From NCBI RefSeq assembly GCF_003946625.1, contig NZ_RHOR01000007.1:1-64000 (forward strand): a stretch of DNA of 64,000 bases, read 5' to 3'. Each line of letters begins with the position of its first letter. Positions within the stretch are counted from its first letter, which is position 1. The notes under the pieces were generated by a model that was not told where the DNA came from, searched no databases, and saw nothing but the letters and a program-made list of their open reading frames with translations. This document shows positions 1 through 64,000 of this stretch, one piece after another. This DNA is from Companilactobacillus kedongensis (lineage in GTDB: Bacteria; Bacillota; Bacilli; Lactobacillales; Lactobacillaceae). Both the position numbers and the translations under genes were made by a program.

Positions 1-1
1 C

Positions 2-268
2 AAAAGGTATGTTAAAAAATTAAAGAAAAACCGCATCTTCCAGAGCATGAGCCGAAAAGCAACATGCTTGGATAATGCGGTAGCTGAGAGTATCTTCCAT
101 ATTCTTAAGGTAGGAACAACTTTAAATTACAAATACGACACCTATGAAGGCCTAAAAAAAGGTGTTTACGAATATGTGTATTATTACAACAACAAGCGTA
201 TAAGAACAAAATTGGCCGGAAAGACACCGGTAGAATACCGGGATCTTTCCGACCAACTAGTTGCTTAA
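2..268 (+). CDS. IS3-family transposase, C-terminal fragment (cut by window edge)
   Basis: This is the 3' end of an IS3-family (IS150-like) orfB transposase, a DDE recombinase with an rve integrase core. The reading frame is open from the first bases of the window, so the gene starts outside it. Visible residues match the end of the catalytic core: SRKATCLDNAVAES with the N-A-x-x-E block, then YYNNKRIRTKL and the final TPVEYR motif typical of the family. The internal ATG at 47 is not a real start. The stop is followed at once by the right end of the element. It is probably one end of a complete IS; this cannot be seen here. Confidence 0.85.
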   Translation, partial: KRYVKKLKKNRIFQSMSRKATCLDNAVAESIFHILKVGTTLNYKYDTYEGLKKGVYEYVYYYNNKRIRTKLAGKTPVEYRDLSDQLVA

Positions 269-270
269 AA

Positions 271-297
271 TGAACTCCAATTATTGGGGTGCAGTTC
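271..297 (-). repeat. Right terminal inverted repeat of the IS3-family element
   Basis: Two bases after the transposase stop the sequence ends in GGGGTGCAGTTCA. On the other strand this reads TGAACTGCACCCC, the usual tip of IS150/IS3-type elements. The exact outer boundary and target duplication cannot be fixed because the left end is outside the window. Confidence 0.65.
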
Positions 298-330
298 AAT
301 TCCAGATACTCTTATTTTTTTGTTTTATTT

Positions 331-508
331 CCGTCTCCAGATCTGAGAATATGTACCTGCTGTGCGGAACGGACCGAGCCTAAAGTACGTCTCGATCCTC
401 GGTTTGAAGCCTTGTAAAGACCACAAGTCTCCAAACACGCCCGATGGCGTAAGAACTAAAGCTCTAACGCCATACCCACAGCTGACACATATTCTCAGAT
501 CTTCCGAC
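331..508 (+). repeat. Cloverleaf repeat CR1
   Basis: Plus-orientation copy of the intergenic cloverleaf repeat. The terminal stem P1 is a perfect 16-bp match between 339-354 (AGATCTGAGAATATGT) and 487-502. P4 is visible as ATGGCGTAAGA...TCTAACGCCAT. P2 is degenerate (GAGCC...GTCTC). Its right arm overlaps the last codons and stop of the minus-strand acyltransferase gene. Confidence 0.8.
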
Positions 509-1520
509 TAATTTTAGATACAAGTTCAAATAGCAATGATCTAATCATATCTATCAGATAACAGGCAGCCATAATTTCTAATACTGTTACAAAACCTGAT
601 AGGTTAACATTCATTAAGTCATGAATCTCTCTAAATCTAAAATTCCTCCATAATTGTTTTAAAACAAATACATTTTCAGTTATTAAATATACCGCAAACA
701 TATGCCTGGCCACTTGATTAAAGATCGCATGAAAGACTGGTTTGAAATTAGTAAAAATCAAAAACAATCCTAATGCTGCCAACATTGCGAACACGCCTGT
801 GTAAATGTTGGTAAACCGATCTTTGGTCAAGATTATTTCAAAATACATGATTATGTAGATAACTAGTGTATTTACTGTGAATAACAATGCTCCTACTAAA
901 TAATTCCAGTTACTTCTGTGGATAAATTTGGAAACAAAGGCTCCAAACAAGTATGAAGCTAGTAAAACACCTAATCCTACTGACTGTGTCGCAATGTCAT
1001 TATTAACAAGTGGAAAAATACCACAGATTATTGTCACAATTATCAACAAGTAAATAAAATGTCGTTTAGTTAAATACTTGATAGCCTGATTGATAAATGG
1101 CACTAACAGCATCAAAATTAAATATCCTGTCACGAACCAATACTGATTAAAAGTCACTGGCATCAATGACTGCCACAGTTTTGGACTCTTAACCGGGGCT
1201 TGCCAATTTAGAGCTAGTACCAGGAATAAAATACTGTAAAAGTATACCTGAGCATAAACTTTCAAAGTTTTCTTAATTGAATACTTGATAGTGACTTCAT
1301 GAGTCCCTAAATAAAAGCCTGTGATCATGACAAAGATATACACACCAATGTCACCCAGTGGTAAGTAAAAAAGTGACCAAAAGGCCGACCACAGATGATT
1401 GTGGGCGATCAAATAGTCACTTCTTCCACCTTGAGCCCAAAGGCTAAAGTGATGCAACGTAATCAAGAGCATACTGATGATCCTTAGAAGCTCAATATTT
1501 GAATTTCTAGTTTTTCTCAT
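495..1520 (-). CDS. Acyltransferase family 3 membrane protein
   Basis: A 341-residue multi-pass membrane protein of the acyltransferase-3 family (OafA/WecH/Oac type), which moves acetyl or other acyl groups onto cell-envelope sugars. The N-terminus has the family signature NIELLRIISMLLITLHHF with the conserved His pair at 23-24, followed by about ten hydrophobic segments. It is the last gene of the minus-strand DUF916/WxL cluster and starts 3 bases after the stop of the preceding gene, so it is probably co-transcribed and may modify a wall glycan. The final codons (SRKI-stop) lie inside the right arm of repeat CR1, so the C-terminus may have been rewritten by the repeat. The acceptor is unknown. 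Confidence 0.85.
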   Translation of the reverse strand: MRKTRNSNIELLRIISMLLITLHHFSLWAQGGRSDYLIAHNHLWSAFWSLFYLPLGDIGVYIFVMITGFYLGTHEVTIKYSIKKTLKVYAQVYFYSILFLVLALNWQAPVKSPKLWQSLMPVTFNQYWFVTGYLILMLLVPFINQAIKYLTKRHFIYLLIIVTIICGIFPLVNNDIATQSVGLGVLLASYLFGAFVSKFIHRSNWNYLVGALLFTVNTLVIYIIMYFEIILTKDRFTNIYTGVFAMLAALGLFLIFTNFKPVFHAIFNQVARHMFAVYLITENVFVLKQLWRNFRFREIHDLMNVNLSGFVTVLEIMAACYLIDMIRSLLFELVSKISRKI

Positions 1521-1523
1521 AAT

Positions 1524-2558
1524 TTACTTTCTACGACGATCTGATTTACCATGCTTAGAATTACTCTTATTTCTTTGGGCATAGTAGAGATACATCCACA
1601 AAGCGACAAAGATCAAGAGAACGATCCCGACAAGAATAATTATCCATTGATGATTATTTTGTTTGACAGGTTCAGTTTGTTGTTGAACCTGTTTTACATC
1701 AGTCTTAGAAACAGTAATGGTCTTAGTGAAGACCTGTTTAAAGCCATTCTTGCCCGTTAAAGTAATCTTAGCTTTGTATTTACCAGCTGTGAAATTATCA
1801 ATTGGAATAAAGTAATCAAATTGTGAGTTAGGTGCTATCTGTAAATTCTTAGCATGATACTTCAAATTCTTAGAATTGTGCTTGATTGAAGCAGCCAATT
1901 TTACATTATTGATATTGATCGGTGCTGTATTATCCATCTTAAAGGCAATACCCTTACTACCAGAAACTGCCTTTGGATAAGCATCTGTCAAATGCATATC
2001 AGGATTTATCGCGTCATCCTTTGAGCGCAAAACGACACCTTTAACATAACGAACCTGATTTTGAATATTCAAATTCTTGGACTTAGTAGGTGAAACATTC
2101 GCAATAGTTGTCACACCACCTAAGATAATTCCCTTATATTCTTTATCAGGTGACTTAACATTGAAACTAACTTCCTTGGATTCGCCAGCTTTTAAGCTGA
2201 CAGACTTTCTGCGAGCACCTTCGACTAATGATGTTAGTTCAGGCAAAGTGCTCTTATAAGTCTTTTTATTGTACTTGTCGTAGCCAATAGTAGCCGAGTC
2301 AGCCGTATAAGCGTTATTTACTTCAGCAGTAACCTTGATGCTCTTACTACCAGTATTGAAGATGATAATTTTTAAAGTCTGATCCTTATTAGGTTCTACT
2401 TTCAAATCAAAATAGGACTCATTCTTGTCTATTTGATTATCCGGTAAAACTGATTGGATCGAATATGATTTGTCACCCGCTGCTTCTACCTTTGTTGTTT
2501 GATTAAACAAAGGTATTGCAAAGATGAACATTGATAAAAATACTATGAGCTTTTTCAT
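1524..2558 (-). CDS. DUF916/DUF3324 WxL-associated membrane-anchored surface protein
   Basis: A 344-residue CscA-like protein. It has a signal peptide (MKKLIVFLSMFIFAIPLF), an Ig-like DUF916 domain (about 30-150), a DUF3324 domain (about 155-290), one C-terminal membrane helix (WIIILVGIVLLIFVALWMYLYY) and a basic tail (KSNSKHGKSDRRRK). Such proteins occur with WxL proteins and peptidoglycan-bound partners. I chose the ATG at 2558 because AGGAG lies 7 bases upstream; the frame extends further 5', but that would overlap the previous gene's stop. It lies 2 bp after the preceding DUF916-type gene, implying translational coupling. Confidence 0.85.
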   Translation of the reverse strand: MKKLIVFLSMFIFAIPLFNQTTKVEAAGDKSYSIQSVLPDNQIDKNESYFDLKVEPNKDQTLKIIIFNTGSKSIKVTAEVNNAYTADSATIGYDKYNKKTYKSTLPELTSLVEGARRKSVSLKAGESKEVSFNVKSPDKEYKGIILGGVTTIANVSPTKSKNLNIQNQVRYVKGVVLRSKDDAINPDMHLTDAYPKAVSGSKGIAFKMDNTAPININNVKLAASIKHNSKNLKYHAKNLQIAPNSQFDYFIPIDNFTAGKYKAKITLTGKNGFKQVFTKTITVSKTDVKQVQQQTEPVKQNNHQWIIILVGIVLLIFVALWMYLYYAQRNKSNSKHGKSDRRRK

Positions 2559-2560
2559 GT

Positions 2561-3541
2561 TTAACTCCTGTTCTGATGCCAAATTCCCCAAAAAATGAAA
2601 GCTATTAATGTTACTAGAACACCACTAATCAGGATATATGTCAAAGTCTTGTCGTAAATTAAATTACGCGACTTTGAATTGATCTTGTTGGCATCACTCT
2701 GAGAAATTTTATAAGTTTTGTGAAAATTCCATACAGTCTTCCCACTTCTAGCTACACCCTTCATCTTGTAAGTACCAGGTGCGATCGGTGTTTGATTTTG
2801 ATTGAAATCAATTGGGACCTTTGAGTTTGGTGCAATTTTGGGATAGCGAAGATCGGCTACCATTTTCTTTGGACCTAAGTTGAAACGGTCCAACCAGCTT
2901 TGACGTTTTATCGTCATGTGAACGACGACATTTTTCATTAGACCTGGTTGGTCATTTTGAAGATTAACGTACACATGTGGTTGATAGTTTTGAACACCTA
3001 GTGTTAGGTTGTAGGCCTTTAAGATTCCACCTACTGCTTTGTTGTCGCCAGTTATCCAGACTGGAACATTGGCATTACCATTATAGTTACTTGTGTTCTC
3101 ATATACATTAAAACCACCAATAATTAATCCATTTATCTTATGATCTGGTAATTTAACTTTAAAATCTAAATCTTTAGTTTGGTTTGATTTAATCGTTACC
3201 TTTTTTGTCTTAGTCATACTAGCAAATGAATCCTGCAGACCATAGTCACCCTTTTTTACAACATCAGTGAAAACTAACTTACCATCTGATGAAGTTGTGG
3301 CATTAGTTGGAGCAACAACCAAATCAATCGAACCACTGTTAAAATTACTAATAGATACTTTTAAGGTCCTAGTTTCTCCACCTTTACTAATAATTTGGAA
3401 ACGATCAGTAATATCGGAATCAGTAACTAAAGGCGTTACAGCAATACCTTTAATATCTGCGGATACTTTCGTGGGAGTAGCAATTATCCACAGAATAAAG
3501 CAGGTGAGAAATAGCAGAAGATATTTAAATTTCTTATTCAT
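2561..3541 (-). CDS. DUF916-type surface protein
   Basis: A 326-residue secreted or anchored protein with an N-terminal hydrophobic signal (YLLLFLTCFILWIIATPTKVSA), a DUF916-like Ig fold (KGGETRTLKVSISNFNSGSI), a DUF3324-like second half and a C-terminal membrane helix (YILISGVLVTLIAFIFWGIW) with a short tail. It resembles its two neighbours but is more divergent. The ATG at 3541 has GGGG about 7 bases upstream; the upstream TTG at 3547 is too close to that site. A terminator-like hairpin separates it from the upstream DUF916 gene, so it may depend on read-through. Role inferred from family: scaffold for WxL proteins at the wall. Confidence 0.8.
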   Translation of the reverse strand: MNKKFKYLLLFLTCFILWIIATPTKVSADIKGIAVTPLVTDSDITDRFQIISKGGETRTLKVSISNFNSGSIDLVVAPTNATTSSDGKLVFTDVVKKGDYGLQDSFASMTKTKKVTIKSNQTKDLDFKVKLPDHKINGLIIGGFNVYENTSNYNGNANVPVWITGDNKAVGGILKAYNLTLGVQNYQPHVYVNLQNDQPGLMKNVVVHMTIKRQSWLDRFNLGPKKMVADLRYPKIAPNSKVPIDFNQNQTPIAPGTYKMKGVARSGKTVWNFHKTYKISQSDANKINSKSRNLIYDKTLTYILISGVLVTLIAFIFWGIWHQNRS

Positions 3542-3584
3542 TTTCAAGCCCCATATTCTTTAATCTCTACACCTATGATAATAC

Positions 3585-3625
3585 TAAAAAAGCTGCTCCA
3601 AGTCTTGGAACAGCCTCTTTTTTTA
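3585..3625 (-). terminator. Terminator after the upstream DUF916 gene
   Basis: Hairpin GCTGcTCCAAG/CTTGGAaCAGC with A-tract on one side and T-tract on the other, so it could work in both directions. It sits just after the minus-strand stop at 3631. Confidence 0.75.
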
Positions 3626-3630
3626 ATAAA

Positions 3631-4722
3631 TTAACGACGACGTCTTCTTGTTGGTTTATTTGGTGTATTACCATCGCTATTCTTATTATTATTTCTTCTT
3701 CCTAGATAAATACCTAGTCCTAAAATAATAGCAAGCAATAGAATACCGAGAAGGATATATAGCCACATGTAGTTAGGCTTGATTCCCGCTAACTTGTTGT
3801 ACTTAGCAGCTTGTGCATTAGTAATCGTAAAGTCTTTATTTAGAGTCCAACTCTTAATACCATCATTTGTCTTGTAAATCATCTTCAAATGATAATTACC
3901 AGCCTTCATAGGTTTCTTACCCCATGAAATTGAGTAATTATAATTTGATGTTGGTGCGATTGCTTGTCCGGTTTGTGACTCATTGATTTTAAAACTTTTG
4001 TCATCTTTTTTAGTTACAGTAGCTTTTGCACTTAGACCTGAAATAAATCCATTAGCAGAGTTATGAACATTGGCCTTAACACCTGCTCTTTGAGAACCTG
4101 TATTAGTTACTAATGCTGGTCTTACTGCATTAATAGAATATTTAGGTTGTTGATTGTCACTTGATTTTTGATGAATTTGAATAGGCAATGAATAACTAAA
4201 CTTATTCCTGATCAAAGTACCATTAGCACTTACGGTACCTTTAGCTTTTTCCTTATAGGGTTTTACATTAAAACCACCCATAATATAACCTTTGAAATTT
4301 TTCTTAGGAATAGTCAACGAGGTTGTAATAACCATTTCTTGACCACCCTTAACACTAGCAATAATATGATTTGGTGTAATTGCATCACGCGTTTGAATCT
4401 TTAAAGACGGATCCTTAACTTTGGTAAAATCATAACCCGGTTGACCACTATCAGTTGTATAAGCAGTATTAGCATTGATAACAAATCGACGTGTTTTACT
4501 TGATTTGTTAATAACACCAATTTTCAACTCAACTTGCTGTCCTGGATCACCTTGAATAACGTAAGTACCATTATCAATATTTACTTCATCACTACTAGCC
4601 TCAGGCTTAATAGAATAATCACCACCCGCAGCTTCAACCGTTTTCGTAGTTACAAATCCCGAAAACATTAAACCTAATATTGCAAAAAAAACGAATAGAG
4701 TTCGATTAGATACTCTTTTCAT
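3631..4722 (-). CDS. DUF916/DUF3324 WxL-interacting protein (CscA-like)
   Basis: A 363-residue protein of the CscA type. A signal peptide ends near VEAAGG. A DUF916 domain follows (GDPGQQVELKIGVINKSSKTRRF, about 55-175), then DUF3324 (about 180-305), a membrane helix (YMWLYILLGILLLAIILGLGIYL) and an Arg/Lys-rich cytoplasmic tail ending in RRRRR. GGGAGG lies at good distance from the ATG at 4722. In Csc clusters this protein pairs with a WxL protein and a small LPxTG protein, both found directly upstream here. Likely function: membrane-tethered component of a cell-surface complex; the substrate is unknown. Confidence 0.88.
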   Translation of the reverse strand: MKRVSNRTLFVFFAILGLMFSGFVTTKTVEAAGGDYSIKPEASSDEVNIDNGTYVIQGDPGQQVELKIGVINKSSKTRRFVINANTAYTTDSGQPGYDFTKVKDPSLKIQTRDAITPNHIIASVKGGQEMVITTSLTIPKKNFKGYIMGGFNVKPYKEKAKGTVSANGTLIRNKFSYSLPIQIHQKSSDNQQPKYSINAVRPALVTNTGSQRAGVKANVHNSANGFISGLSAKATVTKKDDKSFKINESQTGQAIAPTSNYNYSISWGKKPMKAGNYHLKMIYKTNDGIKSWTLNKDFTITNAQAAKYNKLAGIKPNYMWLYILLGILLLAIILGLGIYLGRRNNNKNSDGNTPNKPTRRRRR

Positions 4723-4768
4723 AACAAATTCCTCCCACAGAACTTCTGAATAACTTCTCTTATATCAT

Positions 4769-4804
4769 ACAAAAACCACTACTATAAGTATAGTAGTGGT
4801 TTTA
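4769..4804 (-). terminator. Terminator after the WxL gene
   Basis: Strong inverted repeat AAAACCACTACTATA/TATAGTAGTGGTTTT with a minimal loop, between the WxL gene and the DUF916 gene on the minus strand. Confidence 0.7.
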
Positions 4805-4851
4805 TTTAAATCAATTATTTGTTAACTACTAAATTGACTATAAAATATCAA

Positions 4852-5740
4852 TTATCCTTCTGATGGTGCTGTTGTGTTCATAGCAGTTGGTGTCAATGTC
4901 CATGTAATGATTGAGTTATATGAAATTGATGAAGGTGAATCTTTACCAGCGGCTGTTGAAGGAACTTTCAATTGTACATCTGAGTTAGGTTCACCAGTTT
5001 TAGCACCAAATTGTGCAATGATAGCACCCTTAGAATATGATCCGGCATCTAAAGCCATAACAGGTGTGTCTTTAGTATCGCCTGAAACTAAACTAGCAGT
5101 TTCTGAGTTTGCACCTTGGATAACATCATTAGCATTTGTGCTTGATGTCAATTGTACTGGGTTCATATTAAGAATAAATCCTGAACCATCAAATCCTTCG
5201 GCTGGTGTTCCGTTAGTAGCCTTGAAATTACCTAATTGAGCAGTAACATTGAATCCTGCTGTCTTAGTTGTGTTTGATGCTGCAGCGTTCTTGTCTGTAC
5301 GTGAATCTGTAACTTGTAAGATACCTGAATCGTTACCATCATCTTTAATAGTTGATGAGTTGTTTTGTAAATCAACGGCTGGGCCACCAGCTGCTGCTGT
5401 ACCAAACCCAAAGTCAGGAACCTTATCCAATGTTAGAAGACCATCGATAACTGTAACATTTGCATCTGAGAATGCTTGAGCTGCACCAATGTTACCGGCA
5501 CCATCATCAAATGCGACTGCCATACCTGGTTTGTTAGCATCGTTCAATGAGTTAACGTCACTATTTTTAGTTGTGTTAGCTGTTTTACCAACTGCTCCAG
5601 AGATTGGTGAAATTACACCATCTGAACTAACTGTTGCTGATGTTGTAGCAGCTTGTGCTGTTAGTGAAGGTGCTAATGCTCCTAATACCGATACCTGCTG
5701 TTGCTAATGATCCTACGAATACGTTTCTTGATAATTTCAT
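4852..5740 (-). pseudogene. WxL-domain surface protein with a frameshift in the signal peptide (CscC-like)
   Basis: The frame 4852-5547 encodes the mature part of a WxL protein, whose C-terminal domain binds peptidoglycan non-covalently; it ends IITWTLTPTAMNTTAPSEG with the W-T-L motif. Its true N-terminus lies upstream in another frame: the ATG at 5740 follows a good ribosome site (GGGAGG) and encodes MKLSRNVFVGSLATAGIG, a typical signal peptide. After that the frame must shift by one base near 5685-5690 (GGTATCGGTATTAGGAGC) to continue GALAPSLTAQAATTSATVSS into the long frame. Everything else is intact. This is a recent frameshift, slippage, or an assembly error. Confidence 0.75.
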
Positions 5741-5876
5741 GTTTGTTTCCTCCCTGATATACGAATTACTTTTTTGATGTAACTTGATTACATATTGATA
5801 ATACCAATAAAATTGCTCTTGTAAACTTCACCTTTTGTAAATGAAATTTATTAAAATTGGTATTTTCTTGTAACCA

Positions 5877-6308
5877 TTAATTCTGTAAAACTTTCCTAAT
5901 TCTCTTCATGTAAAAAGCGAATAGACCAACCAACATAGATAAACCTACAATAACTAGTCCTGTTTCATCAGCATCCCCTGTTTGTGGATACGATGATAAG
6001 TTATTGATGTTTACTGATGGTACGTTATCTGAAGACTGAGTCTTACTCGAATCTCCATCTGTGTTATCCCCTGTGTTATCGCTGGTTACTAGTACGTGGG
6101 CATTTGAAGGCCCGCCGCCACTGTCTTCAGCGATTACTGGTTGAGCACTATCAACGGAGCTTCCAGTAGAATTATTGGCAGAGTCGGCGATGACTTGATT
6201 TACCCCGAAGGCACCGACGACTCCAAAGACAATAACGACAATCGCAAATAATCCGATCATTCGCTTTTTGACTGTGAGACTTTTAGTAGATCTTCTTCTT
6301 TTCTTCAT
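5877..6308 (-). CDS. Small sortase-anchored surface protein (CscD-like, YPQTG)
   Basis: A 143-residue protein: basic N-terminus (MKKRRRSTKSLTVKKR), a membrane or signal segment (MIGLFAIVVIVFGVVGAFGV), a Ser/Asn/Asp-rich linker, then the sorting motif SYPQTGD, a hydrophobic helix (TGLVIVGLSMLVGLFAFYM) and a basic tail (KRIRKVLQN). The layout is that of small LPxTG proteins encoded with WxL and DUF916 genes (CscD). The first residue of the sorting motif is Tyr rather than Leu. It is the first gene of the cluster; GAGAGG lies 8 bases before the ATG. Confidence 0.8.
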   Translation of the reverse strand: MKKRRRSTKSLTVKKRMIGLFAIVVIVFGVVGAFGVNQVIADSANNSTGSSVDSAQPVIAEDSGGGPSNAHVLVTSDNTGDNTDGDSSKTQSSDNVPSVNINNLSSYPQTGDADETGLVIVGLSMLVGLFAFYMKRIRKVLQN

Positions 6309-6426
6309 ATAAAAAACCTCTCATCAAAAATCAGTCTATTATCTCCTTACCATGTTTCAAGTTTAACATGCACGATGTATCTTTAAATTCCGTTTTACTT
6401 AAGAAATCTTTTCCAAAACTGGGAAA

Positions 6427-6936
6427 TTACGGCTTCAAAAGATAAAAATCTAAAGGCACTTGATTGTCGGTCAGGAGAGAATTCTGATTAACTTGATAAA
6501 TAAATTTGAATTTTAGCTTGTTTAATAGATTTTTTGTGGGTAAATTGTCAGTTTCGACCGCTGCCCACAGTTCAATCAGTCCTAATTCCTTAAAACTATA
6601 GTCAATTAACAAAGAAATTGCCTCACTGCCGATCCCTTTCCGTCTAAAATCACGGTCAACAATGAAGCCAATTTCTCTGGTTTTTCCCAAATCAGCAGTT
6701 AATCCCCGCTCATTTAATTCAATTATCCCTGCCATTGAATTATTTGCAAGCGCAATTGCATAGCTATTTGACAACTCTTGATACTTTTTAAAAAGCTTTT
6801 TAGCTGTTTTCTCATCAGTTACGTACTCTAATCCGGCTCTTTGATGATTCTCTTGATCACTTACCAACCGATAAAAGGCAGGGAAATCTTCATCAATAAA
6901 GTTGCGAATAGACACGTTTCTTCCTATTAAATGCAT
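6427..6936 (-). CDS. GNAT N-acetyltransferase (RimJ/RimL-like)
   Basis: A 169-residue acetyl-CoA-dependent N-acetyltransferase. The pyrophosphate-binding motif A is clear (RRKGIGSEA, residues 98-106) within the usual strand-loop-helix, and the C-terminal NLPTKNLLNKLKF segment matches motif B (N-x-x-S/T-x-x-L-x-x-x-G/L-F). The family acetylates ribosomal protein N-termini, amino sugars or small molecules; the substrate cannot be told here. It starts 2 bases after the stop of the nitroreductase gene, so both probably form a two-gene operon. Confidence 0.85.
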   Translation of the reverse strand: MHLIGRNVSIRNFIDEDFPAFYRLVSDQENHQRAGLEYVTDEKTAKKLFKKYQELSNSYAIALANNSMAGIIELNERGLTADLGKTREIGFIVDRDFRRKGIGSEAISLLIDYSFKELGLIELWAAVETDNLPTKNLLNKLKFKFIYQVNQNSLLTDNQVPLDFYLLKP

Positions 6937-6938
6937 TT

Positions 6939-7586
6939 CTATTCCTTCATGTGTAATATTTTTTTAACTGAAGCACGTTTGGTCGAAATATTATTGACCT
7001 TGCTATCGCTAGCATAACCCATTGCAATACCAACAACAATTTCTTGATCTTGAGGAATCGACAATTCTTTTTTGACGATTTCTGGGTGATTAGACAATGC
7101 ATATGCCGGAATAGTTCCAATGCCATGGCCTGCCGCACTCAACATCAAAGTTTGACCAAAGGCTCCCATATCATAAATCGTAAACTCGCTGGCTTTCTTA
7201 CTAGTGGTCAAGTAAACCAGATAGGGAGCATAGAACAAATTCTTTCTGGTATCTACCCATTCAGGATCACTTGTACCCTTAGCTCCAACTGCTTCTTCGA
7301 CTGATTTGGACCATTCTTTGATATTATTCAATGATAATTCAGAACGATCAGTACGATGTGGTGTTGTTAAATCTGTACTACTAGTTTCATTGGTCGTTTG
7401 AAATCCTTCTCTGATTCTTTTGACACTCTCACCAGATGCAATATATATCTCCCAGGGCTGCGCATTTTGCCAAGAAGGTGCACGTTGGGCATCTTGAATT
7501 ATTTCTTCTATAGTAATAGTAGGAATCTTTTTATCACTAAATGAACGAATCGACTTTCTCTGATAGATCAAATTACTATTTTCCAA
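6939..7586 (-). CDS. Nitroreductase-family FMN oxidoreductase
   Basis: A 215-residue nitroreductase-fold flavoprotein. The N-terminal RKSIRSFSDKKIP is the FMN-phosphate binding start typical of the family. PSWQNAQPWEIYIA follows, and near the C-terminus GHGIGTIPAYALSNHPE contains the conserved Gly-rich FMN segment. Such enzymes reduce nitro compounds, quinones or flavins with NAD(P)H. It is first in a pair with the GNAT gene and is divergent from tpx, which suggests a detoxification or redox setting. The physiological substrate is unknown. Confidence 0.87.
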   Translation of the reverse strand: MENSNLIYQRKSIRSFSDKKIPTITIEEIIQDAQRAPSWQNAQPWEIYIASGESVKRIREGFQTTNETSSTDLTTPHRTDRSELSLNNIKEWSKSVEEAVGAKGTSDPEWVDTRKNLFYAPYLVYLTTSKKASEFTIYDMGAFGQTLMLSAAGHGIGTIPAYALSNHPEIVKKELSIPQDQEIVVGIAMGYASDSKVNNISTKRASVKKILHMKE

Positions 7587-7683
7587 CTATAATTCCTCCC
7601 AAATAATCGTATTTCTAGGTTTTTAAAAAAATATCATCTATAATTAAATTATAAACGTTTGTAACAGGAAAGGTGTGGACAGT

Positions 7684-8181
7684 ATGGATTTAGATTTCAA
7701 AGGAGAAACAGTAACAACCTTGGGGCAACCACCTCTAGTTGGAGAGAGTTTTCCAGATTTCACAGCATTGGACAAAGATGGCAAGACCGTTAAGTTGAGC
7801 GACTTCTTGGATAAACCGCTTTTGATCAGTGTCGTACCAGACATCAATACTCGTGTATGCAGTATTCAAACAAAACATTTCAACACAGAAGTTGATGGAC
7901 ATTCAGAGATCAACTTTATCACCATTTCAACAAATACAGTTGAACAACAAGCCAATTGGTGTGCTGCTGAAGGCGTTAAAAATATGCAAATGATTTCTGA
8001 CGCCAACCACGACTTTGGTAAAAAGAGTAAATTATTGATCGAAGCCAAAGGAATCCTAGCACGTTCAGTTTGGGTAGTCGATACAAATAAACAAATCATC
8101 TACTCAGAAATCCTCAAAGTACAGACAAATGAACCTAATTACGATAAAGTATTAGATCAATTAGACCAAATGCACGAATAA
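7684..8181 (+). CDS. tpx: Thiol peroxidase Tpx
   Basis: A 165-residue atypical 2-Cys peroxiredoxin that reduces H2O2 and alkyl peroxides in the cytoplasm using thioredoxin. The active-site stretch VPDINTRVC gives the peroxidatic Cys59 (PxxxT/S-x-x-C), and NWC gives the resolving Cys93, the spacing of Tpx enzymes. I chose the ATG at 7684 (MDLDFKGETVTTLG, matching family starts), with GGTG 8 bases upstream, over the GTG at 7675. It is monocistronic, ended by a strong terminator shared with the convergent gene. Confidence 0.93.
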   Translation: MDLDFKGETVTTLGQPPLVGESFPDFTALDKDGKTVKLSDFLDKPLLISVVPDINTRVCSIQTKHFNTEVDGHSEINFITISTNTVEQQANWCAAEGVKNMQMISDANHDFGKKSKLLIEAKGILARSVWVVDTNKQIIYSEILKVQTNEPNYDKVLDQLDQMHE

Positions 8182-8190
8182 AATAATAAT

Positions 8191-8236
8191 GAGCAAGTAT
8201 CACTTGGATGATCCAAGTAATACTTGCTCTTTTTTT
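8191..8236 (+). terminator. Terminator after tpx
   Basis: Long hairpin GAGCAAGTAT...ATACTTGCTC followed by seven T. It is placed between convergent genes; A-rich sequence upstream may allow use from the other strand. Confidence 0.85.
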
Positions 8237-8999
8237 AACGTCTTCTATGCTTCATAAAGGTAACAAAATGCAAAATACATGCTAAAAGTACAAAGAAAAT
8301 GACTGTAAAACTTATATAATTGATCCAAAAATTACCGATTGGCATTACGTAACGCAAAGGAACTTGGATACCCATCGTAATTAAAGCCATAATGGCAATC
8401 ATGAAGAATAGCTGAATATATCTTTTCAAGGTTGAATCATCCTTTCTCTTCTTATGAGATATCTTGTGTCCATACTTAGCGGCAATCTTTTTCTTACTAT
8501 CAGGTATTTCTTTCATACCAAAAGTACCCGGCAGAACAATTTCACCAGTTTTAATAACTCCGGCGGCACTCATTACTCGGTCGATCGTCTTTAAACTTTC
8601 ATCGGTAACACCGGTTACAAAATTTTCTAAAGGACTGACGTAACAAGATGTAATACTCAAATAATGTTTATTTTTAAATTTCCCCGGAATAGTATCGCCA
8701 TTTTCTTTAAAATAAACGAATTTTGGACGCATACAATCAAAGAAATTCTTCAAAACACCAGATAATTCACGCCAATAAGTCGGTGCAGCAAATACCCAAA
8801 CATCACTAGACATCAATTTATCGGACAATTCGTCTAGTACGGGATTCTTTTCGTGATATTTATGCGGTGTAATTTGATAATTTTCTAAATAAATTGTTTC
8901 TGTTTCTACACCCTCGTCTACGTTCTTTAAGACTTCCTCAAGCATCTGAGCGTTCAATCCATGCTCTTGATGCGAGGCCAAAATGCCAAGAACTTTCAT
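8235..8999 (-). CDS. NADPH-dependent FMN reductase/flavodoxin-fold protein with C-terminal membrane hairpin
   Basis: A 254-residue protein. Residues 1-180 have a flavodoxin-like fold: GILASHQEHGLNAQMLEEVL (phosphate loop region), DVWVFAAPTYWRELSGVLKNFFDCM (the A-P-x-Y-W segment of iron-sulfur flavoproteins and NADPH:FMN reductases). A basic linker (HKKRKDDSTLKRY) follows, then two membrane helices (about 195-215 and 222-247) and a basic end. The membrane addition is unusual for this fold and suggests a membrane-tethered flavin reductase. It overlaps the T-tract of the tpx terminator with its stop codon. Confidence 0.8.
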   Translation of the reverse strand: MKVLGILASHQEHGLNAQMLEEVLKNVDEGVETETIYLENYQITPHKYHEKNPVLDELSDKLMSSDVWVFAAPTYWRELSGVLKNFFDCMRPKFVYFKENGDTIPGKFKNKHYLSITSCYVSPLENFVTGVTDESLKTIDRVMSAAGVIKTGEIVLPGTFGMKEIPDSKKKIAAKYGHKISHKKRKDDSTLKRYIQLFFMIAIMALITMGIQVPLRYVMPIGNFWINYISFTVIFFVLLACILHFVTFMKHRRR

Positions 9000-9096
9000 C
9001 TAACCCCTCCCTTTTCTTCTATTATAATGAAATTCATATCATTGGTAAAAAGAATCTTTTGCTGATATGGTAAGAGTAACAAGGAGGGTCTCTTAA

Positions 9097-9738
9097 ATGA
9101 AAGTATTGATAATCGGAGCTCACGGTAAAGTTGGGCATTTATTAATTGGTGAATTACAATCTAAGAACATTGATTTTGTTGCTGGTTTACGTAGCGAGGA
9201 ACAAATCAAAGCCTACAAGGCTAACAATATCCCTACTCAATTTATTGATTTAACTGCATCTTTAGATGACATTACTAAATCTGTCAAAGAATCAGGTGCT
9301 GACGTCTTACTATTCTCCGCGGGCGCTGGTGGTGCTGGGTCTGATCTCACATTACAAATTGATCTTGATGGAGCTATCAAAACAATGATGGTCGCTGAAG
9401 CACTTGACATCAAACGTTATATTATGGTTAGTTCCGTCTTTAGTGACAATCGTGATAAGTGGGACGCTTCAGGTATCAAGCCATATATGATTGCTAAGCA
9501 TTACGCCGACGTACATTTGCGTGGAACGGATCTTGATTATACGATCATTCATCCAGGCGGGCTTACTGACGAAGAATCAATTGGTAAGATCAAGTTGCTC
9601 GGAGAAAATGAAGTTGGTAATATTCCAAGAATCGACGTTGCTAAGTCATTAGTTGAAATCTTGCAGAATCCTTCTACTATTGGTAAAGAATACAGTATTG
9701 CTAGTGGTGACGAACCAATTTCTGATGTTATAAAATAG
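9097..9738 (+). CDS. NAD(P)-binding atypical SDR-family protein
   Basis: A 213-residue single-domain Rossmann protein. The N-terminal MKVLIIGAHGKVGHLLI carries the G-x-x-G-x-x-G dinucleotide motif, and YMIAKHYAD provides a Y-x-x-x-K pair in a usual place for extended SDRs. It resembles NAD(P)H-binding proteins of the NmrA/YwnB type, which act as oxidoreductases or redox sensors; the substrate is unknown. AAGGAGG precedes the ATG. Repeat CR2 begins within a few bases of the stop. Confidence 0.82.
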   Translation: MKVLIIGAHGKVGHLLIGELQSKNIDFVAGLRSEEQIKAYKANNIPTQFIDLTASLDDITKSVKESGADVLLFSAGAGGAGSDLTLQIDLDGAIKTMMVAEALDIKRYIMVSSVFSDNRDKWDASGIKPYMIAKHYADVHLRGTDLDYTIIHPGGLTDEESIGKIKLLGENEVGNIPRIDVAKSLVEILQNPSTIGKEYSIASGDEPISDVIK

Positions 9739-9744
9739 TTACTT

Positions 9745-9900
9745 CCCGCTTTCGGATTCGAATAATTCCACCTGTTGAGCGACCGACTCGAGCCAAGGTC
9801 TCTCGTCTCGATTCCAAGCTTTGCTATCGCAAATCTCAGAATCGTCGGTGGAGTAAAACTCCACTTGCACAACTGGTTCCATTACTCGAATCCTACAGCT
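9745..9900 (+). repeat. Cloverleaf repeat CR2
   Basis: Plus copy just after a plus gene stop. P1 is GGATTCGAATAAT (9754-9766) paired with ATTACTCGAATCC (9881-9893). The P2 loop is CCAAGGT. P3 is AGCTTTGC/GCAAATCT. P4 is GTGGAGT/ACTCCAC (9848-9864). Partner CR3 lies tail-to-tail across a hairpin. Confidence 0.85.
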
Positions 9901-10009
9901 AAGTTTGTGTATTAATTTAATAGTAAATACCGATAATTCTTTTATGGTTGTCATATGAAATATATATAATTTCATTCGACTGCATAAGAGAATTTTTTAT
10001 TTTAGACGT

Positions 10010-10045
10010 AAAAAGGCTATATCCTATTAACTTCAGGATATAGCC
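10010..10045 (-). terminator. Hairpin between CR2 and CR3
   Basis: Perfect 11-bp stem GGCTATATCCT/AGGATATAGCC with an A5 tract on the left, which is a U5 tract for minus-strand transcription coming from the YitT gene. The same first 12 bases reappear at the right window edge. Confidence 0.7.
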
Positions 10046-10082
10046 ATTAAATTATTTACATTTATAATTGAAACGCTAAAAA

Positions 10083-10252
10083 GCCGGAGGAAACAAGAAA
10101 TTGACTAGCCGTGACAATTCTGTTAGTACGACGCAGTCGTTCTTACAGAATGAACGATTACGAAATTTGCGCAAGCAAAGTTCATAATCGAGACTTCAGA
10201 CCTTGGCTGAAGTGGTTCCACAGCAGGTCGATTTATTGTTTCCGTAGGTGGC
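10083..10252 (-). repeat. Cloverleaf repeat CR3
   Basis: Minus copy following the minus-strand YitT gene by 15 bases. P2 on the minus strand is ACTTCAG-CCAAGGT-CTGAAGT (perfect). P4 is ATTCTGT...ACAGAAT extended by ACGAC/GTCGT. The P1 arms lie at 10083-10117 and 10220-10252. Confidence 0.85.
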
Positions 10253-10267
10253 AATTTTTAGCAAAAA

Positions 10268-11116
10268 CTAATTGTCGAAGAAATTTCCCATAATAGACAT
10301 AGTTGGTTGGATATTAATGAAAGCATCCTTATCAACTTTAGAAACAGCGTCTCTGACAAAGAACAGTTGATATCTTGTTAGAACCATGGTTGCTGAACCG
10401 ATAGGCTCCCCAGAATATCCACCTTCCAAACTGTGATCGAGTGTGACTCCACGATGAACCGTCTTCAAGAGTTCTTGAGCAATGTCATCGATATGGTGTG
10501 AATAAACAGTAACTGTGATCTTTTGTTGCTGAATATACATCTTATCAACCAATAAATAGGTAACATAAATAGACACGATACTGTATAAGGCCAACTCCCA
10601 ACCGAAGACAACTCCGGCGATAGAAAGAATAATAGCATTAACATAAAAACCTATTTCACCAACACTTTTACCAGTACTTTTTTGTATTAATAGCGCAATA
10701 ATATCAGTTCCACCGGTTGAAAAACCACAACGGAAACAATATCCGGTACCAACACCGACCATGACCCCACCGAAAACGGAAGCTAGCATTGGATCATTCG
10801 TGATTGGATTTAATGGAATGAATTTAATAAAAAGAGTAGACGACGCAACAGCGACTAATGATAAAATGGTAAATCTTTTGCCCAACTTAAACCAGGCAAC
10901 AATAATGATTGGCACGTTAATTAAAAAATACCAAAGATAGACGGGACTATTAATTTTAGCAAATTCGGCGAACAAGTTAGATATTAACTGACCTGCACCC
11001 ATGACTCCAGCAGTATAGATTTTAGCTGGTTGTAAAAGTAATTGAATTCCCATAGCAGAAGTTATTCCAAAGAATATTGCTGCAAAGATGTCTCTTGGAT
11101 AATTATTGAATTTCAT
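10268..11116 (-). CDS. YitT family membrane protein
   Basis: A 282-residue YitT/DUF161 protein: five to six membrane helices in residues 1-180 with the family signatures GVMGAGQLI and GFSTGGTDIIA, followed by a cytoplasmic DUF2179 domain (about 195-280, SHHIDDIAQELLKTVHRGVT...IQPTMSIMG). The biochemical role of the family is not established. It has a good ribosome site (AGGAGGTG) before the ATG and is flanked by the CR2/CR3 pair at its 3' end. Confidence 0.88.
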   Translation of the reverse strand: MKFNNYPRDIFAAIFFGITSAMGIQLLLQPAKIYTAGVMGAGQLISNLFAEFAKINSPVYLWYFLINVPIIIVAWFKLGKRFTILSLVAVASSTLFIKFIPLNPITNDPMLASVFGGVMVGVGTGYCFRCGFSTGGTDIIALLIQKSTGKSVGEIGFYVNAIILSIAGVVFGWELALYSIVSIYVTYLLVDKMYIQQQKITVTVYSHHIDDIAQELLKTVHRGVTLDHSLEGGYSGEPIGSATMVLTRYQLFFVRDAVSKVDKDAFINIQPTMSIMGNFFDN

Positions 11117-11270
11117 TTTGAAATCACCTCCTATTTATTTGCTAGCCTCACACACTATAGCTTAGGAATATCCAAAAAACAATATACTTTTGACTTATCA
11201 CGAAATATTTTAAATTTTGAATCAAATAGCTTATATTTTATATATAATCAAGTTATCAGGAGGTAGTAAA

Positions 11271-12137
11271 ATGCAAAAAATTGGATTTATTGGAACCGGT
11301 GTCATGGGCAGTGGAATAGTAAATAACCTGTTGAAGGCAAACTATCAGGTATACATCTACACCCGTACAGAATCTAAGGCTGAACCTTTAATCAAAAATG
11401 GAGCAAAATGGTTCAATTCACCAAAAGAAGTTGTTGAAAATACTGATATAATTTTCTCAATGGTAGGATTTCCAAAAGATGTTGAAAATGTTTATTTTGA
11501 TCCCGAAAAAGGCGTCTTTAAAGATCTAAAATCTGGTCAAATAATCGTTGATATGACAACAAGTACTCCAACTTTAGCTAAAAAAATCGGTGAAAAAGCC
11601 GAAGAAATTGGTGCTTTAGCATTGGACGCCCCTGTTTCAGGTGGAGATGTCGGAGCTCGTGATGGCAAATTAACCATTATGGTCGGCGGATCCAAGCAAG
11701 CCTTTGATCAATTACAACCAATTTTTGAGATCATTGGCAAATCAAATCATTACTTCGGATCCTTTGGCGCTGGGCAACACGCCAAGATGGCCAATCAAAT
11801 TATGATAGCCGGAACAATGACTGGTATGACCGAAATGTTGGTTTACGCTAAAGCAGCCGGACTAGATCTTCCTTCTATTATAAAGACAGTTAGTGGTGGT
11901 TCTGGCGATAACTGGAGCCTTGAAAATTATGCGCCAAGAGTTTTAGATGGAGATTTCAAACCGGGATTCTTTTCAAAACATTTCTTGAAAGACTTAAGAA
12001 TAGCCATAGATGAAAGTGAAAAAATGAAACTTGATTTACCTGCCACACAGCAAGCTAAGAAACTATACGAAAAATTAGTGGACGAAGAAAACTTAGGCAA
12101 CGATGGAACACAAGCATTAGTTAAATTGTGGTGGTAG
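11271..12137 (+). CDS. Beta-hydroxyacid dehydrogenase (3-hydroxyisobutyrate dehydrogenase family)
   Basis: A 288-residue NAD(P)-dependent dehydrogenase of the HIBADH/GarR family. Visible motifs: GFIGTGVMGSGI (dinucleotide loop), DAPVSGGDVGARDGKLTIMVGG (substrate-binding signature), GAGQHAKMANQ with the catalytic Lys, and the C-terminal KDLRIAIDE segment. It could act on tartronate semialdehyde, 3-hydroxyisobutyrate or succinic semialdehyde; the sequence alone does not decide. The ATG at 11271 is set by AGGAGGT 7 bases upstream; longer upstream frames are not supported. Repeat CR4 follows its stop within 5 bases. Confidence 0.88.
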   Translation: MQKIGFIGTGVMGSGIVNNLLKANYQVYIYTRTESKAEPLIKNGAKWFNSPKEVVENTDIIFSMVGFPKDVENVYFDPEKGVFKDLKSGQIIVDMTTSTPTLAKKIGEKAEEIGALALDAPVSGGDVGARDGKLTIMVGGSKQAFDQLQPIFEIIGKSNHYFGSFGAGQHAKMANQIMIAGTMTGMTEMLVYAKAAGLDLPSIIKTVSGGSGDNWSLENYAPRVLDGDFKPGFFSKHFLKDLRIAIDESEKMKLDLPATQQAKKLYEKLVDEENLGNDGTQALVKLWW

Positions 12138-12141
12138 TTGT

Positions 12142-12315
12142 CGTCTCCGGTAGAGCGTTGACCTATCTGCTATGGAACCGATGTGAGCCAAGGTCTCCCA
12201 TCTCGATTTTGAGCTTTGCTATCGCCAAATCTCAGAATCGTTCATGGTGTAAGAATGGAAAACCACCATTCTAACGCCATTATCACAGCTGATAGGTCCA
12301 CACTCTCCCTCCGAC
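12142..12315 (+). repeat. Cloverleaf repeat CR4
   Basis: Plus copy starting 5 bases after the dehydrogenase stop. P1: AGAG-GT-GACCTATC on the left against GATAGGTCCACACTCT on the right. P2: ATGTGAG-CCAAGGT-CTCCCAT. P4: TGGTGTAAGAATGG/CCATTCTAACGCCA, with wobble pairs and the conserved A.A mismatch. Confidence 0.85.
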
Positions 12316-12360
12316 TTGTATAGTCGATTTACTATTTTAATCACATTGAACTTATCAAAT

Positions 12361-12412
12361 AGGAGCTGCATCATTCTTGGAATTAATCAAGAATGATACA
12401 GCTCCTATTTTT
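12361..12412 (+). terminator. Terminator between CR4 and CR5
   Basis: Hairpin AGGAGCTG...CAGCTCCT with inner stem TCATTCTTG/CAAGAATGA, followed by ATTTTTG. Its outer position is symmetrical between the tail-to-tail repeats. Confidence 0.8.
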
Positions 12413-12460
12413 GTTATAAATAAACGCCAATAAACTGAATTAAATTTAAAAGCCAAACTA

Positions 12461-12632
12461 GTCGTAAGGTCTGAGAATGTTCATCTGCTGTGACAGTGGC
12501 GTTGGAGCTTTAGCTCCTACACCACCGGGCGTGTTTGGAGACTTGCTGAACCTTGCAAGGCTCCAAACCGAGGATTGAGACCTTGGCTCAAGCCGGTCCG
12601 CATAGCAGATGAACATTCTCAAACCTGGAGAC
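12461..12632 (-). repeat. Cloverleaf repeat CR5
   Basis: Minus copy 30 bases after the stop of the minus-strand ABC ATPase gene. P1 includes TGAGAATGTTCATCTGCT on the left and AGCAGATGAACATTCTCA on the right. P2 (minus strand) is GGCTTGAG-CCAAGGT-CTCAATCC. P4 reads GTGGCGTTGGAGC/GCTCCTACACCAC on the plus strand, with one mismatch and one bulge. Confidence 0.85.
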
Positions 12633-12662
12633 AAATAAAATCCAGTTTCTACTATTAATAAT

Positions 12663-13430
12663 CTAGTTATCAAACATCCCAACAAGTTCTTCAGAATCAA
12701 GTTTCATTTTATCTTCTCCACTAACATCCAAAGTAATCTGACCATCTTGCACCATAATCAAACGATTACCATACTTCAATGCATCAGACATCTTATGAGT
12801 GATCATCATAGTAGTCAGCTTTTCGCGATTAACTATCTCATCAGTAAGATCCATTACATCACGACTAGTCTTAGGGTCAAGTGCCGCAGTATGTTCATCC
12901 AATAGCAACAACTTGGGCTTACTCAACGTTGCCATCAATAATGACAATGCTTGTCTCTGACCACCAGATAAATATTTAACTTGGGTTTTTAATCTATTCT
13001 CTAATCCCATATCCAATGGCTTCAACAACTCTTGGAATTTTTCCCATTGTCCCTTTTTGTTATACCATTTCAAACTAATTGTATTGACGTGACTCTCTGC
13101 CAAAACTAAATTTTCAGCAACGCTAAGCTCTCCAGCGGTTCCCATTTTAGGATCTTGGAAAACTCGTGACATCCAGCGTGAACGATATGACACGGATTTT
13201 TTAATAACATTTTTATTTTCTAAATTGATTGATCCCGCATCAGCTGATAAAGTTCCAGCAATTGTATTCAATAGTGTTGATTTACCTGCACCATTATTAC
13301 CAATTACTGAAATAAAGTCGCCATCATAAACTTTTAGGCTAACATTTTTTAAAATATGACGCTCATTCTCGGTCCCCGGAAAGAACACCTTTTGTAAATT
13401 TTGGACGTTTAATACTTCTGACTTGCTCAT
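12663..13430 (-). CDS. ABC transporter ATP-binding protein (TrpX-type importer)
   Basis: A 255-residue nucleotide-binding subunit: Walker A GNNGAGKST, Q-loop VFQDPKMGT, signature LSGGQRQAL, Walker B LLLLDEHTAAL, H-loop MITHKM. It energises uptake by the adjacent permease and lipoprotein (the COG2984/4120/1101 set, which includes the tryptophan/tyrosine system TrpXYZ of streptococci). I chose the ATG at 13430, which has GGAAGGTGA in range; it lies inside the permease gene, an overlap of 68 bp. It is the last gene of the operon and is followed by CR5. Confidence 0.88.
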   Translation of the reverse strand: MSKSEVLNVQNLQKVFFPGTENERHILKNVSLKVYDGDFISVIGNNGAGKSTLLNTIAGTLSADAGSINLENKNVIKKSVSYRSRWMSRVFQDPKMGTAGELSVAENLVLAESHVNTISLKWYNKKGQWEKFQELLKPLDMGLENRLKTQVKYLSGGQRQALSLLMATLSKPKLLLLDEHTAALDPKTSRDVMDLTDEIVNREKLTTMMITHKMSDALKYGNRLIMVQDGQITLDVSGEDKMKLDSEELVGMFDN

Positions 13431-14328
13431 CTTGTTCACCTTCCGTTAACTGAGATAGATAAATTTTTAATTGTTTACGTGTTTTAAGCTTGTTTCTGAG
13501 GATCGGTACACAGATAACGATAACTAAGATTATCGCTGACAAAATTTTTAGATCATCTGGTGGGAAGCCTAATCCCATCGCAACTGTAAGTAAAAAGCGA
13601 TACAATATTGCTCCAACTACCATTGCTGATAATCTAACTAAAATATTTCGGCCTCGTAAGAAAATTTCTCCCACTAAAACTGAGGCTAAGCCAATAACGA
13701 TAGTACCGATCCCCATGCCGATATCAGCGTAACCATTACTTTGAGCAATCAGTGATCCTGACAAAGCAATTAAACCGTTAGAAATGGTATAGCCGAAAAT
13801 AATCATTCCATCCGTGTTTATACCATTAGCGGCACTCATATTTTTATTATTACCAGTTGCCATCAAAGATAATCCTAAACGTGTCTTGAACATTAGATAT
13901 AGTGCCAAAATAACAATACCGGTGATGATTATTCCTAAAACAATAGTTTGAGTTGTCGTTGCCCAGGCTGGTAAATAATCCGTCAAAACTTTTTGTGTTA
14001 AAAGAGGCACGTTGGATTTTCCCATTACATGCATATTTACCGAATACAGTCCTGTCATTGTTAATATTCCAGCTAATAATGAGGGAATATGTAACTTTGT
14101 ATCAAGAACACCTGTCACGAATCCGCCTAAACATCCGGCGACAAATCCCATCAAAGTTGCTATAAAAGCTGATTGTCCATTGATCATCAAACTGATAGTC
14201 ATAGCTGCTCCGAAGGGAAAACTTCCTTCAGTTGTCAAATCGGGAATATCTAAAATTCTAAAGGTAATAAACACGCCAATTACTAGCGGCGCCCACAATA
14301 ATCCTTGTCCTAAGCTGGATATTATCAT
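13363..14328 (-). CDS. ABC transporter permease (TrpX-type importer)
   Basis: A 321-residue membrane subunit of the branched-chain/TrpX permease type, with eight to nine hydrophobic helices. GRNILVRLSAMVVGAILYRFLL and DDLKILSAIILVIVICVPILR resemble COG4120 permeases. The hydrophilic C-terminus (about 290-321) is encoded in the region shared with the start of the ATPase gene. It sits between the lipoprotein gene (19 bp upstream) and the ATPase. The substrate is predicted from family only: an aromatic amino acid or similar small molecule. Confidence 0.87.
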   Translation of the reverse strand: MIISSLGQGLLWAPLVIGVFITFRILDIPDLTTEGSFPFGAAMTISLMINGQSAFIATLMGFVAGCLGGFVTGVLDTKLHIPSLLAGILTMTGLYSVNMHVMGKSNVPLLTQKVLTDYLPAWATTTQTIVLGIIITGIVILALYLMFKTRLGLSLMATGNNKNMSAANGINTDGMIIFGYTISNGLIALSGSLIAQSNGYADIGMGIGTIVIGLASVLVGEIFLRGRNILVRLSAMVVGAILYRFLLTVAMGLGFPPDDLKILSAIILVIVICVPILRNKLKTRKQLKIYLSQLTEGEQDEQVRSIKRPKFTKGVLSGDRE

Positions 14329-14346
14329 AATTTTTGGTACTCCTTT

Positions 14347-15315
14347 TTAAGGTTTTTGAATCTTAGCTGGATCTAAGCCAATTTCTTTAGCATAGGCTTT
14401 GTTAACGTAAAGATGTAATGTCTTAGACTTCTCAACTGGTAGATCTTCTACTTTTTTGTTTTCAACTAATACTTTGTAAGCCATCTTACCTGTTTGTTTA
14501 CCAAGGTCACGGTAATTTAATCCATAAGTTGCTGTACCGCCGTCTTCAGCCATTTCGATTGAACCTGTAACTACTGGTAACTTAGCTTCTTTGGCTTTTT
14601 TACCGATTGTTTTCATTGAACTAGCCATCAAATTATCGGTTGGCAGATAAATTCCTGAAACTTTATCCTTCAATCCGTCTACGGCACTAGCAACATCATT
14701 AGTACTTGTAACACTGACTACATTCAATTTTAAATTATTCTTTTTAGCATATTTTTTAGCCATTTTAACTTGTAAGACAGAATTTTCTTCAGATGAGTTA
14801 TATAAAATTCCAATGGGTTTATCCGATTGTGTCAAAGTTGTTAATAACTTGATTTGTTTTGTAACTGGTCCAATATCGCTGGTACCAGAAACATTTGTCT
14901 TAGGTTTTTCATTTGATTTAACTAAACCGGCTGACTTCAAATTTGTCACGGCTGTAACCAAAATTGGTGTATCTTTAGTCTTCTTACTCAAAGCTTGAGC
15001 CGCTGGTGTAGCTATTCCCAGCAATAGATCATGCTTCTTTGAAGTTAATTGTTGACTCATTGAATTCAAATTTGATTGGTCTCCTTGAGCATTCATGTAA
15101 TCGTATTTTACTTTGATATCTTTATCGTTCTTCTTGATTTCTTGGTTCAATCCCGACTTGAAACCTTGTCTAGCAGCATCGAGTGATCCATGTTGAACAA
15201 TTTGTAAAATACCTACATTTAAAGTTTTCTTATCAGAACTGGCATTTGACGAACATCCCGCCAAAACTAATACCGCCATCATCATTGTTACTAATCCCAT
15301 TAAATATTTTTTCAT
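14347..15315 (-). CDS. ABC substrate-binding lipoprotein (TrpX-like)
   Basis: A 322-residue lipoprotein: signal peptide with lipobox LAGC (Cys21), then a periplasmic-binding-protein fold of the ABC_sub_bind family (NVGILQIVQHGSLDAARQGFKSGL near the start, LPVVTGSIEMAEDGGTATYGLNYRDLG near the end). These proteins bind small ligands; characterised relatives bind tryptophan or tyrosine. It is the first gene of a three-gene importer operon and lies downstream of a structured leader with a terminator 27 bases before its ATG, so expression is probably controlled by transcription attenuation. Confidence 0.88.
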   Translation of the reverse strand: MKKYLMGLVTMMMAVLVLAGCSSNASSDKKTLNVGILQIVQHGSLDAARQGFKSGLNQEIKKNDKDIKVKYDYMNAQGDQSNLNSMSQQLTSKKHDLLLGIATPAAQALSKKTKDTPILVTAVTNLKSAGLVKSNEKPKTNVSGTSDIGPVTKQIKLLTTLTQSDKPIGILYNSSEENSVLQVKMAKKYAKKNNLKLNVVSVTSTNDVASAVDGLKDKVSGIYLPTDNLMASSMKTIGKKAKEAKLPVVTGSIEMAEDGGTATYGLNYRDLGKQTGKMAYKVLVENKKVEDLPVEKSKTLHLYVNKAYAKEIGLDPAKIQKP

Positions 15316-15610
15316 ATTCTTATCCCTCCAGAGAAAATAAAAAACCAGATGGATTACGAGAATCCATCTGGTTTAATATCGGGCCCGAATATTATTTCCA
15401 GATAGATTCAACTCGCATCTATCTGGCTTAGTGACATGCTTAATAGCTTTAGCCAATCAATAGATACGAACGCTTGCGTGTGCGTTCGTATCCAATGATT
15501 GAATACAAACGCTATCTAAAGAAAAAGCTAAAGGCAAATTGACTATTTAAATGTTTCAGTTGTTTTTCTATCATAGCTAGTTACCTTTCCCTTCATGTCT
15601 TTTTATTATG
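15316..15610 (-). promoter_or_regulatory. Structured attenuator leader upstream of the TrpX-like operon
   Basis: Minus-strand leader of about 290 nt. In order of transcription it has: a hairpin at 15492-15463 (11-bp stem GATACGAACGC/GCGTTCGTATC), extended by CAATCA/TGATTG; hairpin A at 15426-15398 (CCAGATAGAT/ATCTATCTGG); a palindrome at 15394-15374 around CGGGCCCG; then terminator B at 15371-15345 (CCAGATGGATT/AATCCATCTGG). The 3' arm of A can pair with the 5' arm of B with one G.U, so A and B are compatible with a switch. No T-box sequence (GGTGG-ACCGCG) is present. The ligand is unknown. Confidence 0.65.
15336..15371 (-). terminator. Leader terminator before the TrpX-like lipoprotein gene
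   Basis: Perfect 11-bp hairpin CCAGATGGATT/AATCCATCTGG followed on the minus strand by a U-rich tract. It lies between the leader and the ribosome site of the lipoprotein gene. Confidence 0.8.
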
Positions 15611-15617
15611 TTTCCTA

Positions 15618-15646
15618 GTTAAACATTTTCAGATTAATCTGTCAAC
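15618..15646 (-). promoter_or_regulatory. Predicted promoter of the TrpX-like operon
   Basis: On the minus strand, consensus TTGACA (15646-15641), a 17-base spacer, then TTAACT (15623-15618) as the -10. It gives a transcript start near 15611. A 17-codon frame (15596-15543, MKGKVTSYDRKTTETFK) lies in the early leader but lacks a convincing ribosome site. Confidence 0.6.
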
Positions 15647-15742
15647 AAATAATCTAATAATAAAAGAAGTTTATGAGTTAAGCTCTAATATTTGAGCCTT
15701 GATATGACAGCATTCATGACTTTTTGAAAAAAATTCAAAATT

Positions 15743-15780
15743 AATAGGTACTTTTTAGTACCTATTGCACTTTAAAGTAC
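15743..15780. promoter_or_regulatory. Tandem palindromic operators before the MFS gene
   Basis: Two dyads side by side: AATAGGTAC-TTTTTA-GTACCTATT (15743-15766) and GCACTTTAAAGTAC (15767-15780). Both contain GNACT-like half sites, as bound by HxlR/YodB-type regulators. They lie immediately upstream of the predicted -35, and an HxlR-type gene sits in the same transcription unit. Confidence 0.6.
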
Positions 15781-15784
15781 GTAA

Positions 15785-15812
15785 TTGTTTATTTGTCCTA
15801 ACCCCATATAAT
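15785..15812 (+). promoter_or_regulatory. Predicted promoter of the MFS-HxlR unit
   Basis: TTGTTT (15785-15790), 16-base spacer, perfect TATAAT (15807-15812). It is directly downstream of the double operator. Confidence 0.6.
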
Positions 15813-15853
15813 GAAACTCATGCTTATATTTCACTACAAAGGAGTTTTTACAA

Positions 15854-17077
15854 ATGAATAAGAAAGTATCATCAAATTGGATCTTAATGTCACTTGCCAT
15901 CAGTGCTTTTGCCATTGGATCAACTGAATTTATCAGTGTCGGTATTATGCCTCTTTTGACAAATACCTTTAATGTTTCACTCGCAACCGGAGGTTTAACT
16001 GTTTCTATCTATGCTACTGGAATTATGTTTGGTGCTCCGATCTTAACTTTATTAACTAATCGTTGGAATCGAAAAAAATTATTAGTTGGTATTATGGTAA
16101 GTTTCGTAATCGGTAACTTGATTGCAATCTTTGCACCAACTTTCTGGGTTCTCCTAGCTGGACGTGTCGTAACGGCTTTATCACACGGAATTTTTATGGC
16201 AATTGCTTCATTGATCGCCGCTGACGTCGTTGAACCCAACAAACGTGCCTCAGCCATTGCCATTATGTTTACTGGATTAACAGTCGCAACCGTTACTGGT
16301 GTTCCGATTGGAACTTTCATCGGTCAAACTTTAGGATGGAGAGCTTCATTTCTATTCTTAGTCATTCTAGGATTAATTGGATTGATCACTAATTTTATTC
16401 TTGTACCAAACGATCTTCCATTGCCAAGACCAACTAGTGTCAAAGGTATCTGGAAAATTCTCAAGCAACCACAATTGCTATTAATTTTGATCATTACTGC
16501 TTTAGGATATGGTGCAACTTTCCCAGTTTATACATATCTAACAACTATCTTAAACAAGCAAATGAACTGGTCACAGGCCGCCATCGTAGTTATTTTGGTG
16601 TTCTACGGCTTGGCAGTCGCCGTTGGTAATACTCTTGGCGGAAGATTCGCTAATACAAATCCTCTAAGCGCACTATTGAAAATGTTTATTGGTTTAGGCG
16701 TTGCCTTACTGTTAATGCTATTTACTATGAATATGCACTATCTTGGATTATTGGCCGTCCTAGTTATGGGACTATTCGCCTTTATGAATGTCCCTGGGCT
16801 ACAACTTTATATCGTTCAATTAGCCGAGAAATTCACACCCAATGAAATTTCTTTGGCATCAGCTTTGAATATCTCAGCTTTTAACGTTGGAATAACTCTT
16901 GGATCATCTCTTGGTGGACAAGCAGTCAGTGCTGGACAATTAGTTAATACACCTTGGATCGGAATCGGCATGATTTTGGCCAGTGTAGTTTTAACTGTTG
17001 TCTTAATGAAGCTAGGAAACAAAAATTTTGTTTCTAGTGATGATCTCAAGTTACAATCAAATTGCCAAACAAAATAA
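15854..17077 (+). CDS. MFS drug/sugar efflux transporter (DHA1, AraJ/YdhP-like)
   Basis: A 407-residue major facilitator with twelve predicted helices. The N-terminal SAFAIGSTEFISVGIMPLL matches the AraJ/YdhP/PbuE group (the xIGxTEFxxxGxLP pattern). The loop 2-3 motif A-like segment is TNRWNRKKLLVG, and GIFMAIASLIAADVV follows. Function: proton-driven export of a drug or sugar-like compound. AAAGGAG lies 9 bases before the ATG. The HxlR-type gene 32 bp downstream probably controls it through the two operators in front of the promoter. Confidence 0.87.
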   Translation: MNKKVSSNWILMSLAISAFAIGSTEFISVGIMPLLTNTFNVSLATGGLTVSIYATGIMFGAPILTLLTNRWNRKKLLVGIMVSFVIGNLIAIFAPTFWVLLAGRVVTALSHGIFMAIASLIAADVVEPNKRASAIAIMFTGLTVATVTGVPIGTFIGQTLGWRASFLFLVILGLIGLITNFILVPNDLPLPRPTSVKGIWKILKQPQLLLILIITALGYGATFPVYTYLTTILNKQMNWSQAAIVVILVFYGLAVAVGNTLGGRFANTNPLSALLKMFIGLGVALLLMLFTMNMHYLGLLAVLVMGLFAFMNVPGLQLYIVQLAEKFTPNEISLASALNISAFNVGITLGSSLGGQAVSAGQLVNTPWIGIGMILASVVLTVVLMKLGNKNFVSSDDLKLQSNCQTK

Positions 17078-17121
17078 TAATGGTAAGATATCATTACTGA
17101 AGTGAAGGAATGGTGAAACAG

Positions 17122-17511
17122 ATGAAACAAGCAGTTTATAATATCGGCGTTGAAGCAACTATGAATATTATTGGTGGAAAGTGGAAACCTATTATTCTCT
17201 GTCATCTTAAGCATCAAACTATGCGTACCGGTCAACTTAGACGGGCGATCCCAAATATCACTCAAAAAATGCTGACGCAGCAATTACGTGAATTAGAAGA
17301 TGATGGCATTGTCAGCCGTAAGATTTATAGTCAGGTCCCACCTAAGGTCGAATACTCGTTAACTGAATATGGCGACAGTTTGAATCGTATTCTTGAGGCC
17401 CTTTGTCTCTGGGGTGAACATGATATCGAACTGCGTAAAGAACGTGGTGAAAATATTATTCTACTCAATAGTGAGAATGTTGAGCCTGATAACGTACCTT
17501 ATGTAGATTAG
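17122..17511 (+). CDS. HxlR-family transcriptional regulator
   Basis: A 129-residue winged-helix regulator of the HxlR/YodB family: IIGGKWKPIILCHL (first helix motif GxKW), MRTGQLRRAIPNITQKMLTQQLRELEDDGIVSRKIY (recognition helix and wing), VEYSLTEYGDSL. YodB-type members sense quinones or electrophiles through an N-terminal Cys; here the only Cys residues are in ILCHL and EALCLWG. I prefer the ATG at 17122, since GGTGAAAC lies close to it; the ATG at 17110 leaves no spacing. It probably represses the preceding MFS gene. Confidence 0.85.
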   Translation: MKQAVYNIGVEATMNIIGGKWKPIILCHLKHQTMRTGQLRRAIPNITQKMLTQQLRELEDDGIVSRKIYSQVPPKVEYSLTEYGDSLNRILEALCLWGEHDIELRKERGENIILLNSENVEPDNVPYVD

Positions 17512-17518
17512 TTTACAT

Positions 17519-17682
17519 CTACAGGGCCTAGAATATTCGCCTGCTCTGCGGACCGAATCGAGCCAAGGTCTCGGGCTCGAAGCCTTGCACAACTCGGCAA
17601 GTCTCCAAACTCGCCCGATGGTGTAATGGCCAAAGCCATAACGCCATTATCACAGCTGATAAATATTCTCGATCCTTCCGAA
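17519..17682 (+). repeat. Cloverleaf repeat CR6
   Basis: Plus copy starting 8 bases after the HxlR stop. P1: AGAATATTCGCCTGC on the left, paired with AGCTGATAAATATTCTC on the right. P2: TCGAG-CCAAGGT-CTCGG. There is no tail-to-tail partner, but a terminator hairpin follows as in the pairs. Confidence 0.8.
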
Positions 17683-17739
17683 TAATTTATTATCTACCGT
17701 ATGAATAATTACATAAATATTAGGTTTAATTATATCTAC

Positions 17740-17788
17740 TAAAAAATCCTTGAAGTCTGTCTTTAAAAACAGATCTCAAGGATTTTTT
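17740..17788. terminator. Bidirectional terminator between HxlR and the giant WxL-like gene
   Basis: AAAAAATCCTTGA...TCAAGGATTTTTTT with inner GTCTGT/ACAGA; A- and T-tracts on both sides. It overlaps the stop codon of the minus-strand gene. Confidence 0.8.
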
Positions 17789-20190
17789 TAGATACTATCG
17801 GAAATATTCCAAGTTATTTTACCGGTGTACCCACCAGGATTGGTTGTTGGGCTAAGTTTCAGTTGCCAATCACCAACCCCAATATAGTTGGTTAGATCCT
17901 GATTACCTGTAAATGAACTTGTTCTGATTTTAGTTCCGGTTGTATCAACTGTTTGCCACGTACCGGAATCTGTTGCGGCACTATTTCTTTGCTTGAGAAA
18001 TAGTAAACCTGTGTCTGCAGAAGGATTTAAAGCTGCTCCAGTTAATGGATCTTTTAGTTGTGTCTCTGAGTCGGCATTATCATAGCTGACCGTTACATCA
18101 TATGGAGCGCTGCTTGAATTATTGACTATCAACTGACCATCGGTACTGACATTCGATAAGGTCTTTTCTTTACCTGCCATATGAACGGTTCCGAAGTCGA
18201 TCTTAGTTGGTATTGAAGTGAATCCAATCATGTTTTCTATATTTAATTCAGTTTGATTAGTGGTTAATGTTCCTAAATTAATTCCAGAACTGGTCTTCCC
18301 TTCAGATAATGTAGCGTCGTTATAGAGTGTCGTACCTGCATCACCCGTCACAGTGGCAGAATAGGTTATTGTCACTGAATCACCTGGAGCCAATGAAGGG
18401 ACTATCAAGGTTCCATTTTCGATATTTGAAGTATATGATTCGTACCCATTACTAAATGTAAATGTCGCTGAACCGTCAGCGGTTAATCCAGCAGGTAGTT
18501 TATTTACAAAAGATGCTGATGCAGCTTTTAAGGAGTCGCTACTATTGGATTTAACAGTATACGTATTCTTAAAATCAATCGTATCGCCTTTAGATCCTTT
18601 TGCAGTAGTGCCCCAATCTGAATCTTTGGAATTCTTTATTTCCTGAGTAAATGAATCCTTATAGGGATTTCCTTCAACGGGAATATCTACCGAGGACGAA
18701 TAAGTCTTTGTTTCTCCACCGTCCGTATTCGGATCAGTTCCTAAAAAGTCACCCGTGTTAGTAATTGTGGAGCCATCCGCAGCTGAAGTTATTGTGTCTT
18801 CAAAAGTTATTGCCGCTTCTTGACCATCAGTTAAGGATAAGTTGACGGGTGCGTTCAAAGTTTTAGTTGAAGCATCATATGCAGAACTATTGATCGATGT
18901 CGTTGTTCCACTTTGGTTAACTTTCTTAATTGAATTAGGGTCTATTTGTAGTCCATCTGGAATTTTATCTTTGATATTAGCAAAGTTCCATTGGCTCTTA
19001 TAACCATAGTTACCGATATTCAAAGTAAACTTTAGTTTATCTCCAACACGATTCTTTCCATCCGTACTTGTTTCATTAGTAAAACTTTTTCTCGGAGTGG
19101 GAACGGAATATGGCGATTCCGTAACACCCATACCAGAACCAAAGTGGGCAGTATCACCTGGTTGAAGGTTTTTGACATAAGGCCAAGCTATCGTATAGGC
19201 GCTATCCTTACCATCCGAAAGACTATCACCATAGCTATGATCTACAGCTTCATCTCCAGTTCCTTCAATAGTTTTGGTACTAAATTTACTAAGCCAATTC
19301 ATTCCTGAAGTATAATCCTCACCAGTATATTTAGTGAAACCATCAGGGACATTATTACTTACCATCAACTTATATGAACCATCTTCAATATAAATACCAT
19401 GTTTATTTCCAAGGTCTCTTACTCTGACAGTATCATATGAACTTAATTTTGTATCTTCACCGAAAAAGACACCGAACGATTGTGGACTATTTCCTGTATT
19501 TTTCACATATAGCTCTCTTTGTACAAAGGCTGCGTTACCCGGAGAAACTCTTAGAAGCATCTCAACTACAAAAGTGTGTGTACCATAACTATCTGTTTTA
19601 CTAAATTTACCCATTATTTTAGACGCAATATTACCATTCGCATCAGTTCCCGTATAATACTCTTTGCTTTTACTTATCAAATTAAGCAAAACGGAATAAT
19701 CACGAGTTGAAATTCCACTAGATCCACCAGTAGTATTACCCTTATCTGATTCAGAAAACACCATACCAAAATCTATTGATGAAAGTGAAACATTTTGTGG
19801 TTTTATATTATTTGTCTGCCCAGATTGAAACACTGACTGAACATATCTTCCATTATTGTTTAAAAAAATATTCATTTTAGAATAGCTAACATTATTTGGT
19901 CCCGCACTTGGCTGTGTACTGTCGTCTACAATTGTTTTGTCATTTCCATCTGTAACTGTGCCATTAGCGTCATTAGCTAAACCAAATGTGTAGCCAAGTT
20001 TTAGTCCATTACCGATCGTCTTTTGACCGACTTCTGAACTGTAAGATCTTGTCCAGTTACTAATACCGTCATTAATTTCATCTTTCAAATCTGCTTTAAC
20101 ATTCTGACTCGTTCCAAATGCCCCTAAGATCACGAACATAATAAAGAAGAACGATAGGATCATAGTTTTCAAGTATCCGTTTCTTCTCAT
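17788..20190 (-). CDS. Large secreted surface protein with DUF11-like repeats and WxL-like C-terminus
   Basis: An 800-residue exported protein. A signal peptide is at 1-34 (MILSFFFIMFVILGAFG...VKA). A globular N-terminal region (about 35-370) is followed by two or more Ig/DUF11-like modules (about 375-505 NETSTDGKNRVGDKLKFTLNIGNYG; about 515-655 KGSKGDTIDFKNTYTVKSNSSDS). The C-terminal domain of about 140 residues has the WxL layout and ends GGYTGKITWNISDSI, with W-N-I in place of W-T-L. It is probably wall-bound and adhesive; the ligand is unknown. It is monocistronic, unlike the Csc cluster. Confidence 0.8.
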   Translation of the reverse strand: MRRNGYLKTMILSFFFIMFVILGAFGTSQNVKADLKDEINDGISNWTRSYSSEVGQKTIGNGLKLGYTFGLANDANGTVTDGNDKTIVDDSTQPSAGPNNVSYSKMNIFLNNNGRYVQSVFQSGQTNNIKPQNVSLSSIDFGMVFSESDKGNTTGGSSGISTRDYSVLLNLISKSKEYYTGTDANGNIASKIMGKFSKTDSYGTHTFVVEMLLRVSPGNAAFVQRELYVKNTGNSPQSFGVFFGEDTKLSSYDTVRVRDLGNKHGIYIEDGSYKLMVSNNVPDGFTKYTGEDYTSGMNWLSKFSTKTIEGTGDEAVDHSYGDSLSDGKDSAYTIAWPYVKNLQPGDTAHFGSGMGVTESPYSVPTPRKSFTNETSTDGKNRVGDKLKFTLNIGNYGYKSQWNFANIKDKIPDGLQIDPNSIKKVNQSGTTTSINSSAYDASTKTLNAPVNLSLTDGQEAAITFEDTITSAADGSTITNTGDFLGTDPNTDGGETKTYSSSVDIPVEGNPYKDSFTQEIKNSKDSDWGTTAKGSKGDTIDFKNTYTVKSNSSDSLKAASASFVNKLPAGLTADGSATFTFSNGYESYTSNIENGTLIVPSLAPGDSVTITYSATVTGDAGTTLYNDATLSEGKTSSGINLGTLTTNQTELNIENMIGFTSIPTKIDFGTVHMAGKEKTLSNVSTDGQLIVNNSSSAPYDVTVSYDNADSETQLKDPLTGAALNPSADTGLLFLKQRNSAATDSGTWQTVDTTGTKIRTSSFTGNQDLTNYIGVGDWQLKLSPTTNPGGYTGKITWNISDSI

Positions 20191-20352
20191 GAATATTCAC
20201 TCCTCAGTAAATACTAAATTTCTTCTTATTGATTTCCATCAATTTATTTACAAAATCTCCTAATACCATTATATAAAATACCTTATTACGTTTAACATCA
20301 TTTATTGTAAAATATTCTTTCAAAATGAGTTTCACTTAAAATTTGACAATAC

Positions 20353-20408
20353 AAAAAGCCCCATCTTATCGGTATTGTTCAATCAACAATGCTGATAGAT
20401 AGGGCTTT
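20353..20408 (-). terminator. Terminator after the DUF805 gene
   Basis: Long interrupted hairpin AAAGCCC...GGGCTTT with inner ATTGTT/AACAAT, directly downstream of the minus-strand stop at 20424. The remaining bases 20191-20352 upstream of the giant gene are AT-rich and hold no other feature I can name. Confidence 0.7.
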
Positions 20409-20423
20409 ACTATTTGTTTAAAC

Positions 20424-20837
20424 TTATATAAGCTTGGGCCATTTAGAATTATCTTTTTGTGGTAAGCACATCAAAATAATCAACAATAATTCACCAATAA
20501 TTGGTACTACATAGAGCAGAACCCACCAACCATGTAGGTTTCGATCATGTAGTCGACGAATTGTAGCTGTAAAAACCGACACTAAATAATAACCAAATGT
20601 CATAGCAAATGCGATTCCCATAACGGCGCTCCAGTAGAAACTTTTTAATGAAAAAAAGTTCATTGTAAATCCAAATGCAGTCATTAAAAGAGCGCAGAGA
20701 ATTGTCATTCCCAAGAGACCCCACCAAAAATCGGCACGTCCCATTCTTTTAACACCGACAAACATATCTTGAAAATACAGCCTAGTTGAGCTAATTAAAT
20801 TTGGTTTACTACTTTCATTCCAAACCGATTCATTCAT
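20424..20837 (-). CDS. DUF805 family membrane protein
   Basis: A 137-residue DUF805 (YhaH-like) protein with four membrane helices. Signature segments are GRADFWWGLLG at the start of the first helix, IRRLHDRNLHGWWVLLYVVPIIGELLLIILMCLPQKDNSKWP near the end; this R-R-L-H-D-x-x-x-x-G-W-W core is typical of DUF805. The function of the family is unknown. It is 13 bp downstream of the second crcB gene on the same strand and may be co-transcribed. Confidence 0.88.
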   Translation of the reverse strand: MNESVWNESSKPNLISSTRLYFQDMFVGVKRMGRADFWWGLLGMTILCALLMTAFGFTMNFFSLKSFYWSAVMGIAFAMTFGYYLVSVFTATIRRLHDRNLHGWWVLLYVVPIIGELLLIILMCLPQKDNSKWPKLI

Positions 20838-20850
20838 TTATTTTTACTTC

Positions 20851-21195
20851 CTATATGTGTATTCCAATAATAAAACCTAATATACCAAAAACATACGTCA
20901 GACTAAAGTAGATTAAGCAACTAACAAAACGACGTTGAAACCATAATTGGCTCAATTCCATATTAAAGGTTCCAAAAGTTGTAAATCCACCACAAATTCC
21001 AGTACCTAGAAATAATAACATTTTTTTATCCGTTACCGAAGCCGTTAAGTATCCTAAAATAAATGATCCCAATATATTGATCAACAATGTCATCACCGGA
21101 AAATCAATTTTTATTTTACGAGATAACCGTGTTAAAACATTTCTAAAATATGCTCCAATACCAGCGCCTAATCCGACCAACAATGAACTTATCAT
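20851..21195 (-). CDS. crcB: Fluoride channel CrcB/Fluc, second subunit
   Basis: A 114-residue Fluc-family protein with four membrane helices: GLGAGIGAYFRNVLT (first-helix G-x-x-R-N/Y motif), LLINILGSFILGYL (conserved Asn in helix 2), GICGGFTTFGTFNMEL (the central T-T-F-S/G-T-F Na+ and fluoride pore signature). Fluc proteins export fluoride as dual-topology dimers, often from gene pairs as here. Its ATG overlaps the stop of the upstream crcB gene by 4 bp. No fluoride riboswitch motif is seen upstream of the pair. Confidence 0.92.
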   Translation of the reverse strand: MISSLLVGLGAGIGAYFRNVLTRLSRKIKIDFPVMTLLINILGSFILGYLTASVTDKKMLLFLGTGICGGFTTFGTFNMELSQLWFQRRFVSCLIYFSLTYVFGILGFIIGIHI

Positions 21196-21599
21196 AATTT
21201 CCTCCCAGCTAAATCACTAAAGGCTCTTGATGCAGCCCAGTAATTTCCAAGAAGTGCGCAGATAAATCCTCCAACCAAAGTAAGTGTTAAATAAACGGCT
21301 AAATAACCTATACTATTACTCTGGAATAAACGATATGTATCGGCTGTAAAGGTTGAAAATGTCGTATAAGAACCTAATAACCCCGTGCTAAGTGACAGGA
21401 TCGTCTGTAAAGATAATTTATAACGATCCTGTAGATAATGGATCAAGAATGGCAAGAGAAAGGCTCCGGAAAGATTGGCAACAATGGTGCCCCAAGGGAA
21501 ATTTCCACTAGTAGTAAAAATCAAACTTTCGACATAACGCAGATTGCTACCGATGAAGGCTCCCACAAAGATAATTATAAAGGTCTTGAATTCCTTAAT
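21192..21599 (-). CDS. crcB: Fluoride channel CrcB/Fluc, first subunit, probable non-AUG start
   Basis: Fluc channel subunit: GAFIGSNLRY (helix 1), GTIVANLSGAFLLPFL (helix 2 Asn), GLLGSYTTFSTFTADT (pore signature). The first in-frame standard start is a GTG at 21566, but it has no ribosome site and would remove most of the first membrane helix. The frame upstream encodes IKEFKTFIIIFVGAFIG, and a strong AAGGAGG (21615-21609) points to an ATT at 21599 (9-base gap) or an ATC at 21602 (6-base gap). I take the ATT as start, giving 135 residues. It follows gnd after a hairpin. Confidence 0.75.
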   Translation of the reverse strand: MKEFKTFIIIFVGAFIGSNLRYVESLIFTTSGNFPWGTIVANLSGAFLLPFLIHYLQDRYKLSLQTILSLSTGLLGSYTTFSTFTADTYRLFQSNSIGYLAVYLTLTLVGGFICALLGNYWAASRAFSDLAGRKL

Positions 21600-21620
21600 G
21601 ATTTCTTACCTCCTTCTAAA

Positions 21621-21650
21621 AAACCACACTTGCATATGCAAATGTGGTTT
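21621..21650 (-). terminator. Hairpin between gnd and the crcB pair
   Basis: AAACCACA...TGTGGTTT with inner TTGCAT/ATGCAA; on the minus strand it is followed by TTTTTTAG and then directly by the crcB ribosome site. There is no room for a separate promoter after it, so crcB expression probably depends on read-through from gnd. Confidence 0.75.
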
Positions 21651-21662
21651 CATACGACCTAA

Positions 21663-22562
21663 TTATTTCTTATCAACATCGTGTCCGCCAAATTCATTAC
21701 GCAAGGCAGCAACGACTTTTCCTGTAACAGTATCATTTTCTAATGAACGATAACGCATCATCAATGAAGCGGCAATAACAGGTGTGGGAACTTGTAATTT
21801 CAAAGCTTCTTCAAGTGTCCACTTACCTTCGCCGGATGAATGCATAACGCCACGAATTTCATTTAATTTAGGATCTTTCGAAAAGGCTGATTCAGCCAAT
21901 TCCATCAACCAGCCACGAATAACTGAACCATTTGACCAAACTTTAGCTACGGCTTCATTATCATAATCAAACTTACTGTGTTCCAAGACATCAAAGCCTT
22001 CAGCGATTGATTGCATCATACCGTATTCGATACCGTTATGAACCATCTTTAGATAATGACCACTACCAGCTTTACCAGTATATAGATAACCGTCTTTTTG
22101 AGCGATACCTTCAAAAATTGGTTCGATGATCTTGAATGCCTCTTTGTTATCCCCACCAATCATGAAGTTTCCATCATGATTAGCACCAGACATACCACCA
22201 GAAGTACCAGCGTCAAAGAAGATAATACCCTTTGCTTTCAAAATTTCATTATGTTTTAGTGAATCTTCATAGAATGAATTCCCACCGTCAATAACGATGT
22301 CATCTTTTGACAAAATATTACTCAAAGTATCAATTGTTGAATTGGCAGGCTTACCAGCTGGCAACATAACCCAAACAATTTTTGGCTGTGGTAATTTATC
22401 TACAACAGCTTGTAAATCATCAGCTACTTCAGCACCTAATTTTTGTGCATCTTTTTTAGCATCCTCATTCAAGTCAAAGGCTACTACTTCGTTATTATTT
22501 CTGATTAAGTTTTCGGTTAAGTTGATCCCCATCTTACCGAGTCCGATCATTGCTAGTTTCAA
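21663..22562 (-). CDS. gnd: 6-phosphogluconate dehydrogenase, short YqeC/GntZ-type
   Basis: A 299-residue decarboxylating 6-phosphogluconate dehydrogenase of the short, probably NAD-preferring type. It converts 6-phosphogluconate to ribulose 5-phosphate and CO2. Motifs: MIGLGKMGINL (dinucleotide loop), DGGNSFYEDS, FFDAGTSGGMSGA, GSGHYLKMVHNGIEYGMMQ (catalytic Lys and the His-Asn pair). Family length is about 300 residues, so it is complete. AGGAGG precedes the ATG. A promoter (TTGTCA, 16 bases, TATAAT on the minus strand at 22623-22596) lies just upstream, overlapping the terminator of the preceding gene. Confidence 0.92.
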   Translation of the reverse strand: MKLAMIGLGKMGINLTENLIRNNNEVVAFDLNEDAKKDAQKLGAEVADDLQAVVDKLPQPKIVWVMLPAGKPANSTIDTLSNILSKDDIVIDGGNSFYEDSLKHNEILKAKGIIFFDAGTSGGMSGANHDGNFMIGGDNKEAFKIIEPIFEGIAQKDGYLYTGKAGSGHYLKMVHNGIEYGMMQSIAEGFDVLEHSKFDYDNEAVAKVWSNGSVIRGWLMELAESAFSKDPKLNEIRGVMHSSGEGKWTLEEALKLQVPTPVIAASLMMRYRSLENDTVTGKVVAALRNEFGGHDVDKK

Positions 22563-22605
22563 GTTGAATCCTCCTAAGTTTTTAACAATCTGTAATTATA
22601 CGCAA

Positions 22606-22641
22606 AAAAAGCAGGCGTGACAATTTGTCTACCCTACTTAT
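22606..22641 (-). terminator. Terminator after the HTH/coiled-coil gene, overlapping the gnd promoter
   Basis: On the minus strand AAGTAGG...CCTGCTT with inner GACAA/TTGTC and six U. TTGTCA in its 3' arm also serves as a plausible -35 for gnd, with TATAAT 16 bases further. Confidence 0.55.
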
Positions 22642-23165
22642 TTAACGAATCTATTCCACCAATGACCTTTTTTGTCATCTTGAACTTGTTCATTAACACG
22701 TTCTTTTAATTCTGAAGTACGTTCTTCTGACTGAACATTTTCAGTCTTAAGTGTTTCGTTACTTGATTCTAGTTTTTCATTGGCCGCTTTTAAATCAGAA
22801 ACTTCTTTTTTTAATTTTTCGATAGTTCCTAATTGTTTCTTGTTTTCAGCCTTCAAATCAGCGATACCTTGCTCCAAATGACTATCGTCAGTCGTTTTGG
22901 CTTCGTCAGTCGTTGGATAGACTTTTTGTGCGGCTAGATCCAAAGTCATCTTTGGTTCATGACCCAGTTCAACCATTTTCTTAAAATCATCCAAATTCGT
23001 TGAAGTATATAAACGATTATTTTGGCTATTGCGCTCAAAATAATTGGCGTTTTCTGTTGTATGTTCTACGATCAAAGAATACTTGCGTAGCGTTGCAACA
23101 CTAATCCCCAATTCTTTTGCAGCTTGTGCAGGCGTTAAAAAGTCTTCATTCTTTACATTACTCAA
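22638..23165 (-). CDS. MerR-like HTH protein with long coiled coil
   Basis: A 175-residue protein. Residues 8-45 form a MerR-like helix-turn-helix (DFLTPAQAAKELGISVATLRKYSLIVE), followed by a short linker with NNRLYTSTNLDDFKKMVEL and then a long coiled coil (about 100-165, ADLKAENKKQLGTIEKLKKEVSDLKAANEKLESSNETL) and a basic tip KKGHWWNRFVK. The layout is common in Lactobacillaceae DNA-binding proteins of unknown target. I chose the TTG at 23165 because GGGGGAAA lies about 7 bases upstream; an upstream ATG at 23186 lacks a site. Function is not known. Confidence 0.72.
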   Translation of the reverse strand: MSNVKNEDFLTPAQAAKELGISVATLRKYSLIVEHTTENANYFERNSQNNRLYTSTNLDDFKKMVELGHEPKMTLDLAAQKVYPTTDEAKTTDDSHLEQGIADLKAENKKQLGTIEKLKKEVSDLKAANEKLESSNETLKTENVQSEERTSELKERVNEQVQDDKKGHWWNRFVK

Positions 23166-23343
23166 AAGTATTTCCCCCAAGATCAATTCATTCTTATATT
23201 ATAAAAATAATCATTTAGGAGTTCAACCACTAATGTGCTTATAAACCCAACTTATTCGTAATGCTACTTCCCTCAAACTACATTTTATGACGATAATTGG
23301 GTATACTATAAGTAGTAAATACATTGCAAGTGGGGTTATGAAA

Positions 23344-24438
23344 ATGAAGAGGTCACGGTTACTTATCAGTTGCGCGTCTTTACTGTTATTCTTTTCCGTT
23401 GCGGCTCCTACAACGGTACAAGCAACCAGTAATGTAACGACTAACATTTCCGATTACTATAGAACTTATTACAGTCCAAATGAAATTGCCCAGATCAAAG
23501 AGCTTCAACAAACTTATCAAAACCTTGATAACAACTTATATAATAAGGATAATTTATTTGCTACGACTCCGAGATTGTCAATGGACGGAACTTTTGATCC
23601 AGGTGTTTTGAGCAACAATGCTATCAATGGAACTGTTGATTGGATAAATTATTATCGTGCATTGTCTGGTTTGAGTCCAATTTATTCAAAAGAAGATTCA
23701 AACTACACATCTCAGGTTTCAGCCGCGGTAATGGCTGTTTCAAACTCAGATCCAATGATCAATCAGCATTTTTTGGTCAACACTAAACGAGCCAGCTATA
23801 TTTCATCACATTATTGGAATCAAGCCGTCTATGGAACCGGATATGGTAACTTATACTTTGGTTTTCCAAAGACGATCGGAGAACCTGTTCGCGAACTAAT
23901 ACTAGATGATACTAATATAGAGGGTAACGACACAGGACACCGAGCTTGGTTACTTTCACCTCGTCTTTCCACTGTAGGTGTGGGTATTGCCATTGCTAAC
24001 AACGGTCGCCAATATGAAGACATTTTCGTTAATAATCCGCCTGATATCTATAATCAAGCTGAAAAATCAGTCGTAACATACCCAAGCAATCTGTTTCCTG
24101 TTGAAGAGTTATCCAACAAATATGGTAATTCAATTCCTTGGTCAATTACTTTTGCCGATGAAAATCAAAATATGGTCACAGACAACACGTCAATTAAAGT
24201 TGAAAACTTAACTGATGGGTCTGTTGGAACAACCATTCCTTTAACCGATAAATCATATGCATATTTAAGTGATGTTATTGCATATATTCCGCCAAAGAGT
24301 GTTACAATTAACGATCATTCGAGTTATCGTGTAACTATAAGTAATTTAAATTCTGAGAATACTCCTAGCTACAGTTATACATTTAAGACTTTCTCAGAAA
24401 CAGCTAACGGATTAGGTTATGATTACGCTAATTATTAA
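23344..24438 (+). CDS. Secreted CAP-domain (SCP/PR1-like) protein
   Basis: A 364-residue secreted protein. The signal peptide MKRSRLLISCASLLLFFSVAAPTTVQA is followed by a CAP superfamily domain (about 80-215): VDWINYYRALSGL gives the first helix signature, and GNDTGHRAWLLSPRLSTVGVGIA the GHR/W-LL-P-x-x-x-x-x-G CAP motif. The C-terminal 130 residues form a beta-rich region. CAP proteins are extracellular and some bind lipids or act on peptidoglycan; a function here cannot be given. The ATG at 23344 was chosen because GGGG lies 8 bases upstream. Confidence 0.82.
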   Translation: MKRSRLLISCASLLLFFSVAAPTTVQATSNVTTNISDYYRTYYSPNEIAQIKELQQTYQNLDNNLYNKDNLFATTPRLSMDGTFDPGVLSNNAINGTVDWINYYRALSGLSPIYSKEDSNYTSQVSAAVMAVSNSDPMINQHFLVNTKRASYISSHYWNQAVYGTGYGNLYFGFPKTIGEPVRELILDDTNIEGNDTGHRAWLLSPRLSTVGVGIAIANNGRQYEDIFVNNPPDIYNQAEKSVVTYPSNLFPVEELSNKYGNSIPWSITFADENQNMVTDNTSIKVENLTDGSVGTTIPLTDKSYAYLSDVIAYIPPKSVTINDHSSYRVTISNLNSENTPSYSYTFKTFSETANGLGYDYANY

Positions 24439-24460
24439 AAGCCGACATTGTCGGCTTTTA
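24437..24460 (+). terminator. Terminator after the CAP-domain gene
   Basis: AAAAGCCGAC/GTCGGCTTTT hairpin at the stop codon, ending in a short T-tract. Confidence 0.8.
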
Positions 24461-24514
24461 TTGATGTTATAGTGTTATAATCCAACTTACATAGAAAAAA
24501 GGGGAAATTCAATA

Positions 24515-25900
24515 TTGTCAAGTTCTGCAATTACAGCTAACTTAATTATTATTCTAATAACATTCGTCTTCGCATTCTTCTTCGTTGCAGCCGAGTTTGC
24601 CTTAGTACAAACTAGACCCAGCCAGCTTGAAGATGCTATTTCAAAGGGCGAAGGTAATCAGAAAAAACTAAAACGTGCTTTAATGATGGTAAATAATCTA
24701 AACGAATACCTATCAACTACACAAGTTGGTACAAGTATCGCTGGTATCATCTTAGGTTGGATCGGTGAAAGTACAATCGAATATCTTTTGATCGATTTCT
24801 TCGGTCTGATCCATCTTTCAAGCAGCGGTGGCGGATTACACATTGTAGGTTCAATTGTTGGTGTTCTACTACTAACATACTTAGAGGTTGTTTTAACTGA
24901 AATCGTTCCAAAAAATGTTTCGATCGATATGCCAATGCGTATGTTGATGATCGTTGTCACACCAATGCGTATCTTCCATTTGTCAGTTTATCCTTTCGTT
25001 TGGCTGTTAAATATTTCCGCAACTGGAATTATCAAATTAATGGGTCTAAAACCTGCTGATTCTGAAAATGAAATCTTTTCACAGTCAGAGATTCTAAGAT
25101 TATCCAAATCATCTATCCATGGTGGTGATATGGACCAAAATGATGTCGTCTTTATGCAAAGAGCCTTTGAATTAAATGATAAAGTTGCTAAAGATATTAT
25201 GGTCGATAGAACCAGTCTTTACGTAGTTGATATTACGGACAAAGTAAAGGACGTTCTAAAAGACTATTTACAACAAGGATTCTCAAGATTCCCAGTTGTT
25301 GCCGACAATGATAAGGACAAGGTCTTAGGTTATGTTTATGCTTATGATATCGTCCGTCAAAACCAAGTAGACGGTGACATTGGTATCAGTCGTGTTCTTA
25401 GATCTGTTAACACAGTTCCTGAAACAATGCCTATTCAAGATATCCTATCTAAAATGATCAAGAAACAAACACCTATCGTCGTAGTCGTTGATGAATATGG
25501 TGGAACTAGTGGTATCGTTACCGATAAAGATATTTATGAGGAATTATTCGGTACCGTTAAAGATGAAATCGATGACGTCTCCGATGAATACATCGTCAAA
25601 AATGATGATGGTAGTTATAACGTTTCTGGTAAAACTACTTTGTATGATTTTGAGAGATTCTTTAAGACCAACATTCCTGAATTCCAAGAATCCGATATTA
25701 TTACTATCGGTGGATATATGATCGAACAGTATCCTAACATCAGCCAAGATTTTGAATTTAACATGCTTAATTTCCACTTCAAGGTTGATGAATTTGATCA
25801 CGGATTTGTCAACTGGTTTACTGTTTCTGTTGATAAAGATGCCGTTACTAAACAAGATAATTTAGCATCACTAACTGATGTAGATGATTTAAAAGAATAA
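24515..25900 (+). CDS. CNNM/CorC-type transporter with CBS pair
   Basis: A 461-residue membrane protein of the HlyC/CorC (CNNM) family: DUF21 transmembrane domain (about 1-195; FFFVAAEFALVQTRPSQLE is the family opening), a CBS-domain pair (about 210-335; DIMVDRTSLYVVDI..., VVVVDEYGGTSGIVTDKDI), and a C-terminal CorC_HlyC domain (about 355-445). Relatives export Mg2+ or Co2+ with Na+; hemolysin names in databases are historical. The start is TTG at 24515, with AAGGGG about 10 bases upstream. A weak terminator follows the stop, then a repeat remnant. Confidence 0.9.
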   Translation: MSSSAITANLIIILITFVFAFFFVAAEFALVQTRPSQLEDAISKGEGNQKKLKRALMMVNNLNEYLSTTQVGTSIAGIILGWIGESTIEYLLIDFFGLIHLSSSGGGLHIVGSIVGVLLLTYLEVVLTEIVPKNVSIDMPMRMLMIVVTPMRIFHLSVYPFVWLLNISATGIIKLMGLKPADSENEIFSQSEILRLSKSSIHGGDMDQNDVVFMQRAFELNDKVAKDIMVDRTSLYVVDITDKVKDVLKDYLQQGFSRFPVVADNDKDKVLGYVYAYDIVRQNQVDGDIGISRVLRSVNTVPETMPIQDILSKMIKKQTPIVVVVDEYGGTSGIVTDKDIYEELFGTVKDEIDDVSDEYIVKNDDGSYNVSGKTTLYDFERFFKTNIPEFQESDIITIGGYMIEQYPNISQDFEFNMLNFHFKVDEFDHGFVNWFTVSVDKDAVTKQDNLASLTDVDDLKE

Positions 25901-25932
25901 GTCCTTTTGGGGCTTTTTTGTTGGATAATTTT

Positions 25933-25963
25933 GCCTGCGAGTGAGAGAATCTCACTCTCCGGC
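25933..25963 (+). repeat. Miniature remnant of a cloverleaf repeat (CR7a)
   Basis: A 31-bp remnant: GCC-TGC-GAGTGAGA-GAA-TCTCACTC-TCC-GGC. It keeps the GCCTGC start of the inner left arm and the CTCTCCGGC right end of full copies, without P2-P4. It sits where the plus partner of CR7 would be expected. Confidence 0.5.
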
Positions 25964-26070
25964 TAGATAGTTTTAATATATTATCGTAGTCTTAAGCAAT
26001 AGCAGTAATTAATATTCATGTAACTACTGAAGAAAAGAATTTTGAATAGTAAATGTAAATAAATAGCACG

Positions 26071-26106
26071 TATACATCCAATCGGATATATACGTGCTAT
26101 TTTTCA
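26071..26106. terminator. Terminator between CR7a and CR7
   Basis: AATAGCACGTATA...TATACGTGCTATTTTTC hairpin with inner ATCC/GGAT. T-tract on the plus strand. Confidence 0.75.
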
Positions 26107-26117
26107 ATACAAAATTA

Positions 26118-26284
26118 GTCGGAGGGACTGAGAATATTTACCAGCTATGGATGTGGCGTTACGGCGTAAGCCGTTTACACCACCGGACGTGTTTGGAGAC
26201 TTGCGAGCAAGGCTTCAAACCGAGGTACCAGACCAAGGCTGGGACCGGTCCGCATAGCAGGTGAATATTCTCAGTCCTGTAGAC
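26118..26284 (-). repeat. Cloverleaf repeat CR7
   Basis: Minus copy ending 9 bases from the stop of the minus gene at 26294. P1: GGACTGAGAATATTTACC on the left against GGTGAATATTCTCAGTCC on the right. The P2 loop on the minus strand is CCTTGGT, flanked by GGTCCCAG/CTGGTACC. P4 reads GTGGCGTTACGGC/GCCGTTTACACCAC. Confidence 0.85.
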
Positions 26285-26293
26285 TTAAACAAA

Positions 26294-27976
26294 CTATTTA
26301 TTCTTTTTAAACTTAAACCCTGCTTTACCAGCAATCAGCCAAACAAGCAAGACTACAAAACTTAACAATGAAAGTACTCGACTATACTTTTGAATACTTG
26401 TCTCCGTGTAAGCAACAGTCAATTTGCCGCTGCCATTCAAGTTTACTTGAGCCAAATTGTAATTATCCTTATCCATCGTAACGGCAGCGGTTTTACCCTT
26501 TGTCGTAGATTGGTAACCATAATAACCGATTATCGGTAAGTCTATTTTGGCATTCTTGGCGTCCTTATAATCCATGGTTAAAGTAGACCAATCTTGCTTG
26601 AAGTTACTCAACTTAGCTTTACCAGATTCTACACTTGGCTTATGTGAGGCCTTCTTCAGTTCATCCAAGCTTGTTCCAACTGGTAGATATTCTTGACCGG
26701 CCCCAATGCTATATGTTTCCAATTTATTATATTGAGCATATGAATTGATTCCATCGGCTGTATGGCCGAGTCTGCTGCTGGCTGAGACGGTTAATAGCAT
26801 AACGACAAGTATCATACCTATTTTACCCAAACGGCCTCTAAGAATGTGTAACGGATCATAAGCGATAAAGATTGCTAGCATGATCGAGATAACAATATCT
26901 AAACGCCATGGATATTGTAGGACTTTCAATGGCGTCTTATCGATCAATCCCCATGGGAAAATTCTGGTACTCATAACTAACAAACCAGCACCTAATAATG
27001 AAAAATGTTTAACAGCTGTATTGTCGATTTTTTTATAACTGGCAAAAACAATTACTGCTAAAGTCATCATCAACAGCCCAATTACTGGCTGTGTAACGAC
27101 GTTATTCAAACTAGCATCGATCAAATCTTGCAACTCTAATGCACCTGCAGAAAGGCTGATAGCCGAATGTGCTAGATTAAAATCTGTATGTTTCATTTGC
27201 TCCATCATTGGTAAGAAGTATGCCAATGAAAGTAATAATGAAGTAACTGCTGCATATAATAACGCTAAAAAACGTTTTGGATGAATCTTTAATTCTTTAT
27301 ACTGACATAGTGCAATCAAGATAATAACGATTGCTACTAAAACTGGCGATAAAGCGTGTGAATAAATAATTGCTGTCATCCCGATAGTGAGATACCACCA
27401 ATTTTGACGTTTACCATAGAAAACTTCGTAGATTCCTAAAAAGGCAATTGGCAAAAAGACAAATACAATTAATTCACCAACGTCGTGACGGAACAACAAA
27501 TTATGTAAACGATAAGTCGATAATGTATAAACAAAACTAAATACCATACTATTCCAGTACTTTTTACTTACCTTCAAATAGCTTAAGAACGATGTTGAAA
27601 AGGTCAAAACGTTTATTAAAAAATAAAATGCAATAAAGGTTTTAGCCATTGAAAAGCCCATCAGCCTGAAGATGGCTGCTGGATAGATCATTATATTTGA
27701 ATAGAAAACATTGGAAATATAACCAAAACCATCCATAAACGACATATTGATCCAAGGATAATATTGATTATGCTTTATGGCTTCATATAGTCCTTCAATT
27801 CTCATCGCGTGAAAACGATTATCGCTACTACCTAAATATGACCAAAATTGACCATGATAGAATTCAGTAAAATAAACTGACGCTATACTTGCAACCACAA
27901 AAACAACCAATGTGGCGATAGTAACCAAGGTATATCTAAGATACTTGTTACTTCGAATCTTTGAATTATCCTGCAT
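26294..27976 (-). CDS. Large membrane protein, PTPS-related/GT-C-like
   Basis: A 560-residue polytopic protein with about ten to twelve helices in the first 390 residues, a soluble extracellular stretch (about 395-530) and a last helix (VLSLLSFVVLLVWLIAG). The early loop SSDNRFHAMRIEGLYEAIKHNQYYPWINMSFMDGFGY and YSNIMIYPAAIFRL resemble the membrane family annotated as '6-pyruvoyl-tetrahydropterin synthase related', which has a GT-C glycosyltransferase-like layout (acidic residue in the first outer loop). A role in envelope glycan transfer is plausible; no substrate can be inferred. It is probably monocistronic. Confidence 0.7.
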   Translation of the reverse strand: MQDNSKIRSNKYLRYTLVTIATLVVFVVASIASVYFTEFYHGQFWSYLGSSDNRFHAMRIEGLYEAIKHNQYYPWINMSFMDGFGYISNVFYSNIMIYPAAIFRLMGFSMAKTFIAFYFLINVLTFSTSFLSYLKVSKKYWNSMVFSFVYTLSTYRLHNLLFRHDVGELIVFVFLPIAFLGIYEVFYGKRQNWWYLTIGMTAIIYSHALSPVLVAIVIILIALCQYKELKIHPKRFLALLYAAVTSLLLSLAYFLPMMEQMKHTDFNLAHSAISLSAGALELQDLIDASLNNVVTQPVIGLLMMTLAVIVFASYKKIDNTAVKHFSLLGAGLLVMSTRIFPWGLIDKTPLKVLQYPWRLDIVISIMLAIFIAYDPLHILRGRLGKIGMILVVMLLTVSASSRLGHTADGINSYAQYNKLETYSIGAGQEYLPVGTSLDELKKASHKPSVESGKAKLSNFKQDWSTLTMDYKDAKNAKIDLPIIGYYGYQSTTKGKTAAVTMDKDNYNLAQVNLNGSGKLTVAYTETSIQKYSRVLSLLSFVVLLVWLIAGKAGFKFKKNK

Positions 27977-28032
27977 TATTAATACTCCCCTAAAATTTTA
28001 ACGCTATTCTTTATTATACAAGACTGGAGCAA

Positions 28033-28066
28033 TAAAAAAAGAGTACCGGAAAATTTCCAGTACTCA
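28033..28066 (-). terminator. Terminator after the HesB-like gene
   Basis: GAGTACCGGAAA/TTTCCAGTACTC hairpin with A-tract at left, a U-tract on the minus strand, directly after the stop at 28080. Confidence 0.85.
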
Positions 28067-28079
28067 ACAATTTCAATCT

Positions 28080-28442
28080 TTATTTAGATTTTACTACGTC
28101 AAAATCAATAATGTTTACACTATTATCAATAGTCTCATGATCATTCTTTAAGACTAGTAATTGTGTCTTAGGGTTAACCTTTAGTTCAAGACCAGCTTCC
28201 AGAAATTCGGATGCGCTTTCTTTATAGTAGATGTCACCTAATGAACTATCCAACTTGATCGAGTAGTCTGAAACATCTTCTTTACTATCAACAATTATCA
28301 CACGAAATTTAGTGATCAAAGCGCAGTCCCCTTCTCCTGAAAAGCGTCCCAAGCCGTCATCAAGATCAAGAATTATCTTTTTCCCTTTTTCTGCATAGAC
28401 CAATAATTTATTCTTGGCCTCTGTCGTTAGCTTAATTCTCAT
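28080..28442 (-). CDS. Fe-S biosynthesis-like (HesB/YneR-type) small protein
   Basis: A 120-residue protein resembling the Lactobacillaceae branch of the iron-sulfur biosynthesis (HesB-like) fold: MRIKLTTEAKNKLLVYAEKGKKIILDLDDGLG at the start is typical of the YneR/YqkB type. The three Cys of classical A-type carriers are not present (one Cys only, GEGDCALI), so a carrier role is doubtful. The ATG at 28442 was chosen because GAGGTG lies 6 bases upstream. It follows the membrane-protein gene by 16 bp and ends in a clear terminator. Confidence 0.7.
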   Translation of the reverse strand: MRIKLTTEAKNKLLVYAEKGKKIILDLDDGLGRFSGEGDCALITKFRVIIVDSKEDVSDYSIKLDSSLGDIYYKESASEFLEAGLELKVNPKTQLLVLKNDHETIDNSVNIIDFDVVKSK

Positions 28443-28458
28443 GACTAACACCTCACTA

Positions 28459-29271
28459 TTAGTACTTATACTTCATGGTACTTCCCCAGTCGATCACGCT
28501 TAGGATCAATACCATAAAAACGATCGATATATAACTGAGGAATATACCATTGAGGACATTATAAAGTACATCATGTAAATTGTATTCAATATTGCTTGAA
28601 ATAAGGTTTTGTATAGGGAAATAAATAAATGCCAATAATATTGATAATAATATTGAGGTACAGATTCCTACCGTTCCTATATGATGGAAAAATATCATAT
28701 TAGAACCGACTTTGGCTCGCAACCTGATTGCTAATAACACAAATATTATGGCTAGAACAATAATCGTAACTTTAACGATCCCACGAACCTTTTTTATAGC
28801 TATCGAAAGGTTATTTATCGGGCCTAAGTCGTCTTGGATCATCTGATTCATTAAGTTTTTATTAACGCTGACAGTTTGATTTATCTCAGCATCAATATTC
28901 AAGCCTTGCTTTTTAGAAGCTTTTTTTAAATTGCCACCAATGGTATCCAAAATCGAACTACCAATCGTCAATTTAGAATCATCATCATACATTTCGTCAA
29001 CAGAGGTATTTATTATTTTCTTAATATCATGCTTGCTAAGATCAGTTGAAATACTCGAAACTGACGAATAGCTGTTTACCAATCTACTCAGTTTTTGATT
29101 AGAATAGCTGCGTATCAAAGAAATATTTTCATCGCTGGAAACGACCTTTTTTACGTAATTTCCGTTCAAAACGGTAGTCATAGTTATCCCCAAAAATACG
29201 ATCAACATAAGACAAATTGATAATAAAAATAGGGTAAAACCGTGCCTGTTATATGATAATGACTTGCTCAT
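28459..29271 (-). CDS. Unrecognised membrane protein
   Basis: A 270-residue protein I do not recognise. It has an N-terminal helix (FTLFLLSICLMLIVFLGITM), a long extracytoplasmic Ser/Lys/Asp-rich region (about 35-160), and three C-terminal helices (about 165-185 VTIIVLAIIFVLLAI, 200-220 GICTSILLSILLAFIYF, 240-262 GIFLSYISIVFMVLILSVI). It lies 2 bp after the HAD phosphatase stop and 16 bp before the HesB-like gene, so the three genes form one minus-strand operon. No catalytic motif is visible. Confidence 0.7.
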   Translation of the reverse strand: MSKSLSYNRHGFTLFLLSICLMLIVFLGITMTTVLNGNYVKKVVSSDENISLIRSYSNQKLSRLVNSYSSVSSISTDLSKHDIKKIINTSVDEMYDDDSKLTIGSSILDTIGGNLKKASKKQGLNIDAEINQTVSVNKNLMNQMIQDDLGPINNLSIAIKKVRGIVKVTIIVLAIIFVLLAIRLRAKVGSNMIFFHHIGTVGICTSILLSILLAFIYFPIQNLISSNIEYNLHDVLYNVLNGIFLSYISIVFMVLILSVIDWGSTMKYKY

Positions 29272-29273
29272 AA

Positions 29274-29936
29274 TTACTTCTCCATAGCTATTTTAGTGAT
29301 GTCAGATGGTTTATTTACAATCCATTCTGATTTAGCATCAGCTAGTTCCTGACGTTTGCCAAATCCATAAGTAACACCGATTGCTTTCAAATTATTCTTG
29401 TGTGCCCCCACAATATCACTACTTCTATCCCCAACCATGACTAGATTATTAGGATCTAGTTCCACGGAAGTTTTAGCTATACCATATGAAATAACATCTT
29501 CTTTTAGAGAACGTGTTTTTTCATCATCTGTTGCTCCAAATACATGTCTAACATAAGGTTTCATATCCAAATGGTCAACTATTTTCTTCGCAATACTTTC
29601 TGGTTTTGATGTGGCAATAAATACTTCTTTACCAGCATCATTCAAGTCTTTGAGCATATCATAAACGCCATCATAGACGCTTAATTCTTGCCATCCTTTA
29701 TCCATATAATAATCATGAAAAATTGAGACTCGACGTTGAGCTTCTGGATCACTGCCGTCTAAATCATCATACTTTTTGAAGGAATAACTAATAGTTGGTC
29801 CAATGTATGTTCTCAAAACATCGTCATCATGAGGAACATAGCCTAAAACGTCTTTGTACATATACTTTAAGCCATTAACGATCCCCTTTTCTGAGTCAAT
29901 AATTGTCCCATCCAAATCAAAAAATAAGTTATTCAA
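29274..29936 (-). CDS. HAD hydrolase, phosphoglycolate phosphatase-like
   Basis: A 220-residue HAD-superfamily phosphatase (Gph/PpaX type). Motif I is FFDLDGTIIDSE with nucleophile Asp7 and Asp9; motif II is FIATSKPE; the motif III Lys lies before the VMVGDRSSDIVGAHKN motif IV. The cap domain is of the C1 helical kind (about 15-80). It removes phosphate from a small metabolite or PPi; the substrate is unknown. It is the first gene of a three-gene operon, divergent from the P-type ATPase gene. Confidence 0.88.
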   Translation of the reverse strand: MNNLFFDLDGTIIDSEKGIVNGLKYMYKDVLGYVPHDDDVLRTYIGPTISYSFKKYDDLDGSDPEAQRRVSIFHDYYMDKGWQELSVYDGVYDMLKDLNDAGKEVFIATSKPESIAKKIVDHLDMKPYVRHVFGATDDEKTRSLKEDVISYGIAKTSVELDPNNLVMVGDRSSDIVGAHKNNLKAIGVTYGFGKRQELADAKSEWIVNKPSDITKIAMEK

Positions 29937-30026
29937 AATAAATTCATCCTTTTGTGTTAAATTTTAAGTAGTAAAGCAAATTATATAGCATTAGCTATAA
30001 AATAACTAATAGTCGTAGGTAAATCT

Positions 30027-32354
30027 ATGGTAAAAATTAATAAACCCACTTCATATACCGATATAGATTCTGGTCTTTCAAGTGAAGCCGTTCAATCTAA
30101 AATAAATCAGAAACTAACAAATGTTCAAATAAAAAAACTATCCCGTTCAATTCCCCAAATCATCGGAAGTAATCTTTTTACACTCTTCAACTTATTAAAC
30201 TTGGTCATTGCCATTTTAATTTTCTGGACTGGTTCATATCGAAATCTGTTCTTTCTTGGACCCGTTATCGCTAATATTATCATTGGAAGCTTTCAAGAGA
30301 TCCGTTCTAAATTAACGATCGACAAAATCAGTTTGGTCAACGTCCAAGACTTTCCAACTATCAGAAATGGTGTCAAAAATGACGTTGCTATCGAAGATTT
30401 AGTGCAAGATGATATTATCATTTTAAAACGTGGCGACACCGTTCCTGCTGATGGTATCGTTCGTTCAACTAGCGGTCTACAAACCAATGAATCCAGCATT
30501 ACTGGTGAATCAGATACGATAACTAAAGAAGTTGAAGAACCAGTTTACTCAGGCAGCTTTATCGTTGCCGGACATGCCAAAGTCCAATTGACTCAAGTCG
30601 GTATGAATAGTTTCATTTCACAATTATCTTCTGCTGTCAGTAAAGATAAACGTTCAGTTAGTGTATTAATGAAGATTATTAATAACATTATTAAAATTCT
30701 AACATATACTATCACTCCTATTGGGCTTCTTTTATTTTTCCGTTCATATTTTCAAAATCATAATATTGCTACTTCGATTTTGGGAACATCAGCCTCAGTC
30801 ATTGGTATGATCCCAGAAGGTCTAGTTTTATTGACATCCGTAGCTTTTGCCACTGGTGCGTATAATCTTTCCAAAAAAAATATTCTTGTCCGTTCACTAA
30901 GTGCCATCGAAACACTAGCCCGTGTTGACACACTCTGTTTAGACAAAACTGGTACGATTACAACTGGAAATTTGAATGTTAAAAAAATTCTATCCTATCA
31001 TAATTTTTCAGAAGAAATCATTAAACAAATTGCAACCAAAATCGTTTCTGCTACTCAAGAAACTAATGCTACTGCTGTCGCTATTCAAAAATTAAATAGT
31101 GAACCTTTAGATGTACAGATTCAAAAAGTTATCCCTTTTTCATCAGAAACTAAATATTCTGGATTCGTTGATGAAAAAAACGTCAAATATCTTATGGGAG
31201 CTCCAGAATTTCTGATCAAATCACCGTCTACTGAATTAAAAAGCACTATTCAAACGGCTGCTGAACAAGGTTTTAGAGTAATTGCCGTTTTAAAGAACAA
31301 CATATTGATCGGCTTGATCAAGATTGCTGACGAGGTTAGAAAACAAGCTCCAGCAACATTTAAATACTTGAAAAACCAAGGTATCGACCTCAAGATCATT
31401 TCTGGTGACAATCCAGTGACCGTAGCTAATGTTGCTAAACAGGCTGGTATTGATTCTGGTAAAAATTATATTGATATGAGTAAAGTTAAAGAAGACTGTG
31501 ACTATTCCGATTTGGTCAATAAATATCGTATTTTTGGTCGTGTCAAACCTAGTCAAAAATCCGACTTAATCAAGGCAATGCAAGATAATGGCTTAACTGT
31601 CGGTATGACTGGTGATGGTGTTAATGATGTCTTGGCAATGCGTCAATCAGATTGTAGTATCGCTATCGCTGGAGAAAGTGACGCTGCTGAAGCTAGTGCT
31701 GATTTCGTACTATTAAATAGGAACTTTGATTCAATGATTTTCATGCTTAACGAAGGTCGTCGGGTTATCAACAATGTTGAGCGTGTCGCTTCACTATACC
31801 TGATCAAAACTATCTATTCAGTCGTACTGGCAATTATCTTTATTATTTTGGGAACAGGATATCCGTTCCAACCTTCCCAACTAACACCAATAAATGCCCT
31901 AACTGTTGGTATTCCAACTTTCATTTTGGCATTAGAACCTAACTACACTCCACCAGCTGGTAGATTCATGCGTAATGTTATGGAAATAGCTTTACCAGCA
32001 GCCATCTGTAATATTTTATTGATCTGCGGAATAGCTTTCTTCGGTGGAAAAATGAATATTCCCTTCATTACTACTTCAACACAATCAGTCTTTGTAATCG
32101 GCTTAATCGGATATTGTGCTCTACTTTCGATCAGTCGCCCATTGATTGTTAGAAAGAAAGTTATGATCGGTGTGTCATTTGCAATTTTTGCAGTTTTATT
32201 TATTCTCGGAGCATCCCTATTTGGTATTCAAAGTATTTTAAATTGGAAATACATCGTTATTTACCTAGTTATCTTTGCTATCATCTGGCCGTTGTTCATG
32301 TTTATGCGTGAAGTGTTGGGTCGCAGAGTGTTCTCTCGGATCAATTGGAAATAA
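30027..32354 (+). CDS. P-type cation-translocating ATPase
   Basis: A 775-residue P-type ATPase. The A-domain TGES lies near 159, a PEGL membrane motif near 262-265 (as in Ca2+/Mg2+-type P2/P3 pumps), the phosphorylation motif DKTGT at Asp306, and the hinge motif TGDGVNDVLA near 530; eight to ten membrane helices. There are no Cys-Pro-x heavy-metal motifs or N-terminal metal-binding domains, so a light cation (Ca2+, Mg2+, K+ or H+) is likely. This subgroup, common in lactobacilli, is not functionally assigned. Repeat CR8 starts 5 bases after the stop. Confidence 0.87.
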   Translation: MVKINKPTSYTDIDSGLSSEAVQSKINQKLTNVQIKKLSRSIPQIIGSNLFTLFNLLNLVIAILIFWTGSYRNLFFLGPVIANIIIGSFQEIRSKLTIDKISLVNVQDFPTIRNGVKNDVAIEDLVQDDIIILKRGDTVPADGIVRSTSGLQTNESSITGESDTITKEVEEPVYSGSFIVAGHAKVQLTQVGMNSFISQLSSAVSKDKRSVSVLMKIINNIIKILTYTITPIGLLLFFRSYFQNHNIATSILGTSASVIGMIPEGLVLLTSVAFATGAYNLSKKNILVRSLSAIETLARVDTLCLDKTGTITTGNLNVKKILSYHNFSEEIIKQIATKIVSATQETNATAVAIQKLNSEPLDVQIQKVIPFSSETKYSGFVDEKNVKYLMGAPEFLIKSPSTELKSTIQTAAEQGFRVIAVLKNNILIGLIKIADEVRKQAPATFKYLKNQGIDLKIISGDNPVTVANVAKQAGIDSGKNYIDMSKVKEDCDYSDLVNKYRIFGRVKPSQKSDLIKAMQDNGLTVGMTGDGVNDVLAMRQSDCSIAIAGESDAAEASADFVLLNRNFDSMIFMLNEGRRVINNVERVASLYLIKTIYSVVLAIIFIILGTGYPFQPSQLTPINALTVGIPTFILALEPNYTPPAGRFMRNVMEIALPAAICNILLICGIAFFGGKMNIPFITTSTQSVFVIGLIGYCALLSISRPLIVRKKVMIGVSFAIFAVLFILGASLFGIQSILNWKYIVIYLVIFAIIWPLFMFMREVLGRRVFSRINWK

Positions 32355-32358
32355 ACCT

Positions 32359-32504
32359 GTCGCCTACGGTCGTAATAAAATTTACCTGCCATGGAACGGT
32401 TCAAGACACGGTCTTGAATCTCGAATTACGTCTGTGGTGTAAGAAGGAAAATCACCTTCTAACACCACTGATATGGCTGGTAAACTTTCTTACAACCTCC
32501 GGCT
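32359..32504 (+). repeat. Cloverleaf repeat CR8
   Basis: Plus copy 5 bases after the ATPase stop; a short variant of about 146 bp. P1: GCCTACGGTCGTAA...TTTACCTGCCAT on the left and ATGGCTGGTAAA...CCTCCGGC on the right. P2 is perfect: TTCAAGA-CACGG-TCTTGAA. P3 is absent or merged. P4: GTGGTGTAAGAAGG/CCTTCTAACACCAC. Confidence 0.8.
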
Positions 32505-32518
32505 GAATTTTGTTAATG

Positions 32519-32565
32519 ATTCTCAATAGTTGTTGTATATTCAACTTCTATTGGGAATTTTTTTG
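32519..32565 (+). terminator. Terminator downstream of CR8
   Basis: ATTCTCAATAG...CTATTGGGAAT hairpin followed by seven T on the plus strand; it serves the ATPase gene. Confidence 0.75.
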
Positions 32566-32575
32566 TTTTTGAACG

Positions 32576-32617
32576 TAAAAATAGTCACATCTAAAATTAT
32601 AGATGTAACTATTTAAT
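32576..32617 (-). terminator. Terminator after the lectin-WxL gene
   Basis: AAAAATAGT-ACATCT...AGATGT-ACTATT hairpin; the A-tract at left is a U-tract on the minus strand. Confidence 0.7.
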
Positions 32618-32672
32618 ATAATTTTTAAATACTAGCTGGAATTACTTACAAACTTAAGCGACAACAAAGAAA

Positions 32673-34883
32673 CTAATTAACACTATCAACCAAGGTCCAA
32701 TCAATGGTTCCGATATAAGAACCACTGGTTACATCAGTAGTTGATTGCAAGAGAATACCAGTATCAGTAGTCCAGTCATACTTTTCAGGAATCGATGTAG
32801 TATCCGTTTCAGTTCCATTGGACTCTCCTAGTTTAACCAAATTGTTCTGCATATTCTTAGTTGAATTGGCATCTTTATAGATCACATATCCGGCAAAGGT
32901 TTTACTGCCATCAGTCAATGGCGTGGCTTGAGCATCAAGTTCCCAAGAGGAATTTTTCGATGTAACACTCAAAGGCCAATCGCCTTGACGCTGAATAACC
33001 CTTGCACGAGCTCCATTTAGAGTTCTAAAACTATACGACGGAGCAGCATTTATCTTGGAATATTTATCATCGACAATAACTTTAAAAGTCATACTGTTGG
33101 ATTTAATGTAATAAGAATCTGAGGCATAAACAGTAATAGTGTGAGTTCCTGCTTTAAGATCTATACCGGATAAAATTTGACTGAAGTCTAAACTAGATGA
33201 AGATCCAGAAGATCCAATATTAACTATTTCTTGATCAGTGCCATCAATATTCACATGAATATCAGCCCCATTTTTATCAAAGCTGGCACCATCAGAATAC
33301 TTCAAATTACCAGAAATAGTCGCATCCTGATCTGATTGGATTTCTTGCGAGTCTTTTGTGCTAGAAGTCAATGACATAGTATGCTTAGGCTTGGTGGCTC
33401 TTACTGTAAATCCTGGTATTTCAGTATCACCACCATAAGTATCTCCCTTAAATGACGCATGCGAACTAGGAACTTTAGCATCCATGGCCATATTCACCAT
33501 ACCTAAATGGATTTCCACTGTCGCTGTTTTATTACCAGCATTCAAAACATTTGATGAACTACTTATAGTATGCGTCAAAACTCTATTTTTTATTTCACTA
33601 GATGATAATGCTTCCGTATTGCCATTGGCGAATGTAACGGTCCCACTCTTAAAGGTCGTATAGTAGGGCAAAGTAATGTTAGATAGAATTCTTTTTAGAT
33701 CAACTGTTCCGCTATTATATTTCACTTGATATTTTAATGTAAGGTTATCTCCAGAATTTACATAGTTATTGCCATCTGGATCATCTAAAACTCGATTATC
33801 CTGAGTATCATCAATCAATTGCGAAGTTATTGAACCATTAACAATAGTAGGAGCGGATTCAATAGCCAGATATATGGCTCCACCTAAGTTACCAGTAGAA
33901 CCGGTAAACCCCCAATTCAATTTGGTTTCTCCGTTAAGATGGAACTTACTCAAATCGATTGTCTCAGTTTTAGACTCTTCAATTGGATTTGTTTCTGATT
34001 CAGTTCCAGTGTTCGTATTAGGAGTTCCGTCCGGGTTCTTATCATTAATGGTATATGTCACATCAGCTGTTTTTCCATCACTATTGGGAATGTATCTTAC
34101 TGCCAAATGATGCCAATAATGTCCTGAAGTTTCGCCTCCTAAATAATGATACATAGTACCTTGATGAATAAGGCGATATACATTTGTTCCAGAATTAATA
34201 TAAGAACTAGATTCACCAGGATAATTGCTTGAAATATGTGGCTTTGTCGTTTGCAAGCCAATATCAAATGCATTGTTGGTAGTATTAGTATTGTTTATCC
34301 CAGAATCCAATTCAATGGCCCAACTATTCTTAATTGCACCAGCCGGGTTAGAAGAATCTGGTGCCCAAACACCTAAACCCTCCGGTGGAGTCATAATAGG
34401 TTTTCCTGAAGATTCATTTCCTAATGTAGCCCTTGCATTATCTCCATTAGGATCATTTTGTAAAACAAATGCCATACTAGCGTCACCTTTACCAGAAGTT
34501 CCTGGTGCATATGAAATCCAAAATCCAAATGTCTGAGATTTGGTAATATCCAACTTATTGTCATTTTTCCCCCACATATAACCTGCAGTGTCACTAAGAT
34601 CATTGGCAGCCGTTACGCCTGACAATGCGGTATAAGGATCAGTAGGATTGAACGCATTATACGACATAATAATATTATTTTTATACTTATCCCCATCTGA
34701 ACCACTTGATTGCCAAATGGGATTGGGAGCATTAAATAAATTCTTTATTGAACCATAATCTAATCCTCTAGGAGTTTCACTTTGTACACTTGCCGACACA
34801 TTAGTACTAAAACTAAAAAAGACAAGTAATATCAAAAGACCTTGCCAAATAGTCATTAATACATACTTGTTTTTCCCTGACAT
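32673..34883 (-). CDS. L-type lectin surface protein with WxL domain
   Basis: A 736-residue secreted adhesin-like protein. It has a signal peptide (LLILLVFFSFSTNVSAS), an L-type (legume-like) lectin domain at about 40-350 (MAFVLQNDPNGD, GLGVWAPDSSNPAG, NSWAIELDSGIN with the carbohydrate/Ca2+ Asp, KLNWGFTGSTGNLGG), Ig-like modules at about 355-600 (DTQDNRVLDDPDGNNYVNSGDNL; DGASFDKNGADIHV), and a WxL domain at about 620-736 ending SYIGTIDWTLVDSVN. Likely role: binding of glycans while held non-covalently on peptidoglycan. It is monocistronic; no DUF916 gene is adjacent. Confidence 0.87.
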   Translation of the reverse strand: MSGKNKYVLMTIWQGLLILLVFFSFSTNVSASVQSETPRGLDYGSIKNLFNAPNPIWQSSGSDGDKYKNNIIMSYNAFNPTDPYTALSGVTAANDLSDTAGYMWGKNDNKLDITKSQTFGFWISYAPGTSGKGDASMAFVLQNDPNGDNARATLGNESSGKPIMTPPEGLGVWAPDSSNPAGAIKNSWAIELDSGINNTNTTNNAFDIGLQTTKPHISSNYPGESSSYINSGTNVYRLIHQGTMYHYLGGETSGHYWHHLAVRYIPNSDGKTADVTYTINDKNPDGTPNTNTGTESETNPIEESKTETIDLSKFHLNGETKLNWGFTGSTGNLGGAIYLAIESAPTIVNGSITSQLIDDTQDNRVLDDPDGNNYVNSGDNLTLKYQVKYNSGTVDLKRILSNITLPYYTTFKSGTVTFANGNTEALSSSEIKNRVLTHTISSSSNVLNAGNKTATVEIHLGMVNMAMDAKVPSSHASFKGDTYGGDTEIPGFTVRATKPKHTMSLTSSTKDSQEIQSDQDATISGNLKYSDGASFDKNGADIHVNIDGTDQEIVNIGSSGSSSSLDFSQILSGIDLKAGTHTITVYASDSYYIKSNSMTFKVIVDDKYSKINAAPSYSFRTLNGARARVIQRQGDWPLSVTSKNSSWELDAQATPLTDGSKTFAGYVIYKDANSTKNMQNNLVKLGESNGTETDTTSIPEKYDWTTDTGILLQSTTDVTSGSYIGTIDWTLVDSVN

Positions 34884-35121
34884 TTCCCTGACTCCTTTTC
34901 ACATTTTTACCCTCATAAAAATATAAATACTCTATTACGTACATGATAATACGTTTTCATAAATTTATCTTGTTTTGGCAAAAGGTTTTCAGCAGAAATA
35001 ATCGTCACTATACTTGCTTCAAAGGAATCGTCAATTATATAAATATTATTTGTTACATTATGAATATAAACCCGATCTTGAAAGCAATGTAACCAGTTGT
35101 GCAGGTGAGGTTTTACTCCAC

Positions 35122-35150
35122 AAAAAAAGGAGGACAAAATTGTCCTCCCT
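35122..35150 (-). terminator. Terminator after the small membrane protein gene
   Basis: GGAGGACAA/TTGTCCTCC perfect hairpin with an A7 tract at left, a U-tract on the minus strand, ahead of the lectin gene. The rest of 34884-35121 shows no gene I would accept; a 74-codon frame there lacks a ribosome site. Confidence 0.8.
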
Positions 35151-35167
35151 GTTTATATGATGAAAGC

Positions 35168-35368
35168 CTAAAACTTCACCGTCTTACGCTTTTTGTGTCC
35201 CTTATGGTTTCGATCCATGCCCATTAGATAGACTGCCGAAATCACAATGACTTCCATTAGGGTTAAAATTGCTCTCTGTTGGTCAGCAATGTATAAAATC
35301 ACACTCACAACCAATAAAGTTATAATCAAAATCGTTAAGGAAAATATGGGACCTTTTTTCTTCATATA
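35168..35368 (-). CDS. Small two-helix membrane protein
   Basis: About 66 residues (MKKKGPIFSLTILIITLLVV...): helix 1 FSLTILIITLLVVSVILYIA, a short loop DQQRA, helix 2 ILTLMEVIVISAVYLMGM, and a very basic tail RNHKGHKKRKTVKF. I do not recognise it. The ATG at 35368 gives MKKKG; the upstream ATG at 35374 is equally possible (GGTGG lies 7-10 bases before). It is downstream of prs after a terminator and ends in its own terminator, so it looks like a real small gene. Confidence 0.6.
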   Translation of the reverse strand, partial: YMKKKGPIFSLTILIITLLVVSVILYIADQQRAILTLMEVIVISAVYLMGMDRNHKGHKKRKTVKF

Positions 35369-35400
35369 TACCACCTTTTATATTTTTTGAATTAGTTATA

Positions 35401-35440
35401 AAAAAGGATTCTTCTGGGACACCCCCAGATGAGTCCTTAT
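35401..35440 (-). terminator. Terminator after prs
   Basis: AAGGA-TC-CTGGG...CCCAG-GA-TCCTT hairpin, A-rich at left (U on the minus strand); it abuts the prs stop. Confidence 0.75.
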
Positions 35441-36414
35441 TGAATTTCTCGATAGTTATCACGAACAGTAAACAATGGCGCAGTTGAATCGTCTGATTCA
35501 ATGATACGAATAGCATCACCGACTAAACCAGTAACTGACAACACCTTTAGTTTATCAAAATTACATTCGTCAGGAATAGTGATTGAATCTGTAACGACGA
35601 TTTGCTTCAAATCAGAGTCTTGTAACTTTTGTGCAGCATTCTTTGAAAAAATAGGATGTGTAGCGGCTGCAGAAACACCTGTGGCACCGGCGTGGAGCAA
35701 GGATTTGGCACTATTGATCATTCTTGTACCAGTATCGATCAAGTCATCAACGATGACACATTCCTTACCATCAACATCACCGATAACATCAGAAACAAGA
35801 TCATCATCTTCAGTTGAACGTTGGTCAACGATAGCAATTTGTGAACCAAATACTTCTGCTAACGCACGAGCACGTTTAGTTGAATTATGGTCAGGAGCAA
35901 CAAAGACAACATCTTCTTTATTATCCATTGTATCCATAAAGTAACGAGCAAATATAGGCATAGCACGTAAGTGATCAACTGGAATATCAAAGAATCCTTG
36001 AATTTGATCGGCATGCATATCAAGTGCGATCACACGATCAACACGACCCATTTCTAGCATATTAGCAAATAGTTTGGCGGAAATAGGTTCTCTTGAACGT
36101 GACTTTCTGTCGGAACGTGTATATGCAAAGTAAGGCAAGACACAAGTAATCCTGTGAGTACTTGCACGTCTTAATGCATCAACAGCAATCATCAATTCCA
36201 TAAAATTATCATTAACGGGATCAGATACAGAGTGGATGATATAAACATCCTTACCACGAATACTCTCGTTGATCTGAATGTTGATCTCCCCGTCACTAAA
36301 ATGAGAAACTGAAGCATCAAGCAATGGGATTCCCATATATTCGGAAATTCTCTTAGCTAATGGTTTATTTCCATTTAAAGAAAGTAAAGCAAGTTTATCT
36401 AATGACTGAGACAT
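35437..36414 (-). CDS. prs: Ribose-phosphate pyrophosphokinase
   Basis: A 325-residue PRPP synthase: ribose 5-phosphate + ATP to PRPP + AMP, feeding purine, pyrimidine, His and Trp synthesis. Visible motifs: RRASTHRITCVLPYFAYTRSDRK (ATP-binding/flexible loop), VDRVIALDMHADQIQGFFDIPVDHL, VFVAPDHNSTKRARALAE (catalytic flexible loop; this version lacks the usual Gly and Lys spacing of class I enzymes) and CVIVDDLIDTGTRM (PRPP loop). In many Firmicutes two prs paralogues exist, and the divergent catalytic loop suggests this is the second one. It follows yueI by 15 bp. Confidence 0.88.
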   Translation of the reverse strand: MSQSLDKLALLSLNGNKPLAKRISEYMGIPLLDASVSHFSDGEINIQINESIRGKDVYIIHSVSDPVNDNFMELMIAVDALRRASTHRITCVLPYFAYTRSDRKSRSREPISAKLFANMLEMGRVDRVIALDMHADQIQGFFDIPVDHLRAMPIFARYFMDTMDNKEDVVFVAPDHNSTKRARALAEVFGSQIAIVDQRSTEDDDLVSDVIGDVDGKECVIVDDLIDTGTRMINSAKSLLHAGATGVSAAATHPIFSKNAAQKLQDSDLKQIVVTDSITIPDECNFDKLKVLSVTGLVGDAIRIIESDDSTAPLFTVRDNYREIQ

Positions 36415-36429
36415 TTTTGTCCTCCAAAA

Positions 36430-36810
36430 TTATAAAAGTACTGGTCGTCCAATGGGTTTATTCTCGTCCGCAATCACCAAGGCCATATCGGCATCCGTTA
36501 GGGTCCCGCTACCTTTTCTCACGGGTGATTGTGTAACAATGGTAAACTTATACCCTAATTTTACACTTAATTGAATATAATTATCCAGTATGTATGAATC
36601 TATTTTTCCATTTAAATAAAGATGATAATGAGGATATTTTTTCATAATATCCTCTACCAGCTTGATATTGCTGGCATTCTTAAGCTGTGCAACTGTCAAA
36701 GCAATCGCAACTCGCTCGGCAAAATTACCTAAAAATTTATTTTTTTCGTCTGGCTTTAATTGTGGCTTGCCAAAGATATTTTTCTTAATATAATCTTCAA
36801 CGTTAGTCAT
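36430..36810 (-). CDS. YueI family protein (DUF1694)
   Basis: A 126-residue YueI/DUF1694 protein: VEDYIKKNIFGKPQLKPDEKNKFLGNFAERVAIAL is the family opening (G-x-P-x-x-x-P-D-E-x-x-x-x-L-G-x-x-x-E-R-V). The fold is ribosomal-protein-L7Ae-like; the function is unknown. It is the first gene of a two-gene unit with prs, an arrangement that does not by itself give a function. Confidence 0.88.
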   Translation of the reverse strand: MTNVEDYIKKNIFGKPQLKPDEKNKFLGNFAERVAIALTVAQLKNASNIKLVEDIMKKYPHYHLYLNGKIDSYILDNYIQLSVKLGYKFTIVTQSPVRKGSGTLTDADMALVIADENKPIGRPVLL

Positions 36811-36882
36811 AACATCCTTCTTTCTCTTAGCTTAATTAATAGCATAATTGTATAATAGAAGCAATGAAAGGATGTGTTGGTT

Positions 36883-37122
36883 ATGGATGAAATGGTATTT
36901 TTTAACCCCGGCGACGCTATTGCTAATTCAAGAGATTTTGGTGAAGCTGTCAGAGGGGCACAGATTTACAAAGCAAAAGATCCTTATGAATCATCCTTGA
37001 TCGTGGCTGAAGATGTAGCAGATAATAAGAAATTCTACGTTTACTTTGCTAAGGATGAAAAAACCAGTACCAAAGATAGTGACACTGGCGTAGTACCATA
37101 TAATATTAAGAAACGTATTTAA
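36883..37122 (+). CDS. Small conserved-looking protein, unrecognised
   Basis: A 79-residue soluble protein (MDEMVFFNPGDAIANSRDFGEAV...), acidic and probably beta-rich in its second half (SSLIVAEDVADNKKFYVYFAKDEK). I do not recognise a family. GAAAGGATG lies 8-10 bases before the ATG at 36883, a TATAAT-like element (36851-36856) lies upstream, and a strong terminator follows the stop, so it is an independent transcription unit. It is divergent from yueI and convergent with nanK. Confidence 0.65.
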   Translation: MDEMVFFNPGDAIANSRDFGEAVRGAQIYKAKDPYESSLIVAEDVADNKKFYVYFAKDEKTSTKDSDTGVVPYNIKKRI

Positions 37123-37124
37123 CT

Positions 37125-37150
37125 GAGAACACCATTTGGTGTTCTTTTTT
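37125..37150 (+). terminator. Terminator of the small gene, overlapping the nanK stop
   Basis: GAGAACACCA/TGGTGTTC hairpin followed by six T; the T-tract runs into the nanK stop codon of the other strand. Confidence 0.85.
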
Positions 37151-38009
37151 AGTTCATGAACTGAGAAATCGCACCATAAATTTGTGCCTTATCTGTTAAT
37201 CTAGCAATACGTAATTCTGTCTTAAACAGACCATCAGGGATCTTATTATCCATGTGCCGATGCAATAGATCAATCAAATATTGACCTTGTTTAGAAACAG
37301 CTCCACCGATAACTAATATTTCCGGATCATATAATAGAACAATTTCAGCCAATCCACGAGCGACTTCATCTGACCAACCTTCAATAATTTGTAGATATGG
37401 TTCTTGTCCCTTTTTGGCATATTCAAAAGCATCGATCACACTCGTATTGTATTTTTTTAAATTGTGTTCAAGAGTCAGTGTTGAGGCACGCTGTTCATAA
37501 TAAGTTTTTGTTTTTTCATCATATAATATGTAACCGATCGAATTGGCATAGGCATGTGTACCACTAAGTAATTTACCATCCTTGAGATATGCTCCGCCAA
37601 TACCAGTTCCCAAAGCAACACAATAAGTCGTTTCACTGTCTTGAGCGACCCCAGCTAATTGCTCGCCTAAAAGGGCAGCATCAACGTCATTGACTACGAA
37701 GACCGATAGTCCAGTCTGTTTCTCTAGTGTTTCTTGGATCTTAGTACCTTGATAACCAGGGATCGTTGGCCCAGCAAATAAAATACTGCCATCTTTAACA
37801 ATTCCAGCTGTACTAATGCCGATCCCACTCAATCTGTACCTCTTTTGAAAATCAGCAGTGACTTCTTGCAAAGCAGTTAAAATATAGCCATCCTTATTGT
37901 GCTTAGTATCAACTTTTCCGAAATCACTAACATTTAATTCCGTATCTACAATTCCGTATTTAATCGTTGTACCACCAATATCAAAAGCAAGAAATAATTT
38001 ATCATCCAT
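37149..38009 (-). CDS. nanK: ROK-family kinase, probable N-acetylmannosamine kinase
   Basis: A 286-residue ROK kinase. The phosphate-1 motif FDIGGTTIKYGI (Asp10), VFVVNDVDAALLGEQ with the catalytic Asp, and ALGTGIGGAYLKDG (phosphate-2) are present. In the sialic-acid pathway it would phosphorylate ManNAc to ManNAc-6-P, the NanE substrate; this rests on its position beside nanE and nanA. The Cys-x-Cys-Gly zinc motif of classical ROK kinases is missing: the stretch after the conserved His (HAYANSIGYILYDEKTKTYYEQ) has no Cys. It is divergent from the RpiR regulator. Confidence 0.82.
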   Translation of the reverse strand: MDDKLFLAFDIGGTTIKYGIVDTELNVSDFGKVDTKHNKDGYILTALQEVTADFQKRYRLSGIGISTAGIVKDGSILFAGPTIPGYQGTKIQETLEKQTGLSVFVVNDVDAALLGEQLAGVAQDSETTYCVALGTGIGGAYLKDGKLLSGTHAYANSIGYILYDEKTKTYYEQRASTLTLEHNLKKYNTSVIDAFEYAKKGQEPYLQIIEGWSDEVARGLAEIVLLYDPEILVIGGAVSKQGQYLIDLLHRHMDNKIPDGLFKTELRIARLTDKAQIYGAISQFMN

Positions 38010-38093
38010 TATTCTCTCTCCTATTTGTTAATAATTATTGATTTTTATCAAAATGGTATTTATTATTGTGTTATAGACCATGGAGGAACTTTT

Positions 38094-38915
38094 ATGAACA
38101 TTCTAAAACTAGTTGAAGATCAATTGCCAATGCTTTCTCGACAAGAACGAAAAGTCGCAATCCAAGTCATTCAAAATCCCAATGACGTTCAAAAGATGAG
38201 TATTACGACTCTGGCCGAAAAGGTCGGCGTAAGTAATGCCACCATCACTAGATTTGTGAAAAAGATGAATTGTCATGACTTCTATGACTTTAAACTACAA
38301 TTAGCTAGTGAACGGCAAGCCGCACCTAAACCAATAGCCACAAATTCGATTGCGGATGAAGTATACAGTTTCTACCGCAACGTTTTGAGTGATACTTGGG
38401 AGCGTTTGGATACGGATCAACTAAAGAAAGTTGTTGATCTGATCTCCCATTGCCGTCGTATCTATATCTTTGGAATCGGAAGTTCCGGCTACACTGCCCA
38501 AGAAATGACGCAACGCTTGATCCGAATGGGTATCGCCGCCTTTTCTATGACTGAAAGCCACATTATGTATATAACCTCGGGTATTATTGGCAAAGATGAC
38601 GTTGTTCTAGCATTGTCATCCTCAGGTAGTACGACTGATTTAAATAAGGCTGCCACGATTGCTCAAGGTAACGGTGCCAAAGTCATTGGTATAACAGGCT
38701 TTGAAAAAAGTAAATTATACGAATTAAGTGACTATCCGATCCTAGTCAAAAACAGCAATTTCGTTGATAATACCCGTTTCATTAATTCACAATTTGCTAT
38801 GACTTACGCTTTAGATATTATCACTACAATGTTATTGGAAAATGAAACTTTCAATAAACGTCTCAGTCACACTGTTGAACTAGTTATGGAGAACAAATTT
38901 CACAGTAATAATTAA
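38094..38915 (+). CDS. RpiR-family regulator of the sialic-acid locus
   Basis: A 273-residue RpiR/MurR regulator: N-terminal HTH_6 domain (about 1-77; MSITTLAEKVGVSNATITRFVKKMNCHDFYDFKLQLA) and a SIS sugar-phosphate-binding domain (about 120-245; RIYIFGIGSSGYTAQEMTQRLIRMG). Regulators of this type in nan loci respond to amino-sugar phosphates such as ManNAc-6-P or GlcNAc-6-P. GGAGG lies 7 bases before the ATG at 38094; the longer upstream frame is not supported. It sits between nanK and nanE, on the opposite strand to both. Confidence 0.87.
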   Translation: MNILKLVEDQLPMLSRQERKVAIQVIQNPNDVQKMSITTLAEKVGVSNATITRFVKKMNCHDFYDFKLQLASERQAAPKPIATNSIADEVYSFYRNVLSDTWERLDTDQLKKVVDLISHCRRIYIFGIGSSGYTAQEMTQRLIRMGIAAFSMTESHIMYITSGIIGKDDVVLALSSSGSTTDLNKAATIAQGNGAKVIGITGFEKSKLYELSDYPILVKNSNFVDNTRFINSQFAMTYALDIITTMLLENETFNKRLSHTVELVMENKFHSNN

Positions 38916-38924
38916 TTAGATTAA

Positions 38925-38967
38925 GAAATAGGGTCGCATTTGCTTTTGCAAATACGGCCCTATTTTT
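38925..38967. terminator. Terminator between the RpiR gene and nanE
   Basis: AATAGGG...CCCTATT with inner ATTTGC/GCAAAT, followed by T5; it separates convergent genes. Confidence 0.8.
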
Positions 38968-38997
38968 AGATTATGCTTAAAAGCTAACCGTGTACGC

Positions 38998-39690
38998 TTA
39001 TGCGTTAACAGCGTTGATAAATTTCGTGGCAATTTCTAATGGACGAGTGATTGCTCCGCCAACTACTACGGCATGACAACCAAGATCAATACAACGACGT
39101 GCTTTTTCAGGTGTATCAACTTTGCCTTCAGCTATTACTGGACGATCAGCTATTTTTAAAACTTCCTTCAAATAACTAAAATCATCATCAGCAATGTTCA
39201 TTCCATCAGTATCAGGAGTATAACCGTGCATAGTTGTTCCAATAATATCAAAGCCAAGGTCCATGGCCTCATGAACATTATCAAGTGTTGCTGTATCAGC
39301 CATCAATAGTGTATCAGGAAATTCCTGACGCATTTTAGCTACGATATCAGCTAACTTCTCACCGTGTGGTCTAACTTGTCCTGTTACATCACAAGCTACA
39401 ACTTCAGCACCAGTGCTGGCAACAGCACGCATTTCCTTCATTGTTGGTGTGATATAAACTGGAGAATCATCATAATCCACTTTATTTAAGCCAATTACTG
39501 GCAAATGTGTTTCATCTTGAATCGCTTGAATGTCAACAACAGAGTTACATCTGATTGCTACCGAACCCGCTTGTTTAGCGGCACGAGCCATACGTGACAT
39601 AATAAATGAGCTGTGCAAAGGTTCCGCAGACAAAGCCTGACAAGAAACGACTAATTTCCCTTTTACTGTTTCCAAAAAATTATTTTTCAT
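38998..39690 (-). CDS. nanE: N-acetylmannosamine-6-phosphate 2-epimerase
   Basis: A 230-residue TIM-barrel epimerase of the NanE family converting ManNAc-6-P to GlcNAc-6-P. Typical segments: GKLVVSCQALSAEPLHSSFIMSRMARAA at the start, GSVAIRCNSVVDI, PVIGLNKVDY, IGTTMHGYTPDT, RPVIAEGKVDTPEKARRCIDLGCHAVVVGGAITRP. The catalytic Lys and Glu fall in the usual positions. It is 13 bp downstream of nanA on the same strand, so the two form an operon. The product enters central metabolism through NagA (encoded at 60240-61397) and a deaminase not in the window. Confidence 0.93.
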   Translation of the reverse strand: MKNNFLETVKGKLVVSCQALSAEPLHSSFIMSRMARAAKQAGSVAIRCNSVVDIQAIQDETHLPVIGLNKVDYDDSPVYITPTMKEMRAVASTGAEVVACDVTGQVRPHGEKLADIVAKMRQEFPDTLLMADTATLDNVHEAMDLGFDIIGTTMHGYTPDTDGMNIADDDFSYLKEVLKIADRPVIAEGKVDTPEKARRCIDLGCHAVVVGGAITRPLEIATKFINAVNA

Positions 39691-39703
39691 AGCTTATCAC
39701 TTC

Positions 39704-40579
39704 TTAATTTTCTTTTAGATAGTCATTGTAAATTTTCTTTGCTCCGGCAATCATTTCTGGAGTTGGTTGTGCCATAGGTTGTTTTGTAACACCAGCATTA
39801 ACGCCAAGTTCTTTGAAGACAAGTTTCAATGATGGATAAATATCATTAGCAATAAGTGCTGAAATAAGATCATTACTATCCTTTTGTAATTGACGAGCTT
39901 TGTCAATATCACCATCGTCAAAAGCATTCATTTCAGCTTTAGCACGTTTTGCATTCAAGTTATATGTTGAACCAATGGCACCATCAACACCAAGTGCAAG
40001 TGCAGGAAGTAGCATTTCATCGAATCCAGAAAGGATCAATTTGTCAGGGAATCTGTTACGAACTCTTTCTAATAGGAAGAAGTCAGCATTTGTATACTTG
40101 ATACCAATGATTTTTGGATTTTCGAATAATTCAGCGAATTGGTCAAGTGATAGTGAAACACCTGTTAGAACAGGGATTGAATAGATGATAAGTTCATTAT
40201 CAACGTCTTTAACGATTTCATTATAATAATTCTTGATTTGTTCAAATGTGTAGTTGTAATAGAAAGGTGTAACAGCAGAAATATGTGGATAGCCAAGATC
40301 TGTAACAAACTTAGCTAAATATTTTGCTTCATTTAGATCCAATGATCCAACTTGAGCAATAAGATCAACATCATTTTTAGCTTCATCAATAGCAATCTTA
40401 AAGACTTGTTCCTTTTGGTCGTGGCTCATATTGAAGTTCTCACCAGTACTACCACCAACATACAAACCATCAACCTTGTTTACGTCAATGTTGTAACGGA
40501 TCATTTCTCTTGTGCCGGCTTCATTAACTGTGCCGTCATCATTAAAAGCTGTCATTAATGCTGAATATAATTTTTTCAT
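39704..40579 (-). CDS. nanA: N-acetylneuraminate lyase
   Basis: A 291-residue class I aldolase (DapA/NanA family) that splits sialic acid into ManNAc and pyruvate. The carboxylate-binding GSTGE is at 43-47, the catalytic Tyr at 133 (IIYSIP) and the Schiff-base Lys at 161 (IIGIKYTNAD). DapA paralogues share these motifs, but the G-S-T-G-E rather than G-T-T-G-E form, and the gene context (nanE, nanK, sialic-acid transporter), point to NanA. It is the first gene of the nanAE operon; the intergenic region upstream holds the promoters of both divergent units. Confidence 0.93.
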   Translation of the reverse strand: MKKLYSALMTAFNDDGTVNEAGTREMIRYNIDVNKVDGLYVGGSTGENFNMSHDQKEQVFKIAIDEAKNDVDLIAQVGSLDLNEAKYLAKFVTDLGYPHISAVTPFYYNYTFEQIKNYYNEIVKDVDNELIIYSIPVLTGVSLSLDQFAELFENPKIIGIKYTNADFFLLERVRNRFPDKLILSGFDEMLLPALALGVDGAIGSTYNLNAKRAKAEMNAFDDGDIDKARQLQKDSNDLISALIANDIYPSLKLVFKELGVNAGVTKQPMAQPTPEMIAGAKKIYNDYLKEN

Positions 40580-40877
40580 AATTACCCTCGATTAAATTTG
40601 ATTTTGTTTGTAATAGTTTTTCCAATCGTTAACCGCTGACATAAATGTACAATACGGTAATTAATATTTCAATAGCATATTCTGGTAATCATTTTCGTTT
40701 AATCAATCGTAAATTGTTATAAAAGCGTTTCTGACTATTAAAATTTTTTTAGACTATTTAAAAGTCAATTTAACTAGAATTTCGTTCCAAAAATTGCTAA
40801 AAGCGAAAAAGATACTCTATAAAGTAGAAGTAATATGTTAATGATTATCGTTTTTAACATATTCGGTAACTATTTTT

Positions 40878-40915
40878 AAGAAAACGTTTACATTGATAAA
40901 ATTCCATGTTATATT
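40878..40915 (+). promoter_or_regulatory. Promoter of the nan transport operon with overlapping cre site
   Basis: Predicted -35 TTTACA (40887-40892), 17-base spacer, -10 TATATT (40910-40915). A cre-like operator covers the -35: read on the minus strand at 40893-40878 it is ATGTAAACGTTTTCTT, fitting WTGNAANCGNWNNCW. CcpA bound there would block transcription when glucose is present. A weaker cre-like match (AAAAGCGTTTCTG) lies near 40720. The rest of 40580-40877 is AT-rich and probably contains the nanAE promoter, which I cannot place securely. Confidence 0.65.
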
Positions 40916-40943
40916 TTTCACGTAATAGTTATTCAGTCAATCT

Positions 40944-40996
40944 AACCGCTACTAATAAACGCCCCTACGGGGTGGATATTAGTGACGGTTTTTTAT
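40944..40996 (+). terminator. Terminator-like hairpin in the leader of the nan transport operon
   Basis: AACCG-ACTAATA...GCCCC-TAC-GGGG...TATTAGT-CGGTT stem followed by TTTTTTATTTT. It lies between the predicted transcription start (near 40922) and the ribosome site (41002-41008), so it would end most transcripts unless prevented: an attenuator or processing site. Confidence 0.65.
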
Positions 40997-41015
40997 TTTG
41001 AGAGGTGGAAAAATA

Positions 41016-41759
41016 ATGCAAGCATCGATTAACACGGCTGTATTCGCAAATAAGATTCAAGCTGGTGGTTCCCAACTTTCTTATCTGGAACAATTATCCG
41101 ACTATCCTATCGACAATATCGAGGTTCGTGGAGAGCTCTTCAACGAAGAAACGAAAGATTCAGAGTTAAAAGCAATCTATGAATTATGCCAGAAGCAAAA
41201 TTGGGGCTTCTTTTATTCAGTACCTGAGCAACTCTTCAAGACTACTGAAGTTAATCCAAATTTGGAAGATCATCTAAAAATGGCTGAGAAATATCATATC
41301 GGACATTTAAAGATCAGCCTCGGCGACCTTGAAGATATCTCAGTCGATCAATTAGAAGGTTTAAAAGATCTACTCAATAAATATAACGTTAAAGTTACGA
41401 TCGAGAATGAACCTAATAAGAATGGCGTTCTAGACAATATCGTTCAACAAATTATCAAATTACGAGAATTAGATATTCCTTTAGGATACACATTCGATTC
41501 TGGAAATTGGTATTGGATCTATGAAGACCCTGAAGATGCTTTCAAGAATATTTCTGAAGCTATCACGGTCTTTCACTTAAAGGATATTAAAGATAAAGAA
41601 ACAGTTATGTTAAACGAAGGTGCTACTGATTGGAAATCACTTCTTAATAACTTATCAAATAACATCCCTATCTTTATTGAATATGAAACTTCTGAACAAG
41701 AATTGCCTGGACAAATCAAACTAGTGAACGATGCCTTAAAGGATCGGGACAGTAGATAA
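41016..41759 (+). CDS. TIM-barrel sugar isomerase/epimerase-like protein of the nan operon
   Basis: A 247-residue protein of the xylose-isomerase-like TIM-barrel (AP_endonuc_2) family: FYSVPEQLFKTTEV, KITIENEPNKNG-like strand VKVTIENEPNKNGVLDN with metal-binding Glu, GYTFDSGNWYWIYEDPEDAF with Asp, and VFHLKDIKD with His. These residues form the usual divalent-metal site. The substrate is unknown; the position as first gene of the sialic-acid operon suggests an epimerase or isomerase for a sialic-acid variant or breakdown product. The ATG at 41016 follows GAGGTGG by 7 bases. Its stop overlaps the next start (TAATG). Confidence 0.75.
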   Translation: MQASINTAVFANKIQAGGSQLSYLEQLSDYPIDNIEVRGELFNEETKDSELKAIYELCQKQNWGFFYSVPEQLFKTTEVNPNLEDHLKMAEKYHIGHLKISLGDLEDISVDQLEGLKDLLNKYNVKVTIENEPNKNGVLDNIVQQIIKLRELDIPLGYTFDSGNWYWIYEDPEDAFKNISEAITVFHLKDIKDKETVMLNEGATDWKSLLNNLSNNIPIFIEYETSEQELPGQIKLVNDALKDRDSR

Positions 41760-42952
41760 TGAGTATCCTGCTCCAACTAGTAATCATTTTGATCTTAACC
41801 AAATTAGGAGCGCATCTCTCTAGTGTTTTAAATTTTCCTAGTGTTATTGGGGAACTCCTAGTTGGTGTTATCGCTGGACCAGCCGTTTTAAATATTTTGA
41901 CCGGTACGACCTTTATTCAGTATTTTTCTGAAATTGGCGTCATAGTTCTGATGTTTATTGCTGGACTAGAAGGCGACCTCTCCTTACTTATCAAATACTG
42001 GAGACCTGCAATGACCGTAGCGACTCTGGGAGTTATTTTTCCTACATTATCCGCTGCTGCTCTCTGTGCTTGGGTCTTCAACTTTCCTTGGACTACTTCA
42101 ATGTTCATTGGACTTGTTCTCAGTGCTACTTCTGTCAGTATCACAGTTCAAGTTCTAAAGGAAATGGGTCGGATGAATACTCGTGAAGGAGCCATCATCT
42201 TAGGAGCTGCCGTTGCCGATGACATTATCTGTGTTATTCTGCTAGGCCTCTGCGTTGCTTTCTTTGGCTCAAATGGCAGTAGCGACCAGCCAGTTTGGTT
42301 AATGATCAGTACCAAATTATTATTCTTCGTTATCATGCTTGTCCTAGGCAAATGGTTTGTCCCTAAGTTTATGTCCTTCTTCAGTAAATTAAATACCAGT
42401 GAAAATGAAGCTACTGGTGCCGTTATTTTATGCTTTGGTTTTGCGGCCATCGCCGTTGCTTTAGGCATGAGTGATGTGCTTGGTGCTTATTTCGCCGGTA
42501 TCGCTCTATCAGAAACAAAATTCAGAGAATCTCTAGCACTAAAAATAGAACCAATAGGATATGCCGTATTTATTCCGGTGTTCTTCGTAAGTATTGGTTT
42601 AAATATTACCTTCAAAGGACTCCAGAATGACATTATCTTTATTGTTTCCTTAATTATTATCGCTATTATTGGAAAACAAATCGGTGGAGCTCTTGGTGCA
42701 AGACTATTCCATCTATCTTGGAATGAAGCAAATATCGTTGGTGCCGGTATGGTATCTCGTGGTGAGATGGCCCTAGTTGTCGCTAACGTTGCTCTCGGAG
42801 CAAAACTGATCGATCAAAATCACTACACAGCAATGATCGTCGTAACCGTTGTTACCACCATCATTGCACCATTGATCTTAAAATTATTTATTCAACGAGC
42901 TACAAAAGAAAATAAAATTGCAGACGCTGCAATTAATGAGGTGAAAATATGA
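41759..42952 (+). CDS. CPA2-type Na+/H+ antiporter
   Basis: A 397-residue cation:proton antiporter (Na_H_Exchanger, NapA/GerN-like) with about twelve helices: LGAHLSSVLNFPSVIGELLVGVIAGP (family opening), SEIGVIVLMFIAGLEGD, and AVADDIICVILLGL containing the Asp-Asp ion-binding pair of electrogenic antiporters, ISPVFF-like FIPVFFVSIGLNI, GMVSRGEMALV. It starts within the previous stop and overlaps the next gene by 4 bp, so the three are translationally coupled. Beside a Na+-coupled symporter, it would pump out the Na+ that enters with sialic acid. Confidence 0.85.
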   Translation: MSILLQLVIILILTKLGAHLSSVLNFPSVIGELLVGVIAGPAVLNILTGTTFIQYFSEIGVIVLMFIAGLEGDLSLLIKYWRPAMTVATLGVIFPTLSAAALCAWVFNFPWTTSMFIGLVLSATSVSITVQVLKEMGRMNTREGAIILGAAVADDIICVILLGLCVAFFGSNGSSDQPVWLMISTKLLFFVIMLVLGKWFVPKFMSFFSKLNTSENEATGAVILCFGFAAIAVALGMSDVLGAYFAGIALSETKFRESLALKIEPIGYAVFIPVFFVSIGLNITFKGLQNDIIFIVSLIIIAIIGKQIGGALGARLFHLSWNEANIVGAGMVSRGEMALVVANVALGAKLIDQNHYTAMIVVTVVTTIIAPLILKLFIQRATKENKIADAAINEVKI

Positions 42953-44454
42953 CAAAAGCTGGTTTTGGTACTCTAAACTGGATTGTCCTAGTTGTTTATT
43001 TATTAGCAATGCTTGGCGTTGGCGCTTACTTTACTAAAAAAGCTAGTAAAAATTCTGACGCTTTCTTTACAGCCGAGGGTAAGATTCCCGCTTGGGCCGC
43101 TGGATTCAGTATTTATGCAACAACTCTAAGTGCTATCACATTTATGTCTACCCCTGAACAGTCATTCCTAAATGACTGGGGATATGCCGTAGGTAACTTA
43201 TCAATTCTGATCCTTATTCCAATTTTAATTAAATATTACGTTCCCTTCTTTAGAAAATTAAAAGTTACTACAGCTTACGAATATCTCGAAGAACGTTTTA
43301 GCCCTGTTATGAGAGCTATCAGTAGTGCCTTATTTATGCTATATCATATTGGACGTGTAGCTATTGTTATCTATCTACCAATTATTGCTATCACATCCGT
43401 TTCAAATATCAATCCAATTCTTATCGCCGTCTTTGTTGGTGGCTTATGTATCGTTTATACATTTCTTGGCGGTATTGAAGGTGTTATCTGGAGTGATGTT
43501 ATCCAAGGATTCCTTCTACTTGGTGGAGCTTTACTTGTATGTATTTTAGGTATTGCTTATGTCAAAGGTGGATTTGGTACTGTCGTTAATGATGTATCTA
43601 TTCACCACAAATTCTTCTCTAGTGCTGACTGGAATGTCGGTGATCTATCCAAATTCATCCCATTGATCCTTGCTGGTCAAATCTTTAACAGTTTGTATCA
43701 ATACACAGGTAGCCAAGACGTTGTTCAACGTTACCAAACGACAGGATCTGTTAAAGATACTAACAAATCACTTTGGACTAACGGTTTGCTTGCTTTGATC
43801 ACTATTCCTTTATTCTTCGGTATGGGAACAGTTCTCTTCAGTTTCTATAGTCATACTGGTTCACTTCCAAAGGGATTCAATACTAGTGCTATAGTTCCTT
43901 ACTTTGTTATCACAGAAATGCCTGCTGGTGTTGCCGGATTGGTTATTGCCGGTATCTTCGCCGCAGCCCAATCAACAATTGCCTCCAGTTTGAATGCCAT
44001 TTCATCTTGTGCCGTTACTGACTTTAAACAAAGATTCTTCAATGATAAACTAAAAAATATGAGCGATGTTACACTTGCTCGTATCATTATCATTATTGCT
44101 GGATTGCTAGGTCTAAGTGTTGCTATATACCTACTATTAGGTAACGCATCCGAAACATGGAACCTATTCTTAACAGTTACTGGTATTTTCGGTGTCCCTA
44201 TTGCTGGTGTCTTTGCTGTCGGTATCTTTACAAAACGTGCAAACTCAACTGGTGTACTACTTGGACTAATTGCCAGTGTTGCTTTGTCATTCTATGCTCA
44301 ATCACTAAATATTTCTTCACTATTAGTTGCTTGTGTTGCCTTTATCTCTTCATTTGTCCTGGGATATGTCTTCAGTCTATTTATTCCAAAAGCAAACAAA
44401 GATGTTACTGGTTTAACAGCTGCCACTATCAATCAACAATATGTTAAAAAATAA
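42949..44454 (+). CDS. Na+:solute symporter, probable sialic-acid transporter
   Basis: A 501-residue SSS-family symporter with thirteen predicted helices: GAYFTKKASKNSDAFFTAEGKIPAWAAGFSIYATTLSAITFMSTPEQSF (start of the SSS core), QYTGSQDVVQRYQTT (conserved Gln-Asp segment), AAAQSTIASSLNAISSCAVTDF with the Ser pair that binds Na2. Members such as SiaT import N-acetylneuraminate with Na+; neighbouring nanA, nanE and nanK support this. The ATG overlaps the antiporter stop (ATGA). Confidence 0.88.
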   Translation: MTKAGFGTLNWIVLVVYLLAMLGVGAYFTKKASKNSDAFFTAEGKIPAWAAGFSIYATTLSAITFMSTPEQSFLNDWGYAVGNLSILILIPILIKYYVPFFRKLKVTTAYEYLEERFSPVMRAISSALFMLYHIGRVAIVIYLPIIAITSVSNINPILIAVFVGGLCIVYTFLGGIEGVIWSDVIQGFLLLGGALLVCILGIAYVKGGFGTVVNDVSIHHKFFSSADWNVGDLSKFIPLILAGQIFNSLYQYTGSQDVVQRYQTTGSVKDTNKSLWTNGLLALITIPLFFGMGTVLFSFYSHTGSLPKGFNTSAIVPYFVITEMPAGVAGLVIAGIFAAAQSTIASSLNAISSCAVTDFKQRFFNDKLKNMSDVTLARIIIIIAGLLGLSVAIYLLLGNASETWNLFLTVTGIFGVPIAGVFAVGIFTKRANSTGVLLGLIASVALSFYAQSLNISSLLVACVAFISSFVLGYVFSLFIPKANKDVTGLTAATINQQYVKK

Positions 44455-44479
44455 TTTAGAATAAAGGGAGTCAATAACT

Positions 44480-45457
44480 TTGCAAGATACAATGACATTG
44501 GAACAAATGAAAACTTATCGTGGACGTCAGGAAGTCCCCGAAAACTTTGATAAATTTTGGAATGAACAAATTAATAATTTGCCTACCACACCTGAATATA
44601 AATTAACTCTTCAAGATTTTAATCTACCTAATGTAAATTGTTATGAACTAAAATTTAAAGGAACTAACAATGCCACTATTTATGCAAAATGTTTATTTCC
44701 CAAAACCGATAAAAAAGTTCCTGTAGTCTTCACATTTCACGGCTACATGGCACAATCACTAGATTGGTCAGTCCTTCTCCAATACCCTGCTGCAGGGCTA
44801 GGTGTTGTGATGATGGATGTTCGTGGTCAATCAGGCCAATCAGAGGATAATACCGTCTTTCGTGGTAACACGATCAAAGGTCAAATTATTCGTGGTGCTG
44901 TCGATGGACCGGAACATTTATTCTTCAAAGATGTCTATCTAGATGTCTATCAAATAATCGAAATCATCTCCAAACAATCTTTTGTAGATGATAGTAAATT
45001 GTACAGTTATGGTGCCTCGCAGGGGGGCGCATTGTCTATCGTCGCCGCTGCATTGAACAAAAAAATTAGTTTAACAGTCGTGATTTATCCCTTCCTATCC
45101 GACTTCAAACGAATACTAGAGTTGGGCGATCAAAACGAACCTTATAATGAATTGTTTAGATACTTCAAGTTTTCGGACCCATTCCATACAACTGAAGAAC
45201 AAATTCTAAATACTTTATCTTATATTGACATTAAAAACATGGCACATCGAATCCAAAATCCAGTCAAACTTATAACTGGATTGGATGACAATATCTGCTT
45301 CCCTTCTACTCAATTTGCCATGTATAACCGGTTATCTTGTGACAAAGAAATGTTCACTCTCCCTGAATATGGTCATGAGGAAATGAATGTTCATGTTAAT
45401 GATAAGGTCATGAATTGGTTATCAGGTTCAACGATCTCGCTTCATACTCAGATATAA
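44480..45457 (+). CDS. Acetylesterase (AXE1/cephalosporin-C deacetylase family)
   Basis: A 325-residue cytoplasmic alpha/beta hydrolase of the acetyl xylan esterase family. Nucleophile Ser in YGASQGGAL (about 181), Asp in ITGLDDNICFPSTQ (about 277), His in PEYGHEEM (about 306), and the FHGYMAQSLDWSVLL oxyanion segment. In this operon it probably removes O-acetyl groups from sialic acid before NanA acts; this is inference from context. The TTG start at 44480 has GGGAG 9 bases upstream; the ATG at 44492 is too far. It is the last gene of the operon. Confidence 0.85.
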   Translation: MQDTMTLEQMKTYRGRQEVPENFDKFWNEQINNLPTTPEYKLTLQDFNLPNVNCYELKFKGTNNATIYAKCLFPKTDKKVPVVFTFHGYMAQSLDWSVLLQYPAAGLGVVMMDVRGQSGQSEDNTVFRGNTIKGQIIRGAVDGPEHLFFKDVYLDVYQIIEIISKQSFVDDSKLYSYGASQGGALSIVAAALNKKISLTVVIYPFLSDFKRILELGDQNEPYNELFRYFKFSDPFHTTEEQILNTLSYIDIKNMAHRIQNPVKLITGLDDNICFPSTQFAMYNRLSCDKEMFTLPEYGHEEMNVHVNDKVMNWLSGSTISLHTQI

Positions 45458-45476
45458 GTTTTTATTTCCACTCTTT

Positions 45477-45538
45477 CCGCCTACGTGTTAGAGTAATTCC
45501 ACCTGCACAACTGGTTCCATTACTCTAAATCTTCGGCT
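45477..45538 (+). repeat. Miniature cloverleaf repeat CR9 (P1 only)
   Basis: A 62-bp copy that keeps both P1 arms (CCGCCTACG...TTAGAGTAATTCCACCTG and CAACTGGTTCCATTACTCTAA...CTTCGGC) joined directly, with P2-P4 deleted. It lies 19 bases after the esterase stop, in sense orientation, and is paired with full copy CR10. Confidence 0.85.
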
Positions 45539-45547
45539 ATATATCAA

Positions 45548-45591
45548 AAAACTCCCTATTACACATTTATTGTGTATTGGGGAGTTTTTGT
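45548..45591. terminator. Terminator between CR9 and CR10
   Basis: AAAACTCCC...GGGGAGTTTTT with inner TACACA/TGTGTA; A- and T-tracts at both ends. Confidence 0.8.
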
Positions 45592-45618
45592 ATTTATATA
45601 TATCATCTTGAAAATAAC

Positions 45619-45789
45619 GCCGGAGAGCGCAAGTGATTCGGCCAGCAGTGACAGTTTCGTTAGGACGGAGCAGCCATTCTTACGGAATGGACGTATTACG
45701 AGATTTGCGAAAGCAAAGCTCATAATCGAGACTTCAGACCTTGGCTGAAGTCGTTCCCACAGCAGGCCGGATCACTTGTGCTCGGAAGC
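45619..45789 (-). repeat. Cloverleaf repeat CR10
   Basis: Minus copy. P1: GCGCAAGTGATTCGGCC on the left and GGCCGGATCACTTGTGC on the right. P2 on the minus strand is perfect: GACTTCAG-CCAAGGT-CTGAAGTC. It lies 73 bases upstream of the OsmC ATG and does not follow a minus gene, an exception to the usual placement. Confidence 0.85.
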
Positions 45790-45862
45790 AAACCACCATA
45801 AACATTGTGTAAACGTTTTAAATATATTACATTTGAAGTATAGACAAAAAGGAGGAATAATC

Positions 45863-46306
45863 ATGGCCAAAAAAATCTACAAAGCTACAGTATCTTCAGT
45901 TGAGGGAATTGAAGTTAACAGTCACGTAAGAGATTTTGATTTTACTTTGGATGAGCCTATCTCATCCGGTGGGACCAACAAAGGTATGAATCCTGTCGAA
46001 GCACTCTTATCAGCCCTTGGCGGTTGCGAAACCATGGTAGCTAAATCATTTGCTAAGTCACAAGGAATCCTTTTAAGAAACGTCAAAGTAGAGGTCCAGG
46101 GAGAATTTGATCCAGATGGATACTTGGGAAGAAATCCGGATGCTAAAGTTGGTTTCTCTAAATTAACCTCTACTTTTTACATTGATGCTGACAATACTGA
46201 AGAAGAAGTCGAAAAATATATCGATTTTGTAACTAAACACTGTCCTGTACATGACACTATTGAAAATGCTCCAGTATTTGAGGACAAAGTAGTACCATTT
46301 GAATAA
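45863..46306 (+). CDS. OsmC-family protein
   Basis: A 147-residue OsmC/Ohr-superfamily protein (YhfA-like): GMNPVEALLSALGGCETMVA with Cys55 and VTKHCPVHDTI with Cys127, the reactive pair that reduces organic peroxides in this superfamily. The ATG at 45863 is fixed by GGAGG 7 bases upstream; the track upstream runs into repeat CR10 and is not coding. Single gene with its own terminator. Confidence 0.9.
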   Translation: MAKKIYKATVSSVEGIEVNSHVRDFDFTLDEPISSGGTNKGMNPVEALLSALGGCETMVAKSFAKSQGILLRNVKVEVQGEFDPDGYLGRNPDAKVGFSKLTSTFYIDADNTEEEVEKYIDFVTKHCPVHDTIENAPVFEDKVVPFE

Positions 46307-46315
46307 TAAAAAAAA

Positions 46316-46348
46316 ACAAGACTAATAATTACTAGTCTTATTTTTTTT
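46316..46348 (+). terminator. Terminator after the OsmC gene
   Basis: AAGACTA/TAGTCTT hairpin followed by ATTTTTTTT. The sequence right after it (46347-46387) is the left copy of a direct repeat that also lies beyond the other end of the XrtG locus. Confidence 0.75.
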
Positions 46349-46387
46349 AAGCGAAAAAAGCTATGTTATATTGCATGTTTAAGGTAA
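46347..46387 (+). repeat. Direct repeat left of the XrtG locus
   Basis: TTTAAGCGAAAAAAGCTAT...TTGCATGTTTAAGG is similar, in the same orientation, to 51891-51935 (TTAAGCGGAAAAAACTAT...TGCATGTTAAGG). The right copy has a 13-15 base internal insertion. The pair brackets the six-gene XrtG locus. Confidence 0.5.
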
Positions 46388-46409
46388 AAATGGTTATGTA
46401 ACAACCCTT

Positions 46410-48017
46410 TTAATTTTCTTGGGATAATTCATCAGCCTTTTTGGCCTCATCTACTTTTACTTCATACCAACCAAATAATCGCCTAATATTAGATATTGCT
46501 CGTTCAAATGACAATACTCCAAGTAATAATATACATGGAAGATATTGAATCAAATAACGACTACGTCCACCTTCAAATAGTAATAAGAAGATAAAACCAC
46601 CGACCAATGATAATCGCAGAATTTGGATCAGATCATTTCGCGGTCCGAATCCTAAGGCAATTATCACTAGTAACGTTATCCACCATAATTGAGCTGCAAA
46701 TCTAAAGTCGGCAATATGCCTTCCGTAAAGATATATGTAGTTCTTTAATTTATTGGTAATACCCTTATTATTTGGCTTTTGATTCTCTAGGAAGAAATGT
46801 CCTTCCTTCAACCAACCAAAGGTCCCATCGGCTGTATTGTTACGCTGCTTCATAATCAAAAATTTGAAGTAGCCCCAGGGGCCAAGTTTCTTCAAACGTT
46901 TTTTTAGCATCATAACGGAATAATCGGATTTTTGCTTTTCAGTCGGAATGAAAGTCATCGCGACAGCTTGATGCCAGTCATAGCCACCTTGTCCATACAC
47001 GCCCATGGCCATAAAGTGAATAGCCGGGATCGAACGTGACTTGTCGATTTTTATATACGTCTGGTTTTGAATCTTATTGTTAGCAACCATATAAGTAGCT
47101 CCGCCACTAGTACCGACCAGTGCTAAAGCCGCCAAAGTTACCACTACTCCGCTCATCGTCACATGTTTCTTTTTGATCAACCAATTTAAGGCTCCGATAA
47201 TAACTATCGCAATCACTGGGATAATTGCCGAGGGCTTTACAAAATAAACTAAAACCACACTGAAACCAAAAACTAATCCGGCCAAGACAAATGACAATTG
47301 TTCTATCGGTGTGCTCATCTTTGATGTTTTATACATAACAAAATAACAGAACAAATACATTGATACTAATGGCAATGACCAGGCATCGGTATAAGGCATG
47401 ATGATTGTTGGAAAGACCATCAACCATGAAGAATGCATATAAAGTGCTGTGCCTAACATTCTCTTTTTGATCAACATAATACTCATTAAATTAATTAATG
47501 CTGACAGATCCACAGAAACTAATGTTACGTAATCAAAGAATAACCAAGAGGATTTACCACTTAATGTTACTAACCAATGCATGAAAAGCATGATAGGCAA
47601 GTTATTTTGGTTAAGACTAAAGTAACTCGTAACATCGACTTCCTCAGCATGTTTAGTGCTTTCGGCAGCATGTAACAACATCCCTGAGTCAAATCCACTG
47701 CCTGGATGACAATATGACACAAAAAATATTTGAGCAATGACAACTGCCAATAATATCAAACTACCAGTTAAGACTTGATGGGTAATAAAAACGTTATAAA
47801 ACCAAGCTCGAATTTTAGGATATGCATAGATCATGACAATTACTGCAACAATAAAAATAACTAATCCTGTCGTCACCATGGTTGTACTAGTTCCAAAGGT
47901 ATCGTTGTCTCCAATTATTATGTTTACTGAAGTAAATGCAAAAAAGAGAGTCAGAAAAAATAAGACTCTCCAAAAAATATTTATCACTGAATTACTAAAA
48001 TTATAAAATCTACGCAT
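46410..48017 (-). CDS. XrtG-associated membrane glycosyltransferase (GT-C-like)
   Basis: A 535-residue protein with about twelve membrane helices and a final cytoplasmic tail (VDEAKKADELSQEN). The first large outer loop FVSYCHPGSGFDSGMLLHAAEST contains the Asp pair expected in GT-C glycosyltransferases using lipid-linked sugars. It matches the layout of the membrane glycosyltransferase family found only in exosortase-G loci (recalled as TIGR03766). It is the last gene of the locus, 13 bp after the pterin-synthase-like gene. Likely role: addition of sugar to the exosortase cargo or to its lipid carrier. Confidence 0.8.
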   Translation of the reverse strand: MRRFYNFSNSVINIFWRVLFFLTLFFAFTSVNIIIGDNDTFGTSTTMVTTGLVIFIVAVIVMIYAYPKIRAWFYNVFITHQVLTGSLILLAVVIAQIFFVSYCHPGSGFDSGMLLHAAESTKHAEEVDVTSYFSLNQNNLPIMLFMHWLVTLSGKSSWLFFDYVTLVSVDLSALINLMSIMLIKKRMLGTALYMHSSWLMVFPTIIMPYTDAWSLPLVSMYLFCYFVMYKTSKMSTPIEQLSFVLAGLVFGFSVVLVYFVKPSAIIPVIAIVIIGALNWLIKKKHVTMSGVVVTLAALALVGTSGGATYMVANNKIQNQTYIKIDKSRSIPAIHFMAMGVYGQGGYDWHQAVAMTFIPTEKQKSDYSVMMLKKRLKKLGPWGYFKFLIMKQRNNTADGTFGWLKEGHFFLENQKPNNKGITNKLKNYIYLYGRHIADFRFAAQLWWITLLVIIALGFGPRNDLIQILRLSLVGGFIFLLLFEGGRSRYLIQYLPCILLLGVLSFERAISNIRRLFGWYEVKVDEAKKADELSQEN

Positions 48018-48030
48018 CTGGTTTTCCCTA

Positions 48031-48438
48031 TTATTTTTGTTCCGATTTAGTTTCTGATTCTATCGGTAATTTTCTATCCGTTACGTCAATACAATATGCA
48101 CGTGTTGGTGAGTCGCTGACTTCGATCCTCAATAGCATGGCCCCACTTGCACGCAAAATTGCATCAATTTCATTAAATAAATATTCGGTTACATTTTCAA
48201 CAGTTGGATTAACAGTCTTGAATTCAGGCAAATCATTCAAATATTTACCTGACAACGCATCAATTGCACGATGCAGTGACTTTTCAATATCAAAGAAAGA
48301 AACCATTGCTTCAGCAACATGCAGTTCACATGTGATTTCCCAAGTATGATTATGCTTTTTACCAGTCCCCGATTTCCAACGAACCGCATGACTTGCATTA
48401 ACATACGATTTAATCTTATATGACCGTTGCTTTACCAT
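48031..48438 (-). CDS. 6-pyruvoyl-tetrahydropterin synthase-related protein of the XrtG locus
   Basis: A 135-residue T-fold protein of the QueD/PTPS type: SYVNASHAVRW (His of the zinc site), KKHNHTWEITCEL with the H-x-H zinc pair, VNPTVENVTEYLFNEI (the P-T-x-E-N substrate segment), LRIEVSDSPTRAYCIDV with the conserved Glu. A PTPS-related gene is a known member of XrtG loci, although its job there is not established. It overlaps nothing and is 3 bp from the split glycosyltransferase. Confidence 0.85.
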   Translation of the reverse strand: MVKQRSYKIKSYVNASHAVRWKSGTGKKHNHTWEITCELHVAEAMVSFFDIEKSLHRAIDALSGKYLNDLPEFKTVNPTVENVTEYLFNEIDAILRASGAMLLRIEVSDSPTRAYCIDVTDRKLPIESETKSEQK

Positions 48439-48441
48439 GAT

Positions 48442-49800
48442 TTATTCTCCTTTTCTATCTTTTTGACGCTGTTCTTTAATAGTTTTAACATCATCTTTTA
48501 AAACATTTTTAAGTTGGTCCATTTCAGTACTGATGCCACGCATTTTCCACGATGCCTTGGTCGTCATACTATTAATAATCCCGATCAAACGAATCCATGA
48601 ACAGATAAACATATACAGCGGCAACGTTAATGTTACCCACCAAAGACGCAAGTAATAATGTTGTTCCTTTGGATACTTCTTAAGTAAAATTCCTACACTG
48701 ACGTAATTGATCACTGCCACAAAGACATACAGCGCATAGATCAAAAGATATGACAGTAACAAGATCAATGGTGAAAATCCAAATGCTATCAAAACAAAAC
48801 TGGCAAATGTCCAAATCATTCTTGGAAAACTAAAAGTATGATCGATCATCATTCTTCATACCAAAAAGTTATTAAAGAACTTATTTAATCCAGCTGATTG
48901 TGACATGTAGTTATGTGTAACTTCCATTTCCCCGCGTTGCCATCGTTGCCGTTGCGTATATAGTTCTTTAAATCCTGAAATTGGTTCAACATAAAAAATA
49001 GCATCCGCACAAACAATAACTTTTTTACCTAATCGAGTCCTGATTTGGAACGTCATATCGGTGTCTTCACCAATGGTGTCGATATCATACAAGAAAGTTT
49101 CCATTAGAACTTCACGTCTAAAAGCTGAAAATGCTCCTGACATTGTAAATAATTGATCACGAGATGATTCGATCGTACGTCCAGACATAAAGGCTTGAGC
49201 ATATTCATAATATTCATTTTTAGCCAGGATACGATGCCAAAACCCTTTCACACCTTGGACCAATTCTTCCTTAGGCATTATGGACCCAGTCATAGCAGAA
49301 ATACTAGGATCATTCTCAAAACGCAAAACCATATTTTCTACAGCGTGCGGTTCCAAGATACCATCACTATCAATATTAATCACATAAGTTCCAATACTCT
49401 CATAAATAGCTGTATTCAAGGCTTTAGCTTTACCATTATCAGTATTAACATAGCGCAATATCAGCTCTGGAAAGGTATTCTGTGCTTTCGCATAGGCTCC
49501 AAAACTATCGTCTGTACTCTGATTGTTTGCCAAAACTATCTGCATGGCATCTTTAGGATAGGTCTGATTGTTGATCGATCGAATACAGTCAAATAGAGTA
49601 TCTTCAGAATTATATACTGGCACAATAATTGATACATAAGGCCATTTGCCAGGTGCTACTAATTTCTTTTGATATTTATGTATATACATCAACTTAATAG
49701 TAGAAATAATTGCAGGAATTATTTCTACTATAATTGGAATAAGCGCCCAAGTGATCCAGAAGCCCATTTTATTAAGTGCCAAGTTAATCCAATACATCAC
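48442..49800 (-). pseudogene. XrtG-associated family-2 glycosyltransferase, interrupted by an in-frame TGA
   Basis: Membrane-bound GT2 enzyme of the exosortase-G type. Residues 1-314 carry the N-terminal helices and GT-A domain (VSIIVPVYNSEDTL; NIDSDGI D-x-D; QRQRWQRGE). The frame then meets TGA at 48858-48856 (after NKFFNNFLV) and continues in the same frame with R-M-M-I-D-H-T-F-S-F-P-R for 136 residues containing the C-terminal helices (WTFASFVLIAFGF, YLRLWWVTLTLPLYMFICSWIRLIG). A single C-to-T change in a CGA Arg codon explains it. The two halves are annotated as separate ORFs by simple callers; the 3' half has no ribosome site. Confidence 0.8.
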
Positions 49801-50396
49801 TCCTTACTACTCCTCCGATCTATGAACTTTCGATAAATTCCACGTGCTAATTGAGAGTAAGTGAAGACGTTATAATACAGTGCAATGACTAATACATAGA
49901 AGACTAATCGTCCGATAACAGAGTGCGCCAAAAAGAATGACTGTCCACCCATGAAATGAACAATTGTTATAACTACGATCAATCTTAAGACATTGATAAA
50001 ATATATAAAAAGCATCCCAAAAACAGCATAGAATACTTTTTCCTTACGTTCATACATTGGGAAAAAGACGACTAATGAGACAAATGCACATGTTTCAATA
50101 ATTCCTGAACATTCATAATCGATCGACATAATGACCGGGTTATGACCGTTAGTAATATACACTAATCCCGTTTTCAACATGACTGTAGCCCAGCCGGTTA
50201 TCTTATTTAAAAGATCGACCCCATGAATTACTGCATGGGTAAAAAACCAGACCCAGTACGGACGGCTAATTGCCATTAAGATAAAGAAAAGTCCAGCACT
50301 ACCAACAATAAAGAAGAAAGCAGATAACTGGGCTCTTTTTAGTACTGACAACATGTACAGCCATACCACGATTCCCAGTAGGATGTATATGTTCAT
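49797..50396 (-). CDS. xrtG: Exosortase XrtG
   Basis: A 199-residue exosortase-family membrane protein with about six to seven helices. The three catalytic positions of exosortases are all present: Cys96 (DYECSGIIE), Arg138 (FINVLRLIVV) and His158 (FLAHSVIGRLVFY). XrtG is the Gram-positive member, predicted to recognise Firmicu-CTERM tails and process them at the membrane. Its stop overlaps the glycosyltransferase start by 4 bp, and the predicted cargo is 37 bp upstream. Chemistry is inferred from the archaeosortase/exosortase family, not shown for XrtG. Confidence 0.9.
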   Translation of the reverse strand: MNIYILLGIVVWLYMLSVLKRAQLSAFFFIVGSAGLFFILMAISRPYWVWFFTHAVIHGVDLLNKITGWATVMLKTGLVYITNGHNPVIMSIDYECSGIIETCAFVSLVVFFPMYERKEKVFYAVFGMLFIYFINVLRLIVVITIVHFMGGQSFFLAHSVIGRLVFYVLVIALYYNVFTYSQLARGIYRKFIDRRSSKE

Positions 50397-50432
50397 TTTA
50401 TATCAGTCCTATTATTTAATTTATTCATCAAA

Positions 50433-51620
50433 CTATTTACCAGAAGTACGTGCTCCACGTTTCAAATATCCCGCTTTCTTAAGTTTGACATATCCAAATC
50501 CAGCGATTAAGACCCCGACTCCAGAAATCAAGAGTGGACCTGTTGAACCACCAGAAGTCGTGACTTTCTCATTACCAATGTTGGGATTGTACATAGTAAT
50601 TGTTTGGCCACCCATAGTTGAAACATCTAACTTGCTAAGATCTACTCGGAACTCACCAATATTGTTTTTTCCATCATTAGTGACATAACCATTTCCGACT
50701 TTTCCATATTGATGGCCTTCATTATAGTCACCACCAGTAAAAGTAACGGCCTTAGTTTCATTATCAGCTAAGCTACCAGGGATCTCATCAGTCCAAACGT
50801 AAACCTTCTTACCACCAATATCAAAATTATAATCACCATAGCTAGGTACTTGTCCATACTTCATTTTGACATAAACATATACGTAATGACCATCACTGAC
50901 CATAGCTGTATAGCCGTTATAACCTTCAGTCAATTGGATATTCTTCCAATCTTGATACTTACCATCAATATTAATATTCAAATTATCATTAGTATTGTTA
51001 GCATTGGCATCTGTTGGAGTATCACCTTTTTCATTCTTATCGGCTTTACCATCAACAGTACCTACAGCATTTTTTTCACCAACAGAATTAACAGTTGTGG
51101 TTACCGCATCACTACCAATATTAGAATTTTTCATTGAAATCTGTTTACCTACATCTGAATCAGGTAGGTTGAACTTGCTTAAATCAATTTTGAACTCGGC
51201 AACACTTTTACCATCAACAGTAGAGACATATCCGTTACCTACTGTTCCATATTGGGTACCGTCAAAATCTGAACCACCAGTTAGTGTAATCTGTTTGGCA
51301 TCACCCTCAGCAACATCACCAGAAATATCGTTAGTCCAAGCATGATAATCTTTTCCACCAACACTAAAGACATAATCACCATGACCAGGCACCTGTCCAT
51401 TGATCATTTTCACGTAGACATTAACATACTGACCGTCACTGACCATTCCGGTATATCCATTGTAACCTTCGACCAAGTTAGTATTTTTCCAATCAGAGAA
51501 TTGTCCATCAATGGTAATAGGATCAGAATCAGCACTTACAGTTGCAGGTTTTATACCTGCTATTGAACCGCCAAGTCCAAGCATGATCGCTGCGACCACT
51601 ATCATTTTACGTAATTTCAT
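50433..51620 (-). CDS. Predicted XrtG cargo, Firmicu-CTERM surface protein with tandem duplication
   Basis: A 395-residue exported protein. The signal peptide (about 1-31) is followed by two homologous modules of about 145 residues (about 34-185 and 210-360), each starting I-x-I-D-G-x-x-x-D-W-K-N and sharing EGYNGYTxMVSDGxYVxVYVKM and QYGxVGNGYV. The end is a Ser/Thr-Gly run (TTSGGSTGP), a hydrophobic helix (LLISGVGVLIAGFGYV) and a basic tail (KLKKAGYLKRGARTSGK), the Firmicu-CTERM layout. It is the first gene of the locus; GGGGGGAA lies upstream of the ATG. Likely processed and possibly glycosylated by the downstream genes. Confidence 0.85.
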   Translation of the reverse strand: MKLRKMIVVAAIMLGLGGSIAGIKPATVSADSDPITIDGQFSDWKNTNLVEGYNGYTGMVSDGQYVNVYVKMINGQVPGHGDYVFSVGGKDYHAWTNDISGDVAEGDAKQITLTGGSDFDGTQYGTVGNGYVSTVDGKSVAEFKIDLSKFNLPDSDVGKQISMKNSNIGSDAVTTTVNSVGEKNAVGTVDGKADKNEKGDTPTDANANNTNDNLNINIDGKYQDWKNIQLTEGYNGYTAMVSDGHYVYVYVKMKYGQVPSYGDYNFDIGGKKVYVWTDEIPGSLADNETKAVTFTGGDYNEGHQYGKVGNGYVTNDGKNNIGEFRVDLSKLDVSTMGGQTITMYNPNIGNEKVTTSGGSTGPLLISGVGVLIAGFGYVKLKKAGYLKRGARTSGK

Positions 51621-51839
51621 AACGTTGAATTCCCCCCTTTAACTTTAGGATTCCTCAAACAACTATTTTGACATTTTATTGTTTACAAAAATATTTATAC
51701 TCCATTTTATTTTAACTTAATTTATAGTCATGATAAAGATACTTTGCTCATAATTCAAATATAAATAACTTGTTCTATAGCAATTTTATTATCACAAAAG
51801 GATTAGCGAGTGTGATAAAACATGGTCAGCTTTCGAGCA

Positions 51840-51895
51840 TTAAGGCAAATAGCTCCAGTAATCCGACTTTGGATTACTGGAGCTATTTGCCTTAA
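51840..51895. repeat. Perfect 25-bp inverted repeat
   Basis: TTAAGGCAAATAG...CTATTTGCCTTAA: 51840-51864 pairs without a mismatch with 51871-51895 around the 6-base loop GACTTT. Neither flank has a T- or A-tract typical of a terminator. Bases 51621-51839 hold the promoter region of the XrtG operon and no gene I can support. Confidence 0.85.
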
Positions 51896-51935
51896 GCGGA
51901 AAAAACTATATTTTGTTGCACGTTTATGCTGCATG
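51891..51935 (+). repeat. Direct repeat right of the XrtG locus
   Basis: Right copy of the repeat at 46347-46387; it starts in the last bases of the 25-bp palindrome and ends 13 bases from the stop of the minus-strand glycosyltransferase gene. Confidence 0.5.
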
Positions 51936-51947
51936 TTAAGGTGAATT

Positions 51948-52697
51948 CTATTCCATTTCTTCACGGTCATTGAATCCATGAATAGTTCTATAAACTCGTA
52001 AATTAGCAAGTCCTACATCCCGAACATTTTCAATCGTCACTTTACGACTGGCACTATCTTTTCTAGAAACATAATGATATAAAGGCTTGTTATCCAGATA
52101 AAATTTCTGTGCTAAAGTTGCATATTCCACATTGAAAACTTCGTCCTCCATCAAATCCAGATCTGTTTGAAAAGACAGATTATTTTTTTTTATGATAGAT
52201 GTACGATAAACTTTGTTCCACGTGTAACCCATGACTGTTCCATTGATTTTAATGATCTGCTTGATTGCTTCATCTCGATCAACAAAACTGTTTTGACGGT
52301 CAATTCTTTTATTCTTTTTACCGTTATCGTTGAAGAAGCCACATGTTGCCATGTCTAAATCATATTCTTTAAACAAGCTTAGAAAAAAATCAACGTATTC
52401 TGGTTCAACAAAATCATCACCATCAACAAAAGTAACCAGATCAGTCTTTACTACCTGCAATCCAGAATTTCTAGCCGCTGAAACTCCAGCATTTTGCGCA
52501 TGGCAAACAACTCTGATCCAGTTATACTCTTCTTCGTATTTTCTGATAACATCTAAAGTATTATCAGTCGAACAATCATCAACAATGATCACTTCAAAAT
52601 TTTTATTAGTTTGGGCGATCAATGATTCGATCGTTTTGTTAATGTAGCCAGCGACATTATACGCTGATACAATAATTGAAAGTTTATTTTCTGTCAT
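51948..52697 (-). CDS. Family-2 glycosyltransferase, possibly shortened at the C-terminus
   Basis: A 249-residue soluble GT-A glycosyltransferase (EpsJ/WcaA-like): LSIIVSAYNVAGYINKTIESL, IIVDDCSTDNT, AARNSGLQ, VTFVDGDDFVEPEY (the D-x-D-type metal site), GYTWNKVYRTSII. Sugar and acceptor are unknown. The protein ends ...TIHGFNDREEME shortly after the catalytic domain; many relatives are longer by some tens of residues, and the stop lies 12 bases from the direct repeat, so truncation is possible. The ATG at 52697 has AAGGTGA upstream. Confidence 0.8.
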   Translation of the reverse strand: MTENKLSIIVSAYNVAGYINKTIESLIAQTNKNFEVIIVDDCSTDNTLDVIRKYEEEYNWIRVVCHAQNAGVSAARNSGLQVVKTDLVTFVDGDDFVEPEYVDFFLSLFKEYDLDMATCGFFNDNGKKNKRIDRQNSFVDRDEAIKQIIKINGTVMGYTWNKVYRTSIIKKNNLSFQTDLDLMEDEVFNVEYATLAQKFYLDNKPLYHYVSRKDSASRKVTIENVRDVGLANLRVYRTIHGFNDREEME

Positions 52698-52770
52698 TAA
52701 TAAAATCACCTTAATAACATTTTACTTCAAAAAACCTAATACACGCAACGAATTATCGGGGAGGAAAATT

Positions 52771-53520
52771 ATGAAACGTATCTTAAATCTTGAAGGTGCA
52801 ATAAACCTACGTGAACTGGGGGGATATAAAACCGCCAGTGGCCAACAAATTAAATATAATAAACTCCTTCGTTCAGGAGATATAAGTAATCTAACGCCTC
52901 AAGCTTTAAATTACCTTAAAAAATATGGATTAAAATATGTCGTTGATTTTCGTTCCGAACGAGAACAGAATGCTTGGACCGATCAAAATACTAATTTTTA
53001 TAAAATTTATTCAGACCCAGTCTATCCATTAAAAGGCAACGGCGAAAAATTAATGAACGCTTTTGACAGTCAACAGTCATATCTAGGGATGATCTATCAA
53101 TCAGTCCTTTTGGATAAATACGGACAGAGAGCTTACAAATTATTCTTTGATCTCTTATTAGAAAATGATCAACCAGATGAGTCGTTATTATTTCACTGTG
53201 CTGCCGGCAAGGATCGAACTGGCATGGGTGCTATCCTGATTCTCAAAGCTCTAGGGGTTGACGATGAGACAATTACCAAAGACTACCTTTTGACAAATCT
53301 TATGTACTCCGATACAGCTACGATCGCCCGCACTTTAAATGATAAAAACGGTAGTGAAGACATCAATAAAATGAATATGACTAAAGCTGATTTAGCCAGT
53401 GTCACTTCTGTCTTCGCTGCAATAGACCACTACTATGGAAGTTTTGAGGAATATTTGCACTCAGCTTTTGGAATTAATTCAAAAAAGCTCAAAAAATTAA
53501 AAAGAATTTACTTAGAGTAG
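52771..53520 (+). CDS. Tyrosine-protein phosphatase (Y_phosphatase3/PtpB-like)
   Basis: A 249-residue phosphatase with the P-loop HCAAGKDRTG (Cys about 143; C-x5-R-T). The N-terminal NLRELGGYKTASGQQIKYNKLLRSGDISNLT segment is typical of the family found in Listeria LipA and M. tuberculosis PtpB. It acts on phosphotyrosine or phosphoinositides; a native substrate in lactobacilli is not known. GGGGAGG precedes the ATG. It lies 53 bp upstream of the MacB-like gene. Confidence 0.88.
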   Translation: MKRILNLEGAINLRELGGYKTASGQQIKYNKLLRSGDISNLTPQALNYLKKYGLKYVVDFRSEREQNAWTDQNTNFYKIYSDPVYPLKGNGEKLMNAFDSQQSYLGMIYQSVLLDKYGQRAYKLFFDLLLENDQPDESLLFHCAAGKDRTGMGAILILKALGVDDETITKDYLLTNLMYSDTATIARTLNDKNGSEDINKMNMTKADLASVTSVFAAIDHYYGSFEEYLHSAFGINSKKLKKLKRIYLE

Positions 53521-53573
53521 GATAACTATTATAATCAACTTACCAAATATATAGTTATGAATCGGGGTAGCCA

Positions 53574-55520
53574 ATGAGCTTGTTAGAACTAAAAGACGTC
53601 AAAAAATCTTTTATGCTAGGCAAAAAGAAGTTTCCTGTTCTAAAAGGGATCAATCTGGAACTTGATCGCGGAGAATTTGTTTCAATTCTAGGTGAATCCG
53701 GTGGCGGTAAAACAACCTTACTAAACACTATCGGTGGATTAGATTCTCAATTTGAAGGCGATATTCTTGTTGACGGAAAGTCGCTCAAAAAAGGATCAGA
53801 TAAAGCTTTGGACAATTACCGCAGTCACACTGTTGGTTTTGTTTTCCAGAGTTTCCATCTGATCAGCCACTTAACAATTTTAGAAAACGTTCTAGTTCCT
53901 CTAGAAATGTCATCGCTAAGTAAATCAGAACGTGTACAACGTGCTACTGACTTATTAAAAAAGGTGGGACTAGAAGAACATGTCACTAAACATCCCAATC
54001 AATTATCCGGTGGACAAAAACAACGTGTTGCTATTGCCCGTGCTTTAGCAAATGACCCAGAGATCATTATCGCTGACGAACCCACTGGAGCCTTAGATTC
54101 ACAAAATACAAAAGAAGTATTAAAAATCTTAGACGATATTGCCAAAGAAGGTAAATTAGTAATTGCCGTTACCCACTCACAAACAGTCGCTGATTATGGT
54201 ACAAGAATCGTCCATTTGGCAGATGGTGTGATCGATTCTGATAAAGTGATTCGTGACAGCTATGAGATAGAAGATGTCAGTGATGCTAACAAAAAAATCA
54301 CTCATCTAAGCTTCATGGATACCTTTAGATTAGCTTGGGAACACATGATCTACACAAAGGGCCGAAATATTCTGATCATAATTGGTGCTGCAATAGGTAT
54401 CTTCTCAATTATCTTGATGCTGGGACTAGGATCTGGTGTCACTGGTTATATCAATGGCGAAATGACTAAACAGATCAATCCTAACGCTATCCAAGTTACA
54501 AAGAACTTACCGCAAAATGGGACCAATACAGATACTGATTCTATAAATATTACTAAATCAGATATAAAAGACTTTAAAGACATCAAGAATGTTGAAAAAG
54601 TTGAAAAAGCCTATTTCCTACAATCTCCAAAGTTAAATTACAATAAAAAAAATACCAACGTTCAATATTTCCAAACTTGGAATGCAACTGAAAAGACTGG
54701 CGACATCACCAAGGGATCAAAGCCAGGTAACGGTGAGATCATCCTGCTTAAGTCGGATGCTCAAAAACTAAATAAGAAACATTACAAGAATTTAGTTGGT
54801 AAAACCGTCAAGATGTACATCTCAACTTTAGATGATGATAAGAAACCTACTCAAGTTGCTATTGACTTGAAAGTTTCAGGTATCATCAAATCCGGATCCT
54901 CTGCCATCACTTATGACACTCTAAAATCCGCATCTAAAAAATCTAACGTAACCATCAAACCTAACTTTGCTACCTTGACAGTTAATGAGACTCAAAATGT
55001 CAAAGCCGTTCAAGATAAGATCAAATCTTATAAAATGACTGTCAAAAACAAGAAACAGAATAAGTACATGATCACAGGTGTCGGTGCGATCATTGACCAA
55101 CTTAATACTTATCTAAACCTTGCTTTCTACGTTCTAGCAGGTGTTGCTGGTATTTCCTTGATCGTATCAGCTATCATGATTATCGTTGTTCTATACATCA
55201 GTGTTTCTGAACGTACTCAGGAAATCGGTATCTTACGTGCCATCGGTGCTAGAAAGAAAGATATTAGAAATATGTTTGTTTCTGAATCATTCTTAATTGG
55301 ATTAGTATCTGGGGTATTTGCCGTTCTAATTGCTTATGGAGTTCAACTATTGATCAATAATGCGACCCAAAATGCTTTTAAAGCAACAATAGTCTCGATA
55401 TCACCGGGTAATGCCATATTCGGTATCGCCATAAGTATCATTATTAGTTTGCTTGCTGCTCTAGCTCCATCAAGACGTGCTGCTAAACTAGATCCACGCG
55501 ATTCACTAACAGATGAATAA
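53574..55520 (+). CDS. MacB-like ABC transporter, fused ATPase and permease
   Basis: A 648-residue fusion. Residues 1-230 form an ABC ATPase of the LolD/MacB type (Walker A LGESGGGKTT, signature LSGGQKQRVAIARAL, Walker B IIIADEPTGALDSQ). Then a first helix (about 262-285), an extracytoplasmic MacB_PCD domain (about 290-505), and an FtsX domain with three helices (about 510-640; SERTQEIGILRAIGARKKDIRNMFVSES). Such mechanotransducing transporters extrude peptides or toxins or act in envelope stress. There is no two-component system nearby. A strong terminator follows. Confidence 0.9.
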   Translation: MSLLELKDVKKSFMLGKKKFPVLKGINLELDRGEFVSILGESGGGKTTLLNTIGGLDSQFEGDILVDGKSLKKGSDKALDNYRSHTVGFVFQSFHLISHLTILENVLVPLEMSSLSKSERVQRATDLLKKVGLEEHVTKHPNQLSGGQKQRVAIARALANDPEIIIADEPTGALDSQNTKEVLKILDDIAKEGKLVIAVTHSQTVADYGTRIVHLADGVIDSDKVIRDSYEIEDVSDANKKITHLSFMDTFRLAWEHMIYTKGRNILIIIGAAIGIFSIILMLGLGSGVTGYINGEMTKQINPNAIQVTKNLPQNGTNTDTDSINITKSDIKDFKDIKNVEKVEKAYFLQSPKLNYNKKNTNVQYFQTWNATEKTGDITKGSKPGNGEIILLKSDAQKLNKKHYKNLVGKTVKMYISTLDDDKKPTQVAIDLKVSGIIKSGSSAITYDTLKSASKKSNVTIKPNFATLTVNETQNVKAVQDKIKSYKMTVKNKKQNKYMITGVGAIIDQLNTYLNLAFYVLAGVAGISLIVSAIMIIVVLYISVSERTQEIGILRAIGARKKDIRNMFVSESFLIGLVSGVFAVLIAYGVQLLINNATQNAFKATIVSISPGNAIFGIAISIIISLLAALAPSRRAAKLDPRDSLTDE

Positions 55521-55534
55521 ATTAATAATCCTTA

Positions 55535-55563
55535 AAATCTCAGCTTAGGCTGAGATTTTTTTG
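55535..55563 (+). terminator. Terminator after the MacB-like gene
   Basis: AAATCTCAGCTTAGGCTGAGATTTTTTT: an 11-bp near-perfect stem and T7. Confidence 0.9.
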
Positions 55564-55696
55564 TATAATAGAGATTCGATAAGATCGAGGAATCAATCAA
55601 CAAGTATGATGTTTTTGTGAACTTTACGGTAGACATCTTTATGAACGTCCGTTTGTTTTGTATACTTATCTTTGTCAAAGTAATGGAGGAATAATT

Positions 55697-57034
55697 ATGT
55701 TTTGTCCTAATTGTGGCCACAAAGTTGACCCTTCACAGAAGTTTTGTGACAACTGCGGTGCGGCCTTAAAGAAAAGAAATACCAGTGCTGACCTAAATAC
55801 TGATGAACTTCATCAATCTGAAGAAGACGATACTATTCGTTCTCTTTCAGATATTGAGGCTGAACTTAAAGCAGCAGAAAAGAAGCCAGAACCTGCACCA
55901 GCGTCTAAAGAAACACACTACACACAGGCTCCAGCTCAACAAAAAGCTTACGACAGTGTAAGAGAGGCACCCGTCAAGCCTGCTGCACCTAAACACACTG
56001 AGCCTGCGACTCACTATGATCCCGTAAAAACTTATGAACGTACAAAGTCCGATCCAGCTGATGCATTAGACGATCGAACAATGGCTTACAATAAAAACGA
56101 TTTTCGACAGGCTGAAAAGGTTTATCACGATCCTTATACCAATAAACCTTATAAACCTGCAGAAGATCCCTTCAAGCCAACTAAAAGTGAATTAAAGAAA
56201 CAACAAAAAGAAAAGTTAAAAGAAAAAGTTGAAAAACAAGGAGACGGTCTATTCTCCAATATGTTAAGTTTTGCTCGTAATAACAGTTACTTAAGTATTT
56301 TCGCTGTTATCATCACAGCAATTCTCTTAGTCTTTAAACGTAATTATGGATGGATTGCTTTAGCAGTCTTTATTCTATTGTGGTTTCTCACATCACAATT
56401 TAGACATGGCAAAGAAGTAGGTCTAAATAAGAGATTCTCACATTCAAATGAAGATGCTGATAAACCAGCCAATGATAATGTACACACCTCTGGTAATAGT
56501 TATGATCAACCTAGAGAATATCAACATACTGAAAGACCTGCTAAAACTAAAAAAGAACATAAAGTTCGTGATGCCAGTCGTGGTAAGAATTCACGTCAGA
56601 TCATGATCATTATTTCTTCAATCATCGGATTTATTTCATCCGTTAGCGGTCCATTTATCAATGGCGTTTCCCTGTCCAGTACTATTGCCTCCGCAGCTAA
56701 CTACACAGCTAACTTAGGTGCGCAAACTACTCTGATCATGAATGCATCTTCAGCTATCCGTTTGATATGCTTCATTTCACCAGTTATAGCCTTGATTGCA
56801 GCATGCTTCAGATCACATGGAAGTATCAGAATAGTTAGGATCTTCACCTTATTACCAACTATTATTTATGCATTGGTATATGGAATATTCTCATCTGGTG
56901 CAGTAAATTCAGCTGCCATTACTGGTCAAACTGCTATTGGCGGTACAGCCTTTGGATATAGCTTCTATATTCTATTGATAACTTCAATTGTTTCATTGTT
57001 ATTGGCTTATACATTAAGACCACATACTAGATAG
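55697..57034 (+). CDS. Zinc-ribbon membrane protein
   Basis: A 445-residue protein. The N-terminal zinc ribbon CPNCGHKVDPSQKFCDNCG is followed by a long disordered Pro/Ala/Lys/Glu-rich region (about 30-185), a helix pair (about 210-245, YLSIFAVIITAILLVF... WIALAVFILLWFLTS), a second charged linker, and four to five C-terminal helices (about 310-440). Proteins of this layout are common in lactobacilli and have no known function. The ATG at 55697 has GGAGG 8 bases upstream; the frame extending further 5' is not supported. Repeat CR11 begins 17 bases after the stop. Confidence 0.78.
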   Translation: MFCPNCGHKVDPSQKFCDNCGAALKKRNTSADLNTDELHQSEEDDTIRSLSDIEAELKAAEKKPEPAPASKETHYTQAPAQQKAYDSVREAPVKPAAPKHTEPATHYDPVKTYERTKSDPADALDDRTMAYNKNDFRQAEKVYHDPYTNKPYKPAEDPFKPTKSELKKQQKEKLKEKVEKQGDGLFSNMLSFARNNSYLSIFAVIITAILLVFKRNYGWIALAVFILLWFLTSQFRHGKEVGLNKRFSHSNEDADKPANDNVHTSGNSYDQPREYQHTERPAKTKKEHKVRDASRGKNSRQIMIIISSIIGFISSVSGPFINGVSLSSTIASAANYTANLGAQTTLIMNASSAIRLICFISPVIALIAACFRSHGSIRIVRIFTLLPTIIYALVYGIFSSGAVNSAAITGQTAIGGTAFGYSFYILLITSIVSLLLAYTLRPHTR

Positions 57035-57051
57035 TAGCTTTGTTTGCCTTA

Positions 57052-57226
57052 CCGCCTCCGATTTTTAGTAATTCCGCCTGTTGCCGGACCATCTTCAGCC
57101 AAGGTCTGAAGATTCGATTCCGAGCTTTGCTTCCCGCAAATCTCAAAATCGTCCATGCCGTAAGAACGGAAATTCACCGTTCTAACGCCATTATGGCGAC
57201 TGGCTCCATTACTAAAAATCTCCGGC
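57052..57226 (+). repeat. Cloverleaf repeat CR11
   Basis: Plus copy after the zinc-ribbon gene. P1: CCGATTTTTAGTAATTCCGCC on the left and GGCTCCATTACTAAAAATC on the right. P2 is perfect: ATCTTCAG-CCAAGGT-CTGAAGAT. P4: ATGCCGTAAGAACGG/CCGTTCTAACGCCAT. Confidence 0.88.
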
Positions 57227-57259
57227 TAATATACACTAAATATTTAAATAGAAAAATAT

Positions 57260-57319
57260 AGATCCCTGAATATATTGGATTTTATTGTAAAATCCTGTAT
57301 ATCTAGGGATCTTTTTTTA
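57260..57319. terminator. Terminator between CR11 and CR12
   Basis: AGATCCCT...AGGGATCTTTTTTT with inner TATA/TATA and GGATTTT/AAAATCC; strong T7 tract. Confidence 0.8.
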
Positions 57320-57369
57320 TATCAATATGATTTAAATCATGTGACAATTCCAATCCAATAACTATCTAA

Positions 57370-57544
57370 GCCGGAGAGTGCGAGGGTGTTGGTCAGTAGT
57401 GAAAATTTCGTTAGGATAGCGCAGCTATACTTACGAAATGGACGTATTTTGAGATTTGCAGCACTATGCAAAGCTCAAAATCGAGACGTGAGGTCAAGAC
57501 TCACGCCGGTCCCACAACAGACCGACATCCTCGCACTCTTCGGC
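57370..57544 (-). repeat. Cloverleaf repeat CR12
   Basis: Minus copy, tail-to-tail with CR11. P1: GAGAGTGCGAGGGTGTTGGTC on the left and GACCGACATCCTCGCACTCTT on the right. P2 on the minus strand: GGCGTGAG-TCTTGAC-CTCACGTC, with a changed loop. No minus gene ends next to it; the next feature is a predicted plus-strand RNA. Confidence 0.85.
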
Positions 57545-57579
57545 GATACCAACCTAAATAAAATTTTCAGGCGTTTTTT

Positions 57580-57607
57580 TTGTATATTTGGCAGAATAGT
57601 CTATAAT
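57580..57607 (+). promoter_or_regulatory. Predicted promoter of a small RNA
   Basis: TTGTAT (57580-57585), 16-base spacer, perfect TATAAT (57602-57607); transcription would start near 57614. Confidence 0.55.
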
Positions 57608-57613
57608 TCAAAG

Positions 57614-57795
57614 TAAGAAAACCGGATATGTTTAAACATATTTAGTTTTCGATAACCTCATTACTTTACTAGACCTAAAGAATGAGGACCCAGTTGCCAA
57701 TACCCCACCAGTTTAAGAAGACTGCCGTTGCGGCAGCTGCCTAGTTTCGTTTCATGAATGGGATAGATATAAGGGGCCTAGCCCCTTATTTTTAA
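57614..57795 (+). ncRNA. Candidate orphan small RNA, about 180 nt
   Basis: A promoter, no long frame and a clear terminator (AAGGGG-CCTA-CCCCTT then ATTTTT, 57771-57793) outline a short transcript. Foldable parts: AAAAC...GTTTT enclosing ATATGTTTAAACATAT; CCTCATT...AATGAGG with inner CTTT/AAAG; CAGTTGCC (57692-57699) with GGCAGCTG (57732-57739), which competes with CTGCCG-TTG-CGGCAG. It does not fit tRNA, SRP RNA, tmRNA or 6S as far as I can judge. A 20-codon frame (57684-57746, MRTQLPIPHQFKKTAVAAAA) lies inside without a clear ribosome site. Bases 57800-57985 show nothing I can name. Confidence 0.5.
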
Positions 57796-57985
57796 ATCAA
57801 TATACGGGGATGAAAAGTCGATACTAGAGATTAAATATTTTATTCGGAGTAGCTGGTTTCATGAACTGGCTCAACCATTTGAATAAACCCTCCTGATAAT
57901 TACAACTACTAATACGTTTCTGAGAGGATATTTACAACCTCTCTGAAAAATTAATACACCAACTTTAAAATAAGAAATGCTTCCT

Positions 57986-58023
57986 AAAAAAAGACTTCTG
58001 AGAGTGATCTCAGGAGTCTTTTC
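57986..58023 (-). terminator. Terminator after the esterase gene
   Basis: AAGACT-CTGAGA...TCTCAG-AGTCTT with an A7 tract at left (U on the minus strand), just after the stop at 58026. Confidence 0.85.
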
Positions 58024-58025
58024 GT

Positions 58026-58916
58026 TTACTTTAAATATGTAACAAACCAATTTACAACTTGTTGGATAACTTCATCTTGATGCCATTCAATTGTTCCATG
58101 ACCTGCATTTCTGATCATAATAAGTTCTGTTTCGACATCATAGTCCTTTAAAGCTTCATACATCTTTTTACTTTGAGAGGGGGAAACTAAAGTATCTTGA
58201 TCTCCAGCCATCAACAATATGGGTGGCAATCCTTTTTTAACATGATAAAGTGGACTGGCAATTTGTGCTTTTTCAATATTTTTTTGAACTGGTTGATGTG
58301 GGGTAACGCTAATGTTCAAGCCATTCAATAAAACAGCTTCTGGTGAAGCTGGTGATTTATGACTATTCTGAATAGCCTCACTAAAATCAGAGCCAACTGT
58401 CAATAAATCGCTCAATCCATATAGTGAAACTACCGCCTGAACTGATTCAGAAACATCCAAATTATCACCTTGACTAAACTTTTTATCATCTGCCACACCG
58501 ATCATTTGGGCTAAATATCCACCGGCTGAATCTCCTAAAACACCTATTTTATCAGGATCAATATTGAATTCATCGCTGTGCACTCGCAAATAACGCACCG
58601 CCGCTTTTCCATCAACTATTGGATCAGGAAAAACACTTGGAATAACTCTGTATTGAGCCGCAGCTACTACAAAACCTGCCCGAGCCAATGCATAACGAAA
58701 ATCAATAAATTTATGATAGTCTGCCTTAGTAAATCCACCACCAGGAAAATATAATACTGCTGGATGTGGACGATCATCTCTTGGTACTAATAGGCTCATC
58801 TTTAACTCATTTATAACATGCGAATCATTAGTATTACCAAAATTCTGTTCATAAACAACATCACGAAATTCATCGATTATCTCTTGTTTAACTGGTACTT
58901 GAATACTTTTCATCAA
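58026..58916 (-). CDS. Alpha/beta hydrolase, esterase/lipase (BD-FAE/HSL-like)
   Basis: A 296-residue cytoplasmic esterase. Oxyanion segment YFPGGGFTKADY (in place of HGGG), nucleophile GDSAGGYLAQ (Ser about 148), Asp in GDQDTLVSPSQ (about 238), His in NAGHGTIEW (about 272). It hydrolyses carboxyl esters; relatives act on short-chain acyl or acetylated sugars. It starts 5 bases after the stop of the GDPD gene, so the two form an operon. Confidence 0.87.
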   Translation of the reverse strand: MMKSIQVPVKQEIIDEFRDVVYEQNFGNTNDSHVINELKMSLLVPRDDRPHPAVLYFPGGGFTKADYHKFIDFRYALARAGFVVAAAQYRVIPSVFPDPIVDGKAAVRYLRVHSDEFNIDPDKIGVLGDSAGGYLAQMIGVADDKKFSQGDNLDVSESVQAVVSLYGLSDLLTVGSDFSEAIQNSHKSPASPEAVLLNGLNISVTPHQPVQKNIEKAQIASPLYHVKKGLPPILLMAGDQDTLVSPSQSKKMYEALKDYDVETELIMIRNAGHGTIEWHQDEVIQQVVNWFVTYLK

Positions 58917-58921
58917 ATCGC

Positions 58922-59668
58922 CTAGCTTTCAACTAAAAATTCCATTCTATCAGCAATATTAGTAAAAACGCCATCGACGCCATATGAGAATAGTTCTCTA
59001 GCACGGCTAATGCTGTCAACAGTCCAAACATTGATCTGATAGCCATAATCTTGCATTTTTTTAATTTTTTCTTTAGTTAATCCATTGGAATCTGGATGGA
59101 TTATTTTAGCATGACATGCTTGCATCGTTAAATTCCAATCTTCCTTTAAACCGTCTTCATCAAATAAAACTGCATATTTAAGATTTGGTTTAAGTTGGTA
59201 CATTTTTTCTAGCATGATTGGATTAAAACTGGAAATTATCAAGTCAACATTTTCATCTAATCTATCTAATGCTTCGGAAAATTGTTTAACTAAGCTGTCT
59301 GCTAAATGATTGGCGTCATCCCCAACAACACCTTTTAACTCAATATTAGCATTCAACTTATGAATATTTAAAAAATCGATCAATTGATTCAGCGTTGGAA
59401 TCTTTTCACCACGATATTTTTCAGCGAACCAATATCCTGCATCGGCTGCCTTAACATCGCTACTGTCCAAAGTTTCAATTGATCCAGTTCGATTAGTCGT
59501 TCGGTTCAACTTATCATCATGAATAATAAAAACTTTTTCATCCTTAGTTATGCTTAAATCTGTTTCTAACCAATTGATCCCGTAACTTATGACTTCGTTA
59601 AATGAAGCCATAGTATTCTCAGGCGCTAGCGTCGGGATCCCTCTATGAGCAAATATTTTTTTTGTCAT
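58922..59668 (-). CDS. Glycerophosphodiester phosphodiesterase
   Basis: A 248-residue cytosolic GDPD (UgpQ-like) that cuts glycerophosphodiesters to glycerol 3-phosphate and an alcohol. Motifs: HRGIPTLAPENTMASF (catalytic His and Glu-Asn), WLETDLSITKDEKVFIIHDDKLNRTTN (Glu, Asp and second catalytic His), IELKG, and the C-terminal INVWTVDSISRARELFSYGVDGVFTN. No signal peptide. First gene of a two-gene operon with the esterase. Confidence 0.92.
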   Translation of the reverse strand: MTKKIFAHRGIPTLAPENTMASFNEVISYGINWLETDLSITKDEKVFIIHDDKLNRTTNRTGSIETLDSSDVKAADAGYWFAEKYRGEKIPTLNQLIDFLNIHKLNANIELKGVVGDDANHLADSLVKQFSEALDRLDENVDLIISSFNPIMLEKMYQLKPNLKYAVLFDEDGLKEDWNLTMQACHAKIIHPDSNGLTKEKIKKMQDYGYQINVWTVDSISRARELFSYGVDGVFTNIADRMEFLVES

Positions 59669-59756
59669 AATAATCCTCCATGCAGTTATTATAGGCTATT
59701 TTGTCCGTTAATGCGGATCGTTTATTCTGGATATAAATTATTTGGTGAAGGTTTTG

Positions 59757-59924
59757 CCGCCTACGGTTGAGATGAAATTGCCTGCTGTTGGACCGACTTC
59801 AGCCAAGGTCTGAAGTCTCGATTTGAAGCTTTGCTTACACAAATCTTCAAATACGTCCATTCCGTAAGACGTCTACGACGTCCAACGGAATTACAACTGC
59901 TGGCAATTCATCTCGACCTTCGGC
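59757..59924 (+). repeat. Cloverleaf repeat CR13
   Basis: Plus copy, the clearest fold. P2 is perfect: GACTTCAG (59795-59802), loop CCAAGGT, CTGAAGTC (59810-59817). P3: ATTTGAAG/CTTCAAAT (59821-59852). P4: ATTCCGTAAGACGT/ACGTCCAACGGAAT. P1: GAGATGAAATTGCC/GGCAATTCATCTC. It does not follow a plus gene: the 5' end of the GDPD gene is to its left. Confidence 0.9.
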
Positions 59925-59983
59925 TAATTATAATTCAAGCATTACAAATAAAAATATTGTAATAATTCTTAGTCCAATAAAAA

Positions 59984-60026
59984 ATCCCACCATATACACA
60001 TTTAAGATTATATACAGTGGAATCTA
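59984..60026. terminator. Hairpin between CR13 and CR14
   Basis: CCACCATATA...TATACAGTGG within A-rich and T-rich flanks; weaker than the other central hairpins. Confidence 0.55.
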
Positions 60027-60050
60027 TATTTTAATTTACTATTAATATGA

Positions 60051-60222
60051 GTCGGAGATTTCAAGTAATGGAGCCAGTTGTGCAAGTGGCGTTAGAACAG
60101 TGGTTTTCTGTTCTTACACCACCGACGAATCGGAGATTTGCGTTAGCAAAGCTCAAATTCGAGACCCAAGACCAAGGCTTGGGTCGGTCGCATAACAGGT
60201 GGAATTACTTGAAATCGGAGAC
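60051..60222 (-). repeat. Cloverleaf repeat CR14
   Basis: Minus copy 17 bases after the nagA stop. P1: GATTTCAAGTAATGGAGCC on the left and GGTGGAATTACTTGAAATC on the right. P2 on the minus strand is perfect: GACCCAAG-CCTTGGT-CTTGGGTC. P4 reads GTGGCGTTAGAACAG/CTGTTCTTACACCAC. Confidence 0.88.
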
Positions 60223-60239
60223 GGAAAAACAACAAACAA

Positions 60240-61397
60240 TTATGCTTGATATCTTGATTCCCCGTCCAAATATGTTTCAGATAAACTCATGTCATCATCT
60301 AAGATGATAAAGTCAGCATCATGTCCAGGTGTGATTGAACCACACTTGTCAGCAATCTTAGAACTCTTAGCAGGAACATAACTACCCATTGTTACGGCTT
60401 CTTCGTCTGTGGCAATATTCCAGTCAACAACATTCTTGATAGCATCTTTAAGAAGTAGAATACTTCCGGCTAGGTTATGTGGTGCTTCTTGTAATCTAAC
60501 TTGACCATCGGCAACTGTAACAGGTAATTCACCTAATACATATTCACCATCTGGCATTAGTCCGGCACTCATACAGTCAGTAATAAGTGCAATGTGTTCT
60601 GGAGTTTTCTTGTCGATAAGGATTCTGGCTGCATATGGTTGAACGTGATGTCCATCGCAGATAAGCTCATCATCAACAAAATTCATTGACATAGCAGCTC
60701 CGACCATTCCTGGTTGACGGTGATTCAAACCACTCATACCGTTATATGCATGTGTAAATCCTGAAGCACCAGCTTCGACACAAGCTTTAGCTTGTTCAAA
60801 GGTTGCTGATGAGTGACCTAAAGTAACGGCAACATCATCAGAAGCAACAGCAGCTGTAAATTCTACTGAACCTTTTCTTTCAGGAGCAATTGAGATCTTC
60901 TTGATCATACCGTGAGCAGCTTCTTGCCATTCTTTGAATTCTTCAACATCTGGATCTCTAAAGTACTTAGGATTTTGTGCACCCTTATGTTCTTCAGTGT
61001 AGAAAGGTCCTTCAAAATGGATACCGCGAACTTTAGCACCAGTTGCTTTTTGATAGTTTTCACCGATCATGCGGCAAGTTTCCATTAATTGTTCATGAGA
61101 AGCTGTCAATGTTGTTGGCAACCATGATGTAACACCAGCCTTTAATAGGCCTTCTGACATTTCGTTGATCTTTGTCCAGTCGTTGTCCATAACATCATTT
61201 CCAACAAGTCCATGGATATGTGTATCAACAAGTCCTGGGGCAACCATCTTATCAGAATAGTCAACGATCTTACCTTCTGGCTTATTGTCCTCTGTGTAGA
61301 AACCACCGAATTTACCGTCATCAGTAATTTCTAGGTAGCCACCATTTTCAGTCGTATTCTTCAAAAAGAATTTTTTAGCATGAATGTAATATGTCAT
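60240..61397 (-). CDS. nagA: N-acetylglucosamine-6-phosphate deacetylase
   Basis: A 385-residue amidohydrolase: GlcNAc-6-P to GlcN-6-P and acetate. Metal and active-site segments: APGLVDTHIHGLVGNDVMD (H-x-H), GIHFEGPFYTEEHKGAQ (Glu), VTLGHSSATFEQA (His), GFTHAYNGMSGLNHRQPG (His), LITDCMSAGLMPDG (catalytic Asp), and the C-terminal GSITPGHDADFIILDDD. It takes the NanE product onward, so it completes the sialic-acid route although it is encoded 20 kb away. No cre site is evident near its start. Confidence 0.93.
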   Translation of the reverse strand: MTYYIHAKKFFLKNTTENGGYLEITDDGKFGGFYTEDNKPEGKIVDYSDKMVAPGLVDTHIHGLVGNDVMDNDWTKINEMSEGLLKAGVTSWLPTTLTASHEQLMETCRMIGENYQKATGAKVRGIHFEGPFYTEEHKGAQNPKYFRDPDVEEFKEWQEAAHGMIKKISIAPERKGSVEFTAAVASDDVAVTLGHSSATFEQAKACVEAGASGFTHAYNGMSGLNHRQPGMVGAAMSMNFVDDELICDGHHVQPYAARILIDKKTPEHIALITDCMSAGLMPDGEYVLGELPVTVADGQVRLQEAPHNLAGSILLLKDAIKNVVDWNIATDEEAVTMGSYVPAKSSKIADKCGSITPGHDADFIILDDDMSLSETYLDGESRYQA

Positions 61398-61520
61398 TAT
61401 TCAGTCTCCTCCAAGTTATAATTCCATTATAGCAATTATTAATGGTCTATACCAGATTGATTTAGGAATTTTTACGTGCAATTTCATTCTCACGCTATCC
61501 ATCAATAATGTAAATTGAAA

Positions 61521-61556
61521 AAATAAAAAATCGTACCGAATTTTCATCGATACGAC
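61521..61556 (-). terminator. Terminator after ddl
   Basis: TCGTACCG...CGATACGA hairpin with an A-tract at left (U6 on the minus strand), 14 bases past the ddl stop. Confidence 0.8.
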
Positions 61557-61569
61557 TCAAGTTTAATTA

Positions 61570-62622
61570 TTATTTTCCATCTTCATAAAGGCGGATCTTA
61601 CTCTTAATGATCTTTTCGCAAAGGTCTGGGTATGAAATACCAACAGCCTCTGCTTCCCTTGGCATTAATGAACGGGGTGTCATGCCAGGTAATGTGTTAG
61701 CTTCCATGACATATAATTCACTGTCACGTAATAAGAAGTCAACACGTCCATAATTACTCATAGCCAAAGCATCAAAAGTTTCTTTAGTCATTTCTTGCAT
61801 GCGTTTGTGAGTTTCATCATCCAATTCAGGAGGAGTGATAAAGTGAGTTACACTATTATCTTGGAATTTGTGATCAAAATCATACCAACCTGTATCAACA
61901 GTAATTTCAACGGCTGGTAAAACAAGTCCATCAACGATAGCGACTGAAAATTCTCTACCTTTGATATATTCTTCGATCAAAGCTTCTGTATCAAATTGCA
62001 AAGCATCTTCAATAGATGACTTCAATTCTGAAGCATCACGAATGATATGTGTACCAACACTTGAACCACCATTAGAAGGTTTAACTACCATTGGGAATCC
62101 AAAAGGAATCTCATCTTCTGTAATGTCGGCTGTTTGTGTCGTTGTATAGTCAGCTGTTTGAATATGATTTTGAACAAAAACTTCTTTAGAGAACTTCTTA
62201 TCCATAGCGATACCTGAAGCTAAACTGCCACTTCCTGTATAACGAATATCAAAAACATCGAACATAGCTTGCATTTTACCATTTTCGCCATCTTCACCGT
62301 GAAGTCCCATGTAGACAATATCGGCATGTTGACAAATTTTCAAAACATTTTTCCCAAGTAATCCTTTAGTACCATCTGTACGTAAAGCTTCGATTTTTTC
62401 ATTGGTTAAAACTTCATCGTCAATGATCATTTTTGATTCATCTTCTGGTTCAGTAATGAATAGATCGTCGATCTTATCTTCATCAACATCTTCACCTAAA
62501 AATGAATCAACATAAGCTACCTTGTAGCCTTTACTTCTCAACGCATTTGTAATTTTAGCACCTGATGAAAGAGAAACGTTTCTCTCGGTACTTTTACCAC
62601 CTGAAAGGACAACAATTTTCAT
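61570..62622 (-). CDS. ddl: D-alanine--D-alanine ligase
   Basis: A 350-residue ATP-grasp ligase that makes D-Ala-D-Ala (or D-Ala-D-Lac) for peptidoglycan. Segments: VVLSGGKSTERNVSLSSG (N-terminal ligase signature with Glu), YMGLHGEDGENGKMQAMFDVFDIRYTGSGSLASGIAMDK (HG-x-x-GE-x-G and substrate loop), PFGFPMVVKPSNGGSSVG (ATP clamp), GRVDFLLRD and VMEANTLPGMTPRSLMPREA (metal and D-Ala site). Lactobacilli often carry the D-Lac form with Phe in the loop around the Y/F-TGS-x-x-x-S motif; here the residue is Tyr (RYTGSG), which favours D-Ala-D-Ala. Confidence 0.93.
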   Translation of the reverse strand: MKIVVLSGGKSTERNVSLSSGAKITNALRSKGYKVAYVDSFLGEDVDEDKIDDLFITEPEDESKMIIDDEVLTNEKIEALRTDGTKGLLGKNVLKICQHADIVYMGLHGEDGENGKMQAMFDVFDIRYTGSGSLASGIAMDKKFSKEVFVQNHIQTADYTTTQTADITEDEIPFGFPMVVKPSNGGSSVGTHIIRDASELKSSIEDALQFDTEALIEEYIKGREFSVAIVDGLVLPAVEITVDTGWYDFDHKFQDNSVTHFITPPELDDETHKRMQEMTKETFDALAMSNYGRVDFLLRDSELYVMEANTLPGMTPRSLMPREAEAVGISYPDLCEKIIKSKIRLYEDGK

Positions 62623-62802
62623 TGTTCGTTCACCTATTCTTTCTTTATTTTAAATTCCATTTAAGCGATTTCCTAGAACCTATAGAATACCACAAAACGG
62701 TTTTAGTGACTATTTTCAAACTCCACCACGGTAAAAATTCTTACTAAGTTCTCGTATTTTTCACATATTTTTGGTTTAATGTGGAGTAAGGAGGATTTAG
62801 CC

Positions 62803-63747
62803 TTGAAAAAGTTAAATATTGTTTTACTTAGTTTAGTATCTTTAATCACACTGGGAATTTTCAGTGCCCAAAGTGTAAAAGCTGATAGTTTAGACGACCA
62901 GCCTGTTATGACCTTAGGAACGTCGCTGACTGACAGCCAAAAGCAAGGTACAATAGATGCTTTGTCTTCTCAAATCAACAACAGTAATTATAAGACAATT
63001 ACTGTTACTGGTGACACTTTAGTTAAATATTTGAATCCCAGCGGAAGTTCTTTTACAAGTAGTTCTGGTGTCTGGTCATCAGCCTTGATCGAAAAAACTT
63101 CATCAGGTTCAGGTATCAACGTTAAAATCGTCGATTACAACGGAAGCAATAACATCACAACAATTACCGCTGACCAATACAGAAATGCGGCCATTACTGC
63201 CGGTATCAGTGATGCAAATATCTACGTTACTTCGGCAACAAGGATCGATGGTTCTGGTGCTTTAGCCGGTATCTATGCCGCCTACGCCAGTTCAGGTGAT
63301 TCATTGAACCAAAGTCAAGTTAACGCCGCTCAAAACGAAATGGGTGTTTTAAGTGATATTACTGACGCCAATAAAGGTACAGATGGATATACTGACAAAC
63401 AATTAAACAATGCTATTGCCGGTATGAAGTCCGATATGGCTCAAAAAGGTTCAAACGTTACCGTTAATCAAATCACAACGATCGTTAATAATAATCTTCA
63501 ACAAAATAACCTTCAAAATATCATCACTGATAACCAGAAACAAGAAATCATCAACTTAATGGTTAAGATCAAAGATTCTGGTGCTTTGAAGAATTCAAAC
63601 TTCAAGGAACAAGCCAATAAGTTAAGCAGTGATATTACAAGTAAGGCCAAAAATATTTTCAACAATCTAAACACACAAGAAAATCGCAACTTCTTACAAA
63701 GAATCTGGGATAGTATCGTTTCATTCTTCCAAGGTTTGTTTAACTAA
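62803..63747 (+). CDS. DUF1002 family exported protein
   Basis: A 314-residue secreted protein of the DUF1002 (YpuA-like) family. The TTG start at 62803 is fixed by AAGGAGG 8 bases upstream and gives the signal peptide MKKLNIVLLSLVSLITLGIFSAQSVKA. The body (about 35-250, MTLGTSLTDSQKQGTIDAL...; AAITAGISDANIYVTSATRIDGSGALAGIYAAY) is the DUF1002 core, and the C-terminal part is helical and ends in a hydrophobic WDSIVSFFQGLF. The function is unknown. It is monocistronic, followed by repeat CR15. Confidence 0.87.
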   Translation: MKKLNIVLLSLVSLITLGIFSAQSVKADSLDDQPVMTLGTSLTDSQKQGTIDALSSQINNSNYKTITVTGDTLVKYLNPSGSSFTSSSGVWSSALIEKTSSGSGINVKIVDYNGSNNITTITADQYRNAAITAGISDANIYVTSATRIDGSGALAGIYAAYASSGDSLNQSQVNAAQNEMGVLSDITDANKGTDGYTDKQLNNAIAGMKSDMAQKGSNVTVNQITTIVNNNLQQNNLQNIITDNQKQEIINLMVKIKDSGALKNSNFKEQANKLSSDITSKAKNIFNNLNTQENRNFLQRIWDSIVSFFQGLFN

Positions 63748-63766
63748 AATTGTTTGACTAGTTATT

Positions 63767-63933
63767 CCGCCTACGGGTGCGAGAAAGTTTGCCTGCGGTT
63801 CGACCGGTCCAAGCCATGATCTTGGATCTCGCTTTTAAGTTTTGCTTCGCAAATCTAAAAAGTCGTCGGTTGTGTAAGAAGGAAACCTTCTAACACAACT
63901 TTAACCGCTGGCAAATTTCTCGCCCCCTTCGGC
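63767..63933 (+). repeat. Cloverleaf repeat CR15
   Basis: Plus copy 19 bases after the DUF1002 stop. P1: CCGCCTACGGGTGCGAGAAA...GCCTGC on the left and GGCAAATTTCTCGC...CTTCGGC on the right. P2 is perfect: TCCAAG-CCATGAT-CTTGGA. P4: GTTGTGTAAGAAGG/CCTTCTAACACAAC. The sequence beyond it ends with AAAAAGGCTATATTCC, the beginning of the CR2/CR3 central hairpin. Confidence 0.85.
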
Positions 63934-64000
63934 TAAATTTACATCTATATATAGTAAGTTGATATTCAAAATGAATTTTAAAAAGGCTATATTCCAAAAT

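What the first reader, a model, noticed from the sequence alone, without database searches (positions are those of the whole stretch)
331..63933. A family of 16 intergenic cloverleaf repeats in 64 kb
Fourteen full copies of about 146-180 bp and two miniatures lie only between genes (331, 9745, 10083, 12142, 12461, 17519, 25933 mini, 26118, 32359, 45477 mini, 45619, 57052, 57370, 59757, 60051, 63767). All share end motifs (left CCGCC/GTC...; right ...TTCCGAC or ...TTCGGC), a long terminal stem P1, and internal hairpins P2-P4. The density is about one per 4 kb. I do not recognise the family: no transposase is inside, and it is larger and more structured than REP or BOX repeats. It may match structured RNA motifs reported from Lactobacillales, which I cannot check.
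Basis: seen in the sequence. Interest (0 to 1): 0.88.

Follow-up and report, generated by a model that had tools for sequence, protein, structure and literature searches.

The report
Paired cloverleaf DNA repeats of lactobacilli
The chromosome of this food-type lactobacillus carries well over a hundred copies of a roughly 175-letter DNA repeat that folds into a four-armed cloverleaf and often sits in facing pairs between genes; we found it in several genera of the family and in no description, and its base pairing looks kept at the level of DNA rather than RNA.

Summary
All 14 full copies and both miniatures match a covariance model; the own genome has at least 160 copies in the 1.2 Mb fetched. 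The genus is Companilactobacillus. Matches occur in 60 of 251 Lactobacillaceae genomes, 11 of 40 genera, and in no other of 299 phylum genomes. No Rfam match; no description found. The cloverleaf covaries massively: 93.5% of cells pair, 56 of 61 pairs with double changes. At non-recurrent positions G-U is no commoner than A-C, unlike tRNAs (33:0), so the constraint looks DNA-level. Neighbours within 400 nt face each other: 52 of 53 here, 31 of 31 in G002. Partners are less alike than chance. Here copies mostly start 8-12 nt after stop codons and point at a terminator; in the densest relative they do not. Sites come and go between species. Best reading: a non-autonomous mobile element, REP/MITE-like in lifestyle, but larger and without a REP-type transposase in the densest genome. 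Its enzyme is unknown.

The parts
329..509 (+). full cloverleaf copy
   Evidence: 144.5 bits; lies downstream of what looks like the tail of an IS transposase gene (read; not searched)
9744..9900 (+). full copy, left member of a facing pair
   Evidence: 144.9 bits; after the stop of ORF 9097-9738
9901..10081 (.). spacer of the pair, holds a terminator-like hairpin
10082..10253 (-). full copy, right member of the pair
   Evidence: 149.8 bits; after the stop of ORF 10268-11116 (-)
12139..12316 (+). full copy, left member of a facing pair
   Evidence: 155.5 bits; after ORF 11217-12137
12317..12459 (.). spacer with hairpin GGAGCTGCATCATTCTTG..CAAGAATGATACAGCTCC and T-run
12460..12636 (-). full copy, right member of the pair
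   Evidence: 160.2 bits; after ORF 12663-13439 (-)
17513..17683 (+). full copy, single
   Evidence: 114.4 bits; starts just after ORF 17110-17511
25929..25964 (+). miniature (outer stem only), opposite the copy at 26117
   Evidence: 22.1 bits, E 3.1e-4
26117..26288 (-). full copy
   Evidence: 155.7 bits; after ORF 26294-27976 (-)
32358..32504 (+). full copy lacking most of arm P3
   Evidence: 120 bits; alignment; after ORF 30027-32354
   Evidence: inverted match to 9848-9886 at 87% (I14); sequence read
45475..45538 (+). miniature (outer stem only), left member of a facing pair
   Evidence: 34.6 bits, E 1.4e-7
45618..45793 (-). full copy, right member of the pair
   Evidence: 160.9 bits
57050..57227 (+). 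full copy, left member of a facing pair
   Evidence: 160.4 bits; after ORF 55658-57034
57228..57368 (.). spacer with a terminator-like hairpin and T-run
57369..57548 (-). full copy, right member of the pair
   Evidence: 165.4 bits
59755..59925 (+). full copy, left member of a facing pair
   Evidence: 156.6 bits; z -9.65 for 59755-59933
59926..60049 (.). spacer of the pair
60050..60226 (-). full copy, right member of the pair
   Evidence: 164.2 bits; after ORF 60240-61397 (-)
63765..63934 (+). full copy, left member of a pair whose partner lies at contig 64059-64215, outside the window
   Evidence: 160.1 bits; partner (L068:4059-4215)

Best explanation
It is a chromosomal, non-autonomous mobile repeat of about 147-195 nt. 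In the relative G002 it also has a T/G-rich tail of about 17 nt on its right side. Its conserved property is a fold, a closing stem P1 with three hairpins P2-P4, rather than its sequence. I propose that the folded single DNA strand, exposed in replication or transcription, is what an unidentified enzyme encoded elsewhere cuts and pastes. Copies spread, diverge and decay by internal deletion to P1-only miniatures. A copy near another one is tolerated or placed only tail-to-tail. SHOWN: family, fold, covariation without a wobble signature, facing pairs, unlike partners, turnover at orthologous sites, very different copy number between close species. INFERRED: movement by a trans-acting enzyme, a single-stranded substrate, upkeep of arm complementarity by copying one arm from the other (template switching) or by selection on the DNA hairpin.
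For: Copy number: 150 at the cap in this genome against 29 places in C. keshanensis (30 rows, one the same place read on the other strand), although the two share a median 96.1% protein identity over 34 matches. Orthologous slots are filled in one species and empty or reduced to remnants in another; at window 12134-12666 C. tucceti also has a facing pair, but its two copies are closest to copies elsewhere in the own genome. Copies have nearest neighbours mostly in their own genome: own 119 of 152, G002 73 of 117, nantensis 72 of 99, huachuanensis 17 of 29 (samples are unequal, which favours large sets), with identities up to 95% and 96%. DNA-level pairing: after dropping recurrent positions GU to AC is 75:108, 52:89, 36:54 and 24:28; tRNAs 33:0. 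Among 44 close pairs of G002 copies there are 166 double Watson-Crick changes; 58 lie next to another, 18.6 expected, maximum of 200 shuffles 32. For P1 alone, whose arms are over 110 columns apart, 24 of 80 against 12.4, maximum of 500 shuffles also 24. Facing pairs: 52 of 53 here, 31 of 31 neighbours within 400 nt in G002.
Against: No mobilising enzyme was found. Y1 transposase is absent from the dense complete genome G002, and no longer version with the same ends was seen in 0.4 Mb of G002 and 1.2 Mb of the own genome with two strict end patterns. No target-site duplication could be read, because flanks are too diverged. No match on plasmids (5 queries), phages (2 queries) or viral contigs (one strict pattern), which is odd for a mobile element. 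Some empty sites are clearly losses in C. keshanensis, shown by remnants, so loss explains part of the copy-number gap. Raw totals over all pairs lean slightly to G-U (329 to 237 and 261 to 211). Partner dissimilarity and facing-only pairs may point to function instead.
Confidence: 0.55

Rival explanations
1. A chromosomal boundary element, comparable in use to enterobacterial BIMEs: facing pairs at transcription-unit ends act as DNA sites (cruciform, gyrase or nucleoid protein) that absorb supercoiling or insulate convergent transcription, and selection keeps them there.
For: 48 of 102 classified units lie between convergent genes and 1 between divergent genes, although divergent gaps are 147 of 568 gaps of at least 60 nt. 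Tail-to-tail pairing is near absolute. Not found on plasmids or phages with the queries used. Partners less alike than permuted partners, p 0.011 and 0.0007.
Against: In G002 16 of 86 units lie between divergent genes, pair spacers hold no excess of hairpins (7 of 31, shuffled 7 of 31), and copy number is far lower in a close relative. Avoidance of promoters can come from purifying selection on insertions alone.
Confidence: 0.22
2. A structured 3'-UTR RNA that stabilises or processes mRNA between stop codon and terminator.
For: In this genome copies begin a median 12 nt (73 pair ends) or 8 nt (41 singles) after a same-strand stop, and right-end hairpins are common (40 of 55 singles against 8 of 55 on the left side). 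Deep covariation; raw G-U totals slightly above A-C because of a few fixed positions.
Against: No G-U excess at the other positions or among single changes of close copies. 36 of 150 classified copies adjoin an opposite start instead of a stop. In G002 more copies adjoin an opposite start (63) than a same-strand stop (54).
Confidence: 0.1
3. Passive decay: old palindromic repeats whose arms are kept complementary only by template-switch copying during replication, without any present mobility or function.
For: Clustered double changes; template switching is published as able to make and maintain stems (PMC8794818, abstract and start of the introduction).
Against: Does not explain presence and absence at orthologous sites, species-biased clusters with 95-96% identity or the pairing rule.
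Confidence: 0.1

Closest known systems
REP sequences, REPINs and BIMEs with their RAYT (Y1) transposases
   Same: High-copy intergenic palindromes, often as inverted doublets, mostly outside divergent promoters, lineage-specific clusters. REPIN doublets and the RAYT link: PMC3116915 (abstract and passages). REP locations between tandem and convergent genes: PMC3733652 (abstract and passages).
   Different: Each unit is 147-195 nt and a four-arm cloverleaf, not 20-40 bp; no Y1 transposase in the dense genome G002; partners are unlike; paired copies not better conserved than singles; no general G-T pairing excess, whereas PMC3733652 reports that GT pairing was often observed in REP stems (passage). 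PMC3733652 also describes CGTC repeats without associated transposases (passage).
Bacterial MITEs such as the enterobacterial RU-1/RU-2 repeats
   Same: Intergenic repeats of 127, 168 and 103 bp likened to MITEs (PMC2759123, listing and start of abstract only).
   Different: No target duplication or source transposon found; structure rather than end sequence is conserved; facing pairs. ERIC, BOX, RUP and bcr1 were considered from recall and not compared by sequence.
Structured RNA families (Rfam 15)
   Same: Covariation-supported multibranched fold.
   Different: No match at gathering score in the window or in 13 further loci except an unrelated T-box; no wobble signature at most positions.
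Integron attC sites
   Same: Recalled only: structure-over-sequence recombination sites that follow stop codons and act as folded single strands.
   Different: Scattered over the chromosome rather than in a cassette array; integrase and attC boxes not tested.

Membership tests
REP/REPIN | Unit of 20-40 bp stem-loop | tested here: not met
   Full copies 147-195 nt with a closing stem and three hairpins
REP/REPIN | Cognate RAYT (Y1) transposase in the genome | tested here: not met
   PF01797 in 11 of 25 genomes, absent from element-rich G002 and G005, present in G006 and G018 where no element was found at E 1e-6; own genome has one fragment at a contig end
REP/REPIN | Inverted doublets | tested here: met
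   52 of 53 close neighbours here; 31 of 31 in G002
REP/REPIN | Doublets better conserved than singlets | tested here: not met
   Nearest-neighbour identity: own 0.84 against 0.843, p 0.63; in G002 paired copies lower, 0.86 against 0.892, p 0.012
MITE | Terminal inverted repeats | tested here: met
   P1 closes the element, outer pairs covary (helices 1-2)
MITE | Target-site duplication | tested here: inconclusive
   Flanks too diverged at empty sites
MITE | Autonomous parent with the same ends | tested here: inconclusive
   None in 0.4 Mb of G002 and 1.2 Mb of own genome with two strict end patterns, which recognise only part of the known ends; not searched elsewhere
Structured RNA (3'-UTR element) | G-U pairs tolerated more than A-C mismatches | tested here: not met
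   control. A few positions with fixed G-U are the exception
Structured RNA (Rfam) | Match to a curated family | tested here: not met
BIME-like boundary element | Binding of gyrase, IHF or a nucleoid protein | not testable with these tools
   Needs a binding assay
attC site | Integrase and R boxes | not tested
   Recalled resemblance only
BOX, RUP, ERIC, bcr1 repeats | Sequence similarity to the published consensus | not tested
   Recalled families; consensus sequences not used

The most novel reading that the evidence does not exclude
A new class of bacterial mobile DNA inherited as a fold: the element copies itself through a single-stranded cloverleaf, its arms template one another so that sequence drifts while complementarity stays, and it settles in unlike, tail-to-tail pairs that then serve as chromosomal boundaries. 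Its enzyme would be a new kind of structure-specific recombinase.
Probability: 0.2. Interest if true: 0.88.

Novelty: new variant of a known kind. Interest (0 to 1): 0.7.

Why it matters
In 400 kb of the relative G002, picked where copies were known, there is one copy per about 3.4 kb (117 copies), yet no description was found in the full-text searches made (one search used a wrong genus and one search was about template switching). It gives hundreds of replicates for an open question: whether compensatory changes in stems come from selection on RNA, from selection on DNA hairpins, or from template switching. It also warns that deep covariation alone need not mean RNA function. Food lactobacilli can be cultured, so mobility, enzyme and any boundary role could be tested.

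Tried and rejected
RAYT/Y1-driven REPIN: rejected, because Y1 presence does not follow copy number. Terminator as the universal target: rejected as a general rule, because the facing pairs persist in G002 without excess hairpins in the spacer, although the terminator association is strong in this genome. Pair as a duplicated unit: rejected, in 0 of 50 pairs is the partner the nearest neighbour of the left copy. 3'-UTR RNA: demoted. Rfam: nothing. Plasmid or phage carriage: nothing with the queries used. Target-site duplication: could not be read; one site (own C23:143978) shows an 8-nt direct repeat around a larger insert, equally explained by deletion in C. keshanensis (read by eye). An end-pattern search for an autonomous element gave only two miniatures. 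The hairpin scan was too coarse and was replaced. The 'inside gene' counts were void by construction and were replaced. Guessing the genus as Vagococcus was wrong.
Full report
CHECK. A single copy used as BLAST query gives 41 matches in the genome, itself included. A covariance model from the 14 copies (R1) finds 150 places, the scoring cap, worst E 5.5e-17. In the 1.2 Mb of the 2.27 Mb genome that I fetched, chosen largely around known hits, there are 164 rows at E 1e-12, 160 after removing 4 duplicates from overlapping stretches. None of the 160 is overlapped by more than 60 nt by a called ORF; in G002 3 of 117 are, all over the 5' part of a long ORF, which may be over-long starts. The 'inside gene' counts printed are void, because those scripts left out ORFs that overlap the repeats.

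WHERE IT OCCURS. In the family sample 60 of 251 genomes and 11 of 40 genera have a match at E 1e-8, the own genome included. In the order sample it is 11 of 295: nine in the family and two weak ones outside, best E 4.2e-10 and 1.6e-12; one search also gave weak matches in two genomes of another family of the order (best E 2.4e-9 and 2.5e-8). None of these outsiders was examined. In the phylum sample it is 1 of 299, the own genome. Large samples use stricter filters and score few candidates per genome, so these are lower bounds. G002, a complete genome, reaches 150 at the cap, with 117 copies in 400 kb, stretches that I picked where copies were known. No match was found on plasmids (5 queries), phages (2 queries) or viral contigs (one strict pattern).

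ANATOMY. P1 closes the element (GCCG.. with ..CGGC at the tips, with changes to GTC and GAC); P2, P3 and P4 are hairpins inside it. Over 146 distinct rows of this genome 93.5% of cells pair (shuffled 72.5%), 56 of 61 pairs have double changes, and 1913 cells have double changes (shuffled 569). Over 65 rows from several genera it is 93.4% and 978 against 261. These alignments were fitted to the model and lean towards it; the controls with slid partners fall to 30-44%. In G002 the right end continues as a T/G-rich tail of about 17 nt, consensus AGTTTATTnnTTnTTTT. Internal deletion leaves P1-only miniatures in G002 (about 47 and 67 nt), C. keshanensis and the window.

DNA OR RNA. If RNA were selected, G-U pairs should outnumber A-C mismatches. 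Over all pairs they do slightly: 329 to 237 and 261 to 211, because a few positions hold fixed G-U. Dropping positions where either exceeds 4% of rows (17, 10, 10 and 23 of 61 positions in A2, A3, A6, A5) gives 75 to 108, 52 to 89, 36 to 54 and 24 to 28; sign tests p 0.06-0.83. Between own copies differing by 10-14% (12 comparisons) there are 36 double Watson-Crick changes, 25 single A-C, 18 single G-U and 18 single other mismatches; G002 is similar. In 21 distinct tRNAs of the same DNA the count is 33 to 0 (ARAGORN's own brackets, so mismatches may be under-reported). Double changes cluster: 58 of 166 have a neighbouring double change, 18.6 expected and at most 32 in 200 shuffles, in 44 close G002 pairs; 24 of 80 against 12.4, at most 24 in 500 shuffles, for P1 alone. 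Only 7 close pairs with 9 double changes were available in this genome, too few to judge. This fits template switching (PMC8794818, abstract and start of the introduction) or selection on a DNA hairpin; exchange between copies could explain clusters in P2-P4 but less easily in P1.

PAIRS. Of neighbours within 400 nt, 52 are facing, 1 is tandem, none back to back; the closest back-to-back neighbours are 1885 nt apart. In G002 all 31 neighbours within 400 nt are facing and the closest back-to-back are 1038 nt apart. In 36 loci of other genomes plus the L. cerevisiae locus I count 12 facing, 1 plus-plus, 2 minus-minus and no back-to-back neighbours within 400 nt among 53 matches. The partner is never the nearest neighbour (0 of 50), and partners are less alike than permuted partners (0.684 against 0.698, p 0.011; G002 0.671 against 0.695, p 0.0007). 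I take this as removal of near-perfect long palindromes, an inference.

PLACE. With my own simple gene caller, 102 of 107 units could be classified: 48 convergent, 53 tandem, 1 divergent; all gaps of at least 60 nt, those with repeats included, are 103, 318 and 147. Distance to a same-strand stop has median 12 nt (73 pair ends) and 8 nt (41 singles); 25 and 11 copies adjoin an opposite start instead, medians 113 and 97 nt. Hairpins below -12 kcal/mol lie on the right-end side in 37 of 51 pairs and 40 of 55 singles, on the left side in 8 of 55, in shuffles 11 of 106. With a -8 cut and a T-run it is 34 of 51, 40 of 55 and 28 of 106 shuffled, while ordinary 3' ends give 99 of 231. Against a general rule: in G002 pair spacers have 7 of 31 (shuffled 7 of 31); singles 20 of 55 on the right, 16 of 55 on the left, 8 of 55 shuffled; 16 of 86 units are divergent, and 63 ends adjoin an opposite start against 54 a stop. 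So 3'-end and terminator placement is strong in this lineage, while tail-to-tail pairing is general.

TURNOVER. C. keshanensis (median protein identity 96.1% over 34 matches) has 29 places. Of 107 own units, 48 could be anchored on both sides in the 0.8 Mb fetched of it: 3 spanned and 45 with a gap. The printed sites show clean absences, remnants and conserved copies; I did not tally them. The pair at own C7:7697 is conserved in both (each copy is the other's best own match, 87% and 91%); at C5:38939 the left copy is conserved and the right one truncated in C. keshanensis (read). Against other relatives 35 gene-flanked slots gave presence in one species only in 24 (9 with one, 2 with two and 1 with three copies in the relative; 7 with one and 5 with two in the own genome). 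This is rough: the relatives' loci were fetched because they hold the repeat, and some flanking matches are as low as 51% identity. At window 12134-12666 C. tucceti has its own unrelated pair and another terminator.

MECHANISM. My reading is a non-autonomous mobile element acting as folded DNA, confidence 0.55. The enzyme is unknown. Y1 transposases, which drive REPINs, are absent from G002 and G005 and present in G006 and G018, where no element was found.

LITERATURE. No description was found (one search used a wrong genus; one search was about template switching). Passages were read in PMC5217627, PMC3733652, PMC3116915, PMC2267715, PMC1590033 and PMC3496567; the two stem-loop surveys name only L. 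johnsonii from the lactobacilli. Subscription papers are mostly not in the library.

Noticed in passing
window 51808-51930; also own C23:46992 and 152608, C9:26848, C8:2112, C34:47168; relatives L121, L151: A second, unrelated palindromic repeat with a central hairpin (arms GTGTGACAAAACATGGTCAGCTTTCGAGCATTAAGG and CCTTAAGCGGAAAAA..) that fills intergenic slots, in some relatives the very slots where this genome has a cloverleaf pair.
   Followed up: partly
own spacers, e.g. window 12352-12410: The terminators themselves recur as families (GGAGCTGTATCA..TGATACAGCTCC and others): 20 of 106 spacers or downstream stretches have a repeat of at least 22 nt elsewhere, at 43 intergenic places, 16 of them within 150 nt of a cloverleaf copy.
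   Followed up: partly
window 1-300: Looks like the 3' end of an insertion-sequence transposase gene (read from the sequence, not searched), directly before the copy at 329.
   Followed up: no
G002 cluster 2, e.g. script coordinates Gb 272482 (L289): Members of one subfamily share flanks beyond the cloverleaf, about 25 nt on the left and up to 75 nt on the right, so its mobile unit may be larger.
   Followed up: no
own C12:44117-44785: The only triple unit: two copies in the same direction, then a facing one, beside a flank that looks like a tRNA gene by eye.
   Followed up: no
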